64,000 nt of DNA from Allomyces arbusculus (lineage: Eukaryota; Blastocladiomycota; Blastocladiomycetes; Blastocladiales; Blastocladiaceae). The notes under the pieces were generated by a model. That model saw only the letters and a list, made by a program, of their open reading frames with translations. It ran no database searches and was not told where the DNA came from. Every line of letters starts with the position of its first letter. Position 1 is the first letter of the stretch. The stretch is from NCBI GenBank assembly GCA_027604705.1, contig JADHYV010000006.1, positions 372,001 through 436,000 of the forward strand. Direction: 5' to 3'. The position numbers were made by a program, and so were the translations under genes. Positions 1 to 64,000 of the stretch are shown here, piece after piece.

Positions 1-1908
1 CAACGACGAGAGCACCGCCAATCGAATCTTCGGGTCCGGGTCGGCCACGGCCACCGTCAGCAGCCGCTCGAGGACCGAATTGACCTGCTCGAGCGCGTGC
101 GCCGACGTCTGGAACCGGACCGGGTCGGACGAGAGGACGCGGCAGCAGGTCAGGGCCGCGGCGAGTCGCACGTCGGCGACATCGTCTTCGAGGTACTGCG
201 TGACGATTTGCGAAACGAATTCGTTGAGCGACTGGCCAAACTCGAACGTGCCCACCGTTTGCAGCGCGAGCACGATCGATTCGGTCTGCCGCGCCTCGGA
301 CGATGTGCCACCCATGGACGTAACCGCCGAGACGGACGTGCGCGCCGGCGACCCGGGCGGGCGGAACGGCTGGTTGCTGAGGATCAGCGAGACGAGGTTC
401 AGCAGCCTCTCCTGGATTTTCGGGAGCAGCGGCGGGATATTGGTCGAGATGTCGCCTAGCGCCTGGACGAGCGGCTGCGAGATGCCGTTGGCGAAAAACA
501 AGTCAAGCACGTCCTGCAGGTACTTGGTCAGTGCCTGGCCGACGGCCGTCGCGAGCATCGAGACACATTGGTAGGCAGGCGCTTCATTGCGCGACTTGGC
601 CTTCATAAGCAGCGACTCGCGGATGACCTTGATGATATCCTCGAGGAAGTCCTTCATCGACGATTCCATGGCCAGCGCAATCCGGCCCACGGCAATCAGC
701 GCGGCCGACCGGTCGCGCTCGCGCTTGAGCTGCGTGATTAGGTGAGACATGAACCGCGACAAGTAGAGTTCAAATGCGGGCGGGTTGAAACTGGCGGCGG
801 TCGGAATCACGGAAATCACGGTGCGTCGAATCAGCGCATCCTTGTGGTCCTTGAGTTTCAGCAACAATTCGCAAATCTCGCGGTACTTTGGCTCCATGAA
901 CCGTCCCGTGTGCAGCAGCAACTCGCGCACGACCAAGAGCGCACCGTGCACGTGCTCAACCTGCGGCGCCTTGAGCGACTTCATCGCTTCGTCGGCGACT
1001 TTTGAGAACCACGGCATCGTGCGGCTCGGCGTCTCGCGCTGGTAGACCAATTCGAGGCAGACCGACATGGCCTCGGCCGCGGCTTCGCGCACAACGAGTT
1101 TCGATTCGCGCAGCGGGTTCCAGAGCGATTCGAGAATGGTGGGTACGTGCGCGTAGATGAGCGTGGGCGCGTTCTGCGCGAGTTCCTTGAGGACGAGCAC
1201 GGCGCCGTGCTTTTTGCCGTCGTGCTTTTCGCCGAGGTGCAGCGTGTCGATGGCTTTTTTCACTTCGCTCTCGACGAATTCGGCGGTGAACGCGCCGCCG
1301 ATGCGCGGCGAGACGAGCTTGCCTGGTGGATTTTGGGGAATAGGATGTGAGGAGCAGGGGGGACGGAATGCGCGCGGCGGACAAGCGGAAGAAAGTACCG
1401 AGCGCGCGCGCGGCCAGGACCATGACTTGCGGGTCGCCATTGTTGAGGGCCATGGCGAGGTAGTTGCCGTAGCGCGTGATCTTGGTCGCGTTTTCCTCGC
1501 CGTCGACCTCGATGAGTTTTTCTGCCATATTGACGGCGCAGCGTCAGGTTCGTGAACGTCGGCACGTCGGAGTCAAGGGCTTACGCGAGAATTTACCAAT
1601 GGCCATGATCCCGCCCACCTTCTCGTGCACCTCGGACCCGAGAATTAGCTCAAAGATGCGCTGGTTGACATCGGTCAAGAACTTGGCGAGCACGTCGCTC
1701 GCAAGCTCGCGCGAGACGGCGAGCACATGTTGCTTCAGGTCCTCGGCGGCAATGGCCTTAAGCTCGTCATTCCTGTTGGTTGGTTCATTGATGCATCGCG
1801 GTCGTCAGGTCGCGTCGGTGGATTTGGTCCAATGCGAGATGAGGTGAATGGCTCTGACCTGCTCCAGAGCCGGGCGATAATGTGATCCAGGGCCTCGTAG
1901 CTGGCCAT
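1..1908 (-). CDS. TOR: TOR serine/threonine kinase, N-terminal HEAT-repeat part (partial)
   Basis: This is the 5' end of the Target of Rapamycin kinase gene; the gene runs off the left edge, so the FAT, FRB and kinase domains are outside the window. Four exons join in frame: 1908-1859, 1772-1597, 1521-1399 and 1322 to beyond 1. The translation begins MASYEALDHII and follows mTOR/Tor HEAT repeats closely: an NQRIFELILGS block, then a KITRYGNYLAMAL block matching the family's RIGRFANYLRNLL, then several hundred residues of HEAT helices ending at DPDPKIRLAVLSSL, which matches DPDPDIRYCVLASL of mTOR. TOR is the catalytic subunit of TORC1/TORC2 and controls growth and ribosome synthesis. Splice sites are canonical with short introns (75-86 nt). 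The start was chosen because it is the first ATG giving the conserved N-terminus. About 550 residues are visible. Recognised by recalled family sequence, not by search. Confidence 0.93.
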
Positions 1909-2170
1909 GGCGCCATGTGCGCACGGTTGCGGCGGCGGGCAGTCGAGGTAGCGCGCGGATTGCGTCGTGGTTGGTGGGTGGAGAAGCAACAGGTCGACGA
2001 ACCGACTGTTCGGAAGCGGAGTGGCCATACAACGAAGGGCTGGCCAGGAGGAAGCAGACGACGCCTGCCTTGCACGCTCAGGTGATTGATGCATTGAACT
2101 TGCACAGACTGGGTGCAGTCACATTTCGTGAACTGCCTTGTTCCTTGTCGACCGTGCGGCACAAATCACA
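1909..2170. promoter_or_regulatory. Divergent promoter region between TOR and MTQ1
   Basis: This 262-bp gap separates the TOR start (leftward) from the methyltransferase start (rightward), so both promoters must lie here or in the 5' ends. No TATA box or named motif was identified. Confidence 0.5.
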
Positions 2171-3367
2171 ATGCTCCCCCCCACGGCGCTTGCGCGCTCT
2201 CTTTTTCGACCACGATTGGCCGCAGCAGCGGCAGGACGGCATGCGCTGGCAGCTCCAAGGCCGCCAAGTGGCCCGTGCTCCGGATCATGGAGAAGTCCCA
2301 ACAGCACCACCAATCATAATGCGAACCAGCTGCAGCCGCGAACCACGACGACGACGACGACGACAACACAACGGCTATTCTCGACCTTCGCCACCGGCCA
2401 AGCACGCTCCAATACGCGTGACCACGGCGACGCGGTAACCCGCTCCCTGCTCGACGAGCTCTCCCTTGCAACCAACAATGACCTCGACGACGCCCGCTTC
2501 GAACTGCGTTTCCTCGTGCAACACGTCCTGACGCCGCCAACCCCTGACGGAACCGTCCCCAAGGACTCGGATCGCCCGCCGGCACCATCCGCGCACTGGC
2601 TCGAGCCCATCATTTCCACTATGATCCCCTCCCAACTCGCACACCTGCGCGCTCTAATCCGCGCGCGCGTCAACGACCACACGCCTTTGCAATACCTGCT
2701 CGGCAGCGTGCCCTTTGCGCCGGACCTGGACTTGCTCGTCGAATCGCCGATCCTGATCCCGCGGTGGGAGACGGAAGAATGGGCGCTAGGAGTCGCTGAC
2801 ATGTGGTCCCCCCACCATCCGACCGTGGTCGAAGACTGGTGCACCGGGTCCGGCTGTATCGCGCTGCTGCTCAAATCCCGTTTCGGCCGCACGACGCGGG
2901 TCACTGGGTTCGACCTCAACCCGGCCGCGATTGACTTGGCGCGCCGCAACGCCGACCGCAACACGCTCGACGTGGAGTTCCATGTGGCCAACGTGCTGAC
3001 CGATTTACCGCGCGTGCCCGGGGTGGACTTGGTCGTGGCTAATCCGCCGTACATTGCCGCGTCCGAATTCGCGACACTCGATCCGGGGGTGCGTGACTGG
3101 GAGGACCGACTGGCACTGGTCGGAAGGGGTGAGTCGGGTGCCGAGGATTACCGCCAAATGGTAGAGATTGCGCACGCGCGACTGTCGAGTGCGTGGCGCG
3201 ATGTGCGGGTGCCAAGGATTGCGTTGGAGATTGGGTGTGGCCAAGGGGAGGTGGTGCGGTCAATGGTCGAGGCGTGGTTTGATGAGGTCGAGGTGTGGCA
3301 AGATTTGGCGGGCAAGGACCGGTGCGTCGTGGGGTATCATCGCAAGCCGGATGCAGGAAAGAAATAA
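2171..3367 (+). CDS. MTQ1: HemK/PrmC-type release-factor glutamine methyltransferase, probably mitochondrial
   Basis: A single-exon gene of 398 residues. The family methylates the Gln of the GGQ motif in class I release factors with S-adenosylmethionine. Visible parts: an Arg- and Ala-rich N-terminus (MLPPTALARSLFRPRL) typical of a mitochondrial presequence; a PrmC-like helical domain with a TPLQYLLGSVPF segment (compare the family's EPLAYILG); the SAM-binding loop around GSGCIALLL; an acidic strand end (TGFDLNP); and the catalytic NPPY signature near residue 295. Length is normal for Mtq1 with a presequence, whereas cytosolic Mtq2 lacks the N-terminal domain. An in-frame ATG lies 33 bp upstream, but the 2171 ATG opens the presequence directly and is preferred. 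A short ACG/CAA repeat just before residue 65 encodes a Thr run. Confidence 0.9.
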   Translation: MLPPTALARSLFRPRLAAAAAGRHALAAPRPPSGPCSGSWRSPNSTTNHNANQLQPRTTTTTTTTTQRLFSTFATGQARSNTRDHGDAVTRSLLDELSLATNNDLDDARFELRFLVQHVLTPPTPDGTVPKDSDRPPAPSAHWLEPIISTMIPSQLAHLRALIRARVNDHTPLQYLLGSVPFAPDLDLLVESPILIPRWETEEWALGVADMWSPHHPTVVEDWCTGSGCIALLLKSRFGRTTRVTGFDLNPAAIDLARRNADRNTLDVEFHVANVLTDLPRVPGVDLVVANPPYIAASEFATLDPGVRDWEDRLALVGRGESGAEDYRQMVEIAHARLSSAWRDVRVPRIALEIGCGQGEVVRSMVEAWFDEVEVWQDLAGKDRCVVGYHRKPDAGKK

Positions 3368-3447
3368 AGATTGTTTCTATCGCCAAAAAATACATTGCAC
3401 GACCCGTTGAAAAACAGCAAATCCTAACCAAACACGCCCAGATGGAA

Positions 3448-4135
3448 TCACGACGCAAACGAGACTTTCTTGCCATCCGACGCTTTGGCCGCGGGCCGCG
3501 GCGCCTGCGACTGCTGCAGCCGCTTGGGCTTGGACTTGCTCTTTTGCTTGAGCTTGGTCTTGACCTCGTTCTACCCACACGCAAGCTGCAATGAGCACTC
3601 TGTCCCTCTGTCCAGCAAGAAAAGCGGTGGAGAGTGCATACCAAGAGCTTCTTTTTCTCCTGCTGCTTTTGCTCGCGCTTGGCCTGCCGCTGCTCTGCAA
3701 ACTCGAGCTTCTCTTGCGCCTTTTCGAGCTTGGCTGATTCCTGCGACTCTTGCTCGTCGCAAATCTCGGAGATCAGCGCCATCATTGCATCCTACATGCA
3801 CCACGAATTGATTCAGCGCACGGATTCCAGGGCACTCTGCCTGTAAGCAACGTAGATACCGTGGAGGCAATCATCTTGCCGCCCTTCTTGTGCGACGCCG
3901 TGCGCGGCTTGCGCGGCTGCAGGTGCGCTGGTACGGGCGCGTCGGCGGCAGGGGCATCGTCTTGGTCCTGCTCCATCGCATTCGCATCGCCCTTGTCATT
4001 GCTGTCGGGAGCGGTAGATGTGCGTGCTGCCGGTTTGCTTGTGGGGGGCTTCTTGGAGGGCGCTGGTTTCTTGGCGGCAGCGCCAGCCTTGTTGCCCTTG
4101 CGCGGACCTGGTGCGGACGGTTTCGGCTTGCCCAT
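3448..4135 (-). CDS. Small Lys-rich coiled-coil protein, function unknown
   Basis: Three exons on the minus strand (4135-3860, 3791-3642, 3570-3448) join in phase 0 and give a 182-residue protein. The first exon is Pro/Ala/Lys-rich (MGKPKPSAPGPRKGNKAG) with an acidic patch, then a SHKKGGKMIAST segment. The second is a strongly charged coiled coil (EKAQEKLEFAEQRQAKREQK). The third is basic and ends KKVSFAS. Splice sites are GTATCT...GTAG and GTATGC...GTAG. Composition suits a nucleolar or ribosome-assembly accessory protein, and the gene is divergent from UTP17 across 256 bp, but no family was recognised. The exon structure with intact frame is the main evidence that it is real. Confidence 0.7.
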
Positions 4136-4391
4136 GGTCTTGATTTGGTGGTGGCCGGTGAGATTTTACACGAAATCTCTCGAGGTTGATTTAGGAGTGA
4201 CCGACTGTAAACGCTCAAGCCGGACAAGTGACGACGAGGGGGATAGCAACTGGTCACGGGCAGTCATGCGATGCTCGCGCACTTGCACCGCTGCTCGCCA
4301 CGACCCCGTCGTGATCCCCGTTTGCAGCACGGCCGGCACTGGCCCCAGCACGCCCGCCACTTGGATTGAGCCCCTCGCAACTTCCATCACC
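4136..4391. promoter_or_regulatory. Divergent promoter region between the small coiled-coil gene and UTP17
   Basis: A 256-bp head-to-head intergenic region, so the two genes probably share regulatory DNA. A GCGATGCTCG stretch near 4268 loosely resembles the PAC element of yeast ribosome-biogenesis promoters; the match is imperfect and not relied on. Confidence 0.45.
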
Positions 4392-6928
4392 ATGGCCCCC
4401 GTCGCCGTCGCCGCCGCGTCCCCACCGCCGACGGCCGACGCCGACTCTGCCGCGGCCCCCGTCCTCTCGCTCAGCAAAGTCGTTGGTGGCCAGCTCTCCG
4501 CACACCCGCCGCTGTTCACGGCCGATTCGGCGCACTTCCTGTGCATTGCCTCGTCGTCGATCAAGCTGTTCTCGGTCCGCACCGGGCAACAGCTGCGCGT
4601 CCTGTCCCCACCGGACCACGCGCAGTCGCACCAGGGCAATGTTACGGCGCTCGCGCTGTCCCCGAAGAATCCTTTGCAAGTGTATTCGGCGTCGGTCGAT
4701 GGCACCGTACGGTTGTGGGATATCAATGATGGCGCGTTGCTTAAGGTGAGTTCTGAACGACCTCGGCGATCGTTATGGCGAAGAATAGCGCTGATCCTTC
4801 GCGTGCGCGTGTCTGTAGATCTGGTCGATTGGCGTGCCCATCTCGCACTTCCGCATCCACCCGACGAACCCGTCCCAGGCCTTTTTGGTCACCAACAAGT
4901 CCTCCGGCCGCCGCGCCGAGCGGTTCAACTCAGTCGTCTTCTCGCTCGACCTGGTCGCGTGCACGTTCCAGCGGCTGATCAAGGCGCGGTGCTGCTCGGC
5001 ACTCGACGTGTCGCCCGACGGCACCTCGCTCATGCTCGTGGCGCGGTTCAAGCTGCACATTGGCACGCTCGTTGGCAAGTCCTACCAGTGGACGTACTTT
5101 GTGAACGACCGCAAATTGACCTCGGTCGCGGCGCACCCGACGGAACCCGTTGTCGCGACGGGTGACGAAGCCGGGAAAATCAAGCTCTGGTCGGTTCTCA
5201 GCAAGTCTGTGGCTGCGGGCGAGGAACCGCTCGTACAGACGTTGCACTGGCACGCCCGCCGTGTAAACCATTTCTGCTTTTCACACGATGGCCGGTACCT
5301 TCTGTCGGGCGGCGACGAAGCCGTGCTGGTCATTTGGCAGCTGACGACGGGCCACAAGCAATTTATCTCGCGGCTCGGGTCGGAGATTCTGAGTATTACC
5401 GTCTCGCCGGATATGAAGCTGTTTGCGCTCGCGCAGTGGGACAACTCGATTCGCATTATCTCGGCGGTGAACTTGGCCGTGCAGCAGTCGGTCGTGGGTC
5501 TCAAGAGCAGTACGTTCGGGCTTGTGGTCCGTGGTGGGTTTGAAAGCATTGTGACTGACCGCGGTGATTTGATTCGTAGCCGCGATCAACTCGGTCGCGC
5601 CCGCATCCGCGCCCACGTCGACGTCCGCATCCGCGACGTCCGCCGCGCCCACGTCGGCCTCCGCGGCCCCGTCGTCGCCGACTCCACCGCACCCGGCCGA
5701 CGATGACGACTTCTCGCTCGACCTCCCCGCACCCGCGGCCAGCGTCGACGACCTGCCCCTTCGCCCGCTCATCACCATGGAGCCGCGGCACGGGTACATT
5801 GCCCTCGAGGGCACGCCCGGCACGCTGCAATTCTACAACTGGGTCGCCGACTGCCACGTGATGGACGTGGCCGTCGTTCCCTACAACTACATCCCGGGCG
5901 ACGGCGTCGCCGTGCCGAAAGTCAAGCTGCTCGCATTCGACACCCGGGGCGACTGGATGCTGACTGTCGACGAGCGGCGCGGGCCGCACTCGACACTCCG
6001 GTTCTGGCGATTTGTCGTCGAACACCAGCGGTACGACGTGGCGACCGTCGTGCACGCCGTGGCCTCCGTGACGTCGGCCGCGTTTGCGCCGAATGGGACC
6101 GTGGTCACGACCTCGGTCGATGGCCAGTTCCGCGTTTGGGAACCGGTCCGAGCGGGGGTTGCGTGGACGTGGCGGTGCCGGTCGGCCGCGTACTATCGTA
6201 ACTTGACGCCGCAGTCGGCCGCGTGGTCCGCGGACGGGTCGATTCTCGCGGTCGCATTCGACAAGACCGTGACGCTCTGGGACCCGACGGCACTCACCCT
6301 TTTGGGTACACTCACGAGCGACGTGCCACTCGCAGCGGTCGCGTTCGGCTCGGGACACTGCCCATACCTCGTGGGCGTGGCCCCGCACGCCGTGACCGTA
6401 TGGAACCTGTTGACCCTGACCGTCGCGTGGTCTTACGCCGCACCAAAACGGATCGCGTCTTTCGCCGTGTGCAAGGCGCGCGACCAATTGGCCGTCGTGA
6501 CCGACGAGCCCGAGTCAGCAAGTACGCGACTGTCCGTGTTCCGCCTGAACTCGCCGGTCCCGCTCGCTGTGCACGATTTGCCCGAACAGGTGCTGTCGGT
6601 CACGTTTGCGAAGGCGGATGCGGCTGCGTCCGTCGTCTACTTGACACGCGAGAATCAGCTTAAGGTGTTGGCGCCGCCGAAACCGGTGGTGGTGGCGAAG
6701 CCGGTCGTGGAATTGCCATCGATTGTGACGAATGCGGCTGCGCGGTCGGTCTTTATTCGGCAGCCGACGACGACAGCCGACGACGAGGAGGTGGAGGAGA
6801 AAGAGAGGGTTGGAAAGTCGGCGGTGGTCGCGTCGGCGGCGAGTCTGCTCGAGGCGCCAGCGCATGCGATTCCGAGCGTTGAGTCGATGTTTGAGGCGCT
6901 GATGGGCGCGTTGTTGGAGATGGCATGA
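4392..6928 (+). CDS. UTP17: SSU processome WD40 protein UTP17/NAN1 (WDR75)
   Basis: Three exons (4392-4745, 4819-5533, 5580-6928) encode 805 residues. UTP17 is a tUTP/UTP-A subcomplex protein needed for pre-18S rRNA transcription and processing in the nucleolus. The first propeller is visible as WD repeats (YSASVDGTVRLWDIN; ATGDEAGKIKLWSV; LSGGDEAVLVIW). An Ala/Pro/Ser and Asp-rich linker follows, then the second propeller with the family's GDWMLTVDERRG and TSVDGQFRVWEP blocks, matching WDR75. The C-terminus is Glu-rich and helical. The ATG at 4392 sits in CACCATGG, a strong initiation context; an in-frame upstream ATG at 4266 would add an unconserved leader. The second intron is only 46 nt; a donor at 5531 instead of 5534 would also keep frame. 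Confidence 0.9.
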
Positions 6929-7752
6929 GGGTGATCAGGGAGTGGTGGTTTCAGCGTTACATTGTAGGGTCTTTCATTTGGGCGTCGTTTATTGGGAGGG
7001 TGTTGTGTTGTGTTGTGGTTGGGAGCATGGATCAGGACGGCACAACAAGCCTCATCCCGCGGCCCGCAGTCGAACATTTGCAAGACGCTCAGTTTATGTC
7101 GAACGTTCGATCTCGTCCATGCCTGTGCAGACCAGCCCCATTGTGAGCGACTTGACGCGACTTGAGTGAGAACACGACCATGAATGAAAAGTCATTGTGG
7201 AAAACATGTGCGGTTTGGCGCAAGTATGCACATCAGCATCAAGGATGTTTATGTTGAGATATTTCAGCATGGCGTGCTCCATCATGAGCGGCCGCAAGTC
7301 CCACAAAGGATGAGTTGAACTGCCGACCTCCTCACTCGCCACGTAACTGTCATAGCGCGATCAGCAGCCAGCCAGGATGATGCCTGCCTAACACGGACGC
7401 GTAGAATCAGGCAAACTGTCGAGAGACATGGCTCGTCGTGTACAGAGGATGAGTTTCAGCTTGTTGCCAGCTGGGTGATACTGTTGTTTGGGATGGTGAC
7501 GTGGAAGGGACATGGTCAGCGCGGAATTGACATTCCCATCATCCTGAAGTGACTTGGTTCGCATGAACCGCATCACTTTTTCTCCTCACAAGGACATAAA
7601 CACCTGCTCCCATCTTTTCTGGCTGCTTCTCTCCCTCGCATTCCGATTGTGCCGCTTCTCATCGCCATCTCACGAATCGCCACAGCATCATTCCAGCCTG
7701 TTCACTCGCGGTACTTGGATATCACTCAATTGCAGTCCTCAACCTTGTGGCA
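6929..7752. other. Intergenic, no gene seen
   Basis: About 820 bp between UTP17 and gene A, visibly less GC-rich than the flanking genes. The short reading frames here have no family resemblance or consistent codon pattern. It should hold the UTP17 3' end and the gene A promoter. Confidence 0.5.
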
Positions 7753-8267
7753 ATGAGTTGGCTTGACAATATTCAGGTCTTTGCTCCGGCCGCCCAGCAA
7801 GTCGTGCGTGTCGCCGAGGACGCGGCAAAACACCTCTCAAGGGCTGCCCAAGACGCCAAGATCCACGTTCTCGATCCAGCTGGCGCGCACTTGGCCAAGG
7901 CTGCTGTTGGCGTCAAGAAACACGTGCTTGACCCAGCCGGCAAGCATCTTGTCAATGCTACGCGACATTCGCAGTGCTTTCTGATCGAGGGTGCTGCAAA
8001 ACTCGCTGACCACGCCAATCGTGGCATGCACGAACTTGCCCAACGCGTGCTGGATTTCATCAAGACGGACCCGACATGGACGACCGTGCCCACAAGAGCG
8101 ACCACGGCGGCATGGGGGATTGCGATCGACGGTCCTACAGCCACGGCCGCCACAGCAGTCCCAACTTCCAGCACGACAGAAACATGGGTGACTGCGCCAA
8201 ATGGGGTGTCAATGAACGCACGGGTCGCTTTCACGGGAGAACGGCTTCCAGTGGCCGCCCTTTTTTC

Positions 8268-8300
<33 letters not shown>

Positions 8301-9284
8301 GGCGTCATCAACCGGTTTTCTTGGAGAGAATGAAGTCCCTGTGGCACGTCTAATTGTCATTGGCCCAGCGCAGGCCGGGAAGTCGCAAATGATCCGGTAT
8401 CTCGCTGATCAAGACGCCAAGTTTGTGCCTCTCACGCCATTGCATGTGGGGAATGGCCTGGAGCCGTGCACACAATCTGTCGGTTTGCATCGCATGCACA
8501 CACCCGTTGTGCAGCGTATGCTATGTGCGAATACAGCAGGCTCATCTGCCAATGTCGAGGCAGTTTCCCTTGAATATTTGATCGATCGTGCTGCCGAGGG
8601 TAATGAGTCATTGCTCGATCTGCTGGAAGCGTCAAGCGACGACTACTCGGTGCTGTCCATTCCAGATGCAAAATTGCGCCAACGGCGTCTCGGCCTCGAG
8701 ATTCTCGACGCTCCAGGCATTCCGGATGAGGGCCGTGCGCGCGAGTTGCACTTGGCCACGTTGCTGTCACAGATGCGTGCGGCCAATGAGGTTCATGCAA
8801 TCGTTGTGGTGATCCGGTCCGTTCCAATCTATATCTGGTCGCCGAGAATTCAATGACTGACATTCCGGCCATTCTCCTGCATAGCCACACAAGGACAATC
8901 ACGCCCGCATTCCTTGACGCCACGTTTGGAGCGCATTTGGAGCTCATGTCGGCCTATGCGCAGCACATTATCGTCGTGCACTCGCACTTTCTGACGTCCG
9001 GGAGTGTCTTGTCGGGCTCGCCAATTCTTGACATTGAGCATCGGTCGACTGTGTTTGACGATTGGGTGCACTCCAAGTCATTTGGTAGCAGCGTGAAAAC
9101 GCATCACGTTGGCATGAACAACAAGTTGCCACTTCCGCGTGGCGAATATCCGGTTCTGGAGGCCTTTTGCCACCATCAGCTTCTTTCATTTGTGCGGATC
9201 TTGTGGGAAATTGTGTCTGCGCACGAGCGGATGCGGGAGCTGGGCCTTCCTGTCGCCGGATGGATGTTTTCCATCCTCAATTAG
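7753..9284 (+). CDS. GTPase-like protein A of a lineage-specific P-loop family
   Basis: Two exons (7753-8816 and 8885-9284; 68-nt intron, phase 2) encode 487 residues. Residues 1-100 are amphipathic helical repeats with HVLDPAGxHL occurring twice, reminiscent of LEA or apolipoprotein-like helices. A Thr/Ala linker and a poly-Ala run precede the nucleotide-binding fold: G1 GPAQAGKS at about 204-211, a candidate G2 Thr in EPCT, and G3 DAPG after LEIL. The usual G4 NKxD is replaced by IIVVHSHF. Two family motifs follow, SGSPILDIEHR and EAFCHHQL. It ends 35 residues after the last motif, without the C-terminal domain of gene B. Known: GxxxxGKS plus DxxG mark TRAFAC-type GTPases. Inferred: it binds nucleotide, with altered base specificity or none. 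Membrane association through the N-terminal helices is possible. The function is unknown. Confidence 0.85.
8271..8299 (+). repeat. AGC trinucleotide run encoding poly-Ala in gene A
   Basis: About ten AGC units in tandem, read in the GCA frame as alanines of the linker just before the P-loop domain. A likely length-variable site. Confidence 0.9.
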
Positions 9285-9647
9285 TTGAGTTCACGTTACA
9301 TAGTGCCACACCGAGTATAACAAATGCAGAAATATTGCTGGCACGCTCTTTAGTACGAGAGCTGTGGGAATTGCCCGGAATTGCCTGCAGACAGTTCGCT
9401 GGACCATAAACAAGTGCATGACGGACTATGGACCTGCAAGAGCAATCCTATTGTGGATCAGATCGCCACCGCACGAAACAGTGAATGTGATCGATCGGGT
9501 TGACTTTCAAAGTCAAGACAGAACGCTTTTTCACCCACAAGCTCCCAACAGCACGGTCCAACAAATCATAGCTCCCTCACGTGGCTCACGGCCGAACAAT
9601 TCCCCATCAGTCGCACCACGGAGAGCAAACCACGGAGAGCAAATGAG
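9285..9647. other. Intergenic between convergent genes, nothing seen
   Basis: A 363-bp gap between the 3' ends of gene A and the Asp-rich gene. A GAGAGCAAACCACG motif is doubled near 9620-9645. No RNA gene or coding frame was recognised. Confidence 0.5.
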
Positions 9648-10802
9648 CTAGCATTGAAGCAGCGAGAGCAGGAAATCCAGCGTCGATTTTTTCTGCAGCA
9701 CGAGCGCAGCAAACGGGCTGTAAATGATTGCGCCACATTCGCGACCCCACCACCGAATCAGGGCTGGCAAAAGGAGCGTCTCAAATTTGTCCACCCGCAC
9801 AAACCACGTCCCGGGCTCGCCATTGTTGGCCAAGTCCTTGCGCGCCACGTCCTTGGTCGGCTGCATGTCGCGGAGCGTGCGCTGAATGTGAACGCGCGCG
9901 GTCGTGTAATTGTCGCGACCAGGGCCCCAAAGCTGGGGGAACAACAGGTAGGCAAACCACCCGGCCGCAACCCACCAGTGCCCATTGTGGAAGACGGCGT
10001 GGTAGAGGTCGTGCCGCACCCACCTGCTCCGCGTCTGCTCGCAGACCGCGGCAATAAATTTCGGGACCCACCGCGGAATGCGCGTGGGCAGCGTTGCCAT
10101 GTTGGTGTTGGCCTGGATGGCAGAGCAGATTTCAGGCGTCACTTCGATCAGGTCGAACAAGTCCATGCCATTGCCATGGCGAGAGTAATTCTCGAGGTGG
10201 CCATCATTGGGCACATCTTCCTTGACGTCAGAATACACATTGTCCAGTGCATCGTCAAAATGATCGCTGTCAGGCACGTCGTCATAGTGCCAGCAGCCAG
10301 GCGCATCATCATGGAAGAACAAACTGTCAAAGTCGTCATAAGCCACGCCGTTGGACGTGAAATCGTCATCGTAAAGGCTGACAGGTCCGTCATCAGGCAC
10401 GTCGTCATATTCCCAGTCGTCGGACGTGAAGTCCCCGTAAAAAAGTCTGTCGGGATCGTCGTCGTAGTGGTCGTAGACATCGTCGTAAAAGTCGTGCATG
10501 TCAAAGTCGTCATAATCCACGCCGTTGGACGTGAAATCGTCATCGTAAAGGCTGTCAGGTCCGTCATCAGGCACGTCGTCATATTCCCAGTCGTCGGACG
10601 TGAAGTCGCCGTAAAAAAGTCTGTCGGGATCGTCGTCGTAGTCGTCGTAGACATCGTCGTGAAAGTCGTGCAAGAAAAAATCGTCGTCCTCCGAATCCAA
10701 GTACGAGTACTGGGTCGGCTCATGTGCAGCGGACGCCGTCATTGCTGCCTGCGAATGCTTGACAGCGTGCACAGCAGGAAAGCGGGGCGTAGCATTCATC
10801 AT
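9648..10802 (-). CDS. Asp-rich tandem-repeat protein, function unknown
   Basis: A single open frame of 384 residues. After about 35 residues comes an extremely acidic, Tyr/Phe-punctuated region (for example DDPDRLFYGDFTSDDWEY) made of two near-identical 58-residue units plus a partial third that decays into related DDF/DDVP blocks. The C-terminal half (residues about 215-384) is quite different: Trp-rich and mixed-charge, with RHDLYHAVFHNGHWW, AYLLFPQLWGPGRDN and LPALIRWWGRECG, so probably a folded domain. No signal peptide is obvious. I do not recognise the family. Acidic repeats of this kind can bind cations or basic partners, which is inference only. The complementary strand is open over almost the same span, but the minus frame is preferred because its repeat and the Trp-rich domain look protein-like. 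Confidence 0.65.
   Translation of the reverse strand: MMNATPRFPAVHAVKHSQAAMTASAAHEPTQYSYLDSEDDDFFLHDFHDDVYDDYDDDPDRLFYGDFTSDDWEYDDVPDDGPDSLYDDDFTSNGVDYDDFDMHDFYDDVYDHYDDDPDRLFYGDFTSDDWEYDDVPDDGPVSLYDDDFTSNGVAYDDFDSLFFHDDAPGCWHYDDVPDSDHFDDALDNVYSDVKEDVPNDGHLENYSRHGNGMDLFDLIEVTPEICSAIQANTNMATLPTRIPRWVPKFIAAVCEQTRSRWVRHDLYHAVFHNGHWWVAAGWFAYLLFPQLWGPGRDNYTTARVHIQRTLRDMQPTKDVARKDLANNGEPGTWFVRVDKFETLLLPALIRWWGRECGAIIYSPFAALVLQKKSTLDFLLSLLQC
10327..10674 (-). repeat. Two-copy 174-bp tandem repeat in the Asp-rich gene
   Basis: Copies 10327-10500 and 10501-10674 differ at only a few positions and keep the reading frame (58 codons each). The near-identity points to recent duplication or ongoing homogenisation. 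Confidence 0.9.
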
Positions 10803-11827
10803 GGCTGAAGAAGCGCGGGGACAAGGGTAGGTGCGGCTCGGTCAAGAGAACAAGCTGAGCAGCGTGATGGCGCAGGATGGCCGTGAATTGTCGAATTTTG
10901 CTGAGAGAGTACAAGCACAGGTGCAGCCGGCGGACTGGAGTCGAAATGCGAGCACCACCACTATCGAGAATCGAGACGCTCACAACAGGGGGAGAAAGAG
11001 CATCGCGACACGCGACGGGGGTTGACATTTGTTGGGTGGTTGGCGGTCGCAATCAATCATGTTGTTGTTCGCTCCACCCCATCCATCGCGCGTTTGTGCG
11101 GCAGCACTTTCACCACGGACAAATTTTGGACAGGAGCGAGACGTTATCTACGCCTTATTTATCACGCACCTGCGTTGTTGCTGACACGACATATCAGACA
11201 CTGCCTCGTCTTTGGTGCCGGCACAGGGTTGTGAAAGAAGAAAAACATGAACTTTCCAGTGGCGCGATTTTGAGCTTGCACCAAAGCCCGGATGCGTGAT
11301 TGCGCAGTTGGTATTGGACGCAATGCCAGACTTCAAGCATTCTGTTCGACTGTTCCTCTTTGCCCTGGGTCAAATGGCTGCAGTCTAACCATTTTAGTGT
11401 TTACAGCGCGTCTTTAAGCGCCTTTGTAGCACATGTGCCCGCATGTTGCTACTCAGCGCTCACGCTGGAGCGTGTTAGAGCGCTTTATTGACAAATACAT
11501 TCGATAGACAGACCCGGGCAAGTGAGAATGCGCTGGTTCTCTACGTCAAACGCACGTGCAGGCCCAGCACCATGATTCTGTTGCCGGCGTTCGCCGAGGT
11601 TGCTTCTGTGCACTGTACTTTCTCGTTAACCCCAGCACCTTCACGGCCATCAACCTGCCGCAATGCCGCTCGAGGACCAGCTATTATGTGGATCCGACGT
11701 GTTCGAGCCCAAGTCTGGCCGTCCACGAGCTCCACCAGCTCGCAATCGACCTGGTCGGTCGCCATCTGATCCTGCGGTTGCGGCCACACGCCAAGGAGCA
11801 CGATTACATTTTTCCTGCGCTCTGGAA
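10803..11827. other. Intergenic, weak coding signal only
   Basis: About 1 kb between the divergently placed Asp-rich and ferric reductase genes. A frame at about 11556-11942 is open on the plus strand and another on the minus strand, but neither resembles a family. The region must hold both promoters and possibly an untranslated first exon of the reductase. Confidence 0.4.
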
Positions 11828-13599
11828 ATGTCTCGATCAATGGCGGCAGTCGGCACGCGTAGCGCAAGGACAAACGGAGCCGACAGTGGCAGGCGAACTA
11901 GGCGTTACCTGTATGCATCAAGGACAGCAAATGCACAAGTAACCACGGCCTGTATTCTCGCGACGCTCGCCTGCCCAGTGCACGCGACCGGTGACTCTGC
12001 CTCGACGGGCATCATTCCCGTCTCCAACCCCATTGCGGCGGTTTTGGCGCTGGTCTTGATTGCTATCCTGCTCGCTGCTGCTGCTACGATACGGCTCTTC
12101 ATCCACCGGCTCGCGCCGCGCGGCCATTTGCATGCCGCGCTCAAGTGGCTCTACAATCACCCTGACGCGCGCGACGCGGGCCTCGCAATCATCGTCTACA
12201 TCCCGCTCGTGCTCGTCTTAGTCCTCTCCTCGAGCTACGGGCACGACGTGACCTACAACCGGTTCGCCTGGGTCGCGCTCGCGCACTTTGTCGCGGCCAC
12301 GTTTCTCGGCGGCGCTTTTTCTCCGCTCGCCTGGGTGCTCGACCGGCACACGCTCCTGCGTTATCACGCATTTTTCGCACGCGTCGGCGTCGTGCTGATC
12401 ACGGTTCACATGGCGCTGCACATTCACTTGTGGGAGACCTACGACCTGGTCTCGACGTTTCTTTGGGACCGGGCGAGCATGGTCTATGGCCTGTTTGCGT
12501 GGGTGACTGTCGCCAGCATGGCGCTCTCGTCGCTCCCGTGGGTGCGGCAACGCTTCTACACATTGTTCTTTGTCGCACACCACGTGCTCGTCATGCTCTT
12601 GCTCGCTCTCGTCGTCATGCACCGGCCCGCGACTGTGCCCATGGTCCTCGCCATGGCCGTTTTCCTCGTCGGAAACAAGCTCGCCGTCGCGTACATGGCC
12701 ATGGCGCGCAGTCCGGCGCGGGTCGACGTGCGTGATGCGCCGTATTGGCGCGAGGCTGCTAGCAACGCTCCGGTTGCGCAAAGTCCACGCCCCGCGCACG
12801 CTGGCCGATCACGCGCCCGGTCCACGTGCGACATTCCGCTCCTTTCGCCAACGCAAGCGACGACGCCAGGCGAATCGAGCGCGACATCGTCGTCCGTGGT
12901 CGCGGTGCGTCTGGTCCCCGCCGAATACGCATCGCTCGCGGTCGGTCCTGGCCAAGTCGTGTACCTTGCGGCGCCGCCCGTGCCCATTTTCCACCCATAC
13001 TCGCCGCACGCGCTCACGTCGACGACCTCACTCGTCACCTCCGCATCGTCCTTGGCCAAATCTGGCGGCGCCGAAGTCTGGCTCGACGCGCGGTCCAAGT
13101 TTGCGTCTAGGATCCGCGCGTCCGAGCGCGTGTTTGCGATCGTTCCACCAGCACCACAGCCTGTGCCGGTGGCTGAATTCGACGACGTGTGGTTTGTTGC
13201 CGGCGGGATGGGGATCACGCCGGTCGTAGCGTGGCTCGAGGCGATGAAGGGCCGCGAGACGCGCGTGACGGTTCTGTGGGTTGTGCACGAGGACCGCGGG
13301 GAAATGGTCGATTGGGTCGGGTATCGTCGCAGCGTGCCCGGGTTGAAGGTCAAAGTGTTCACGACGGGTGGAGAAGGTGGGAAACGGCCCGATTGGGAGG
13401 TGGAAGTACCGAAAGACATGGTGAGCGACATGTCGTTTGCGTTTGGTACGGGTGGCTGGTTTCAAGCGACGCGGACAGCATTTTGACTGACGAAATGCGT
13501 GGTTATGATTGCATAGTGTGCGGACCGCCGGCCCTTTGTGCGGCCGTGCGCAAGCTTGACCGGCCGTGGTGGATTCATGTGGAGGCGTTTGGTTGGTAA
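11828..13599 (+). CDS. FRE/NOX-type ferric reductase transmembrane protein
   Basis: Two exons (11828-13445 and 13517-13599) encode about 566 residues. The family moves electrons from cytosolic NADPH through FAD and two b-hemes across a membrane to ferric or cupric ions. A possible signal or anchor precedes TM helices from AAVLALVLIAILLAAAATI onward. Both heme-ligand helices are visible, each with His pairs 13 residues apart: YH...ITVH and AHH...VVMH. The FAD motif is HPYSPH. NADPH-binding blocks are AGGMGITP and, across the intron, FVCGPPALCAAV, ending VEAFGW like the family's last strand. The 71-nt intron (GTACGG...CATAG) was chosen because it alone restores CGPP directly after MSFAF. The start is uncertain: ATGs at 11663 and 11840 are also in frame. 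Confidence 0.85.
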
Positions 13600-15277
13600 G
13601 TCAGCGCTCGAGCTCTTGTCCCCACCTCCAAATGCACCCTCGCGTCGATTCCCTGTAACTTCCCCCCGGATCATTCCTTGCGTTACCCTTGCCGCGGCCG
13701 AACACGTCGCGTCCTCCCCATTTACGTGTGCTTGTCTGAAACATATTGCTGCGTTCTGAGTCCGGTTTGGCCAGTGTTTAGTCGCGAAAGGAAGTCGACT
13801 TCACTCAGTCCCACAGACGCTCAGTTTTCTTCATGCCATCTCCTAAATATGTCTGTGGTCTCACAAACAGCAGCAGAGCCACATAGTGACTGTGCTACAT
13901 CCAAGTTGATTTGTTGCGATTTGCAGTCGAAGCAGCATCGTCACTATCGGTGCATTGCATGATAGATCGCCAAAAGACACTGGGATGGCGGCTCCGATGC
14001 GTTCGAAGAGGCGAGAATTACGAGCGCGGCAGCACAACTGACCAACATGACAGCAGCATGTACCACTGGCGAACCGCGAGATCTATCGCCGCCAAGCACT
14101 GGGGCCGACATACTAAATGGCATCCAAGAGAAGTTTTCCCCAGTTGTGGCGAAGTGTAAACCGAAATCTCATCTAATTCACATGGAAGAAAATGGACAAA
14201 TATTGAACGACGTAGTGTTGGAACAATACAATCGTGGACGCGTGTTGGTGCAGCTGGTGGGGCCGGTCGATGTGGAGTGCTCAGCCGAGGCCTTGGAAAC
14301 TTGCGAGATGGCGGTCGTTCACGGCTGGCAAGGCGTGTGCGCGCTGGTCGTGGAGAAATCAGGGGAGAAAGGGCGAGGACGGCTTGGCATGGACTTCACA
14401 CGTTTTGACTGGGGGAGGGGAGAGATGCCGTCGTCGTGGCCGCAACCAGGGCGACGGTCCACTTCTACGATACTCTTGTTCCATTGTTCCGCGACGTTCA
14501 CTTGGGGCTGGGCGCTGCGCGTTCAGCTTTGTCTCTATCTGTAAATATGCAGTACTTACATTTTTGTTAACTGCTGCTCCAGATTTGTATTGGGAGGTCT
14601 TCGAGCCAAGCTGTCGAGTTTGATCCATCACTAGAACAAATTGTGGCATTCTGCAAACGGTCAGATCTGCCCAGAAACGCGTCTCGTTCACATCCGCTGT
14701 TCGGACTCTTGCAAACAGCCTTATCTCACGCACGGCACGGCGGTTACTTTCCCCACGGGAGAGCGTGTCGCTTCGGGTCTAATTGATTGTGGAAGGCTGC
14801 AAACATCGTGGTCCGCCGCGCTACTGCCAGCCTGCTTTGACACGGCGGTATGCGGAAGCCAATTTGAATTTGATGCGAAAGCAATCGCGACACGAATCAG
14901 ACGTGTTAGTGTGTGTCGTGGCGCGTTTGGAATGTGTGATCTGAATCGAATCTCGCGGACCTGACCTGCTCAACGCTCGCGATTGTTCTGGTCATCGTGC
15001 GTTTTGGTGCGTGCCTTTTGGTGTCTAAACTCAGAGCGGCCCTGCATCGGCGCCGCCACCTGCGACCCCGCTCAGAAAGACCAGTCAAAGACAATCGTGC
15101 TCATGTTGTACTTGCGTAAACACTTGGCGCACGCGCCCACGCCTTCTCGACCGCGCGCGCGCCAATTCATCAGGTCAACATTATCACCAACCCGGTCCAC
15201 TTGCCGCGCAACACGTAGCCAGCAAACCAAACCGACCGATCGACCGCGCACCGTGCCGCGCCGTGGAACGGACCGAC
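13600..15277. other. Intergenic, no convincing gene
   Basis: About 1.7 kb between the 3' ends of the ferric reductase and the small hydrophilic-protein gene. A 165-codon frame from 14047 is the longest with an ATG; it has no recognisable motif and an irregular composition, so it is not called. No RNA gene or transposon seen. Confidence 0.45.
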
Positions 15278-15803
15278 TCACAGCTCATCGTCGTCGTCCT
15301 GCTCCATCTCGGCCAGCTCCTCCTGCGTGTGCGCCTGGAACGGGCCCTTCTGCTTCTTGCCCTTGGTCGAACCGCCGGCTCCGCCGGCCGAGTGCGTCTG
15401 CGCGTGCGACTTCTGCTGCTGCTGTTGCTGGTGGCCGCCGCCCTCCATCTCGGCGAGCTCGCTCTGCGAGTGCGCCTGCGCGTGGTGCGAGGTGCCGCCC
15501 GCATGCTTGCCGGAGATCGGGCCTGACGAGGCCTCTTCCTCAGGGCTCACTAAAAATGGGGATGGGGTGTGAGATCGGACGGTCAAGTCATCGCTCTCGA
15601 CCTATATGCTCGAAACGCCGCTCGAGACGGTGCGTACCGTTCGGGTACTCGCCGGTCCGCTGGAAGTGCAGCTCGGCCGCCATCTCGGCCGCATGCAGCC
15701 GCGACTCGTGCGAGAGCGACTCGCGGTGCGCGGCGGCCAGATACGACCGCTCCTGCCGCGCCTCGTGCGTGTCGGCCTTGACGTGGTCGCCCGAAATCGA
15801 CAT
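15278..15803 (-). CDS. Small hydrophilic protein with ELAEME repeats, function unknown
   Basis: Two exons (15803-15638 and 15549-15278; intron GTACGC...TTTTTAG, phase 1) give 145 residues. Exon 1 is His/Glu/Ala-rich and helical (ESLSHESRLHAAEMAAELH). Exon 2 is disordered and contains a doubled module: QAHSQSELAEMEGG and QAHTQEELAEMEQD, with a poly-Gln run and a Lys-rich stretch between, ending DDDDEL. There is no signal peptide or membrane segment. The composition resembles stress-type hydrophilins, which is inference only; no family is recognised. The terminal codons overlap a perfect GTGAGT donor sequence, so a further exon replacing the last residue cannot be excluded. Confidence 0.65.
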
Positions 15804-16379
15804 GGTGGTGCGTTGGTGGGGTGCGGGGGATGCGGGGGGTATCGCGGGTGCGGGTTGGGAGAGAGAGGGAGAGAGAGCGAGGGCGCGACGGACGAGCGAG
15901 GGAGGGAGCCGGGCGAGGGCGCCCGCAGCGGACCGACACGCGGGGATGGCGCGACGTGGCACGCCGACGTTGCGCGCGTGTGGTGGCCGACGCGCACGCG
16001 GTGCAGCGATTCAGCGCGGCGTCGTGTGTGGTGCGCGGCGCGCGCGGATCAAGCGGCCGAACGAACGCGACCGGGACTGGCGCAGCCGCCCGCACGCCGC
16101 TTGGCCGGCATGTCTCAGCCGTCCGCGAGAGACGCGCCGAGATGATCGCGCGGAGCCTCGCCACACACGTGCATGTCACGACTGTCACTCGACCGCATCG
16201 GCCGACCCGCCAACGCCGCTCCACTCCACAACGTCAACGGCAAGGAAATTATTCACGGCGGCCAAGTCGACGACGACATAACCACTACGACTGCAAGCGC
16301 CCACGCGCGCGAGACTACCAGCAACTCAGCACTGCAAGGCCGTCACGCACTCGCGACCGGCCGACCACCAGCTGCCGCG
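15804..16379. promoter_or_regulatory. Divergent promoter region, small hydrophilic gene and acid phosphatase
   Basis: A 576-bp head-to-head gap, very GC-rich and with purine-rich GAGAG runs near 15860-15885. No TATA box seen. In-frame ATG 16173 lies inside it and could extend the phosphatase N-terminus. Confidence 0.4.
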
Positions 16380-18338
16380 ATGCCGACCACGATCAACAGA
16401 GGCCACGTCGTTCGCGCCGTCGTCTTTGCCGCGGTCGCATGGGCACTCTCCACGCACGTGCTCGTCATCACGCCCGCCGGACAGGGACTCGGCACCGTCG
16501 TGCAGCGATGGCGGCCCGGCGCGCTCGAGATCGTGCTCAGCAACGAAGTCGAGAAGGCTGCACCTGCACTCGCATCCACGGCGACCGCAGCAGCACCGGC
16601 AACGGCACCATCAACGACGACGACGACGACAATCACGACCGCGGCATCAACAACTACGTCGGCACCGACTGCACCCGTCAAGCCCGCCGCCAAGCCGAAA
16701 CTAGTCGAGGACTTGGTGAGCAAAGGCCGCGTCTCGCGCGTGCCGTGGGCCTACTGCGAGGCCAACATGGAATTTCCGGACCCGCTCGTTCTGCCTGAGT
16801 TTGTAACGCTGGTAAATTGGACTTGGATTGTTACTTCTTCATTCGCGCGCGATGCATCCTCAGTCAGTGTCAGTTGACCACCAAAACTTTGCAAATGGCC
16901 CCATCTAGCAAGACCAATACGAACTGCACAGCGTCAAGGTGTTTGTGCGGCACGGTGCGTCCCCTCTGCACGCGCCGACCATCCTCATCCAATCCGGTCC
17001 TCGCTCATGCCAGTTTCACCTCACCAGGCGACCGCACTCCGACCACCTGGCCCGCCAGCATGCGCCTGGCCGCGACCAACCAGACGGTCCCCGACACGCT
17101 GCCCATTTGGTCCGGGTGCGACCCCGTCGCGCAGCCGTCGCGGTTCAAGCTCAAGACCTACCCGGACCCGCACTGGGCCGGCGACTGCGTTCTCGGGCAA
17201 CTCACGTCCGTCGGCGCGCGGCAACTGCGTCGACTCGGGCAAGTCCTGCGTCGACGGTACCCAGCGCTCGTCGCGAAGAACGCGACCACGTTCCGCAGTA
17301 CCGATTTCAAGTACGTTTGCCCCATCCTCTTCTCTTCGCGCGGAAGACTGCGATTGACACGTGTGGTGGGTGGCTAGTCGCACGATTGCGTCTGCATGGC
17401 ACCTCGCCCAGGGCCTCCTGCACGACGCCACATTCGATCCGGCCCGGATCGAGTCGCTGCACCCGAAACTGGACGTGTTGTCGCTCGCATCGAACCCGAA
17501 TCTGACGCGGTCGGTCTTTGACGACTTCACGCTCGACGGCGTGCCGGCCGCGGACCTCGCAAGGCTCGTGGCCGTGCCGGACGGGACCGCAACCGTCTGG
17601 GCCGCTTCGAAAGTGTTTGACGTGCTCGCGGCGAGCGCGTGCCATGGCCTTGATGTAGAATTTGCCGTGCGTGACGGCGCAGGCGCGAGCGATGCGGCAA
17701 GTACTTCCTCGGCCCCGGCGTCGTCGACGGAATCGGTTTCTTCGACGACGACGGCACGGCTGAACCGACGCGCGGCGATTTCCACCGACGCCGACGCGGC
17801 ACCGACGCCCGTCAGAACCACCATGACCGACGCACCCGTCGCGTCTCCGACCAACGCGACCGCCGCGTTCTCGACCAATGCGACCGCCGCGACCTCGTCC
17901 ACCACCACCTCTCCCACCCCCACATTCGAACCCTGGTCCGCGACCACCGGCCCCGGTCTTAACCTGACCCGATGGGCGAACCGGCAATTCAGCCACGTGC
18001 ACGCCGACTTTATCGCCGCATTTGGCACGCGGCTCCTGCACACCCTCGTCGTCCCGGCCTCGCCGCACCCCGGGCTTGCCATTTACGCAACGCACGACAC
18101 GACCTTGGGCGTGCTGTTACGCGCGCTCGACGTGGACGTATCGGCGTGGCCGCCGTACGCGAGCCATGTGGTGATCGAGGAGTGGCGCGATGCGGCCACG
18201 GGATGGCGGGAGTTTCGGGTGCTGTATAATGGGAAGGATGTGTGTGCGTTGGCGGCAGTGGGTGGGGAGGGGAAGGGTCGGGGAGCATGTGCGGTGTTGA
18301 GGAGGATGGCGGCGGTCGCGGATGCGGGGAGGGGGTGA
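16380..18338 (+). CDS. Histidine acid phosphatase family protein, type II membrane
   Basis: Four exons (16380-16802, 16909-16954, 17028-17310, 17378-18338) encode 570 residues. The histidine acid phosphatase branch hydrolyses phosphomonoesters through a phospho-His intermediate. The catalytic motif RHGDRTP is formed exactly across the second intron (CGG CAC G then GC GAC CGC), preceded by ELHSVKVFV. STDFNRT and the distal HDTTLGVLL, with the second catalytic His and the acid Asp, complete the site. A single hydrophobic segment near residues 11-33 (VRAVVFAAVAWALSTHVLVI) suggests a signal anchor facing the secretory lumen, as in PXYLP1-like Golgi enzymes. A long Ala/Thr insertion (around 17690-17930) separates the two halves and is lineage-specific. 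A donor at 16812 would also keep frame. The substrate cannot be told. Confidence 0.88.
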
Positions 18339-18907
18339 CATGTACACATGGGATGCACGGTTGCGCGATTGGGAGTGTGGTGTCAAGCTCTGGCCGAAAT
18401 GTCAGACTCGTTCCAGCCCGAGGTAGAGCCGAAGCATGCTGATCGAATGTCGAGGTTCGTGAGTCAGAGAAGCGAGGATGGCGCGTGTCCGATGCTGCAT
18501 CGTGCTACGCGGTGCGGAGGTCATGGAGACACTTGCTTGGGTGGACAAATGAGAGGAACTCAGGCGCGCGCGAGCGCGGCTACTCTTCTTGTGTGACCCT
18601 CTCGATTCGAACGGGAGCGATCACGTCGTGCAACGCCAGCACCAAGTCCCATCTTCTCCGAACCATGTCGGTCATCCATTTCGTGTCTGCTCAAAGGTTT
18701 TGCCGTGTGATGTCCCGCCTTCGCCTTCGACCGTGAGATCGCCTCAGTGCTCTTCTTCTCGTTAGTGGATGGATTTGCTAACTTGCGTATGCAAGATGTT
18801 GTTTCAGAGAAGCAGCCAGCGCGCAATCGCCCTACAAAAGCGCTGTTGATGGCCACCATTTTTTCATTCAGCATCGCCTGACCATTTCAGCATGCAGAGG
18901 TAAATGA
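18339..18907. other. Intergenic, nothing seen
   Basis: About 570 bp between the acid phosphatase and gene B. It should hold the gene B promoter. No coding frame or RNA gene recognised. Confidence 0.5.
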
Positions 18908-21091
18908 ATGTCGACTCTGCATCGTTCGTTGTTATCATTACGAACCGCGAGTGTCAAAACCAGTTGGGGTGGGCAGCAACTTCCACGTCATCAGATGCAA
19001 CAGAACGTGGACTCTCCTCATGGCGTTCGACAACTACCGCGGCCAGCGTCGTCGACAACCATCATGACACCTCGCACTACCAGCATCGTTCCTGTCACTC
19101 GTTTCGTTCTCCTTGGCCCTGTGCAGTCTGGCAAGACGCAGCTTATCAAGTTCCTTGCTGATCACGCAGCCGACTTTGTCCCGATTCACCCGCTGATCGT
19201 TGGCGATGATGTGAACGCGTGCACCGAGGCCGCGACGCTGCACCGGATGCATTTCGACCCAGCTTGCCTTCGTCGCACACTGTCACGCAATGGCAGCCCG
19301 CCGCACCCGCTCAGCAAGTGGGTTGACATGACGCTGACCATGGTCCAGGCGAGTGGTGAGGACCCGGGGCAAGCCTTACTTGATATTTTCGACCCGCTGC
19401 CCGGTCGATACTTGCTTCACGCTCCAGCTGAGCCTGCAGAGAGACGTCAACACTTACTTGAAATCATTGACACGGCGGGATTTGGTTCCTTGGACGATCC
19501 GCTGCTCAAAATGCGACTGGACGACCTTCGCACAGTGATGGACGGTGTCGGCGATGTTCACGCGGTTGTTGTTGTGTTCCGGTATTCATGCGAACCCAGG
19601 TCGCTCACATCCACGTTGCTCGACTCTCTTGAACCCTATCTTGCTTTGCTCTCGTCACTGTGCTCGCATATCATTGTTGTCCACTCGCACTACGTCCCGC
19701 AATCCGCCATCGTTGCTGGCAAGTCGTACTTGAATCTGTCGGACCATGTGGCTGCCTTCGACGCTTGGCTCCACAAGCAAGCGTTTGGTCGGGACCTCAC
19801 TGTTGCGCATCTTGCCATGAACAACAAGTTGCCCATGCTGCGAACGTGCCCTGTTCAGGACGCGTTCTGTTTCCAGCAGCTTGATTTGCTGCTGCGGACG
19901 GTCATTCAAGTTAGTGGCAGAGTCGATGGTGATACCTTGGCGTCACAGAGCCTCTATGGGCGCACTCAGCTGACGCGCTGGTCAAGCCATGCTCCGTCAT
20001 TTGTCACTGCACTGCAGTCCGACTCCACAACGTTACACCCTTCGTCTCTTGGTGGGGACGGTCAAGACATTTTCACTGCAGATCGTGTCGAGGGAGAAAT
20101 TCCTGCACCCGCTCGGTTGGAGGTCATGCCAATCAAATCTTATCGGGGACCTGTCGCTCTACGGTCCCATGGTGGGGTCTATTTGTGCTATGGCCCCGCC
20201 GATCTGAAGAAAAAGCGGGCGCGATTCGGGCTCTTCAAGCGCACACCAAGCGATTCGATGAACGAGGACGGCTTGCAGCAGCAGCAACTCCTGCACGTCA
20301 CCTGTCTAGCACCAGACGACTGGCATATCTGGCCGCAGAACAACATCACGACAGGATCAGACGTGTTGTTACCGCAATCGATCAGCTATCATCTTGTCCT
20401 GCCCTCGGACAGTGATGGTCGTATTGCCATATTGAGCCAGACTTGGAGCTTCATGGAACCGATCCGGGAGTCGAATGGCGGCATCTCGATGAGCTTTGCT
20501 GCCCAGTACTCGGTGGACAAGTCATTTGAACTGTTCCATTACGACAAGATGGGCCGTCGCGTCCTCGATTCGCTACCCGCGACGTTTTGGCGCCGCCCGA
20601 TCCGCTTGCTCAATTATCACGCCAACGTGTTTCTTCATGCTCCATCGCTTACAATGCAGCCAGTTCATTTGGCCTCTCCCATGGACCCAGCCTACGTATG
20701 GGCGCTAGAACCGCATCCAGGCGGCTGTGGAACAATGCGGATCAAATGCGTCTCCCTCAATTTGTGGATTACTGTTGCCGTGCCTCATGAGGAGATTGAG
20801 TTGACGCCAGTGGAGGCTGATGCAGCCATGTTCTGGACCATGCTCTTGACATCGCCGCACGGTGTGGGGTTTTTGCTGGCGGGACCGGCCAAGCTCGTGG
20901 AGCATTTCACTGCCTCATGGCCGCTGACGGAATCACGCAGGAAATTGTTGGGAGTCGTCCAAGATCCGGACAGGGGGCTCGTGCTTGGTCTTCATGAATT
21001 GTGGCCATCTGGCATCTTCTCTGATCGCTCTTTGCAAACGAGGGGGGGACGGGCTTGTCAGTTTGAGTTGGTGGCGGTTCCAATGGAATAG
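18908..21091 (+). CDS. GTPase-like protein B with C-terminal beta-rich (trefoil-like) domain
   Basis: An intronless 727-residue frame. The first 60 residues are basic and Ser/Thr-rich. The nucleotide-binding fold follows: G1 GPVQSGKT at about 70-77, candidate G2 Thr in NACT, G3 DTAG after LEII, a G4 position reading IIVVHSHY, then the family motifs AGKSYLNLSDH and DAFCFQQL. Residues about 400-727 form a region absent from A and C, with repeated short strands such as GPVALRSHGGVYLCYG, RPIRLLNYHANVFLHAP and MRIKCVSLNLWITVAV. The pattern of a strand, a Gly or His turn and a YL or VFL strand suggests one or two beta-trefoil or fascin-like units; this is inference. B lacks the phase-2 intron shared by A and C, so it either lost it or passed through an RNA intermediate. 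An ATG at 18904 is out of frame. Confidence 0.85.
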   Translation: MSTLHRSLLSLRTASVKTSWGGQQLPRHQMQQNVDSPHGVRQLPRPASSTTIMTPRTTSIVPVTRFVLLGPVQSGKTQLIKFLADHAADFVPIHPLIVGDDVNACTEAATLHRMHFDPACLRRTLSRNGSPPHPLSKWVDMTLTMVQASGEDPGQALLDIFDPLPGRYLLHAPAEPAERRQHLLEIIDTAGFGSLDDPLLKMRLDDLRTVMDGVGDVHAVVVVFRYSCEPRSLTSTLLDSLEPYLALLSSLCSHIIVVHSHYVPQSAIVAGKSYLNLSDHVAAFDAWLHKQAFGRDLTVAHLAMNNKLPMLRTCPVQDAFCFQQLDLLLRTVIQVSGRVDGDTLASQSLYGRTQLTRWSSHAPSFVTALQSDSTTLHPSSLGGDGQDIFTADRVEGEIPAPARLEVMPIKSYRGPVALRSHGGVYLCYGPADLKKKRARFGLFKRTPSDSMNEDGLQQQQLLHVTCLAPDDWHIWPQNNITTGSDVLLPQSISYHLVLPSDSDGRIAILSQTWSFMEPIRESNGGISMSFAAQYSVDKSFELFHYDKMGRRVLDSLPATFWRRPIRLLNYHANVFLHAPSLTMQPVHLASPMDPAYVWALEPHPGGCGTMRIKCVSLNLWITVAVPHEEIELTPVEADAAMFWTMLLTSPHGVGFLLAGPAKLVEHFTASWPLTESRRKLLGVVQDPDRGLVLGLHELWPSGIFSDRSLQTRGGRACQFELVAVPME

Positions 21092-22296
21092 ACGTTTCGG
21101 CTGTTGCTATTAGAATCTATAGATGCCCACTAATCCAAGGCTGCAGCTCATAGAGTACATTTACTTGCTGAACGTGACATCAGTCAACAGGTGATGTTAT
21201 CCCAGAAACGCTTGACAGCAAGAACTGGTATTCCGGTGCCACCAGCTCGGACGCATGTGGGCGAGCAGGTCCCCTCGCGCTCACTCCCGCGTCCACAACG
21301 ATCGAGTTGGGGTTGCAGTTGCACCCACCACGACCGAGTCGGAACCACCACCATCAGTCAACGTGAGCAACGCGACGATGCGCCCTGGTTGAAGCGATGC
21401 ATCCTGGTCGCACCTGCGGCTTTGCGCGCCGTCGCGCTCGCGTCGCGTTGAGTCGCGCGAGGGTTTTGTTCCCGTTGTTCTCTTTGTTCAGAAATCCAGT
21501 GCAGCCTGCGCCTGTCGCGGTCTGCAGTCGCCGCCATTCGACTATGGGCTCTGTAGCCGGCTCTGCACCATATCAGTCCACTTGCTTGAAGGGCTTAGGC
21601 GCGCAATTAAGACAAGAAATCGTCGTCCGTCAATGAATGGACGGCTACAGCGAGCATCCGAATGCACAGGTTGGACGACCGCGGATGCTTGCTGACTGGC
21701 GAAGCTCTCCGCTCCGGCCATGAGCGCACTCGCGCTGCAGGATGCATTCCAGGAGGGGACGCGGGAGGTCGCACATCCGTTCTCTCGCGTTCCGGCATGA
21801 GCCGTGACCGAGGATCCCCGTGGCCACATTTAAGTCAACCTCGATGCTTGGCATGTTGCCCGCGTTGTTTCACGTGGAACTGAAGGCAGGGCAGGCACTG
21901 TGCTGAAATTGGGAGCAACATCAGGTCAAATCGTTCTCGAAGACGAGCAAGCCACCTGCACGCCAATGCAACTCCGTCGCCACATCGACGCCACTTTCCG
22001 AACAGCTGGAGCGTTGAGTTCCTCGTTTCGACTCTCGTCCTCCTCCAAACTCCTCCAGCGTTCCAATCCCGGTGCCGTGCCCGTATCCACACCGGACAGT
22101 CTTGGCACCACCTCAAACGCGCTGTTGCACCTGCTGCAAGTCGCTGCAACTCCTGCGCCGCATACCTACCGCCCGAGTATTCGATCGCACCTCCCTGCTC
22201 TCGCGTCACGTCCGCGCCAGACCGGCCGACCATAAAAGCCCACGCCTGCCCGCGTTCGGAACTCCGCAACCACCAACCACCAATCAACCACCATTC
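21092..22296. other. Intergenic, no gene; promoter of the stomatin gene at its right end
   Basis: About 1.2 kb. Open frames on both strands near 21835-22500 are composition artefacts. A CCATAAAAG sequence at about 22231-22239, some 60 bp before the stomatin ATG, is a candidate TATA-like element. Confidence 0.4.
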
Positions 22297-23791
22297 ATGT
22301 CCTACCCCGTCCCCGCCGTCTCGTCGCCGCTCGCTGCCGGCCCGTCGTCTGCCGCTGCCCCGGTACGCGTGCCCGAGTCGATTGCCATGGCGGACTTGAG
22401 CAAACCGCACCGTGTCGAGGCCGAGGTGCAGGGGCTGCCGTATCCGTGTGCGCGCATGTTGTGGATGATGTGTGACTGATGAGAGTACCCATGTGCTCAT
22501 GGTGTGAATAGGGCAATCGGCAGAAGAGTTTCGCGACTGAGATTGATGGTGCGCGACGAGACGTTTTTCCGCGGATCGTCCACGCGGCGCATAAACTGAT
22601 CAAAACTGTGTCGAATCGTGCGTGTAGTGTCGCAAACGGAGCACGGGTTCTACGAGGCGATGATGTCGTCGATTGGCGCGGTCGTCGGGTTCTTTGGGTC
22701 GATTCCGTGCTGCGTCGTACGTTTTTTACTACTGGAGCTGAAGGATTGATGCTTTTTTTCCTCGAGAGTTGGAGCTCACGCTAATCGGCGCGGATGTTTA
22801 TGTAGATTTGCCCGAACCCGTACCGCCAGGTCAACCAAGGCACGGTCGGCCTGGTCTCGCGATTCGGCAAGTGCGAGCGTATTGTCGATCCCGGTCTGGT
22901 CAAGATCAACCTCGTTACCGTACGTGTCGGCCTTTGCGAGATTTCTTTACTGGGCGTTGAATCTCCGGGTCGCGCAACTTGACACTTTCGTGCCTGCTGT
23001 TTCACTCCACTCCCGCCGCATTGTTTTCTCGACGATTCGTTGCTCACAATCTTCCTCCATCTTCTCCACCGGCAGGACTCGATCGAGCACGTTGACATCA
23101 AGACCAAAATCCTCGACATTCCTCGGCAGTATGTCTTGACCAAGGACAATGTCGGCGTCAACATTGACTCGGTGCTCTACTTTAAGGTCGTCGACCCGTA
23201 CGTCGCCACCTACCTCGTGCAAAACGTGACGACCGCCGTCGTCGAGCGCACGCAGACGACATTGCGGCAGATTTTCGGCACGCGCAATTTGCAAGAGTGC
23301 ATTGAGCACCGTGGTACGCATCCTTTGTGCCATCATCCGGTCTGCGATGGTGCCGAGTCATGTTCTAACGGAGTGGTTTGACGCGAACAGACTCGATCGC
23401 GCACGAAATCGAGCGCATCATTGCGGCGCCCGCGCGCGACTGGGGCGTCGAGGTTGAGGCCATCTTGATCAAGGACCTGCAGCTGCCCGCCGAAATTGTC
23501 GAGTCGCTCGCTGCCGCTGCCAAGCAGAAGCGGATTGGCGAGTCAAAGGTGATTGCCGCCGAGGCCGAGGTCCAGGCCGCGCAGTTGATGCGCAAGGCGT
23601 CGGATATCTTGAGCACGCAGGCCGCAATGCAGATTCGGTACCTGGAAACGCTCCAAACCATGGCTAAATCCGGCAACACCAAAATCGTGTTCATGCCTCT
23701 TGAGTCCTCCGCCGGTTTTCAGCAGAACATGCAGTTCCAGGAATTGCAGGACGGCGGCGTGGTTGTGCCGCCGGTCCCGCGGCTGCCGTAA
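22297..23791 (+). CDS. Stomatin-family (SPFH/band 7) membrane protein
   Basis: Five exons are proposed: 22297-22447, 22628-22716, 22806-22919, 23076-23313 and 23391-23791, about 330 residues. Stomatins are hairpin-anchored oligomeric scaffolds that organise membrane microdomains and regulate channels. Visible: the membrane-inserting segment SSIGAVVGFFGSIPCC with the Cys-rich CPNPY block (palmitoylation-prone in the family), then the SPFH core GTVGLVSRFG, the DPGLVKIN block, DIPRQYVLTKDNV, ERTQTTLRQIFGTR and EAILIKDLQLP, and the C-terminal helix with KRIGESKVIAAEAEV and MQIRYLETLQTMAKS. The last four exons are secure by homology and frame. The first junction is less so: 22448-22627 keeps frame but its donor (GTGCGC) is weak, and a small extra exon could lie inside it. 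Confidence 0.87.
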
Positions 23792-24032
23792 TGGGGTCAC
23801 TGCGGTCGGTATGTGGTGGAGAAGGCGCGTTGGCACCTAAATTTGCGAAGTAGATCTTTTTTTTTTGGTTGTTCTTGTCGGTTTTTTCCGTGTCGAGTTG
23901 GGTCGATTTTGGCTGTTCATGACCCGCAGCGCAGAAATGGAAATGCCATTCGCTTGTGCCGTCAATTCAGATCATTTCCTCGCGTAACTGCGATTTTTTG
24001 CTGCCCTTCAACACTTCAAGCGCGTCCGCGAA

Positions 24033-24470
24033 CTATTCAAACTGGTATCCGCTTGATATTTGGTCTCTGAATTGCGCGTGGTCGATGCGTTCGCGTCTTG
24101 TGGGGGGAGGGGAGGGGGGAGGGGGGGATTGCGATGTTCCTGCGCGTTCTTTGCCAAAGAAGCGCTGCTCCATGATGTTGTTGAAGTAGTCGATCTTGGT
24201 CGCATGTTCATGGCCTGCGGCGTCCTGAATGCAAAATTGTTTGTTTGTGCCATCAGCTTGCAGATCACCTCGCGCCTTTGTTTGGCCGGGTCGTGTCACA
24301 TCGTCAAGGACCCACGGGTCCAAATGTCCAACGACCGCAGGTGCAGCTGACAGATACGCGTGCTGCCTGTCGTGCAGCAGCGCGTGTGCTAGACACGACG
24401 ACGCGTGCATCGCGACGAGCGTTGTGTTCTTGAATGTGATGGCCGGCGACAGGCAATTCTTGTGACCCAT
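24033..24470 (-). CDS. Possible small protein with a trefoil-like strand pattern
   Basis: A 145-codon frame starting ATG GGT CAC. The first 90 residues have a protein-like pattern: AITFKNTTLVAMHASS, then HAYLSAAPAVV, then DPWVLDDVT, resembling strands of a beta-trefoil or MIR repeat and loosely the C-terminal domain of gene B (WALEP against WVLDD). The tail is Pro-rich where it reads through a poly-purine tract. No introns are needed. It may be a small gene or a remnant; no family is assigned. Confidence 0.35.
   Translation of the reverse strand: MGHKNCLSPAITFKNTTLVAMHASSCLAHALLHDRQHAYLSAAPAVVGHLDPWVLDDVTRPGQTKARGDLQADGTNKQFCIQDAAGHEHATKIDYFNNIMEQRFFGKERAGTSQSPPPPSPPPTRRERIDHAQFRDQISSGYQFE
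24102..24127 (+). repeat. G-rich tract (G-quadruplex candidate)
   Basis: Four runs of four or more G separated by single A residues, downstream of the stomatin gene. On the minus strand it encodes the Pro-rich tail of the small frame above. Confidence 0.6.
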
Positions 24471-24797
24471 ATTAGTTCATTTAGAGCTGAGCATGAGGGC
24501 GTCGGCCTGGCAGCTGATCGCATGTGTGTTGGTCCTTAGTGCCGGAGCGTAGGCGATTTTGCGCGGTCGCGTCGTGGCGGTATGTGTCGGGTCGGTTGTC
24601 TCGTGCTTGGATTGGCGCAAAAGCGTTCGGTTTGATGGTTCCAATATTTGCTTCTCCAATTTGTATCGTCGCCCATACGTCCCTTGCAACGACAAGCAAC
24701 GACCATCCTCTCCGCATCGACCTTAGCTATTTGTCAGTCACATGACAAAGAGTTGCCATAGCGGCGTCGTATATCCTCCCCCGCAACGTTCTCCACC
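24471..24797. other. Intergenic, nothing seen
   Basis: About 330 bp upstream of the 24033-24470 frame and at the 3' side of SEC12. No motif or RNA gene recognised. Confidence 0.45.
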
Positions 24798-26324
24798 TCA
24801 CCCAATCCGCACCGCATCCAACCCCATCCCGCGCAACCACGGCACATGCGCCGTGACCAACCTGACACCCCCCTCGGCATCCACGCGCCAGAACGGCACT
24901 CCCAACTTGACCAACTCGACCGGCGGGACCACCGTCGCCGCTACGATCCACGTCAGCAGCAGCACCACCATTGCCAACACCACCGCGACCAGCACCGGAT
25001 TCCACGGCGCGCTCGGTTCCGGCACCCGCCACACTTTCACCTTCCCGTCGCCCGTCGCCGTGACTACGACCCGGCGCTCAGGGACCACGACCGACGTGAT
25101 CGGCACGTCGTGCGCGTCGCGGACCACGCGCAGCACACGCAACGAGACCGCGTCGAGAATGATCAGCGAGCAGTCGGCCAACGCGACCGCGACCACCCCT
25201 TCCCGGACTGCGAGTGCGACCGCTGGTTTCGCCGCGAGCGTCGTGCTCTTGACTGGTTTCGTCGGACTCGCGGCGAAATCCCATACGGCAAGCGTCGACC
25301 GTGCGGGCTTGGTCCCGTTGATCAAAGTGTAGAACAGACCGCGCGCGCCGGTCCGGCCCGCACGGAAGGTTCGGCCCGCGGGCGCAGTGATTTCGAGCAG
25401 GGTATCGCCGGACTCGGTGGAGAGGACGTGGATCGCCTTGGTGGTGGTGATGCGCACGTGCTTGGATGAGGGGGAGAAGGCGACCGTGTAGACTTTGGAC
25501 GGGTAGGTTTTCGGGGACCACGTTCGCGGGGTGAGCGACGGGCCGTGGAAGAGGGAGAACTGCGGGAGGGGAGGGTAGGCTGGTGAGCGCGGGTGCGAGG
25601 GAGGGGAAATGAAGTGAGAGGAGGAATACGCACGGTGCCCTCGTCGGATCCGGTCGCGAGGTATTGCCCATCGGGACTGTACTCGGCCGCGGATTGGTAG
25701 TCGTCGGCGGACTTGCCGATGGTCGAGAGCGCGTTGGTCTCCTTGATTCTGTAACGAGACAGCACGTGAGATTGAGATTTCGTGAGGAGGGAAGAACAGC
25801 GATGCAAACGCACCCGTCCTCGCTCACGCGCAAAATGCGGCAGTTACGGTTGGGTTCCTTGCCTGTGGGTCCGTTCACGCCAGCGGCGATTGTCGTGCCC
25901 TACGTGAGCGGGAACCGTGTCAGCGGTGCGCCAGCGGTCCTCATGCGAGTACTTACATTCGGGTGCACGGCCAGCGACCAAGGCGCGTCCTCGTCGGTGC
26001 CAAAACACAGCTCGTGGCGCACGGTGAGCGCGTCGACCGTGGCATCGGTTCGAGTCGTCGCGTCGGCGTCGTTCCAGTCGAGCAGGCACTTTACGCGGGC
26101 AATCATAGTCAGCGTGGTACTCGGGTGCATGCTGGTAACGTGTTCAAAGTACTTACGACTTTGTTCTTGAGCCCCGTCTTGCCCGGCCCACCGCCACCGC
26201 CGACCACGATCAGCGTTTTCGCGCGTTGCAGTTCCTGGTCCTTGGCGTCGTCGCCGGTGTCGCGTCTTGGTGGCGCGGGTTGCACGAGCACGGCGGCCGA
26301 GTTGATCGGGATGGACAGGTCCAT
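24798..26324 (-). CDS. SEC12: SEC12/PREB-type Sar1 guanine-nucleotide exchange factor
   Basis: Five exons: 26324-26157, about 26114-25957, 25899-25814, 25748-25634 and 25559-24798. SEC12 is the ER-membrane WD40 exchange factor that activates Sar1 to start COPII coat assembly. Visible: the K-loop signature VGGGGGPGKTGLKNK, WD blades (AAEYSPDGQYLATGSDEGT; VVVTATGDGKVKVWRVPEP), the VVRDAHDVPITSV block seen in PREB, then a single TM helix (VLVAVVLAMVVLLLTWIVAA) near the C-terminus and a lumenal tail of about 45 residues. The last four exons join cleanly (donors GTAAGT and GTGCGT). The first junction does not: exon 1 ends in phase 0 at GTAAGT, but no visible AG puts exon 2 (read MIARVKCLLDW) in phase 0, so a 1-base error, a micro-exon or a non-canonical site is likely. 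Confidence 0.86.
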
Positions 26325-27001
26325 AGTTTGTTGGAGATCAGCTGGAGCTTGTGCGGGTGCGCGTGATTCGTGGTGCTTGTAGTGTCGGTCCTGTGTGCCG
26401 GGCGCGCGATCAAGCAGGACCGTTCGATAATGAAATGCTTGCTTCGTTGTCGTCGTGGCGATCACCGCGGGTGTGGGGCAGCTCGTGCGTGGTGCATGGT
26501 CGCGTTTTTTGCTGCGGGACTTGGCCGTGGCGCGTCCAGAGCCAATTTTGGTGTTTTTAGCGTTGGGCGCTTATTAGTTAACGGTCCCACCGGATATGAA
26601 CAGGCCTGGCATTTCATCTCACCGCACGCAGCTGAGTCGGCTTGCTGCTGCTGCCTCGTCCGCATCCGCCACCATTGCCAACCACCACAACCTCGGCCAC
26701 GGCATCGCCGTGCACGACCTCGCCGGCGCTCACAACCACCCGCAGTCTGACCGGCACCCCACGCGCTATCGCACGCCGCTGCCCACGTCTGGGCTCATTG
26801 ACCAACCAGCCCGTCGCGACCACTGACTCCGACGACCGGCGGCACAGCTACCGTTTGGCCTGACCGACTTTTCTGCGCCACGCCAACCGTCGCTGTGCCG
26901 GCCCCCACACGGCGCCACGCATTCGCGCCCGTTTGTCTGTTCCTTGACGAGGCCCCGACTTCTTCTCGCCGTCTCGACCCAAGAACGCAACCACCATCAA
27001 G
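26325..27001. promoter_or_regulatory. Divergent promoter region, SEC12 and XMAP215
   Basis: A 677-bp head-to-head intergenic stretch. Short open frames on both strands look like GC-composition artefacts. No clear core-promoter motif was found. Confidence 0.45.
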
Positions 27002-30000
27002 ATGGCGGACCAGGGCGCCGAAGTTGACTTTTCGTCGATGCCGCTCGGCGAGCGGCTCGCGCACAAGGTACCCCATTGCCTGCCACCTCGTCACCCTCCG
27101 TGCCCGACGCGCGCCGCTGATCCGCATCATCATCGCCATCGCATAGAACTGGAAAGCGCGCAACTCTGGGTTCGAGGACCTCGCCAAACTCTACAAGACG
27201 TCGGCCGAGGACGACCCGATCTACGCGAAATACGCCGACACTTTGAAAAAGTACGCGGCCGACAGTAACGCTGCTGCGCAGGAAATGGCCGTCGCCGCGA
27301 TTCTCGAGTTCTTGACCTATGCACCGCAAGCCGTCGCCGCGCGCGTCGCTGCCGACTTGCTGAAACCGATCACCGACAAGTGCATTGCGTCGACGCGCAC
27401 GGGCACGAGGACGAAAGCGCACGACGTCTACTTACTCGCGGTCGAGGTGCTTGAAGGCGGCGACGAGGTGCTCGAGGCGCTCATGGGCGCGTATACCGCC
27501 AAGCAGCCGAAACTCGTCGCTGCTGCGGTCTCGGCGACGGCTGCGGTCGTGGAAGGGTTTGGCGTCAAGACGGTCAATGTGAAGCCGCTGCTCAAGCAAC
27601 TGCCAAAACTGTTTGCACACAGCGACAAGAACGTGCGTGCCGAGGCGACGACCCTGACGGTCGTGCTGTACCGGTACATTGGCGAGGCCATCAACAATTT
27701 CTTGAACGACCTCAAGCCGATCCAGCAAAAGGAGTTGCAGGACGAGTTTGCCAAGGCGCCCACCGAGAAACTCGTTCCGACGCGGCTCACGCGGTCGCAA
27801 AAGGCCGAGGCCGCGGTCTCGCGCGCGAATCCGGCCGCCGCAGGCGATTCGATGGCCGGACCGGCGGCGGGGAATGATGACGAGGACGAGGACGCGAAGG
27901 CCGAGGCGGCGCTCGCGTTTATTGAGCCGATTGATTTGCTCAAGAAGATGGACGGCGGGTTTTACAAGAACCTCGCGAGCTCGAAGTGGAAGGAGCGCAA
28001 GGAGGCGCTCGAAGGGTTGCTCGAACTCGCCAAGTCGCCCAAAATCAAGGATGACAAGTTTGGCGAATTGGTCGGGACGCTCGCGAAGAGGATCAATGAC
28101 GCGAATATCGTCTGTGCTACGCTCGTGATCCAGGTCCTTGATGCGGTCGCGCGCGGGTTGCGCAAGGATTTCGCGCCATACCGCAGTATGGTGACGTCGC
28201 CGCTGTTGGAAAAGTTCAAGGAGAAGAAGACGAACGTGGTCGAGGCGATTCGGTCGACGCTCGACGCGGTGTTTGCCAGTGTACGCTTGCTCCTCCCGTT
28301 CATTTCCCGCGTGCTCTCGCACTTCTCCACCACTCACCCTCCGCACTCGCTCCATCTAGACGTCGATCGAGGCCATGCTCGAAGACGTCGTCTCCGTGAC
28401 CGGGCACAAGAACCCCCAAGTCCGTGCCGAATCCCTCCGCTTCCTGACGCGCTGCTTCCAATCGATCCGCGCGGCGCCCGGCAAGGCCGAACTCAAGACG
28501 ATGGCCGAGGCGCTCATCAAGGCCATGGACGACGGCGACACGAACGTGCGTGACGCCGCGGCTGAGGCGCTCGGCACGCTCATGAAAGTCCTCGGTGAGC
28601 GGCCGCTCCTGACGTACATGGAAAAGCTCGACAAGCTCAAGGCCGACAAGGTCAAGGAGTTTTGCGAAAAGGCCGTCGTCAAAGGGATCAAGCAGGCGCC
28701 CGCACCGAAAGCCGCGCCCGTGGCTGCGGCCAAGGGCGGCGGTGGAGGTGGGGGTGGGGGCGCGCCAAAGTTACCGCCGAAACTCGCGGCGCGACTGGCC
28801 GCGCGCCGTGCCGAGGCGTCCGCGCGGGACGACGACGACGGCGACGATTTTGGCAGCGGTGATTCTGCACCGGCTGCGCCCGCACGAAAAGCGCCCGCCA
28901 AGAAGGGCCCCGCGGGCAAAGCCGCCGCTGCGCGCGCCGTCGACCCGCCGTCGCGACCCGCATCCGCGCAATCATCACGCCCTGCTTCACCCGGTCTCGC
29001 ACGCCGCGCCGGTCCCGGCGGAGCGGCCGGCGGGTCGGCAATACGCCGCCCGTCGTCTATGGCGCCGCCGCAGCCGACCCCGCCACCGGCAGCCCCCGCG
29101 GTGCCCGAATTCGGCGCGTTACCGGGCGACGCGCGGCAAAAGGCGGCGCGTGCGCGCGATGACAAGGGCCCGCACAAGTGGGTGTTAGACGGGACGCGCA
29201 CGGACTTGATCGATTTCCTGCAGGAGCAGGCGAGCGCATGTTTCACGGCGCCGCTGGTCGCGCAGCTATTTTCGAATGGGCATTACAAGGAAAAGGACCA
29301 TATGGCGGGTCTGGCCGCGCTCGACGAGTGTTTGGTCGCCAAGCAGGTCGATTGTGTCTACCACTCGGACGTGATTTTCAAGTACGTGACGCTGCGGTTC
29401 CAGGACACGAACACGACGATGCTGTTGCGGTGCCTCGACGTCGTGGAGCACTTGGTTGCACTGCTTGAGGAGAATGGCGCGAATTTGACGGACTACGAAG
29501 CGAATGCGTTTGTCCCGTCGCTGCTCATCAAGACGGGCGATTCGAAGCCTGTGATCCAGCAGCGGATTCGTGCGGTGCTCGTCGCGATTAACCGGCTCTA
29601 CCCGCCGGCGAAACTGTGGCCGATGCTGCTCAAGGCGACCGAGACCAAGAACGCGCGCGTGCGCGCTGAGTGCATTGACGAGCTCGGACAAATGATTGCA
29701 CGGTCCGGGATGGGCTGCTGTAACACCAAGTCGATTCCGTCGATTGCCGCATTTATCTCGGAGCGCGAGGCGACTGTGCGCAATGCGGCCCTCTCAACGT
29801 TGATCGAGATTGCGCGCGCGGTCGGCGAGACGCAGCTGTTCAAGCTCGTTGGCCGGTTGCCAGAAAAGGACAAGTCGATGCTCGAGCAGCGCGTGAAGCG
29901 CGCCAACTTGCCGGACCCAATGGAGGTCGACGAGAAGCCGCCTGCACCCGCAGCACCGGCCTCACGCGCCGCGTCGACCAAACCGGGAGTCTCGGGGATG

Positions 30001-32502
30001 CGCGCGCCAGGTGCGGCATCGCGGTTCGGCGCGCCCGCGGCCGCGGCCTCGCGTGAGTCGTTGGCGCCGTCGGCATCGTCCGGGTCGCTGGCGAGTATTG
30101 ACGACGCGCCGATTCGCCCGCCATCGCAGCCGCCGTCGAGGCTCGGGTTCTCGTCGTCCGTGTCGGCGAATGGGTCGATGCAGTTTGGGAACGGCGCGGG
30201 CGGGATGCAGCAGCCGCAGCAGGGCGGGCAGTTTGGCGGCGCCGCGTTCGGGTACGGCCAGCAACAGGCACAGCAACAGCAGCAGCAGTCGCAGTACGAG
30301 TACGAGCAGCAGCAGCAGTATGACTACCAGCAACAGCAGCAACAAGCCCAGCAACAGCAACAGCAATACGGTGGGTATGGGTACGGGGCACCGCCGCCCA
30401 TGTTCAATCAGCCACCGCCGCAGCAGCCGCAGTACGCGAGGCCGCCCGCGTTCCAGCAGCAGCAGCAGCAGCAGCCGATGTCGCCCGGGTTCGGGTACAA
30501 CGGCAGCGACAATGGCATGGGCATGCAGCCGCCGCCGCAGCAGTATGGCGGGTACGCCGCGAACAACGGCGGGTTCGGGATGCCACCATCCATGCAGCAG
30601 CAAGGGTCGCAGTCGCAGTTCCAGCCGCCGCCAAGTTCGCGTCCCACGTCCATGTACGGCCGGCCGTCGTCCATGTACGGCACGCCCGCGGGCGGGCCAG
30701 GTGCCGGCGGTTTTGGGTACCAGCAGGAACCGCCGCAAACGCCGCAGCACGCGCAGATGGGCGGCGGGTTCGGGTACCAGCAGCAGCAGCAGGCACCACC
30801 ACCGCAGACGCCGCAGCAACCATACGGCGCGCCGCCTTCGGGCCTTCTCGCGAACCGGTTCGCTGCCAACGCCGCACCGCCGCAGTTTGCGCTGACTCCC
30901 GACCGCATTTCGTACCAGCCGCTCTCGACCAAGTACGAGTCGGTGCAGTCGCCCGAGGCGGTCATGGAAATGATTGTGCTCAACGTCACGTCCAACGACG
31001 CCATGACGGCGCTCGAGTCGTTGCGGCAACTCGAAAAGATCATTCCGACGCAGCCGCAATTGTTGCTCCAGCACTCGAACAACTTGCTTGCGTCGATTGC
31101 GCTGCAAGTGCGGCTTGCGTTCACGGCCGACGATTCCGGGCCCGTGATGCGGCTGTGCAAGCACTTGCTCAACACGCTGCTGCAGTTCTTTGACGTGCCG
31201 ATCTTGGCGCAGGCGTTGACGCAGGAGACGCTCGCGCAGCTGCTTACCGAGTTGCTTACGCGATTGCTCGACACGGCGCTCGCGAACCGCACGGGTGGGC
31301 CGCAGCTCGTCAAGGCGCTCAACATGCTCGTGGTCCGGATTCTCGACAAGACACCCGGCAACCAGATCTTTGGTGTCTTGCTCGGCATGCTCGGCGAGGC
31401 GCTTAACTCCATGTACACGCCCGAGCAGCAAAAGTATGCCGAGCTGACGATGAAGTGCTTGTGGAAGGCGATTCGCATGCTCACGACCTACTTGCAAGAC
31501 GACAAGATTGACGTGGCCATCTTGTTGCGCGACATTCACGTGTTCCTCGAGACGATTCACGCCAACGAGTGGAAGAAGCGCGACACCAAGCTCGGCGACG
31601 TGCCGATTCGCACGATCAAGACAATGTTGTCGGAACTGACAACGGCGTTTGGCGAGTCTATCACGGACCACTTCTACTTGATTGAAAACTACGACGAGGC
31701 CTACGTCTACACCTACACCAAGAACCTGCTCGCGTCGCAGGCGCGCAAGCGCGCGGCCTCGGGTCCCGGTGTCGCAAGTGCCGGTCCAGGAGCAGGCCTC
31801 ACGCGGCCGCTCTCGTCGGCGTCGTCTGGCGCAAACCTGGCGGCCATGGGCAACGACGCCTTCTTGCCGCGGTCGACGAGCTCGTTGAGCCAAGGGTCCT
31901 CGGCCGCAAGTCTCGGCAGTGCGCCGGGCGATCCGGGCACGCGGTCCTACACGACGCTGCAGGAGATCTTTGCCAAGATTGGGTCGCGCGACCAGTCGAA
32001 GGAAGGCATCTACGAGCTCTACCAGTTCCAGCGGCAGAACCCGCACTTGCAAGGGCTGATTGACGAGTACACGAAGCGCACCGGCAGCTTTTTCCAAAAC
32101 TACATCAAGCGGCACCTGAGTGTCTTGGAAAAGGAGGAGATGGCGGCAGCGCAGGGCGGTGCGGGCGGTATCGGCGGAGGGGTGGCGCCCGCAATTGCGC
32201 CAGCCGAGTCGGATCGGGTACGATTTAATTTTGGAGTAGAGCGTCGGTTTCATTGACCTCGAGACAATACTAACTCGCGCACGGTCTCTTTTGCGTAGCC
32301 ATTCGGGTCCGCAAGCAGTTTGCCCTCGTACGGCGCGCAGTCGGGCATGCGGCCACCATCCAGTTTTGGCGCACCACCACCATCGGCAGCGGCCGCGACT
32401 CCGAGCCCGTCCGGGACAGTGGCCTCGGTCGCGAACCTGCGCGAACGACTCGCGCGCATGCGCATGAACATTCAAAACAATTCGACGACGCTCGCGGATT
32501 GA
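27002..32502 (+). CDS. XMAP215/Dis1/Stu2-family microtubule polymerase with TOG domains
   Basis: Four exons (27002-27067, 27147-28280, 28360-32217, 32299-32502) encode 1,753 residues. The family captures tubulin with TOG domains and speeds plus-end growth at spindle poles and microtubule tips. TOG1 lies at about 8-240 (LAHKNWKARNSGFEDLAKLY), TOG2 at about 279-507 (NLASSKWKERKEALEGLL), then a Gly/Lys/Ala-Pro basic linker. A third TOG at about 670-917 matches the last TOG of human CKAP5 (TLRFQDTNTTMLL; YPPAKLWPMLLK; VRNAALSTLIEIA). A long Gln/Gly/Pro linker (about 924-1240) precedes the C-terminal helical domain (MKCLWKAIRML; IRTIKTMLSEL; KIGSRDQSKEGIYELYQF) also found in CKAP5, and the final LRERLARMRMNIQ helix. 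Only three TOGs are seen, against five in animals and two in yeast Stu2. Start and splice sites are clear. Confidence 0.94.
30259..30480 (+). repeat. CAG/CAA repeats encoding poly-Gln in the XMAP215 linker
   Basis: Dense CAG and CAA runs at 30259-30368 and again near 30457-30475, broken by TAC and GAG codons (Tyr and Glu). Similar Gln/Gly-rich repeats continue to about 30830 with GGFGYQQ-type units. Likely length-variable and intrinsically disordered. Confidence 0.85.
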
Positions 32503-32674
32503 AGAGGGACGGTTTTGGTAATTGGAATTCGTTGCTGATTTGTGGCCGGGGATGCAGTGCAGCCAAGTGAAGTTCATGCTCATGGCACACCTCGCCAAGC
32601 AATTGTGACAGGTGTCATCGTGAGCGTGGCCGCTCATACATATGAGGTCCACCAAATTCTCACTGTAAAATGTG

Positions 32675-33223
32675 ATGCTACACTGCGCTTCCCCCTGCTC
32701 GACCCTTCCCTCACGCGCTGCTCACGACTCGCGACCCACTGTAATTGCACCATCACTACGGCAACAGGTTGTATTTGACATCCACTTCGCAGAGCAGCAT
32801 GACCCTCGGGCTTGCGCGCCGATCGAACTGCTGCAATACGATGTGAACGGGATGCTGTGCAGCCGGCCGGCGCACGACGTGAACGAGTACAAGGAGACAC
32901 TCTTGCACCTGGCGATTGCGTCGCCCGCCTTTTGCGTGCTCGCCATTCGTGCGGCCCTTCACGGCTACCATGCACGACCTGCCAAGGTATGGCGGGGCCG
33001 TCACTCGCTCTTGGAGCTTGATGCATTATTGGGCAATTTCCTGGTCCCTTCGCGGAGTAGTGACGGGGTAAAGTGCACGGCAAGACGTCCTTGGTGCCCC
33101 CCGTCGAGCATCAACTGTTGCACTTGCATCTTCATTTTGATGACAAGTGGGGCTTCCAGACCGTGATCCCTGCGTGCCGCAGGCTGGCTATCACGCCGTT
33201 GACCCCTCAATGGCATCGAATCA
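32675..33223 (+). pseudogene. F-box-like fragment upstream of the LRR frame
   Basis: A frame from ATG 32675 contains APIELLQYDVNG followed by TLLHLAIASPAFCVLAIRAAL, which resembles an F-box helix pair (LPxELL ... LLxLxLVSKAFxxLAxRxL). At about 33060, near a GGGG run, the likely coding path moves to a second frame (DDKWGFQTVIPACRRLA) and ends in a stop just before the LRR frame at 33224. No plausible GT-AG introns bridge the two shifts. The locus is therefore either a decaying F-box/LRR gene or carries sequence errors. Confidence 0.35.
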
Positions 33224-34422
33224 ATGGTGACTGAATGGCCCCTCCCAGCTACGCTGCACTCGCTGAAGCTGACGGAATTTGAAGCCAGTCATGACAAGAT
33301 GCGGGCGATGGTTGCCTCGTTTCCTGAGATGCTACGCGAGCTCACTATCGAGTTGATGGGTGACGGAGACGACCGATTGTTGACTTGCCTTCACGACCAT
33401 ATTCCGCCTTTGCTGACCACGTTCAAGGTTGTTCAGAACGAAGGCATGCTCTTCGCCAACGATTTGGGCGATAGCAGTGGTGCTGCTCTCGCCAATGCGC
33501 TCGCGAAATTGTCGCACTTGACCACGTTTCGTCATGACTTTCTTCGCTTCGATGGCGTTGTGCACGCTTTCAATAGGTTAGCGGCGGCACAGGGATCTGG
33601 CACGGCGAGGCCATTGCGCACTGTTGACTTGAGGACCCGGTCACTCCAATTCTTGCCTGCATCACCTGCCTTCTCTTCGGCCATCCGTGACCTACGTCTT
33701 GCTCACCTGGGCCTTTCCGAGTGGACGTCCTCGCTGGACGAAATGCCCTCTGATATTGCACCTTGGCTCCTCGATTTCATGTTACATCTCCCTCGCCCAA
33801 CGCAGTCGCTCAACGTTGATTTTAGTACCTGGCCCGCTACAGTCATGCTCGACCTGCGCGTCGTTCAACACTTTGCATCGCCGAGTTGCATTCGCTCTTT
33901 TTTCTAGGCCCCTCTCGATCTGATAGCCGATCGCCCCTGATCTCAGCATTCACCAGTGTCGACAAGCACTTCCCTGCACTTGAGTCGCTCACGATTAATG
34001 GGTGTCTATCTGCCGGCTCAATTGCGACAGGCGGCAGCCTGGGCTCTTTTCCGCCGACCCTTCGCTTTCTTGATCTCTCGTGCAATTCTCTCACAACCGA
34101 CGACGTGACAGCGTTGTGGCCTTGTTTGCCTGCCACTCTGACCGACCTCCGGATTGCAAGTAACGATTTCAACACCGCTCCGACCCCTTTTCCGCCCTCG
34201 CTCCGCGTGCTGCAGGTGCCAAGCAATGAGAGGCTTGGTGACAGTGCGGCGCTATGGATCGATGCGCTCCCTTCGACGTTCGGGTGTGCAATCTTCCTGA
34301 GAATGCTGGGCGCGCACTCCATGGTGCATGCTCGCGCGCTGGTGCACGGCGCTTTGTCCGGCGCGCCGCGCCTTCAAATCAAGGCTGCTGGGAATGGCTT
34401 TGAGTGGCCATTGGAGCTGTGA
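33224..34422 (+). CDS. Leucine-rich-repeat protein, possibly the 3' part of an F-box/LRR gene
   Basis: Two exons (33224-33824 and 33908-34422; intron GTACCT...TTTTTTCTAG, phase 1) give about 371 residues of irregular LRRs: LPATLHSLKLTEFEA, MLRELTIELMGDGDD, then FPPTLRFLDLSCNSLTTDD, LPATLTDLRIASNDF and FPPSLRVLQVPSNERLGD. The LPxTLxxLxLxxN pattern is typical of F-box-associated LRR proteins, which select ubiquitin-ligase substrates, or of GALA-type repeats. The ATG at 33224 follows a stop in the same frame, so as it stands this would be an F-box-less protein. The upstream F-box-like fragment suggests a longer original gene. The intron is well formed, which argues that at least this part was recently functional. 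Confidence 0.6.
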
Positions 34423-34841
34423 ACGAGACTCGCGCTCTTGATTGCTGCCTGTTCCCAACTGCCATGACATCTCGAATTTGCCAGATATTCGGATAAAGAC
34501 GAGGGTTTTGAAGTTTGGGAGCCTTGGACCTTTATTTGACATGCAGTCCGGACAGCTTGTCGATTCGAAACGTGTTGAGACTCGAAAATGATGCTCTGAG
34601 CTTCCGCGTCAATCGTGATACTCGGGCATAATCTTTACTGGAGGAAGGACGCTCCAGCGCGATTAGTATAATCAATCTGCGAAGAGGAACGGGTCCTCAG
34701 CTGCTTCTTTACACCATGAAGAGATGGTGAACGAAGTCTGCCATGTATCTGTAAGTCCGCAGTCCACGCGCCCGTCCCTCCCCCCACCTTCTTCCCCGTC
34801 ATGCAAGTCTGCATCCACTCTACCCTGTGCACCTTCTCCGC
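34423..34841. other. Intergenic between convergent genes, nothing seen
   Basis: About 420 bp between the LRR gene and the FG-GAP gene 3' ends; no coding or RNA signal recognised. Confidence 0.5.
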
Positions 34842-37111
34842 CTAGCCCGTGAGCGGCGAAATGCTCGTGGCCGTGAGCGGAGACTGGTTATCGACTCCCA
34901 TCATCATCGGCCCACCCGTTGCAATCATGCCTGGCTTGGCCGCGCCTCCGGCCATGCCGCGCTGGTTGAGTCGCGTCAGGAGCTTGCGCTTGTGCGAGCG
35001 CATCACGTAAACTGTCACGGTCGGGACTACGCGATTTGATACGGTGAGTGCGGATCGGGGGGGACGGAGTGTAGAGGGAGTGAGCGACGTACCAATCAAA
35101 ACGAGCGACAAGATCGACCCCATCAGGGCGTACTTGACGGTGTTGTCGGTGGAGACGCCCGTGCCCGCGTTCGGGTCGGTGATCTTGGTGATGTTGTTGT
35201 CGCCCGGGTCGGTCAGGGTCACGTTCGGGTTCGTGTCTTTCGGGTGCGGTGCGTGAGAAAGGAGCGCAAGCAACGCGACGGCAAGGTTGGAAAAAAATAA
35301 CGTACAAAGAGCCGGCATATTGAACGTGTAGACGCAATTGTCCACGGGCGCGCCCACGACAATCACATTCCCGGACGCCGTCATCGCCTTGCCGAAATGA
35401 TCCTGGTGATACGTCGCCGTATCAATCGCGCTCGCGTTCGGCGCGAGCGTGCCGATCCAATCCATGACGACCTTGCGCGACGCGGGCACCGCCGAGAGTG
35501 TCACGTCCTCAAACCCAAACGCCAGCTCGCCGAGCCGCCGGCGGTGATACAAGTAGACGGTACCGCGCCCGTTGCCCGACGTCGCGTCCGCGACCAGCAG
35601 CCACTTGTCGGTCGCGACCATGGACCCGCCAAAAAACGTCTTCGACACGGAACTCGGGTTGGTCAGGGACGTGTCCCAGGTCCAGGAGTCCCAGTACTTC
35701 CACTTGGTGCTGACGAGCTGCGTGACGGGGTTCCCGCCGCGTGGGGCACCGACGTGCAGCAGGGCGAATTGCGCTGTCGCGTCAATTGTGAGCGCCAAGC
35801 CAAGCCCGAACCAGTTTTCGGCCATCCACGTCGACGACTGGTTATAGTCGGGCGCAGCGAGATTCGTGAGCCGCGCAAACGAATTAAGGTTGAGCCGGTA
35901 GATGGAGACGAGGCCCGCGGTCACGTTGCTCGATGGAGAGGCCGTGTAGTCGCGCACGGCAAGCGTCGTGTCGAGATCTGACGTCGCGGCCACGGCAATG
36001 TCGAGGCCGAGCGTGCCGAGCGGGATTGCTGATGCAGACGGGATGAACTGGAACGGCGTCCTGTAGTCACCAGTCAGCCGCCGGTTGTGGTTCGTGACGT
36101 CATGAAAACGAAACCAGGAAAATCCGTACCATGAGCCGCCATTGAGCGAAAACACGTAAACTCCCATGTTGCCCGTGAACCGCGTCGGCGAGCCCGGCCA
36201 CGCGCCCGTCCACAAACTCCTTCCATAAATCGCGCCCGAATCCGGACTGCTCACGGTATCCCACCCGCCATTGGCCGTCACGAACAGGAACGCCGAGTTG
36301 GCGTCGGGAGAGAAGACGACCTTGGACCCAAACCGGTCATGGTACGCGCGCGTGCGCCCGAGTTGCGCGACGCTCAACTCCGTGACTCTCGACAGAACGT
36401 CGCCCGTGCGACGGTAAATCAAGACCGACCCGTGGTACGGGTGCTTGGAGAGCCCGAGTCCCGACGTGAACGCGCGGCCCGGCACGCCAACCGCGAGCCA
36501 CGTCCCGTCGGTGCTCCACTTGACGTCGTACCCGAACAGCGACAGCGCCGACCCGGCCTGCGTGCCGTTGAACGCGGTCGTTGACGAGTTGGACGGGTCG
36601 ACGAGCGTCGTGACGAGCGTCCAGGCGGTACTTGGGTAGCCTGGGAACGACGCCGTCGGAACCGTCGTGCACGGCGTCGCCGATGCGGCAGGAGCAGTTG
36701 TTGTGCTTGTGGTGGTGGCAGTGGATGCCGTTGTCGACGCGTTGGTCGCGGCTTCGGGCGGGCATGTTGCATTCAAGTAGGTGACGGGCGCGTAGGCCGA
36801 GTAGGGCGTCTTGTAGATGCTCACGGAAATGTCCCACGGTTGACCGACGGCCTGTTGAGCGAAGGGAGCGAGGTGAGCTTTCCGATCAGTTGAGAGCTTC
36901 GGAAAAGGTACAAACGGACCAAGTACGTCCACCCACTGACTGTCACGGCGTGCACCGAGTACCCAAACATGCCGCCGTCGCCGTTGCAGAGCGGTTGTGT
37001 CGCAGGCATGACGCGCTTGGCGCCTTGTGCGCCATCGAGCAAGACGAACGCTGCGATCGTGAAGGCCACCAGGGCCCAGAACGTCGAGGACAGCGAGCGG
37101 AAAGGTATCAT
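34842..37111 (-). CDS. Type I membrane protein with FG-GAP-like beta-propeller ectodomain
   Basis: Four exons (37111-36920, 36851-35306, 35236-35093, 35026-34842) encode 688 residues. A signal peptide is clear (FWALVAFTIAAFVLLDGAQG). The ectodomain has repeated FG-GAP-like units: MFGYSVHAVTVSG then TYLAVGQPWDISVSIYK (formed across intron 1), LFGYDVKWSTDGTWLAVGVP, FGSKVVFSPDANSAFLFV, and HFGKAMTASGNVIVVGAP just before the membrane. One TM helix (YALMGSILSLVLIVPTVTVYV, formed across intron 3) is followed by a basic RSHKRK stop-transfer and a cytosolic tail of about 50 residues rich in Gly and Met. N-glycosylation sites (NAS, NSS, NVT, NQS) are frequent. The architecture recalls integrin-alpha or T-cell immunomodulatory-like surface proteins; the ligand is unknown. 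Frame is intact across all junctions. Confidence 0.8.
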
Positions 37112-38848
37112 TGTCGGTCGTTCTTTCACCCGGGACGACGAGAAGACGAGATCGGGCGCCAGCGATCGCCTTGGCGCACGTCGTGCGTTCTTGGTCGCGG
37201 TTGGACCGAAGAAGCAGGTAGGTGGGCGGAATGGCATCGGAGCGGGTCGAGACGGTCGGGGATATCGAAGACAGAAGTATTGCAGCAAGTTGCGGCGTGT
37301 GGGTAAAGATGTTTTGATCGGCAATCGGGTCGGTCGTCAAAAAGGTCGGAAAAAGACATTAGAGAAGAAAGCAACGAGGGCGTGAGAGACAGGTCGTGAT
37401 TTGTTGCTGGAACTGGACCAAAGCAACACGTCTCGCACCTTCAATCTTCATCGGGCGCCCGTCGACGGCACCGCGGCAGCAGCAGCTCGTGCGCGTCGTC
37501 GAATGACCAGCAAGCGGCTAACTGGCCGGAGCACCTTAGATGAAGGCGCCTCGCATTCGCGAGTATCCAACATGCTTTTCTTGTTTTCCACCCAGGCAAG
37601 CGTCACAACGTCGCATGGACGGTGAATCAGCAAGAACGAACATGCCATTTTCTCTTGGTCCCAGATCCGGTCAGCGACCAAGGCCAGCGGCAGCTTGATC
37701 ACGACGCCTCCCTAGCTAAATCGGTGCGCTGTGGCCACTTCGAGAGGCGGCAAATCGTCGTTGTCCCCATCGCCATCTTCATGAGCCAGATCAAGCAGCT
37801 GGGTTGCCGCTTAATTTGGCGGCATGTACCGGTCCATCTGCTCGGGCATGACATTTCCTGAAAACGTAAAGGCATAGCTCGGCCGGTGGGGTTGAGCCTG
37901 ACTGAGTATGGACATACCTGACATTGTCCTTTAAAGGCACTGCGCGGCGTGCTGACTGTCCCGTTTTGCTGCTGCCACAAGAGCGACAAAGGCAGCCGCA
38001 GCACAGGAATGACAGCACTATACAGGAGAATCAATCGTCGGTCGCTAAAGTCAGAGCAGTCGACATGATGCCACTGGCGCAAGCCAAGCAATTTGTTGGG
38101 ATCAACATACCGTTGCCGAGCCACTGCCACATTTCGTACTTGCCGTGTTTCTCTAGATCAGAAGACTGTCGGGTGACGACGGAGACACAAGTCCCTGCTG
38201 GGCGGGCTGCTCAAGACGGAATCAGTTTCAGTAAACCGGTCCAAGGCGTGCAGCAGCGAGCAGCCATCGTGAGGTGGAGGAGGACCTGGTCAACGAAGCG
38301 AATCCTTCAGCTTGTCAAGCACCAAGATCGACAGGGAGAGAGAGAGAAAGAGGGTGAGCCGCGCAAGGAGGGCGCCAGCGAGTGGTGGTTAACTTCCATG
38401 TACAGACATCTCTCCCTGGCAGAGGTGGTTTCTCAGTTTTTCAGTGTTGAAGATGGAAGCAAGTCACTCTCGCTGCTTGGGTCCAAGAAAGGTCCAAGAG
38501 CGCCAAGGGCAAATTGGTAACACGCAAAGTATTTTAACAACCTCGGACTTGGGCTCGACGTGATCTGTCGCGCACCGCCGCTGACGGTGAGAGCGAACGT
38601 CTGGTCAGTGTCGTTTTGGTTGATGTTTGGTCGCAAATCGTCAATGTCGTGGACCGCAGTCACGGTCGTCAAATCAAATCACCAACCAGGTCTCTTGATT
38701 TGTCCGTCCACAAGCCCAGACTTACTGCAACCGACGCCAACCACATCCTCAAGCTTCAAGCGCCGCACCATTTCCATTTCCAAATCGCTCAGCACTTCGA
38801 CAGCACCTCGCTCGAGGCACCAATTACCAACCCACTCCTATCCCAATC
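37112..38848. other. Intergenic, no convincing gene
   Basis: About 1.7 kb. Several frames of 70-200 codons exist on both strands. On the minus strand near 37700-37930 a GTATGT...TTTTCAG pair and a short acidic frame (HEDGDGDNDDLPPLE) hint at a decayed small gene, but a stop interrupts every joined frame I tried. Not called. Confidence 0.4.
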
Positions 38849-39802
38849 ATGGCCTCGCACAGCCGCACCGGCACTCCCGCGCTCACGCTCGACCAAATCC
38901 TGCCGCCCGTTGCCGGCGGCGCGCCGTCCGCGCCGGGATCGCCGACGCTCGCCAAGCCCAGGAGCCCAACGCTAAGTCCTCCTGCTGCCGCGCGTACTCG
39001 CAAGGCGAGTCGCGGATTCGGTCCTGGCGCGCCGCGCGACCGTTCACGAGGCCGTACGACGAGTCCGGGCCCAGGAGGATTGAGTACGCGGCAAGTCGGT
39101 GCGGGTGGGGTTGGGTGGGAATTGCGGCTGCAGCAGGCTCCGCCGAGGACGCGGGACGGGACGAGGACGGGTGGAGAAGATGCGGGAGCGGGACCGGATG
39201 CTGAGCGAGGCGACGGAGAGGTGTGTTCATTTTGGACCAGTGCGCGAATATCCGTGTATTCAATTGACGACCACGCCCTGTAGCCGACGGACGACGTTGC
39301 CCCACTCGACGACTCGACCCACCGCGTCCGGTTTCCCACGACCGACGCTGACGACCATCCGAGCACGTCGACGCTCGCGTCGCAACCCATTTCCACTCTC
39401 ACCGCGCCTAAAATCAACACCGTTGTCCCGATCCTCGTCGACCGCGCGTCCGCCGCCCGCGCCGACTTACGCGCTCTACAAGCCGAAGCCGAGTCAGCGC
39501 TCGCCGACCTCGAGCGCACCGAAACGGCGCGGCGGCAGGCCGAGGCGGCGCGTGCCGCGGCTGAACGTGATGCCGAGGCCGTCACTCGCAAGATCGAGGC
39601 GACGAAGCGGAAAAAGGCCGAGCTCGAGGACGTGCTTGAGAGACTAAGGCTCGAGAATGACGAGTTGGAGGTGCAGCTCGAGCGCGCGGGCGTGTTTATC
39701 AAGAGGCACGTCGAGAAGCGCGGGGGTGGCGCAGAGGGAACGTCGGCGCCCAGTTCGCGTGCGCCGTCGAGGCACGGGCCGCCGGTGGGTGCGGCGGAGT
39801 GA
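38849..39802 (+). CDS. Coiled-coil protein, function unknown
   Basis: Two exons (38849-39220 and 39284-39802; intron GTGTGT...CTGTAG, phase 0) encode 296 residues. The first half is low-complexity (Pro/Ser/Arg/Gly) and probably disordered, beginning MASHSRTGTPALTLDQILPP. The second exon starts with an Asp/Thr-rich stretch and then runs into about 110 residues of continuous heptad-like coiled coil (DLRALQAEAESALADLE; KKAELEDVLERLRLENDEL), ending in a short Gly/Ser-rich tail. No domain is recognised. Such a layout is common in cytoskeletal or spindle-pole adaptors, which is only a suggestion. The coding side is supported by the coiled coil being in phase with exon 1. Confidence 0.7.
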
Positions 39803-42800
39803 TTGCGTAGGTGGGCAGAGAACATGGCTGGAGTGGATGGGACTTGACTGAGCGAGGCACGAGGCATACGGCGCGGGGCCATTGATTCGGTTTTGATCCC
39901 CACATTGGCAAGGCACGGCGAACAGACGAGCAGTGCGCAATAAAATGATTTCTATCGATGGTTGGTTGGTACACACAGGGAGTAAACTCTCAACACCCGT
40001 ATCCATGATAGTTCTGGCGCGAGAACATCTTTGGATCACTATGAGGCTCCGCTGGCTTCAAATTAGGTCGAGACAGGAGCAAGACATGAATCAATGGTTA
40101 ACATGATTCGGCATCCCTGGCCTGCGCTCACCACCACAAGCAAGAGCATTTTACTCGCATTGTGTCTCACCGTGTCTCGCCTTTGACGCATGACTGTTGC
40201 CAACTGGTTTCATGTCGAGCGGTGGGATATCGTCGTCATGATCCTCGAAGCTCCTCGACTTCTTCCGCGTCAGGTGCCGTGTCACGGCTGTGAACGAGAG
40301 GTTGGTGCCCGTACTCGGACTAGACGAGAGCTTCGTACGTGATCATGTTTTCGGTTGCAAAAACTCAGCGCTAGGACGGTTAGATGCCGCGACGGGCGCT
40401 CTTGTGCATCCGTTTGTGCGCTTGGAGATGATGCTGCTGACGTCGTGATCGGCATCGACTGCACATCTGTGCGTGCAAATGAGCCGGGATAGCGACCGGC
40501 ATTCTCTGCTCCGGTAAGGAAAATAGTCGCGCAACTGCAGCAAGGATATTTTGAATTACCGCGTGGATGATGCACATCAGCGGTGAGACTGACGCGGCCG
40601 CGTCTTCATTGGCTGTTGATGCTGGCTGCACTTGTGGTGACTCGTGAATGTCCGCGCCGTAACATGCGAGCCAAGGCCGTGCGAGTCGGCATCGTGTTTA
40701 GGTGCGTTGTCGTGTTTGTATTGCTGTGCCATGGTTGCTGCACTTGGCTTATCAAAAAGGCATGTCTTAAATCGGCAGGTGGCCAGGATGTTTTGATTGC
40801 CAACGGATCCACGTCGTTCAAGGCCAGGCCTTTGCTGGACATATTTTGCAGGATGGTGTCGGGAAGGAGGGCGTTGAAAAGTGGACATTCCTCCGTGCGA
40901 GTTGAAGAGTCTTTCCTTGCCGCGTGAACGGCGCCCTCGTGATGGTCCATTATTCCCATGCAGCAGGGGGATGCTCGACGACGATCGATGGTGGTGTTTT
41001 TACGCACAGATGTGCACGATGCGCTCGTTTGCGCTCTGTGGTCGTGCATCGAGCCCCCAGCCACAAAGAAGGATGGCGCGGTTGAAGGAACCCGGCTGAA
41101 CGTGGGAGCTACGGCTTGAACACCGCAGCCTACCAAACAATCGCATGACACGGAAGCTCCTTTGGGCCTTTGACATTTGGCATGTACTAAGATGTGACAA
41201 GGGCCAACAGAATGTGGAACATGCAACTTGGAGCAGCATGTCGTTCACAGGTTCGACGGAGGAAGCGCCGGTCCACGACGCTGCAGAGACTTGTGCACAA
41301 CTGCGGTCCTCGATATGAGTCGACCAAGGGCCACTGTAAGGACGAATGCAGACATCGAGTTTGATCATTGAAGCAGGCATTTGACGACGGGTGGCCCAAA
41401 CGACGGAGGAGATAAACATGGTGCTAATGGTATCAATTCGCTCCCATATCTGGTGGAGAGCACAGGAGGAATTCACTCTTGTTATGGTCGAGTGCTATTG
41501 GGAACTAAAATCAGAGACTGCTTCACATCATTGGTCAGTGTCTGAACCAGCAAAATACGCATCTCCTGTCCTGCGCGTGTACAAACTCATCGCAGCATGT
41601 CGCCACATCGTCGCGTGCAGCGCTGTGCAACCCTGGAAATGTACTGCGTGTCGGCCAAATTTGTTGTGCGTGCCAAGCCGTTGTTGCACGTCCTGTCTAT
41701 CGCTGTGCGAGCTCGAATGCTGATCCGTTGTCGATAACGCGATATCGTCGTCGTACTGTGTTGAGGGAGAAACGTCGTCCTGCGCACGGCATCCCGCTGC
41801 ACTGATCGCGCAGGTATAAGTCACGCCCAACAAATCCGTCCATTTCGAATAGTGCGTTCCGTTGTTGTCGTACCGTCGACGACACGCAGCATGGCGCTGG
41901 ACAGACACGCGGCAATCCATCGAAAACTCGGAAACGCAGCGGGACAGGCGCACCGCAGTAGCGCGGAAGCGTCCTTCTTGCTGCGCGGCAGCGGGAAAAG
42001 CGGGTTTTTGATGCGTTTCGTGCGTGCGAGCGCAAACTGTGGGTGTCGTAGCGTTTGTTGCTGGTGGCCGTTATGACCTCTTGGTGGAATCCAGCGCAGA
42101 GATCCGTCGTCAGAAAACGTGCAGCGCCAGCGGGCCGCAGCGGCAGCAGCGCAGCAATCATGGTTGATGGCCCACGGCGCGCAGCGTCGCCTTGTGGTCG
42201 TTGTTTTGGTGTCGCGGTGCCTGGCGTCAGCGCGCACGGCTGGAAGTCGCCAGTGTTCGGTAAAACGCGACAGCCTCAAGCTTACGTGGTTTTACTGAGG
42301 AGCGCGCGAGTGGGTGGGCGCAGCAAGCGCCGATCAAGGGACGGATGTCTCTTGGAAATGATGCACCCCCGATCAGGCAGGTGCTCTGATCAGCTCACGT
42401 GCGGAGACTGGGCGGCAAAGCCTTGTTTGACTCGGTGGGCGTCGCGTGTCCTTCCATTTTCATTCATAGAAGAACACGGCGCGGTCTTCTTGCGAGCAGG
42501 GACGTCCAAGTAACGGCGACTCATCCAGCAACGCGATGCCCATCGACATTACCGGCCGTGGGGTCGTTGTGCACGACCACCCCCGGGCCCCGACGCACCT
42601 GAACCCCGTATCGCCATGGAATGACGACGTGCTGCTCAGCTCGCGCATGCTCATTCTCCCCTATATCGTCTCCACCGGCCGACCTCGACCGCGACCGCCT
42701 TGCTCGACGACACGCGCACCAGATCTCGCCGCACTGGACGAGGCCTCCTGCTTCTGCCACAAATCTATGTCCTGTTTAGTTTTGTCTGGATCCTGCTCTC

Positions 42801-42871
42801 GAGACCCGTGGCACAAGTAAGCCATCTTAAGCCGATTCACGCACGACAGCTGCCACGACCACGTACCAGCC
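39803..42871. other. Long gene-poor stretch, no convincing gene
   Basis: About 3 kb, visibly less GC-rich than its neighbours from about 39.9 to 41.8 kb. Frames at 40583-40927 (plus) and 40606-41226 (minus) overlap and neither has family motifs. No terminal repeats, transposase-like motifs or RNA genes were recognised. It may hold old gene remnants. Confidence 0.4.
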
Positions 42872-43822
42872 ATGACGAACCAAGACGAGCAGTCACTGCC
42901 GCCGAGCCACCGCGATGTGCAGGACGAGTCGGTGTCGCTCCCGCAGGCCGAGGGCGCCACAGGCAATGAGGGCGCCAACACGCGCGCAAACACCAACGTG
43001 GAGACCAGTGTCGGCCTGTCACGCACGAGCAATGCCGTGACAGATACCTGTTCGCCACCGGTAACCATTGACTCGCAGCCGGACGGCAACGGCCAATCGA
43101 CCTGCTCGCCACCAACCACCGACACCACCGAGGAGCGCTGCAAGTCGGACGACCTGGTCTTGCCAGATAAGCCAGACCCAGACCAGATCAAGACGAATAT
43201 GGTGCAAGTTGAGCTGCCGCCGTTGCCATTGCACGAAGAACGCCAAATCAGGCTCGAGTGGTCCACGCCCGAGGTGCTGCTGGACGAAAGACTCCCGGTT
43301 GCGCCCAATGTATCTCTGATCGACAAGCTCCCGATCGCGTCCATTGGCAAGATCCCGGTCGAGTCCATTGGCAAGCTCCCGGGCGTGTCCGCTGGCAAGC
43401 ACGCGTTTGCGTCCTACGATCCCATCTGGGTGCCAGGCATCCTCTCGGCGGCAACGGCGCCGGGCGCGGCTGATCTCGCTAACATTGCGGGGTGGGGAAC
43501 GCCGCCGCCGTCGGGCCCGTCCGCGTCGTCATTGCTGGCATGGATGGAATTTTCCGCGGTCGGGCACGAGGCTGTCTACCCCTTGCCGAACTTGCAGTTG
43601 GGACCACTGCCGCAGCTCGGTGGTGCGGGTGGTGGTGGTGCGGGTGGTGGTGGTGGTGGTGGTGGTGGTGCGGGTGGCGGTGCGGGTGGTGGTGGTCCAG
43701 GCGGCGCGCACGGCATGCCCAACATTAACGATGTCCCAGACTTGGAGTCTGGCGATGAAGAAGACGACGAGGCGCTCCAAGAGTCCGAGTTGGCCGAGGG
43801 GCCGTCAGCGGCGCCGCAGTGA
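42872..43822 (+). CDS. Disordered Gly-rich protein, function unknown
   Basis: A single frame of 316 residues starting at a good ATG (AGCCATGACG). The N-terminal 130 residues are acidic and Ser/Thr/Pro/Asn-rich without predicted structure. Residues about 140-180 contain a short degenerate repeat of the form SIGKxPVESIGKLPGVSAGK. A hydrophobic patch follows (SSLLAWMEFSAVGHEAVYPLPNL split by Gly/Pro), then about 30 residues that are nearly all glycine, and an acidic tail (DLESGDEEDDEALQESE). No domain recognised. It could act as a scaffold or in a condensate; the sequence does not say. The frame is likely real because third-position GC and residue pattern stay consistent throughout. Confidence 0.6.
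   Translation: MTNQDEQSLPPSHRDVQDESVSLPQAEGATGNEGANTRANTNVETSVGLSRTSNAVTDTCSPPVTIDSQPDGNGQSTCSPPTTDTTEERCKSDDLVLPDKPDPDQIKTNMVQVELPPLPLHEERQIRLEWSTPEVLLDERLPVAPNVSLIDKLPIASIGKIPVESIGKLPGVSAGKHAFASYDPIWVPGILSAATAPGAADLANIAGWGTPPPSGPSASSLLAWMEFSAVGHEAVYPLPNLQLGPLPQLGGAGGGGAGGGGGGGGGAGGGAGGGGPGGAHGMPNINDVPDLESGDEEDDEALQESELAEGPSAAPQ
43621..43705 (+). repeat. GGT/GCG-rich tract encoding poly-Gly
   Basis: Tandem GGT codons interrupted by GCG, in frame with the disordered protein. A likely slippage-prone site. Confidence 0.85.
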
Positions 43823-44768
43823 GGGCGGGTGGGACCACGGTGGGCGCATTGGTCGGGAGTAAGTGGGTGAAGTGCAGTGTGTGAGATGTGGTGGCGTTGG
43901 CCGATACCTTTTTGCAATTTTTGACGTGGATTCTAATCAAGATGGAAATGAAGTGCATATCTTTTGTACCGTCTGTTGCGCTTTGAATCGACGATCGGGA
44001 CCACACAAACAAGCTCGACCAAAACGTCCATCAACAATGAAGTTCATGGATTAAAGCCGAATGAAAATTTGCTTGTGTCGCGACAGGGGCACCGGGTGGT
44101 TCGGCCACATCCTTCGGGATGCCGAAAGAGCCGTTCATGCAAACCTGGTGCCGGCCTGGCAGCCTGCCAGCTCGATCAAGCCGTCTCCACCATCAGTTAG
44201 CGTCACAAAAAGGGGCCCATGAAGCCAATCGTATCCTAGTTGCTCATGGATCAACTTTTGGGCGGGAAAGCGCATGCTTTGCCAAAGCGGAAGGAAGCTC
44301 TTGCGCGCCTGCTCGCGCCTCCTCTGTATTTCTAACGTTGACGCTGCCATGCCCTTGGGACCGGAGAACAGTACTTTAGGTTATTTTTCTCTTAAAATAG
44401 CGCGATGACTGCTGTCATCCAGGTTCAGCTGATCCACACGACCTGCTTCGTGTGCCGTTGTGCGGCTCGTGATGCGCTGTAAAAAGTCAGCCACCTTGCA
44501 CCCTTCTCGTTGTCGTTGTCGGTGTTTGTCCTGTGTTGATGGCCAGTTCCTTCAAGGCTGTCAGTCGGTTGTCAGATGTGGACCAGATGCGACGCAAAAG
44601 CAGAGGACGCTTGCATGCTCAAGCCGCAACAGTCACGCAGCGAAGTCAACCACCTGGCCGCCAACAGATTCAGTTGCCGTCGCCACTTTTGAAGCAAATC
44701 CTCTTTCGCTGCTGCCATTTGTACCACCAGCGATCATCATCGAACCGATCCGTACCCGCGACTAAATC
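43823..44768. other. Intergenic, nothing seen; THI6 promoter expected
   Basis: About 950 bp, less GC-rich in 43.9-44.4 kb. No gene recognised. I looked for a thiamine-pyrophosphate riboswitch upstream of THI6 by eye (CUGAGA and ACCUGA core) and did not find a convincing one. Confidence 0.4.
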
Positions 44769-46433
44769 ATGGCGACCTCCAACAAGCCGCACCTCGACCT
44801 GTCCGTCTACCTCGTCACGGACTCGCGCATGGTCCCCGAGGCCGAGTTTCTCGCCACCGTCGAGGCAGCGCTGCAGGGCGGCGTGACGCTGCTCCAGCTG
44901 CGCGAAAAGTCGCTCGACACAGCCATCTTTGCCGACCGCGCGCGCGCGACGCTCGCACTCGCCCGCAAGTACGGCGTGCCGCTGCTCATCAACGACCGGC
45001 TCGATGTGGCGCTCGCTGTCGGCGCCGACGGCGTGCATCTTGGCCAAGACGATCTCGACGCGCATACGGCGCGCGCGCTGCTCGGGCCCAACAAGATTGT
45101 CGGCGTGACCGTGCACAACATTGCGCAGGCCGTGGCCGCGGCTGAGAACGGCGCCGATTACCTCGGCACGTGCGCGATTTTCGATACCGCGACCAAGGCG
45201 CACCCGGACGGGTTTGTCCCGCTCGGGATCGAGGGCGTGCGCACGCTGCTCGCCGACATGGCCGAGCACCCGCGGCTCGCCAAGATGCCGATCGTCACGA
45301 TTGGCGGGCTCAACGCCGAGAATATTGGCGCCGTCATGGCCGAGACGGCGAACCCGCGCAAACAGCTCGACGGGGTCGCCGTCGTGTCGGCGATCATGGC
45401 GCAGCCCGACGCGCGCGCGGCCACGGCCGAGCTTGTCGAGATTGTCAAGGCCGGCAAGCTCGTGCCCAACGCGCAGTATGTGGCCAATGCCGACGACGCG
45501 CTCGTTCAGGCCGCGACGCACTTGCTCGCAAAGCTGCGCTCGGGCCAGACGCCGCTTGTACACCACTTGACCAATTTTGTCGTCATGAACGATAATGCCA
45601 ATGCCGCACTGCATATCGGCGGGTCGCCTGTCATGGCGCACGCAGTGCAGGAAATGAACGATATGACGGGGTTCGCGTCGGCGCTCGTCATTAACGTCGG
45701 CACGCTGTCGGAGACCTGGATTGAGGCCATGGTCCTCGCGGGCAAAGTCGCGAATGAGCGCGGGATCCCGGTCATTCTTGACCCGGTCGGTGCGGTACGG
45801 TTATACATCCTCTTCACTTTTCCTCTCGCAATAAACCGTTTGACTGACGCGAATGCTTGTGCACCGTCTCAATAGGGCGCGACGGCGTACCGCCGCGAAA
45901 CCTGCGAGCGCCTACTGCGCGAAGTGCAATTCGCCGTGATCAAGGGCAACGCCGGGGAAATCGCGGCGCTCGCAAACCTGCCCGGTCTCGACGTTGAAAT
46001 GCGCGGCGTCGACTCGGGGGACTCGTCGCCCAAGGCGCGCATCGCCCTGTCGCGCGCGCTCGCGCAGGCCACGGGCGCCGTGGTCGTCCTGACGGGCGCG
46101 ACCGACTTCATCTCCTACACGGACGGTGACGAGCTCAAGACGGTCGCGCTCGAGAACGGGTCGGCGTGGCTCGGCAAATTGACGGGCACCGGGTGCACGA
46201 CGGCGACGCTCGTCGGGTGCTTTGCGGGGGTCGCTGACGCGGAGCAGCGTGCGGCCGCGGCGGTGGCGGGCGTTTTGAGCATGGGCATTGCGGCCGAGTT
46301 GGCGGTGCCCGAGGCCAAGGGGCCCGCGTCGTTCAAGGTTGCGCTGTTCGACCACCTCTATGCGCTGCAGCCAAAGGATCTGGTCAAGTATGCGCGTGTG
46401 CGTGTTGTGGAGGTTACGGAGGACGAGGAGTAG
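44769..46433 (+). CDS. THI6: Bifunctional thiamine-phosphate synthase / hydroxyethylthiazole kinase
   Basis: Two exons (44769-45794 and 45876-46433; intron GTACGG...CAATAG, phase 0) encode 527 residues. The N-terminal ThiE half (residues about 10-230) joins HMP-diphosphate to the thiazole phosphate: LYLVTDS-like [35 protein letters not shown], and the phosphate-binding [10 protein letters not shown]. The C-terminal ThiM half (about 255-520) phosphorylates hydroxyethylthiazole: [37 protein letters not shown] joined over the intron to GATAYRRE, and the nucleotide-site [17 protein letters not shown] with the catalytic Cys region. The fusion is characteristic of fungi and is the full length expected. 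The ATG at 44769 begins the ThiE homology directly. Confidence 0.96.
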
Positions 46434-46918
46434 ATGCTTGCCGGCCGAAGAACGCAGATGCTTGCTGTCGCAGAGAAGGAAGTCGTGTCGGATGGTACTG
46501 AATGCATGGACCATTGCTTGTCGCGAATTTACACGCGATCATCGTGAGAAATCCAGTGCCTCGCGTGCGCGCAAGGGGCGCGTGAACTTCATGAACGGAC
46601 GGAAGAAATAGGAACGATCGCGGCAGAAGGGAGTCAAGCTGGTATTTGAGCAACACACACACTGTTCATGGAATGAAGCCATATGGCCGCATCATTCTGA
46701 CGTCTTGAAAGTTGACGGTCTCAGCACCATTGCTGCCGTAGAATGAAAAGCCAAGCACAATCGTGTGATCAAGGGGCACCCACAACGCTTGCGGGTGACG
46801 CCTGCAGAGCAACAAATAGGAGGTCTTCCAAGACCGTCGATTCAACATCCAAACCGAGCTCAAAATGCAAAACGCCAATAGCATTAAAAAAATCATAGCG
46901 CTCCCATCAACAGTGGCC
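46434..46918. other. Intergenic, nothing seen
   Basis: About 485 bp between THI6 and the truncated end of pseudogene E'. A minus-strand frame to 46666 continues past E' with a short hydrophobic stretch but has no similarity to E beyond that point. Confidence 0.4.
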
Positions 46919-47800
46919 TTAGCATAGCTTGACAAGCTCCCCCATCTCGACGCACACCAAGTTGGCCGTGAGTGGCGTCTTAAGAGCGTACTTGGACAAC
47001 AAGTCGAAGAAAGCAGCGCGCTGCTGATAGTAGAACGCGATTCGAGCTGCACGATCAGCTGGCGACATGCTCGTCTTGACAGGAAGCGCGTCAATCAGCA
47101 AGTCTGGCCGGTTCAAGGCGGCCGTGATCTTGTCAAAGCGTTCGGACACATTGAGGTACTCGTCGCCGTTCATGAGCACGATGTGCGGAATGTAGTTTGT
47201 GAAGAGCAGCGCCACCTTTGGGCAGAACTTGCCGTATTGGGCGAGGTACTGCGACAGCGACTCGACGGTCGATGGGCTCACATCGTGTGGATACCTCAGA
47301 TCGCCAAAGACAGTCAGCAGCGTTTGAGCATCACGGGCGGGCAAGCCCGGGGCAAAAGAATGAAGACCGCCAAACCGTACCCGCTGGCAAAGATCAAGCC
47401 CTGAGGAGCAATGTGAGAGCGGAACAGGACGACGAGAATGCGAATCAGCGTGTCGTAGTATGCATGCTGGTCCGTGTCATACAGATAGAGCATCTCGTCT
47501 GGCCTTGGCAACTTCACGAGTTCGACAAAGACGTTGGCATCTTTTTCGTTGCCGCCTGCCGTCTTGATCAGCACGAGCTCGTTCTTGGTGGCGGACTAAA
47601 TCTCCATCATGTCCTCTGCCGATGAAGCGGCCTCAACAAGCGAGGAGAGAGTCGATGGTGCCGTGTCCTTGCCGAGCCATCGCAGCTTATGTTGCGGCAA
47701 TGCGACCGAGTTTGTGGTGACGGTCAAGCTCAGACTGGGAGCAAACGGCAACAGCACGCGCGACCTCCTGTGTACGCGACGCTTGGAGGAAGAAGAGCGT
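46919..47800 (-). pseudogene. E': decayed, truncated copy of pseudo-GTPase gene E
   Basis: The minus strand carries two stretches that align with gene E in order. The first (about 47800-47340) has LPFAPSLSLTV, HKLRWLGKDTAP, VFVELVKLPRPDEM and the IAPQGLIFASGYGLAV block. It is broken by one in-frame TAG at 47598-47596, and the E intron donor that should follow is lost. The second (47280-46919) has SPSTVESLSQYLAQYGKFCP, LLFTNYIPHIVLMNGDEYLN and RIAFYYQQRAAFFDLL, then a stop. The membrane hairpin and C-terminal tail of E are missing, and no N-terminal start is preserved. It lies in the same orientation as C and E, so local duplication followed by decay is the simplest reading. It could still be transcribed. 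Confidence 0.75.
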
Positions 47801-48258
47801 CCGGTTGCGCTCTGGCGCTTGGTTTACACATTTTGCTCTTGTGAATGCTCACTCCATTATTTCAGATGACTTGGAAGCAAAAATCAACAAACACATCTTT
47901 GGAGCGTGGTGATGTGGCCGGACGTGTATGGCCAAGGCTCAAAGTCGAAAGGAAAGAGCTGTACTTCATGGAATCGAATCGCAGGCTCCCAGGCGACGCC
48001 CGATCCTGCTGGGGTTCACGCGCTTGCTGGCGCTGCAAGCAACCAGGAGACCTATGACCGTTCAAGATCTTCATCCGAGGACTTTGGCCTGCGGTCATAT
48101 CGGGGCTCTTGAATAGTAAGCGCCACTTTATATGTAGATAGGCAACTGAGGAGATATGGGGAGGTTTGGTGGGGGGGGGGGGGGCAGGGGGAAAGACGCT
48201 GGAGGGGCCAGAGGGGCAGAAGAGAGGTGGACAGAGAATCTCTGGTCTGCCAGGTCAA
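47801..48258. other. Intergenic with a 14-base G run
   Basis: About 460 bp with no gene. It contains an uninterrupted run of 14 G residues at 48171-48184, flanked by GGGG blocks. Confidence 0.5.
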
Positions 48259-49167
48259 TCAATGGCTCAAAGCGTCGACAACGTCCACAAAAACGCCGAG
48301 CTGCTGATAGCAGAACGCTTCTTGCACTGGATATGCTTTGGGCGGGACTGGCATCTTGTTCATGGGAATATGCGTCGTGTGCAAATGGTCCCCATACGAT
48401 TTTGTTCGCAGCCACCCATCAAATACGGCGACACGGTCCGATAAGTTGAGGTATGGCTTGCCGGCTTCAACGGCCATGTTGGGCAAGTAATGCGAGTGAA
48501 CAACAATCAGGTTCGTGCAAGTCTTGGACAGCTCCTCGAATGGGCCGGCAAACTTGGCCTCCATGTTCTCGGGCGTGATTCGTGTCGCGTAACTGGGAAT
48601 TTCACAATGTTGTGAGTATTAAGATCAGCAGAGCGAGTACGAGGGTGTGTCCAAATCGTACCGAATCACAATGACTGCCGCGTCAATCGCAGGAAACGAC
48701 TGCAAGAATTCAGTCAGCCCTAGATCGCGGTCCACTTGGGTCCCACTCATGTCAAGTCCGGGCGTGTCAAACAGCTCCAGATTGAGAATGGGGCGCTTCA
48801 TTTCGGTTGCCCCCATGCCCTCAAGCAAGTAATCATCGCCAGAAGCTTCAAATAAGTCGAACATTTCTTCAACCGCCTTGTCAGAAACACCGTTTACTTG
48901 ATCCACCCAGAAGCTGAGCGGCTTCAAAACGTTGCCGCTGTCGTCACGTGAGACTAGTGCACGACTCAGGCGTTCACGGTAGAGGCGAACGGGATACATG
49001 GCCATCCGCGACGTGCACGGCCCAATGTCACCACCAATCGCAAGCGGCTGCTCAGCATGGAAGGCCGGGTCCTGGTCGGCCAGAAACTTGGTGAGCTGAG
49101 TCTTGCCGGCTTGCGCAGGGCCGATAAAAAGCAGGCGCGCGACGGGTACTTCGTGAATTTCGGCCAT
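48259..49167 (-). CDS. GTPase-like protein C (short form)
   Basis: Two exons (49167-48662 and 48592-48259; 69-nt intron GTACGA...TTCCCAG, phase 2) encode 279 residues, the shortest member. It starts MAEIHEVPV and goes straight into the P-loop fold: G1 GPAQAGKT at about 16-23, candidate G2 Thr in GPCT, G3 DTPG after LELF, the G4 position IVVHSHYLPN, then AGKPYLNLSDR and QEAFCYQQLGVFVDVV, ending 5 residues later. So it is essentially the bare nucleotide-binding domain, a useful reference for the fold's limits. The intron falls in the same codon context (VIR) and phase as in gene A. Function unknown; nucleotide binding is inferred from G1 and G3. Confidence 0.85.
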
Positions 49168-49721
49168 GTCGTCGGTGATGATGGACTGCGCTTGCCGCGG
49201 AAGCAGTGCGAGGAACGAATGGCGGAGCGCTCCAGAGAGGACTGGTTTCAGGGCAAGGGCGGGGTTCTTTACCGACTGGCATGTATTATGTTCGACCACG
49301 TCAGAAATGTGCGTCGGCCACAAATCATTTGGTGTTCAGCCCAAGGCCGGCTCTGAGCGACCATTCTCGCTCTCACAGATTTATGGGTTCCGATATCTAT
49401 GACTTCAAAGATCCAGTGACGCGATGGACACGTCGCTCTGAATTACGAGCGTCAAAGGCGCATGAAAATATCCGCTCACCGTACAAGCAGCTGGTTGCGA
49501 TGTGACTTGTTTGATATGAGTCAGGAGGTGGGAATCAAACAGCACAGATACCCATGAAAGCGTGACGGCCTTGCTGTTGGAGTCTCGGAAAATGCTTGGA
49601 AAAATGCGATTTACTACGTAACGCACGGGAAGTTCACATTCCGACACACACTACACAAATCAAGAGCTGGATGTCACATACACCACAAACGCTCCCAACA
49701 TTCGCGCCACGTCGAGAACCC
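49168..49721. other. Intergenic between C and E, nothing seen
   Basis: About 550 bp holding the E 3' end and the C promoter. No coding frame recognised. Confidence 0.5.
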
Positions 49722-51910
49722 TCATTCCCCAGCCTCAAACTCCGGAAGATCGAGCTCGTTGAGATCATTTGGCAGCTCGGGGAGCGCCCCATGCGCTGTT
49801 GCTGCAAAGACCAGGTTCGACAACGTGAGGCCGTCCTTCAAATAGATATTTGCGGGCATCGCAATCTGCTGCTGCGCGAAACGCTGGCCTGCCGGTAGAG
49901 ACGGCCCCTGTTGCACCGGCACTATCGCCTGCTCGGTCACTTCAGGAACTTTAGCCGGGAAGACGAAAGCCGGCATGCGCGACGCTCCCGAGGGAATCCC
50001 AGCCTTGGCATACAGCTTAATCAAGTCCTTGTTGTTTGGCTGCAACTCGAGCTTGGGCGTGAGCACGAGCAGCATCGCGCCCAGCTCGCGCGCGACTTTC
50101 TTGTCGGCCACAAAGGCGACGGCAAGGCCGACCACGTCTGCAGCCTCCGGTTTTGGGTAATCCGACGTGAGCTGCGCCGCGAGCCGAAGGAGCGGCTTGC
50201 TCATTGCGAGCAGAGTCACGACCGACATGTCATCAGCCGAAATGGCCGCCTGCAGCGCGTCGAGCTCGGCCGACCACTTGTCAATGGCGGCGAGCCGCGT
50301 CTCGACGAGCCGGACCTTGGCATCGACAATCGCCTTGCCGCGCTTCAGCTTGGTCTCGCGCGCGGTGGCCTCGCGGCGCGCGTCCTTAAACCGCTGTACC
50401 TTGTCGTGGCGGTCGTGCACGAGCATCAGGACCAGCGCGGCGAGCGCGGCCGCGACCGTTGCAGCCACAGCGACGCCGAGCCGCTCGACGAGGACGGCAG
50501 CGAGAACCGACGTGAGAACCAGACCCGTGTCCTGGTACGGCTTGATCTGCTGCTGCCGTGTAATCTGCGCATCGCGCGTCGCAATCTCGTGCGTGTTGTC
50601 CGACAGGATATTGGCGCACACGTTGGCCTCCTTGGTCATCTCGACGAGGTCGGACGCGAGAAGGGTCTTGGTGGCAACGAGCCCCTTGCGGATGGTCTCG
50701 ACACCGACGAGAACCGACTGGAGAGCATGGCGGGTCGCGTCAGTGCTGGATCTTTGCTGTCGTGCGAGTGAATGCGAGGGAGAAAACGTACGCTCAACCA
50801 CACCTTGATGAACTCCTGCATTTCGACGCGCACCGATTCGGCCGTGAGCTTCGAGTCCCGTGCGCATTTCGAGAGCAAATCAATGAGCGCCGCGCGCTGC
50901 TGGTAGTAGAACGCGACCCGTGCCGCGCGCCCGGCCGGCGGCAACGTCGTTGCGACGGGGAGCGCGACAGTCGGCAAGTCTGGCCGGTTCAAGTCGGCCT
51001 TGATCTTGTTGAGGCGCTTGGACACGTCGAGGTACTTGTCACCGCTCATGAACACGACGTGTGGGTTGTAGTCGGTGAAGAGCAGTGTCACGTTGGGGCA
51101 GAACGTGCCGTATTGGGTGAGGTAATGCGAATACGACTCGACGGTCGATGAGCTCAAGCCCTCCGGAAACCTGAAGCGTTCAAAAGGGGTGACTCAGGCA
51201 AAAGTCCGGAACAAGATGGAGAAGGCCAAACCGTACCCGCTGGCGAAAATGAGGCCCTGTGGAACAATGTCGGAGCGGAACAAAACATTGATAATACGAA
51301 CGAGCGTATCGAAGTACGATTGCCGATCCGTGTCGCGCAAGTACTGCATGTCGGCCGGAGTCGGCAACTGCACCAACTCGACGAGCACCTTCCCGTCCTT
51401 GTCATCACGACTCGCCGTCTTGATCAGCTCGAGGTTGTCGCTGGTGGCGGCAAACAGCTCCGACAATTCCGTCGGCGACGATGCGGCCTCGACCAGAGAG
51501 GAGAGAGGCGCCGGTGCCGTGTCCGTGCCGAGCCAGCGCAACTTGAGCTGCGGCAACGCGACCGAGAAAGTGGTAACGATCAGGTTCAGGGCGGGCGCAA
51601 AAGGCAGCGGCACGCGCGTCCTCTCGACGACACTTGACGACGCGTCCTCAGACAACAAATTCTCGACTGCGGCATAGTTGGCAGGGCTCTCGCTGTAAAT
51701 CAGAAATCGTAGGGCTGCAAGGAAATTGGTCGAGGTCAAGAGGCCATCAGACGCCGAACTGGACGCGGACTGGAGCACCTGTTCCTTGAGGAGGTCACTT
51801 GCGCTAGATGACCGCGTGCTGGACACCTTGGCATAACTTGGTGGTGCGCTGCTGGCGCCATGGTTGATGCTGCGGATCAGCTCCTCCTTGATCAGATCCG
51901 TGGCCATCAT
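49722..51910 (-). CDS. Pseudo-GTPase-like membrane protein E with two-helix hairpin
   Basis: Three exons (51910-51213, 51170-50792, 50717-49722) encode 690 residues. After a Ser-rich N-terminus the region ALRFLIYSESPANYAAVENLL aligns with the P-loop strand and helix of A-C but lacks GKS/T. VLVELVQLPTPAD sits where G3 (LELFDTPG) should be. LLFTDYNPHVVFMSGDKYL and RVAFYYQQRAALIDLL are the family motifs. Residues about 422-460 form two hydrophobic segments (LVLTSVLAAVLVERLG and AVAATVAAALAALVLMLV) separated by a very short turn, a membrane hairpin. A charged coiled coil and helical region follow, then a Pro/Gln-rich tail with an acidic end (ELPNDLNELDLPEFEAGE). The first intron is only 42 nt (GTTCCG...CTTCAG) and falls at the same site and phase as in A, C and D. 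Probably catalytically dead and membrane-anchored; role unknown. Confidence 0.83.
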
Positions 51911-52985
51911 GATGACGGGAATGGCGCGCTGGCCGTTGCGCTGGCCGCGTCGTTGCTGCTTGCCAAGTCTGGGCCGGGGAGCGGAGGAGGGCAATGTGGA
52001 GCAAAGTCTGAGAGAAGCAGGGGGAGAGTGAGGGTGAACAGACGGCACGCGCGGAAGACCTGAACGGAGATCTGTAAAAGCGCGTTTCCGGCGTTCGGAT
52101 GGCACGACGCCACCAGACCCTCGTGCACGAACCTCATCCAACAACCAAAGCCACATGACGTGGAAGAAAACGACCTCTCCTCCAAAAGCTACCAAACGCT
52201 AAAGCAGCCGAAACAGGTTGAAGCTTGGACTGCACAGAACGCTACGAAAAGACAGTACATGGCTGTCATTGTCTGCCTCTCGATCACTCGCGCAATCGAC
52301 GGTGTGCTGCGATATGTCCACTGACAGAGCAGACGGGGCTTGCAAAGCGACGTGCTGGCAAAGTGTGGCCGCCCAGTACTTGGGTGGCGTCCAAGAAAAC
52401 GAACAGCCGCCAAAATGGCCATCAACTGGGTGGAGAAGATGGAGGTCACAACAGTCGTAATCGGCAAGGGAAGCAGGAAGCGGATGCCTGTTGCCCTTGG
52501 CCAAGGTGGTCCAGAGCCACCCGTCATGTACCTCCATAGCGCCAAGTTCAAGATGCTGGTCAAGGTCACGGTTTTATAAATGGTCAAAGGAACCGGGAGG
52601 CGCAAGTGCCCGAACTGAACGTCGACACGGGCGGACTTCATTCCATGCCCGAAATGCAAGAGCGCACAAGAGTGGAAACACCTTTCGAGGAAGATACCGG
52701 TCCAAAAAGACAAACAAGACAAGGCACAACCGACCCACCCATGCAACCAAAAAAACATCAACAATATCAAGATGCGAAGCTAACGTCCTCGCCGTATATC
52801 GCCACCCGCTTCCTTGCGAATTGCCACCCCTACCTCTGGCAAGAACCGGTTCATGTCAGCATAGATCCGAAGCCGTGCAGTACCCGCTCGAGTCTGGCCT
52901 CCCCGTTCCGCGACTGACAAATGGACAAAAGGCAAGCTAGACAACCCACCAGCGCCAAATCGCCACATCGAGCCTACTGCTTGCT
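51911..52985. other. Intergenic, no convincing gene
   Basis: About 1.1 kb between E and fragment F. Overlapping minus-strand frames (about 52189-52770) have no recognisable motif; they could be further remnants of the B-type domain. Confidence 0.35.
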
Positions 52986-53630
52986 TCATTCATGGCGAAC
53001 GAGGCTTTCTCTGGCATCGACGAATTCAAATGTGAACAAACCACCGCATTCCTTGATCAAAGTGACGGTCTGTGCGCCCACGTCGCTTTTCTTTGGCGCC
53101 ACGGACAAGAACAGGCGATCTGTACTCCGTGCTTGAATTATGAATGCAATTTGGCTTGGCGCGGCCACGAGCGTGACCCAGACGGCCGCCGCGTCATCAA
53201 TACTGTCCGTCACGCCAATCGCTTGAAAATATGAAGAGGGCCAGACATTGCCTGAACCGCTCTTGATGCGAAACGCGCCCAGCTTGAGTTGGTGCGGTTC
53301 GAGCGCCCACTGCGATGTGACGTTGCACGATGTCGTCGCAGGAGCGGGTCGTGCAACAAACTCAGTGCCAAGGAGCTGGACGAAGGTGGTAGTCGACACT
53401 TCGTGGCGTATCCAAACAGGACGGTTGAAAAACGATGGCATTCAAGAGGTATGCTGTTGTGCAGGGCTTCGTAGCTTGCTTGGACGGTATACTACGCGAC
53501 AGCTTTGGCACCTTTCCACAGCGGGTCCTTCGTCGGTACTTCGCCAGTTACAAATGCGCCTATCGACGACATCAGTGCGGCGCGGCCTGTGCCGTCCGAA
53601 GGCAAGATTACGCGGTACTTCTGCTCGGCC
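52986..53630 (-). pseudogene. F: decayed fragment of a B-type C-terminal domain
   Basis: Minus-strand sequence aligns in order with the C-terminal region of gene B. Near 53627-53540, YRVILPSDGTGRAALMSS matches YHLVLPSDSDGRIAILSQ of B. After a stop and a frame change, the 151-codon frame 53441-52986 begins MPSFFNRPVWIRHEV, matching LPATFWRRPIRLLNY of B, and continues with SQWALEPHQLKLGAFRIKS (against VWALEP...TMRIKC) and IIQARSTDRLFLSVAP, a clear strand-turn-strand unit. There is no nucleotide-binding domain upstream that I can recognise. The 53441 frame could still be expressed as a small trefoil-like protein, but the upstream breaks indicate a former longer gene. Confidence 0.65.
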
Positions 53631-54245
53631 ACTGCTCAGCATAGGCAAACGCGCACTCATAGATGTAGGACGTCAGGTTTACTGTGAACCAGAACTATCC
53701 ACATGCACTTGGGCAGCATGTACTTGCAGTCAATGGCTTCGAGTGGTTGGTGGCGCATGAGCATGTCCTCGCCCGAGTTGTATCAGTTTATCCAACTGTT
53801 TATTGATCGACTTGCCAAATATTTGGGCCACAATTACGTCAGACTTAATCGCAAACAGGTGGGTGAAGATGGCGTGGAGCTGGATCATTGCTGTGCATCC
53901 GAATTGCATCGTAGGCAACGTAGCCTTTCATTGCGAGTAGATGCTGATAATTGAGAGCACTCGTGAGACGCGGTCCACGGCATGCAGGCGTGAGGTTGGT
54001 TGACGATGTCGCGCCGTGTCGACGATGTGGCACAGCGGTGATGCGGTGGATTGAGGAACTGACCGACGACTCTCGTTGATAACGCGGAAACCTGGCCGTC
54101 GACACGTTGATGATGTGGAACGATGTGGAATCTTGAAATCGTCCGTTCTTTGCACTTCGCCGAAGAACCACAGCTCGCGACGCTCAAGCACCTCATTCAT
54201 GTAAAGAAAACTTACTCTATATGAAATCGCACAACACTATCTCGC
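53631..54245. other. Intergenic, possible continuation of fragment F
   Basis: About 600 bp upstream of F and downstream of NOB1, less GC-rich. Short minus-strand frames (for example HAIFTHLFAIKSDVIVAQIF near 53850) are protein-like but match nothing I recognise. Confidence 0.35.
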
Positions 54246-55661
54246 TCACTTGCGCGCTCGCTTCGCCTCGTTCGGGTTCTTGCTCCCGAACCCGATCGTC
54301 GGCGGCCGCGCGACCGCACTCGCCGCCGCGGCGTTGAGCATTATCTCCTCCCACCCTTTACGCTCCTGCTTCTTCTTGTGGTGCTCAAAGTTCTTGCGCT
54401 GCACCTGGTACTCCTTTTGGTCCTCGCGCAAAATTAGTTGGTCGCCCTCGCGCCCACCCTTGGGCTTGGGCAGCGAGTAGACGGTGCCGCGCGTGCGATA
54501 TTGGAACACCTAGGGCCCGTGCGAGCGTTAAAATCGACGAAACGCAAGGGTGGAGAAAATGTTAGAGAGTGGAAGCATACCCGCTTCAAGTGCAACTTCA
54601 TGACACCGTCCTCAATACTGTAGGACGTGCGGATCAGAGTCGCGCCGCCGCAGCTTGGGCAGAACCTCTTGTCCATGTCCATGGTCGTCCTAGAAAATGT
54701 CATCGACCATCACTTCATCCGCTCACTCCTCGCGCAATTACGAGCAACACAAGAAAGCATACTTGAAGCACGCATGACACCGCATCAACCAGTTCTTGAG
54801 CTGTTTGATGACCATGCCGTCGAGCGAGAGCAGGTTGAGGTTCATTTGCAGAAGCACGTTTTGCAGCGCGAAATCGTCGGACATGCAAGAGACGGACGGG
54901 ACCGCCTGCTTGTCGGCCACGGCCAGCGCGCCCGTCAATGTAATCTCCTTGGCCTTGGCCACATTGTCGGGCGTGATCCAGCCCTTGTGGTCGTCATCCT
55001 CGTTGTCGGAATCGGCATCGACAAACCCGGGCAACTGCTTGAAGTTGAGGTCGCTGAAATCGTCGCCGGCCTGCTCCTCCTCGGCGGGCGCTGCCGTACT
55101 CGTGGGCATCGCGTCAAGTTGCACGTCGGCGACAGCGGCGGCGAGCGCGTCGATTGACCCGTCGGCGGTCGCCGATGCACATGCAGATGCTGATGGTGCG
55201 TCACCACTCTCGCGCTCGGCCTGCTGCGCAACCGCCTGCTCAAACTCCTCATCCGTCATTTCACGGTTCTTCCCACGCCGGCGGTTCTTCTTCTTCTGCT
55301 CGTTCGGCCGCCGCGGCTCCGTGCGAATCGCGTCAATTCCATCCTCCTCCTTGGTCAACATCCACGTGAGCGCGAGCACGCGCAAATCCACGAGCGACAG
55401 CGACGGGAAATCGCCCGTCTTGCGTGCGAATGCCGAGACGGCCTGCAGAGCCTCCTCCGAGGGAACGCGCGTCTCGATCCGGAACGGCAGGCGCATCAGG
55501 TACTCACGCGCGCGCTCGTCGCGCACTTCGTTGAGCACGTCCGGGATCGTGATGAAACGTTCGGCGACATGGTAGAGCGGGATTTGCTTGATGAGCGGCG
55601 CCGTGTCGAGGACGAGAATGCGCGTCTTGTGCGACGGGTTCAAAGCGGGTGGGTTGGTCAT
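54246..55661 (-). CDS. NOB1: NOB1, 20S pre-rRNA endonuclease
   Basis: Three exons (55661-54763, 54689-54581, 54509-54246) encode 423 residues. NOB1 cleaves 20S pre-rRNA at site D to make 18S rRNA in late cytoplasmic pre-40S particles. The PIN nuclease domain opens with LVLDTAPLIKQ (first catalytic Asp), then TIPDVLNEVRDERAR and SLVDLRVLALTWML with further acidic residues. A Lys/Arg-rich and acidic linker follows. The zinc ribbon is split by intron 1: RCHAC on one side and RFCPSCGG on the other. The C-terminus carries the family's VFQYRTRGTVYSLPKPKGG block and the PPTIGFGSKNPNEAKR motif. Length matches fungal NOB1. All junctions are in frame with good splice sites (GTATGC...TTCTAG and GTATGC...CCTAG). 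Confidence 0.96.
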
Positions 55662-56326
55662 GGTAGTTACTGCTGCTGTTGCTGTTCTGTTCTTGCTTCT
55701 CGGCTGTCAAATCGTCGATGAGAGGGACTGGGCAGCAGCGGCCGGTTGGAGATTGTGTTGACAGAGTCACGTGCATCCACCAGACCCGTTGCAAAGCAAA
55801 GAACAGGCTGCATCTCGTGGAGAAAGGAAGGGGAGTTCTATTCCGTCGCCACACCGACAGCAGCCGTTCACCCGCGTGGCAAGTGCCTGTCTCCCCGCTC
55901 TTCGCGTCTCCTGGCCAGCCGCCGTTGACAAAGCGGTCCTTTGCGGTTGATTATCATCCGTCGTAATGCGCCATCTACACGCCATCGCGCCGCGCGGGGT
56001 GAACGGCGCTGCATCAGACGCGATTCTCCACCCCGAACTGTCCTCATGTCGCGCAATCGGTGTGACGGCCCGCCGCCAGACGCGATGCAATGACATTCTT
56101 GACCGCGCGGTTGATTACGGACGTTGCACCATCCCCGTGCGGGAGCTGTGGTTGCAGAAGGTGGAAAGCTCACAACGTGCTGCAGACTTGTGTCATTGAT
56201 CAAGCACCCGTGGCCGACGCGACGCGTTTAAATATCGCGACCCTCCGCTGGCCAAAGTTCCGCATCATCGACCCGCTCCAGTCTCCAATTCGACTCTCCA
56301 CCCGCACCGCCACTTTCTCCGCCACC
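55662..56326. promoter_or_regulatory. Divergent promoter region, NOB1 and the NmrA-like reductase
   Basis: A 665-bp head-to-head gap. An upstream ATG at 56090 is in frame with the reductase but the intervening residues are unconserved. GTTTAAATATCGC at about 56227-56239 is an AT-rich candidate core element. Confidence 0.4.
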
Positions 56327-57184
56327 ATGTCCGCCAACACCGTCGCGATCATCGGCCACCGCGGGTTTGCCGGCAAGCAAGTCGTCGCTGCCCTCGCCTC
56401 ATCGCCCGCCAAGCAGGTCAAGGTCCTCTACCGTCCCGGCTCGTCGGCCACCGACCTGCCCGCCAACGTCGAGGCTGTGGAAGTCGACCTCGCCGACACC
56501 ACCGCCCTCACCAACGCCCTGCGCGGCGTCGACATTCTCATCTCGACCGTCGGCGCGCCGGGCATCGCCGACCAGATCTCGTGGATTCCGGCAATTAAGG
56601 CCGCGGGCGTGAAGCTGTTCGCACCGTCCGACTTCGCGCTCCTGTACACGCCGACGGAGCGCAAAGCGTTTGGGCTAATCGAGGCCAAGCACCAAGTGGA
56701 AGAGGCGCTACGCGCAGCGGAGATCCCGTTCACAGTTGTCCTGACGGGCGGGTTTGTCGAGTACTGCATCCACTCGCCGTTCATCGGGATCGACGTCAAG
56801 AATAACACATTGAACCTCGTCGGAGACGCACGCACGCACTCGATCTCGCTCAGTTCCATCAAGTACATTGGCGCCGGGTACGCGTCGATTTTCGCGAACA
56901 CGCCCGTCGAGGAGCTGGCGGGTCGCACGATCGCGTTGAGCGAGGTCGTGGCCAACGGCGAGCAGATCATTGCCGCACTCACCAAGAAGCACGGTGGCGT
57001 CGCGCCGCAAGTCACGGTCCAGTCGTTGCGCGAGGTGGATGAGGAGATTGCCACGTCCGACTTCGCGCTCGCGCCGCTGCTTCGCAAGAAGTGGGGGACC
57101 GGCGCGTTCACGGTCGGGTCGGATATTTGGGAGGTCAAGGAGTATGAGCGGCCGTCGATTGAGGAGGTGATTTTGGCCGCTTGA
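56327..57184 (+). CDS. NmrA/isoflavone-reductase-like NAD(P)-binding protein
   Basis: A single exon of 285 residues starting in GCCACCATGT. It is an atypical short-chain dehydrogenase with a Rossmann fold: an N-terminal AIIGHRGFAGKQVV (GxxGxxG), LYRPGSSATDLP after the second strand, VEVDLADTTALTNAL, GVDILISTVG, and IPAIKAAGVKLFAPSDFAL, followed by KHQVEEALRAAEIPFTVV and GGFVEYC. These are the landmarks of the NmrA/PCBER group, whose members are either reductases of aromatic compounds or NADP-sensing regulators. The substrate-side C-terminal half is less conserved. Which of the two roles applies cannot be read from the sequence. No introns. Confidence 0.88.
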   Translation: MSANTVAIIGHRGFAGKQVVAALASSPAKQVKVLYRPGSSATDLPANVEAVEVDLADTTALTNALRGVDILISTVGAPGIADQISWIPAIKAAGVKLFAPSDFALLYTPTERKAFGLIEAKHQVEEALRAAEIPFTVVLTGGFVEYCIHSPFIGIDVKNNTLNLVGDARTHSISLSSIKYIGAGYASIFANTPVEELAGRTIALSEVVANGEQIIAALTKKHGGVAPQVTVQSLREVDEEIATSDFALAPLLRKKWGTGAFTVGSDIWEVKEYERPSIEEVILAA

Positions 57185-57549
57185 GCACGAGAGATGGGTT
57201 GGGTGAGCGCTCCCTGTTGACGAGCGCGCGCTCTTGTACAAACCTTTGTTTGTGAATACATTTCGACCCTGCTTTAAAGAGCAAGTCTGTGATGCCGAGT
57301 CAGAGTTTCAATCGTGCAATTTGCGGACTACCAACGTGACAAGCGGTGGTGGTTGAGCTTCTTGGACAGAGTCGACAGGGATACGCTGGAACGGAGGAAG
57401 GGAGAGCGGCAGCGATAACGCACGGGCACGGCAAGCGGTGGAGGTGAGCGTGCTTGAAGATTTGGTACAAACGGGGTTGCATCCAATACCAATCACAGGA
57501 GAAAACAAATGAGGAGTTGACGAGATATATACAAGGGCAATAGGTTCTA
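57185..57549. other. Intergenic between convergent genes, nothing seen
   Basis: A 365-bp stretch holding the 3' ends of the reductase and RRP7; no RNA gene seen. Confidence 0.5.
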
Positions 57550-58474
57550 CTAGTAGGGCTTGAATCGCCGCGACTGCTTGAGCTCCTCGATCTTCTTCTT
57601 GTCCTGCGCAAACTTTTCGCGCAATTCCAGCAAGCCTGTCGAGAAGTGCACCGTCCGAGTCAGTCGACACCTATTCCGCAAGTCCACACACATTCCAGCA
57701 GCACGTACGACTCCGCTTCTCCTCGCGCATCTGGAATCGGTAAAAATCCTTCAGCTCGTGCTCTTTCGGCTTGACATTCTGCGCCGCTTCCACGCGCGCA
57801 CCGCGCTTGCGCGTGACCAAAATGAACCCGTCCTCATCGACCGTTTTGGTGCGCATCGCACGGTCCTCCTCGGCCTTGCGCGCATCGTACTCGGCAATCA
57901 CCTCCTTGGCGCGCTCCTCGAGAGCTGCATGGTCGGTCGCGTGTGTCGCGTCAAACTGCGCCTTGTACCGCGCCAAGCCCATGGGCATCGCGGCCTTTAC
58001 GGCCCAGTTTTTGGCGTGCACGATCTTGGGCAGTTGGGGCAGCGCCGTGGCCTTCTTGTAGATCACGTAGGCGACTTCGGCGGGCCGGTGCGGCGCGGCA
58101 GTGATTGGGTCGGCGAGAGTGGCCATGCGCGCGTCGACCTCCTCCTTCGACGTGGTTGGGCCGACATTGCCGATGATCACAGATTCAACTTTGCCGGCAG
58201 GTTGGAAGAGCGTCTTGAGCTGCGCGAGCGTTGCGTCGAGCGGGAGGTTGTAGACAAAGACGGTGCGGTCGGCGGGAAGGAGATCGCTCGATACGCGTGC
58301 GTCGTGCGGCCGGAAGAACAGTTGGTGCCCGTGCTCGAAGAGGGGTTCGTCGCTGCCGGCCAGGAAGACTTTGCCCTTGCCCTTGCGCATGAGTGGCGGC
58401 AGGGTGAGCGCGTAGAAGCCGTTTGGGAGAAGGGTCGCGGAGGATAGTGCTGGTGCTGGCATCTTGCTGGTCAT
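57550..58474 (-). CDS. RRP7: RRP7, 40S ribosome-biogenesis protein
   Basis: Two exons (58474-57709 and 57635-57550; intron GTACGT...CGACAG, phase 1) encode 283 residues. RRP7 is an SSU-processome component (UTP-C associated) needed for 18S rRNA maturation. The N-terminal RRM-like domain contains RTVFVYNLPLDATLAQLKTL and VAYVIYKK. The C-terminal helical domain has DEDGFILVTRKRG and the diagnostic FYRFQMREEKRSR joined across the intron to LLELREKFAQDKKKIEELK and the terminal RRFKPY, which matches the family's RKFRPY end. The intron was fixed by this C-terminal signature. Divergent from the NUP58 gene by about 380 bp. Confidence 0.95.
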
Positions 58475-58850
58475 GGTGGGTGCTGCGTCGATCGTCGTCG
58501 TGGATTGATGTGATCACTTTCGTTGACGACGATGATTTGATGATTTGCGGTGGGAAATGGTGCGCGGTGGTCAGCTGTCAGCACATGACTGGTTGCTGCA
58601 AAGCCCAAGAGGCTGGATCACGAACCCGTCAGAACCCTCGCACGGCTCTGACGACGCTCACTTTGCACCACCTCGGTGCTGTCTGCAGCCGCGAATCATC
58701 TCGACAACGTCGAGCGACGACGACGACGGCGACCCAGGCTACCCAACAGCTCGCAACTTGCCGCATAGTGTCGGCCGTGCCGCTATCTGCCCTTGGATCG
58801 AGTTTCGCGCCCAGTAGACAAGCACGATGCTCAGCGTCTGTATTCCAAAC
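58475..58850. promoter_or_regulatory. Divergent promoter region, RRP7 and NUP58
   Basis: A gap of about 376 bp with a run of GATGATTTGATGATTTG near 58530-58546. Short frames across it are not coding-like. Confidence 0.4.
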
Positions 58851-60837
58851 ATGACCCGGCCCACGACAACACCAACCCGGCGACCCGACGCCCGACCGAC
58901 CGCGCAAAATGAGGCTAACGCCGTGGTATACACGTTGTGAACTTGCCGGCACCATCTAGTTTAGCGCGACGGCCCCTACACCCGCGGCCACGTCCGCAGC
59001 GGCTCCGGCCTTCTCGCTTCCTGCGCTCGGGTACTTGCCGCCGTCCTTGTCGATGAAGATTATGTTAGGAGCACGTCGCTAACGGCTCTACACGTTCCCA
59101 GTGCTCCCTCCGCCTCGACGGCCGCACCGGCCACGGCACCCGCGACCCCCAGCCCCTTCGGCGCCCTCGCCACGCCGGCCAGCACCGCGCCCGCTACGAC
59201 CACTGCCGCGGCCCTCGCATTCGGCGCGTTCGGCGCCCCCGCAGCGACTACCGCTGCCGCGACCACGTCCCTCTTTGGCGCACCGGCCACGACGACCGCC
59301 GCCCCCGCTTCCTCGCTGTTTGGCGCGACCATCACCACGGCGCCCGCAACGACGGCGGCGCCGGCACTCGGCGGGTTCGGCGCACTGACCGCGACCACCA
59401 CAACCGCGGCGACGGCAGCACCGTCGCCGTTTGGGGCACCGGCCGTCTCAGCTCCCGCAGCGGCCCCGTCCGTGTTTGGCGGGCTCACGACTGCGACGAC
59501 CACGGCAGCGTCGGCCGCGCAGCCACCACAGCCGCTGACGCTCAAAACCAAGTATGCGGATATGACGGCCGACCAGCAGAAGGCGTTGACCGAAATCGGG
59601 TGCGTGCTGCGTTCTTCCCACTTCCGTTCATCGATCACCGCAACAAGCTGACATTCCGATCCCCCGCGCCACTAGCATGCTGATCCACGACCAAATCCAC
59701 ATGGCCGACCAGCTGCAGTCGCAGGAAGTGGGCGAGTTTATCGACACGCTGACCGACGACGTCTCGCGGCTGCGCAAGTGCTACGGCAACATTGCCACTA
59801 TGCTCGACCGCGACATGGCCGCGATTCAGACGCTACGGTCTTCGGTGCGCACAGAACTGAACCGCGTGGAAGTGGCCGGCCGAATCCTGGACGCGGTGAA
59901 GAAGGGGACGACCGCTGAGATTGCGTATAACCGCACCTACTCGATTGTGCGGTACTTTACCGAAAAGGAGGGCGAGTTCCGGACACGCGCGGCCGAGTAT
60001 GCTCAGCGGCTGGCGGTACGTGGTCGCGTTTTGTTGTTTGACGAAGTCCTGCGTCGCTGACGGTTCGGTTTGGGTGGGTTGCAAGGAAATCGAGGACCAT
60101 GTCGCGTCGCTCGCGCGGTCGCAGCCGCCTTCGCCGCAAGCTGTCGCTGAGACGATTCGCGCGCAGAACAACTCGTTCCTTCTGCTCGCGAGCCAGGTGG
60201 CCGCACTGCACAACCAGGTCGAAAAGTTGCGCGACCAGTACCTTGTCTACCGCCGCCAGTACCACGGCGACGGGAAGAACCCGTTTGGCAAGGCCGGCAA
60301 GAAGAAGAAGCGTGCCTCTTCGGTCGTTGCTGCCGAAGGTACGCTACGCGGTGGGTGTGGGGGGTTTGGTCGAACAGGGCTGGTGGGCTGACTGGTCGCG
60401 TGTACACAGATGCCGAATTCTCTTACAAGGAGTACGCCAACCAGTTTGTCGAGCCGACGAGCGTGACCGTTGTTGCGGCCGCGCCCGCTGCGGCACCCGC
60501 TGCGGCAGCGGCTGCGCCGGCAGCGTCCATGTTTGGCGGGTCCATTTTTGGCACGCCAAAACCTGCCACGACCGCGGCGACCACGGCCGCACCCGCGCCT
60601 GCGTTTGGCGGTAAGTCTTCCTTTTCATCTCCAACGTCGATTAACCCGCCAAAGTCGAGATCTGACTGTTATTCGCCGCTTCGCTTAGCCTCGTTCGGGA
60701 CGAGCACGTTCGGCCAGCCCGAGTCGAACAAGCGGCAGGCAACGGGTGGGCTGTTTGGCAGCACGCCCACGCCGGCACCGGCACCGGCGGCGCCCGCAAC
60801 GGGCGGGTTTGGCGGGTTCAGTTTTGGACCGAAGTGA
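58851..60837 (+). CDS. FG nucleoporin NUP58/NUP45 (yeast Nup49) family
   Basis: Seven exons are proposed: 58851-58925, 58960-59030, 59102-59599, 59676-60015, 60086-60338, 60410-60610 and 60689-60837, about 528 residues. The protein belongs to the central-channel Nup62 complex of the nuclear pore. The N-terminal third is an FG domain with FSATAP, SPFGAL, LAFGAFGAP, SLFGAP, SLFGAT, GGFGAL and SVFGGL units spaced by Ala/Thr/Pro. The central coiled-coil domain (LTLKTKYADMTADQQKALTEI; HDQIHMADQLQSQEVGEFI; ALHNQVEKLRDQYLVYRR) is the family's structural core. A C-terminal FG tail (MFGGSIFGTP; STFGQP; GGLFGSTP; GGFGGFSFG) ends the protein. Exons 2-7 are secure by frame. The first exon (MTRPTTTPTRRPDA) and its 34-nt intron are tentative; the true start may lie elsewhere. 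Confidence 0.85.
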
Positions 60838-61584
60838 TGTGGATAGGGAACGCAGAAGAGGTACACCGTGTGTCTGTTGCAAGCAGGCTGGGGGCTTGAA
60901 CAGGAATGTTGCCTTTGAACGGAGAACCGAGAACGCGCGCAAATGCGCGCGCGTGCTGGCACGTCCTGCCCGACGGGTGCTGTCTGGTGTCGAGGCATGT
61001 CAACCGCCGCCCGACTGGTGGATTGTTTGACAACCGCTCCGATTGCCGATGTGATCAAAGGGCATTAAACTCATCAAAGCGCCGGCACGACCTTGTCCAT
61101 TGGCCACAGGTGGAGAAATGCGGTCACATCTTGAACATACCAACAATACCACCATCTTTGACACGTCGTGGGCGCTCGCCGCGGCCTTCACCAACCAGGC
61201 CGACTGTGTGACTTTGCCGAACCTTGGACCTGCACGCCGGAAGCGGGTCGCAGCAGCATGGGCGCAGCACGGACAGCAATCGGCGAACATGGAGGATGGG
61301 TGGCGCGCGCGCTGGAGGACCTTCTCCTCTGGCGATGCACGCCTTCTGCACAAGCTACATGGTTTATGTACGAACTTGCGTCGACCCGCATCTATCCTCC
61401 GCTCAAGTACCTCTGGCCCTCGTCGAGGCGCTCTTTCTCCCTCGCTCTCGCGCGCGGACGCTCTGCGAGTCCCCGACGGTCGACAAGCTTTCGTTTTCGG
61501 TTTCGATTTCGTTCTCGTAATTCTCGTTCTCGCCCTGCGCGCGCACCTCGCCCGTTCGACGCCAAGGACGGCGTGCTCGTCAAG
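60838..61584. other. Intergenic, gene D promoter region
   Basis: About 750 bp without a recognisable gene. The last 130 bp before the D start are pyrimidine-rich, as expected for a 5' untranslated leader. Confidence 0.45.
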
Positions 61585-63867
61585 ATGGCCACCGTCAACA
61601 TTAACAAGCCGCCGCTCGCATCGTCGTCGCCGTCTGAGAGCACCGCGCCGCCGCCCGGTTATGTCGACGTTGCTACTGCCGCTGCCGAGTCGTCGAAGAA
61701 GCAGCTCGCGGCAGATCCCGATCCGAGAATCCTCACCAAAAAGGGTCTTGTCGCGCCGGCCGTAGCGGACATGGAAGCGGTTCCGCCGCCGCCATCATTG
61801 GCGACGCTCCGGGTCCTGATCGCGGGCGATGGCGACGACGCAGTGAACCTCGTCTTGACCATCATCGACTGGATCGCCGACGGCAAGTATATTGGCAATC
61901 AGCAGCCCTACCCGCTCCCCCATTGCGACGATGCCGCAGCCGTGCAAATGTACACGTGTGAAATCCGTAAGAAGACGTTTGCGCTGCGCAAGCCCGGGTC
62001 GTCCGACGAGCCTAAGTCGCTCGCGGACATGGTCGCGGGGACGGCAGCTGTGTCGAAGTTGTTTGGCTTCAAGTCGGATCAGCTCGAGCTCGTGGAAGTC
62101 AAAAACGCCCTGAACGACAAGGGTGAGAGAGTCACGGTCGAGTTCATTTTCCTGCCGCAACCGGCGGTGCTGCTGGCACTGAAAAACTCGCATCCGTACG
62201 GGTACCTCGACGCACTCTTTGCAATTCTGGGCTTGGCCTACCGCGATAACGGCGCGCTCTACGGCCTGTTTTACGTGACCGAGTACGCTGCCATTTTGTC
62301 CCCCTGATCGACGCGCGTGTGCAGACAGAACTCTGTCTCATGTTTGCCACCTCTGTGAAGTTATCAAACCAGCCAAAACGAACTCGCGTTGACCATGTTC
62401 GTCGACCAATTCGCGTCGCTGTGCCCAAACCTGACCTACATCATGGCCAACTACGAGCCGCGCACCGTGATCATGGACGGCGGCGCCTACCTCGACGTGC
62501 GCCAGCGCATCGCACCCATCCATGCCCTGCTCGATGCGCGCAACGTCACCCTGACGGCGATTCCTGTGACCACGACGCGGCCTCTTGTCGACCGGCCGGC
62601 GCGCACGGCCTTCTACTACCAGCAACTCGGCCGGGTCATTGATATTCTCATCGGGTTCAACCGGCTCGATTCGGCCGTCTCGGCGCACACGGCCAAGTTG
62701 TCGATGCCGCCCGCGCTGGAAATGTGGACTCCCGTACGCTCTGTTGCCTCCTCCGCCAACAAGAGCTAGCGAGAGTATGCGTGATCTGACGCTGCCGTGT
62801 ACCAGCAGGCGCTCTTGGACTTTCTCGACGCCGGGTCCAAACTCTTCAATGAGAAAAGCCAAGGTTATCGGCAGCAGCGCGTCGCGATTGACCAGAGGAT
62901 CAAGGAGTTTGACCAGCGCATCGCTAAATGCACAGAGGCGAAGGCCACGGCCGACGCCGCCATTAAGCGGCACGAAACGGTCAAGGTCTACGTGCCCGGC
63001 CTCATGGTCGTGGTCGTTGGCATCACGTCCGTGGCCGTAAACCATTTTGGCCCCGTCGTCACAGTCTTGGCCGTGTGCATGCTCGCGGCTGGCACGATTG
63101 GGCTCATGCAGGTGAGCGAGAGAAAGGCGCAGCAGCTGAAAGCCACGCGCGACAAGGCCGAGAAGCAGTTGCCCGAGTTGGCAACCGAGAAGAGCAAGGT
63201 TGGTGGTATGCTCCCGGAGGTGGCGGTTAAGATCAAGGCTGTTGCCAACTGGCAGGCTATGCTCGAACTCGTGCGCAACGCGTGTCCGACGGGCAAGGAC
63301 GTGTCAGTCGCAGCGCTGATCCCGTTGCGCAAGCCGCTCATCAGTCTCTGTTCTCGAGCGGCATCGGATTCGCCCACGCTCAACGAGGACTTGGCCGACC
63401 TTGCCATGGCGTTCCTCGGCACCACGGGCGATGACGCGAAACGGGTGCGCTCTTTCCTGTACTCGCTCGCCACACAGCTCAGGCAATCACGGGCCGAGAG
63501 CTCAAGCAGCGCGGCAGTGCAGCGCGAGCTGGCTGTCGAGCCACTCACGGAAGAGCCGCCCGAACCGGCCGCTGCACGTCCGGTCGGCAAGATCGTTGCG
63601 ATGCCGGTCATCCTCAGGCCAGGGAATGACGTGCCGAAGATCGAGGAAGCGCGTCAAGGCCCTCCGGTACCCGACGCTGACTATTTGGGCGTCACATTCG
63701 AGGAGATTATGAGCGAGCACGACCATGGACTGGTGATACCAGAGTTGCCTCCTCCTCTCCTGGTGATGCCAGGGTTGCCTCCTCCCCTGGAATTGGTCGA
63801 ACCGGGTCCTGTGGATCGGGCGGCCAAGCTGTCTCATCAAAGTCAGGAGGCCGACGAGTTGCTCTGA
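61585..63867 (+). CDS. Pseudo-GTPase-like membrane protein D with two-helix hairpin
   Basis: Three exons (61585-62297, 62373-62733, 62806-63867) encode 711 residues with the same layout as E. After a Pro/Ser-rich N-terminus, LRVLIAGDGDDAVNLVLTII takes the place of the P-loop strand and helix but has no GK(S/T). VEFIFLPQPA replaces G3. YIMANYEPRTVIMDGGAYLD and RTAFYYQQLGRVIDIL are the family motifs, the latter nearly identical to QEAFCYQQLGVFVDVV of C. Two hydrophobic segments at about 417-458 (GLMVVVVGITSVAVNHFG; VVTVLAVCMLAAGTIGLM) form a membrane hairpin, preceded by a coiled coil (DQRIKEFDQRIAKCTEAK). The long tail is helical, then Pro-rich with a short duplicated LPPPLxVxPGLPPPL unit and acidic residues. 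Intron 1 (phase 2) matches A, C and E; intron 2 (phase 0) lies at a position equivalent to E's second. ATG 61585 is the first giving a plausible N-terminus. Confidence 0.85.
63729..63790 (+). repeat. Short tandem duplication encoding a Pro-rich unit in gene D
   Basis: The segment GGTGATACCAGAGTTGCC followed by CTCCTCCTCTCC recurs about 33 bp later as GGTGATGCCAGGGTTGCC and CTCCTCCCCTGG, giving IPELPPPLLV then MPGLPPPLEL. Confidence 0.75.
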
Positions 63868-64000
63868 TTTCGGCGGAGACGATTTTGATCCAACCGACGT
63901 GGATGATCATTTTGTTGCTGTGACCCCATATGGATCTGTTGCATGGTGCGGTTTTCTCGGCACTCTTTGTACATACATACCGATTTTTTGGGTCATAAAG

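Follow-up and report, generated by a model that had tools for sequence, protein, structure and literature searches.

A dispersed family of divergent GTPase-type proteins in Allomyces arbusculus, with putative nucleotide-binding heads and pseudo-GTPase relatives on separate genes

Several families of large or specialized GTPases offer points of comparison for the genes described here. Dynamin-like proteins, as treated in parts of PMC5827413, carry a hydrophobic paddle or tip and have a less conserved G4 motif; among them LeoA shows no GTPase activity and is thought to require LeoBC. The MxF proteins are fungal members of the dynamin superfamily whose copy number is very variable, and the corresponding passages of PMC11789081 place none in Allomyces macrogynus. 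The AIG1/GIMAP family is described in sections of PMC7053062 as rich in variable fusions and partial genes, with expansion in some animals.

We analyzed a stretch of 64,000 nucleotides (the window) that contains six related loci, genes A to E and a decayed copy, E', and find that the family resembles each of these systems in part. With BDLP/DynA, LeoA-LeoBC, and mitofusin/FZL it shares the long G1-G3 spacing of the heads of A, B, and C and the combination, seen in D and E, of a coiled coil and a hydrophobic hairpin; as in the LeoA-LeoBC type, a competent and an incompetent partner may be paired. Unlike dynamin-like proteins, however, it has no G4 motif, and trunk and heads lie on different paralogues, A to C being without the trunk and D and E without G1 and G3. 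The P-loop, a DxPG motif, a segment like the conserved box, and the MNNK that A and B have near G5 recall AIG1/GIMAP proteins, as do variable fusions and partial genes; from these proteins the family differs in lacking a listed AIG1 profile match and a G4, and in its longer G1-G3 spacing. Septin, TOC, and Ras-like TRAFAC GTPases share with it the Ras-like core modelled for the B head but differ in that no sequence-family match exceeds threshold and G4 is missing; the resemblance to MxF is distant only, Dynamin_N matching the head of A alone of the five, at E 0.13.

All six loci listed in a preliminary description of this DNA are present at their positions, and to them a seventh relic and introns in A, C, D, and E have to be added. 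The introns are predictions from sequence alone, one each in A and C, where the ends were placed by eye, two each in D and E, and none in B. Gene A (7753-9284, forward strand; 487 aa) has predicted exons at 7753-8816 and 8885-9284 flanking an intron at 8817-8884, and encodes an amphipathic, repeat-containing N terminus followed by a GTPase-type head at about residues 195-470. Gene B (18908-21091, forward; 727 aa) has its head at about residues 60-340 and a C-terminal part of unassigned kind, with strands predicted at low confidence. Gene C (49167-48259, reverse; 279 aa) is a head only, with predicted exons at 49167-48662 and 48592-48259 and an intron at 48661-48593. Gene D (61585-63867, forward; 706 aa; predicted exons 61585-62282, 62373-62733, and 62806-63867) combines a pseudo-GTPase head with a coiled coil, a hydrophobic hairpin, a second coiled coil, and an acidic, proline-rich tail, and gene E (51910-49722, reverse; 678 aa; predicted exons 51910-51237, 51170-50804, and 50717-49722) follows the same plan. 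E' (47800-46919, reverse) is a decayed copy of the E head in which the intron is still recognizable; it has an in-frame stop at 47598-47596 and lacks any match to the third exon of E. The seventh relic (53136-53617, reverse) consists of two frames, with a stop, that match only the C terminus of B (residues 494-544 and 559-657).

The six loci are homologous well beyond chance and form one real and diverse family, as had been proposed. In tblastn searches within the window, some values of which combine two pieces, A, B, and C find one another (B-C 1e-40, at 36% identity; A-C 6e-45; A-B 6e-38), as do D and E (3e-32) and E and E' (2e-90), and the two halves of the family are linked by B-E' (6e-6), C-E' (3e-5), and C-E (3e-4). 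A profile of A, B, and C retrieves D at 4.6e-7, E' at 4.5e-6, and E at 4.8e-4 from the window, and a profile of D and E retrieves B at 1.7e-8 and C at 3.5e-8; these values are far below the lowest that came up when each of 1385 pieces was shuffled five times (1.2 for the A/B/C profile, 0.41 for the D/E profile, and 3.1 for a profile of all five). The MAFFT alignment leaves out the rows in which the first exons of D and E and the 53-kb relic were misaligned. Direct comparison of the two profiles gives a local match of E 2.8e-8 spanning the part after the P-loop region. In addition, an intron ahead of the G4 strand is predicted in phase 2 at one common site in A, C, D, E, and E'. Between D and E, simple counting gives dN/dS of 0.73 for the head and 0.89 for the tail, values that we do not call positive selection, given the far-reaching divergence at silent sites and the bias in codon use.

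Base composition sets A, B, and C apart, with third-codon-position GC of 0.59-0.63 against 0.72-0.92 in 22 predicted genes that include D, E, and E', a contrast inflated because that set was chosen by codon bias; a codon-trained gene finder omitted the three genes. They might accordingly be read as recent foreign or viral acquisitions, or as drifting near-pseudogenes, outside any working system. We consider this very improbable, as B stays open for 727 codons, for which base composition gives a chance of about 4e-12, the A-B-C pairs have pN of 0.40-0.42 against pS of 0.72-0.74, A and C share the intron site of D and E, and the viral contigs searched yielded no confirmed relatives.

The motif set that had been described as conserved in all loci is so only in part. 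AF[CY][YFH].Q is present in all six, as is G..[YI]L[ND]...[RH] (with I for Y in A and H for R in B), but the (H/N/D)(Y/F)xP turn is found in five, the exception being HFLT in A, and G1 together with LE(L/I)xD(T/A)(P/A)G is confined to A, B, and C. These three keep an intact G1 P-loop and G3, as first noted, and share a CT where G2 is likely to lie, whereas D and E are without G1, G3, and G4, retaining a relic of G3 at most; the relic motifs noted earlier are borne out in D, E, and E'. By motif, then, A to C have the P-loop and DxxG expected of the superfamily and D and E do not. The guanine-recognition motif [NT]KxD is absent from all six loci, and the G4 site reads HSHF in A and HSHY in B and C, confirming the His-containing substitute reported before, and ANYE, TDYN, and TNYI in D, E, and E'; of the dynamin-like motif set given in PMC5827413 (G1, a T/S at G2, G3, and G4 as RD or N/TxxD), A to C have G1 and G3, and G4 is found at the site in no locus. 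The P-loop Lys and the G3 Asp of A to C are separated by 109-112 residues, within the range of dynamin-type heads and above that of Ras, septin, and AIG1 proteins.

Some of these features would also fit a divergent AIG1/GIMAP- or septin-like family of soluble or tail-anchored, scaffold-forming GTPase switches, with D and E as coiled-coil pseudo-GTPase partners. Judged by eye, the G4 strand of A, B, and C is preceded by another strand and then by a segment of the type R.(I/L)T (HAIVVVIRHTRTIT in A) that resembles the conserved box, and A and B have MNNK at the G5 position, resembling the FNN(K/R) of the G5/IAN block, both as given in portions of PMC7053062; an AIG1-type viral structure is also among the best fold matches of B described below, and septin 9 appears among those in PDB. 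We nevertheless regard this reading as unlikely, since the G4 site has neither TxxD nor [NT]KxD, the G1-G3 spacing is longer than in either family, and sequence searches recovered neither: with Pfam matches listed up to E 10, none of the five heads has AIG1 or septin among them (HMMER filters remove most matches above about 0.1), and no chain of either is among the 12 PDB sequences matched by the A/B/C profile.

Searches of catalogued families agree with the original view that no named family fits, nothing in Pfam, NCBIfam, PHROG, or PDB exceeding threshold for the heads. The best of the 12 PDB sequence matches is Midasin (0.0052); CLP1, Rab-like, and Rho6 match in P-loop stretches, mitochondrial Era (E 0.28) matches in the G3-G4 part, and none of the 12 is counted as kinship. 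The first exon of A matches five plasmid records (best E 0.09; three annotated as GTPase, one as "GTP-binding DUF697", and one without annotation), which we read as a P-loop resemblance, and the D tail matches no plasmid. Scans of viral contigs (four queries) and prokaryote genome contigs (two queries) gave no confirmed loci; they were seeded from 1-6 short patterns each and could miss distant relatives. Rfam and tRNA searches found nothing, and no description of the family is among the matches listed from open-licence literature. Measured against catalogued family libraries, the heads are perhaps an undescribed, divergent TRAFAC family.

A structural model of the B head, the only member of A to C folded, predicts a Ras-like/TRAFAC domain, with the order beta1, P-loop helix, beta2, two helices and an extra strand, beta3, helix, beta4, helix, beta5, helices, beta6, helix, and with pLDDT of at least 60 in 24 of 28 ten-residue blocks (residues 61-340). 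Its fold matches in PDB are mostly GTPases, including EF-Tu, EngB, Rheb, G-alpha, and IF2, with dynamin-1 ranking 22nd and septin 9 ranking 33rd among the matches listed; the best reaches E 1.1e-3, so that none is at or below 0.001, and eight of the best 50 are non-GTPases (five CTP synthase, three MalC reductase). Among the viral structures matched at E 0.001 or lower are a protein with a dynamin N-terminal domain (6e-4) and one of AIG1 type (8e-4). The Ras-like fold anticipated for the family is modelled for B; the model of the D head is poor (pLDDT mostly below 50), leaving a Ras-like fold putative for D and E.

Within predicted long helices (modelled for D), the tails of D and E, which are 27% identical, each carry a hydrophobic stretch some 40-50 residues in length, and no such segment is found in A, B, or C. 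This coiled-coil/hairpin tail, weakly like dynamin-like trunks, is absent from the preliminary description. The D tail matches the Pfam family PF21808 (Dynamin-like_hel_bact) at 4.9e-5, below the cut-off (23.1 bits against 28.3), and the PADLOC model LeoBC at 1.2e-4; the E tail has no match to PF21808 and matches LeoBC at 0.015 over a stretch overlapping that matched by D, which by itself is noise level because reversed tails match other families at E values as low as 0.014 (Pfam) and 0.028 (PADLOC). When tails were reversed or shuffled, LeoBC was matched by none of six and PF21808 by none of the four submitted to Pfam. PF21808 has no match in one plasmid record or in 14 control genomes. All of the matches of the D and E tails fall in coiled-coil or hydrophobic sequence, which often gives matches by chance; an unrelated "4TM effector" model, too, is matched by the unaltered D tail (0.0057). 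Taken together, the tails weakly suggest bacterial dynamin-like helical domains.

The same observations could reflect a lineage-specific TRAFAC family without close named kin, in which the tails are a generic coiled-coil or two-helix membrane anchor and the likeness to dynamins is convergent or due to chance. We hold this to be doubtful, though a real contender. In its favour, every library match of the heads is under threshold, as is the D-tail match to PF21808; the best 50 PDB fold matches for D are generic long helices (chemoreceptor models, alpha-pore and Tc-type proteins, dynein, Smc arms, and others) with no dynamin-family chain among them; and the viral and prokaryote contigs searched gave no confirmed relatives. 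Against it, two tails as diverged as those of D and E both match overlapping stretches of LeoBC, with 0 of 6 controls doing so.

The reading that we prefer, at a probability of roughly 0.4, is a divergent TRAFAC family acting like a dynamin-like membrane system, made up of GTPase heads (A to C) and membrane-anchored pseudo-GTPases (D and E); it is the tail of D and E that leads us to favour a system of the membrane-remodelling type over a GIMAP-like switch. One divergent TRAFAC GTPase-type head would exist in two forms within a single multigene family. The first (A, B, and C) would comprise nucleotide-binding heads with P-loop and switch-II motif intact and no canonical guanine-recognition motif, placed alone in C, after an amphipathic helical region in A, and ahead of another module in B. 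In the second (D, E, and the relic E'), heads stripped of nucleotide motifs would be joined, in D and E, to a coiled-coil rod whose hydrophobic hairpin might enter a membrane, making this form the putative membrane-anchored, non-catalytic partner and the first form the nucleotide-driven one. As the most likely mechanism, head-to-head pairing would then couple the nucleotide state of the first form to the action of the second on membranes, be it assembly, tethering, or disturbance. A scheme of this sort has been suggested for LeoA with LeoBC in bacteria, and mitofusin-type proteins offer an analogy. We infer the kinship to dynamins, the pairing, the membrane action, and any biological role, including defence. 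That the family is a dispersed, dynamin-like system in two parts, with catalytic heads and membrane-inserting pseudo-GTPase rods on separate fast-turnover paralogues, and serves as an allorecognition or antiviral repertoire of GTPase/pseudo-GTPase pairs whose nucleotide-base site is non-canonical and contains His strikes us as quite improbable.

If the preferred reading is true, fungal biology would gain a GTPase/pseudo-GTPase family with a non-canonical G4 in which nucleotide switch and membrane trunk are naturally separated. Such a family would provide a test case for the control of membrane-active partners by pseudo-GTPases, and perhaps a second high-turnover dynamin-like family in fungi, alongside MxF as portrayed in passages of PMC11789081.

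Pairwise searches inside the window resolve the six loci into two close groups linked by weaker matches: the genes with GTPase-type heads, A (7753-9284, +), B (18908-21091, +) and C (48259-49167, -), versus D (61585-63867, +) and E (49722-51910, -), which join pseudo-GTPase heads to coiled-coil/hydrophobic hairpin tails, together with E' (46919-47800, -), a decayed copy of E's head. All six translate as the preliminary description reported. An A/B/C profile retrieves D, E' and E with E-values of 4.6e-7 to 4.8e-4, and a D/E profile retrieves B and C at 1.7e-8 to 3.5e-8; the best values from shuffled-piece controls were 1.2, 0.41 and 3.1 across three profiles. Homology is further supported by a common phase-2 intron site, predicted (as are all introns of A, C, D, E and E') without transcripts, which in A and C lies directly behind the strand preceding that of G4, the guanine-recognition motif, and recurs at the matching site in D, E and E' but is absent from B. 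The intron lies 35-36 residues ahead of the point where the G4 strand and its turn end in A, C, E and E'; in D the distance is 28, owing to either a shorter helix or a misplaced predicted acceptor.

As first proposed, A, B and C keep both the P-loop (G1: GPAQAGKS, GPVQSGKT and GPAQAGKT, respectively) and an LE(I/L)xD(A/T)(P/A)G-type G3 (LEILDAPG, LEIIDTAG and LELFDTPG). The second form has relics in the place of G3 (VEFIFLPQP in D, VELVQLPTP in E, VELVKLPRP in E') and no P-loop in D or E, the piece of E' examined excluding that part. None of the six loci has a G4 of the form [NT]KxD. Two further features had been ascribed to every member: the AF[CY][YFH].Q block is indeed found in all six, and the (H/N/D)(Y/F)xP turn in five, one locus lacking it. 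The N terminus of A (7825-7992, +; residues ~25-80) also contains two near-repeats of an HVLDPAG(A/K)HL unit, near amphipathic helical segments ahead of the head.

Pairs among A, B and C are ~34-42% identical by piece, with pN of 0.40-0.42 and pS of 0.72-0.74, values that indicate old, constrained genes. Their third-position GC (0.59-0.63) is lower than that of each of the 22 genes predicted in the window (0.72-0.92). Identity between E and E' ranges by piece from 61 to 65% (dN/dS 0.20 and 0.39 in two pieces). Between D and E replacement sites change almost as fast as silent ones, a pattern not read as positive selection given far-diverged silent sites and biased codon use. The truncation and decay noted earlier are borne out by lost parts in E' and in a relic at 53136-53617 (-), a decayed copy of B's C-terminal module only, in two frames with a stop; this module is itself therefore present at least twice.

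The family is real and divergent, lies within a known superfamily, and has no entry in the libraries searched; its novelty, as judged against Pfam, NCBIfam, PHROGs, PADLOC and PDB sequences, is provisional. No Pfam model exceeded its cut-off in the five heads (MMR_HSR1 matched one member at 0.0021, 18.6 bits against 21.9), small_GTP of NCBIfam reached 0.011 in one of the five, the best PHROGs value was 0.025, and PADLOC matched no head, the D read-through matching in its tail only. Against PDB sequences, B alone gave no matches and the five-head profile 10 (best 0.4); of 12 found with the A/B/C profile, most are confined to P-loop stretches, and mitochondrial Era matches over G3-G4 (0.28). Features resembling AIG1 proteins are a conserved-box-like segment in A-C and MNNK in A and B.

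A Ras-like fold had been anticipated for the family, and the model of B's head agrees with it; the head of D was modeled poorly. The AlphaFold2 model of B, built from five aligned rows (C; A as two pieces; E; D), has an overall mean pLDDT of 49, but when its head (61-340) is divided into 28 ten-residue blocks, 24 of them reach at least 60; it shows Ras-like element order with extra helices and one strand between beta2 and beta3. Foldseek against PDB returned 1234 matches at E-values up to 10 and none at ≤0.001; among the 50 matches listed, the top two are pre-60S chains, which we take to be Nog1, and 8 are non-GTPases (5 CTP synthase, 3 MalC reductase). In a viral structure library ≤0.001 was reached by three proteins, one with a dynamin N-terminal domain (6e-4), one of AIG1 type (8e-4) and one uncharacterised from a phage. 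The model of D, built on a read-through including intron residues, is good only in long helices (~411-560, model numbering), its hydrophobic hairpin at 411-458 of the spliced protein corresponding to 465-512 of the model.

The D tail matches PF21808, a bacterial dynamin helical domain, at 4.9e-5 (23.1 bits, below the cut-off of 28.3), and in PADLOC LeoBC at 1.2e-4 and a "4TM effector" model at 0.0057. The E tail, with no match to PF21808, matches LeoBC at 0.015. Reversed or shuffled control tails gave LeoBC in 0/6 and, where run against Pfam, PF21808 in 0/4; other chance matches went down to 0.014 (Pfam) and 0.028 (PADLOC), and the E value is therefore, taken alone, at noise level. Its profile stretch overlaps that of D, a positional agreement that lends it some weight.

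Spliced gene predictions and the matches of neighboring genes mark the window as eukaryotic. Scanning one exon each from 10 of the 22 predicted genes yielded WDR75, XMAP215/TOG, a thiamine monophosphate synthase fused to hydroxyethylthiazole kinase, and a PIN_6 domain in a protein that is presumably NOB1. The fused thiamine gene (44769-46433, +), of a kind suggestive of fungi, ends ~0.5 kb from E'. Another predicted gene (9648-10742, -) encodes very acidic D/Y repeats and contains an internal duplication, its two copies (10325-10511 and 10499-10685), each of ~187 bases, being 95% identical.

A defense or self/non-self role is at most compatible with the family's gene turnover. By analogy with LeoA/LeoBC and mitofusins, we infer that the homologous heads may work together in a single membrane system, some as catalytic and others as non-catalytic partners.
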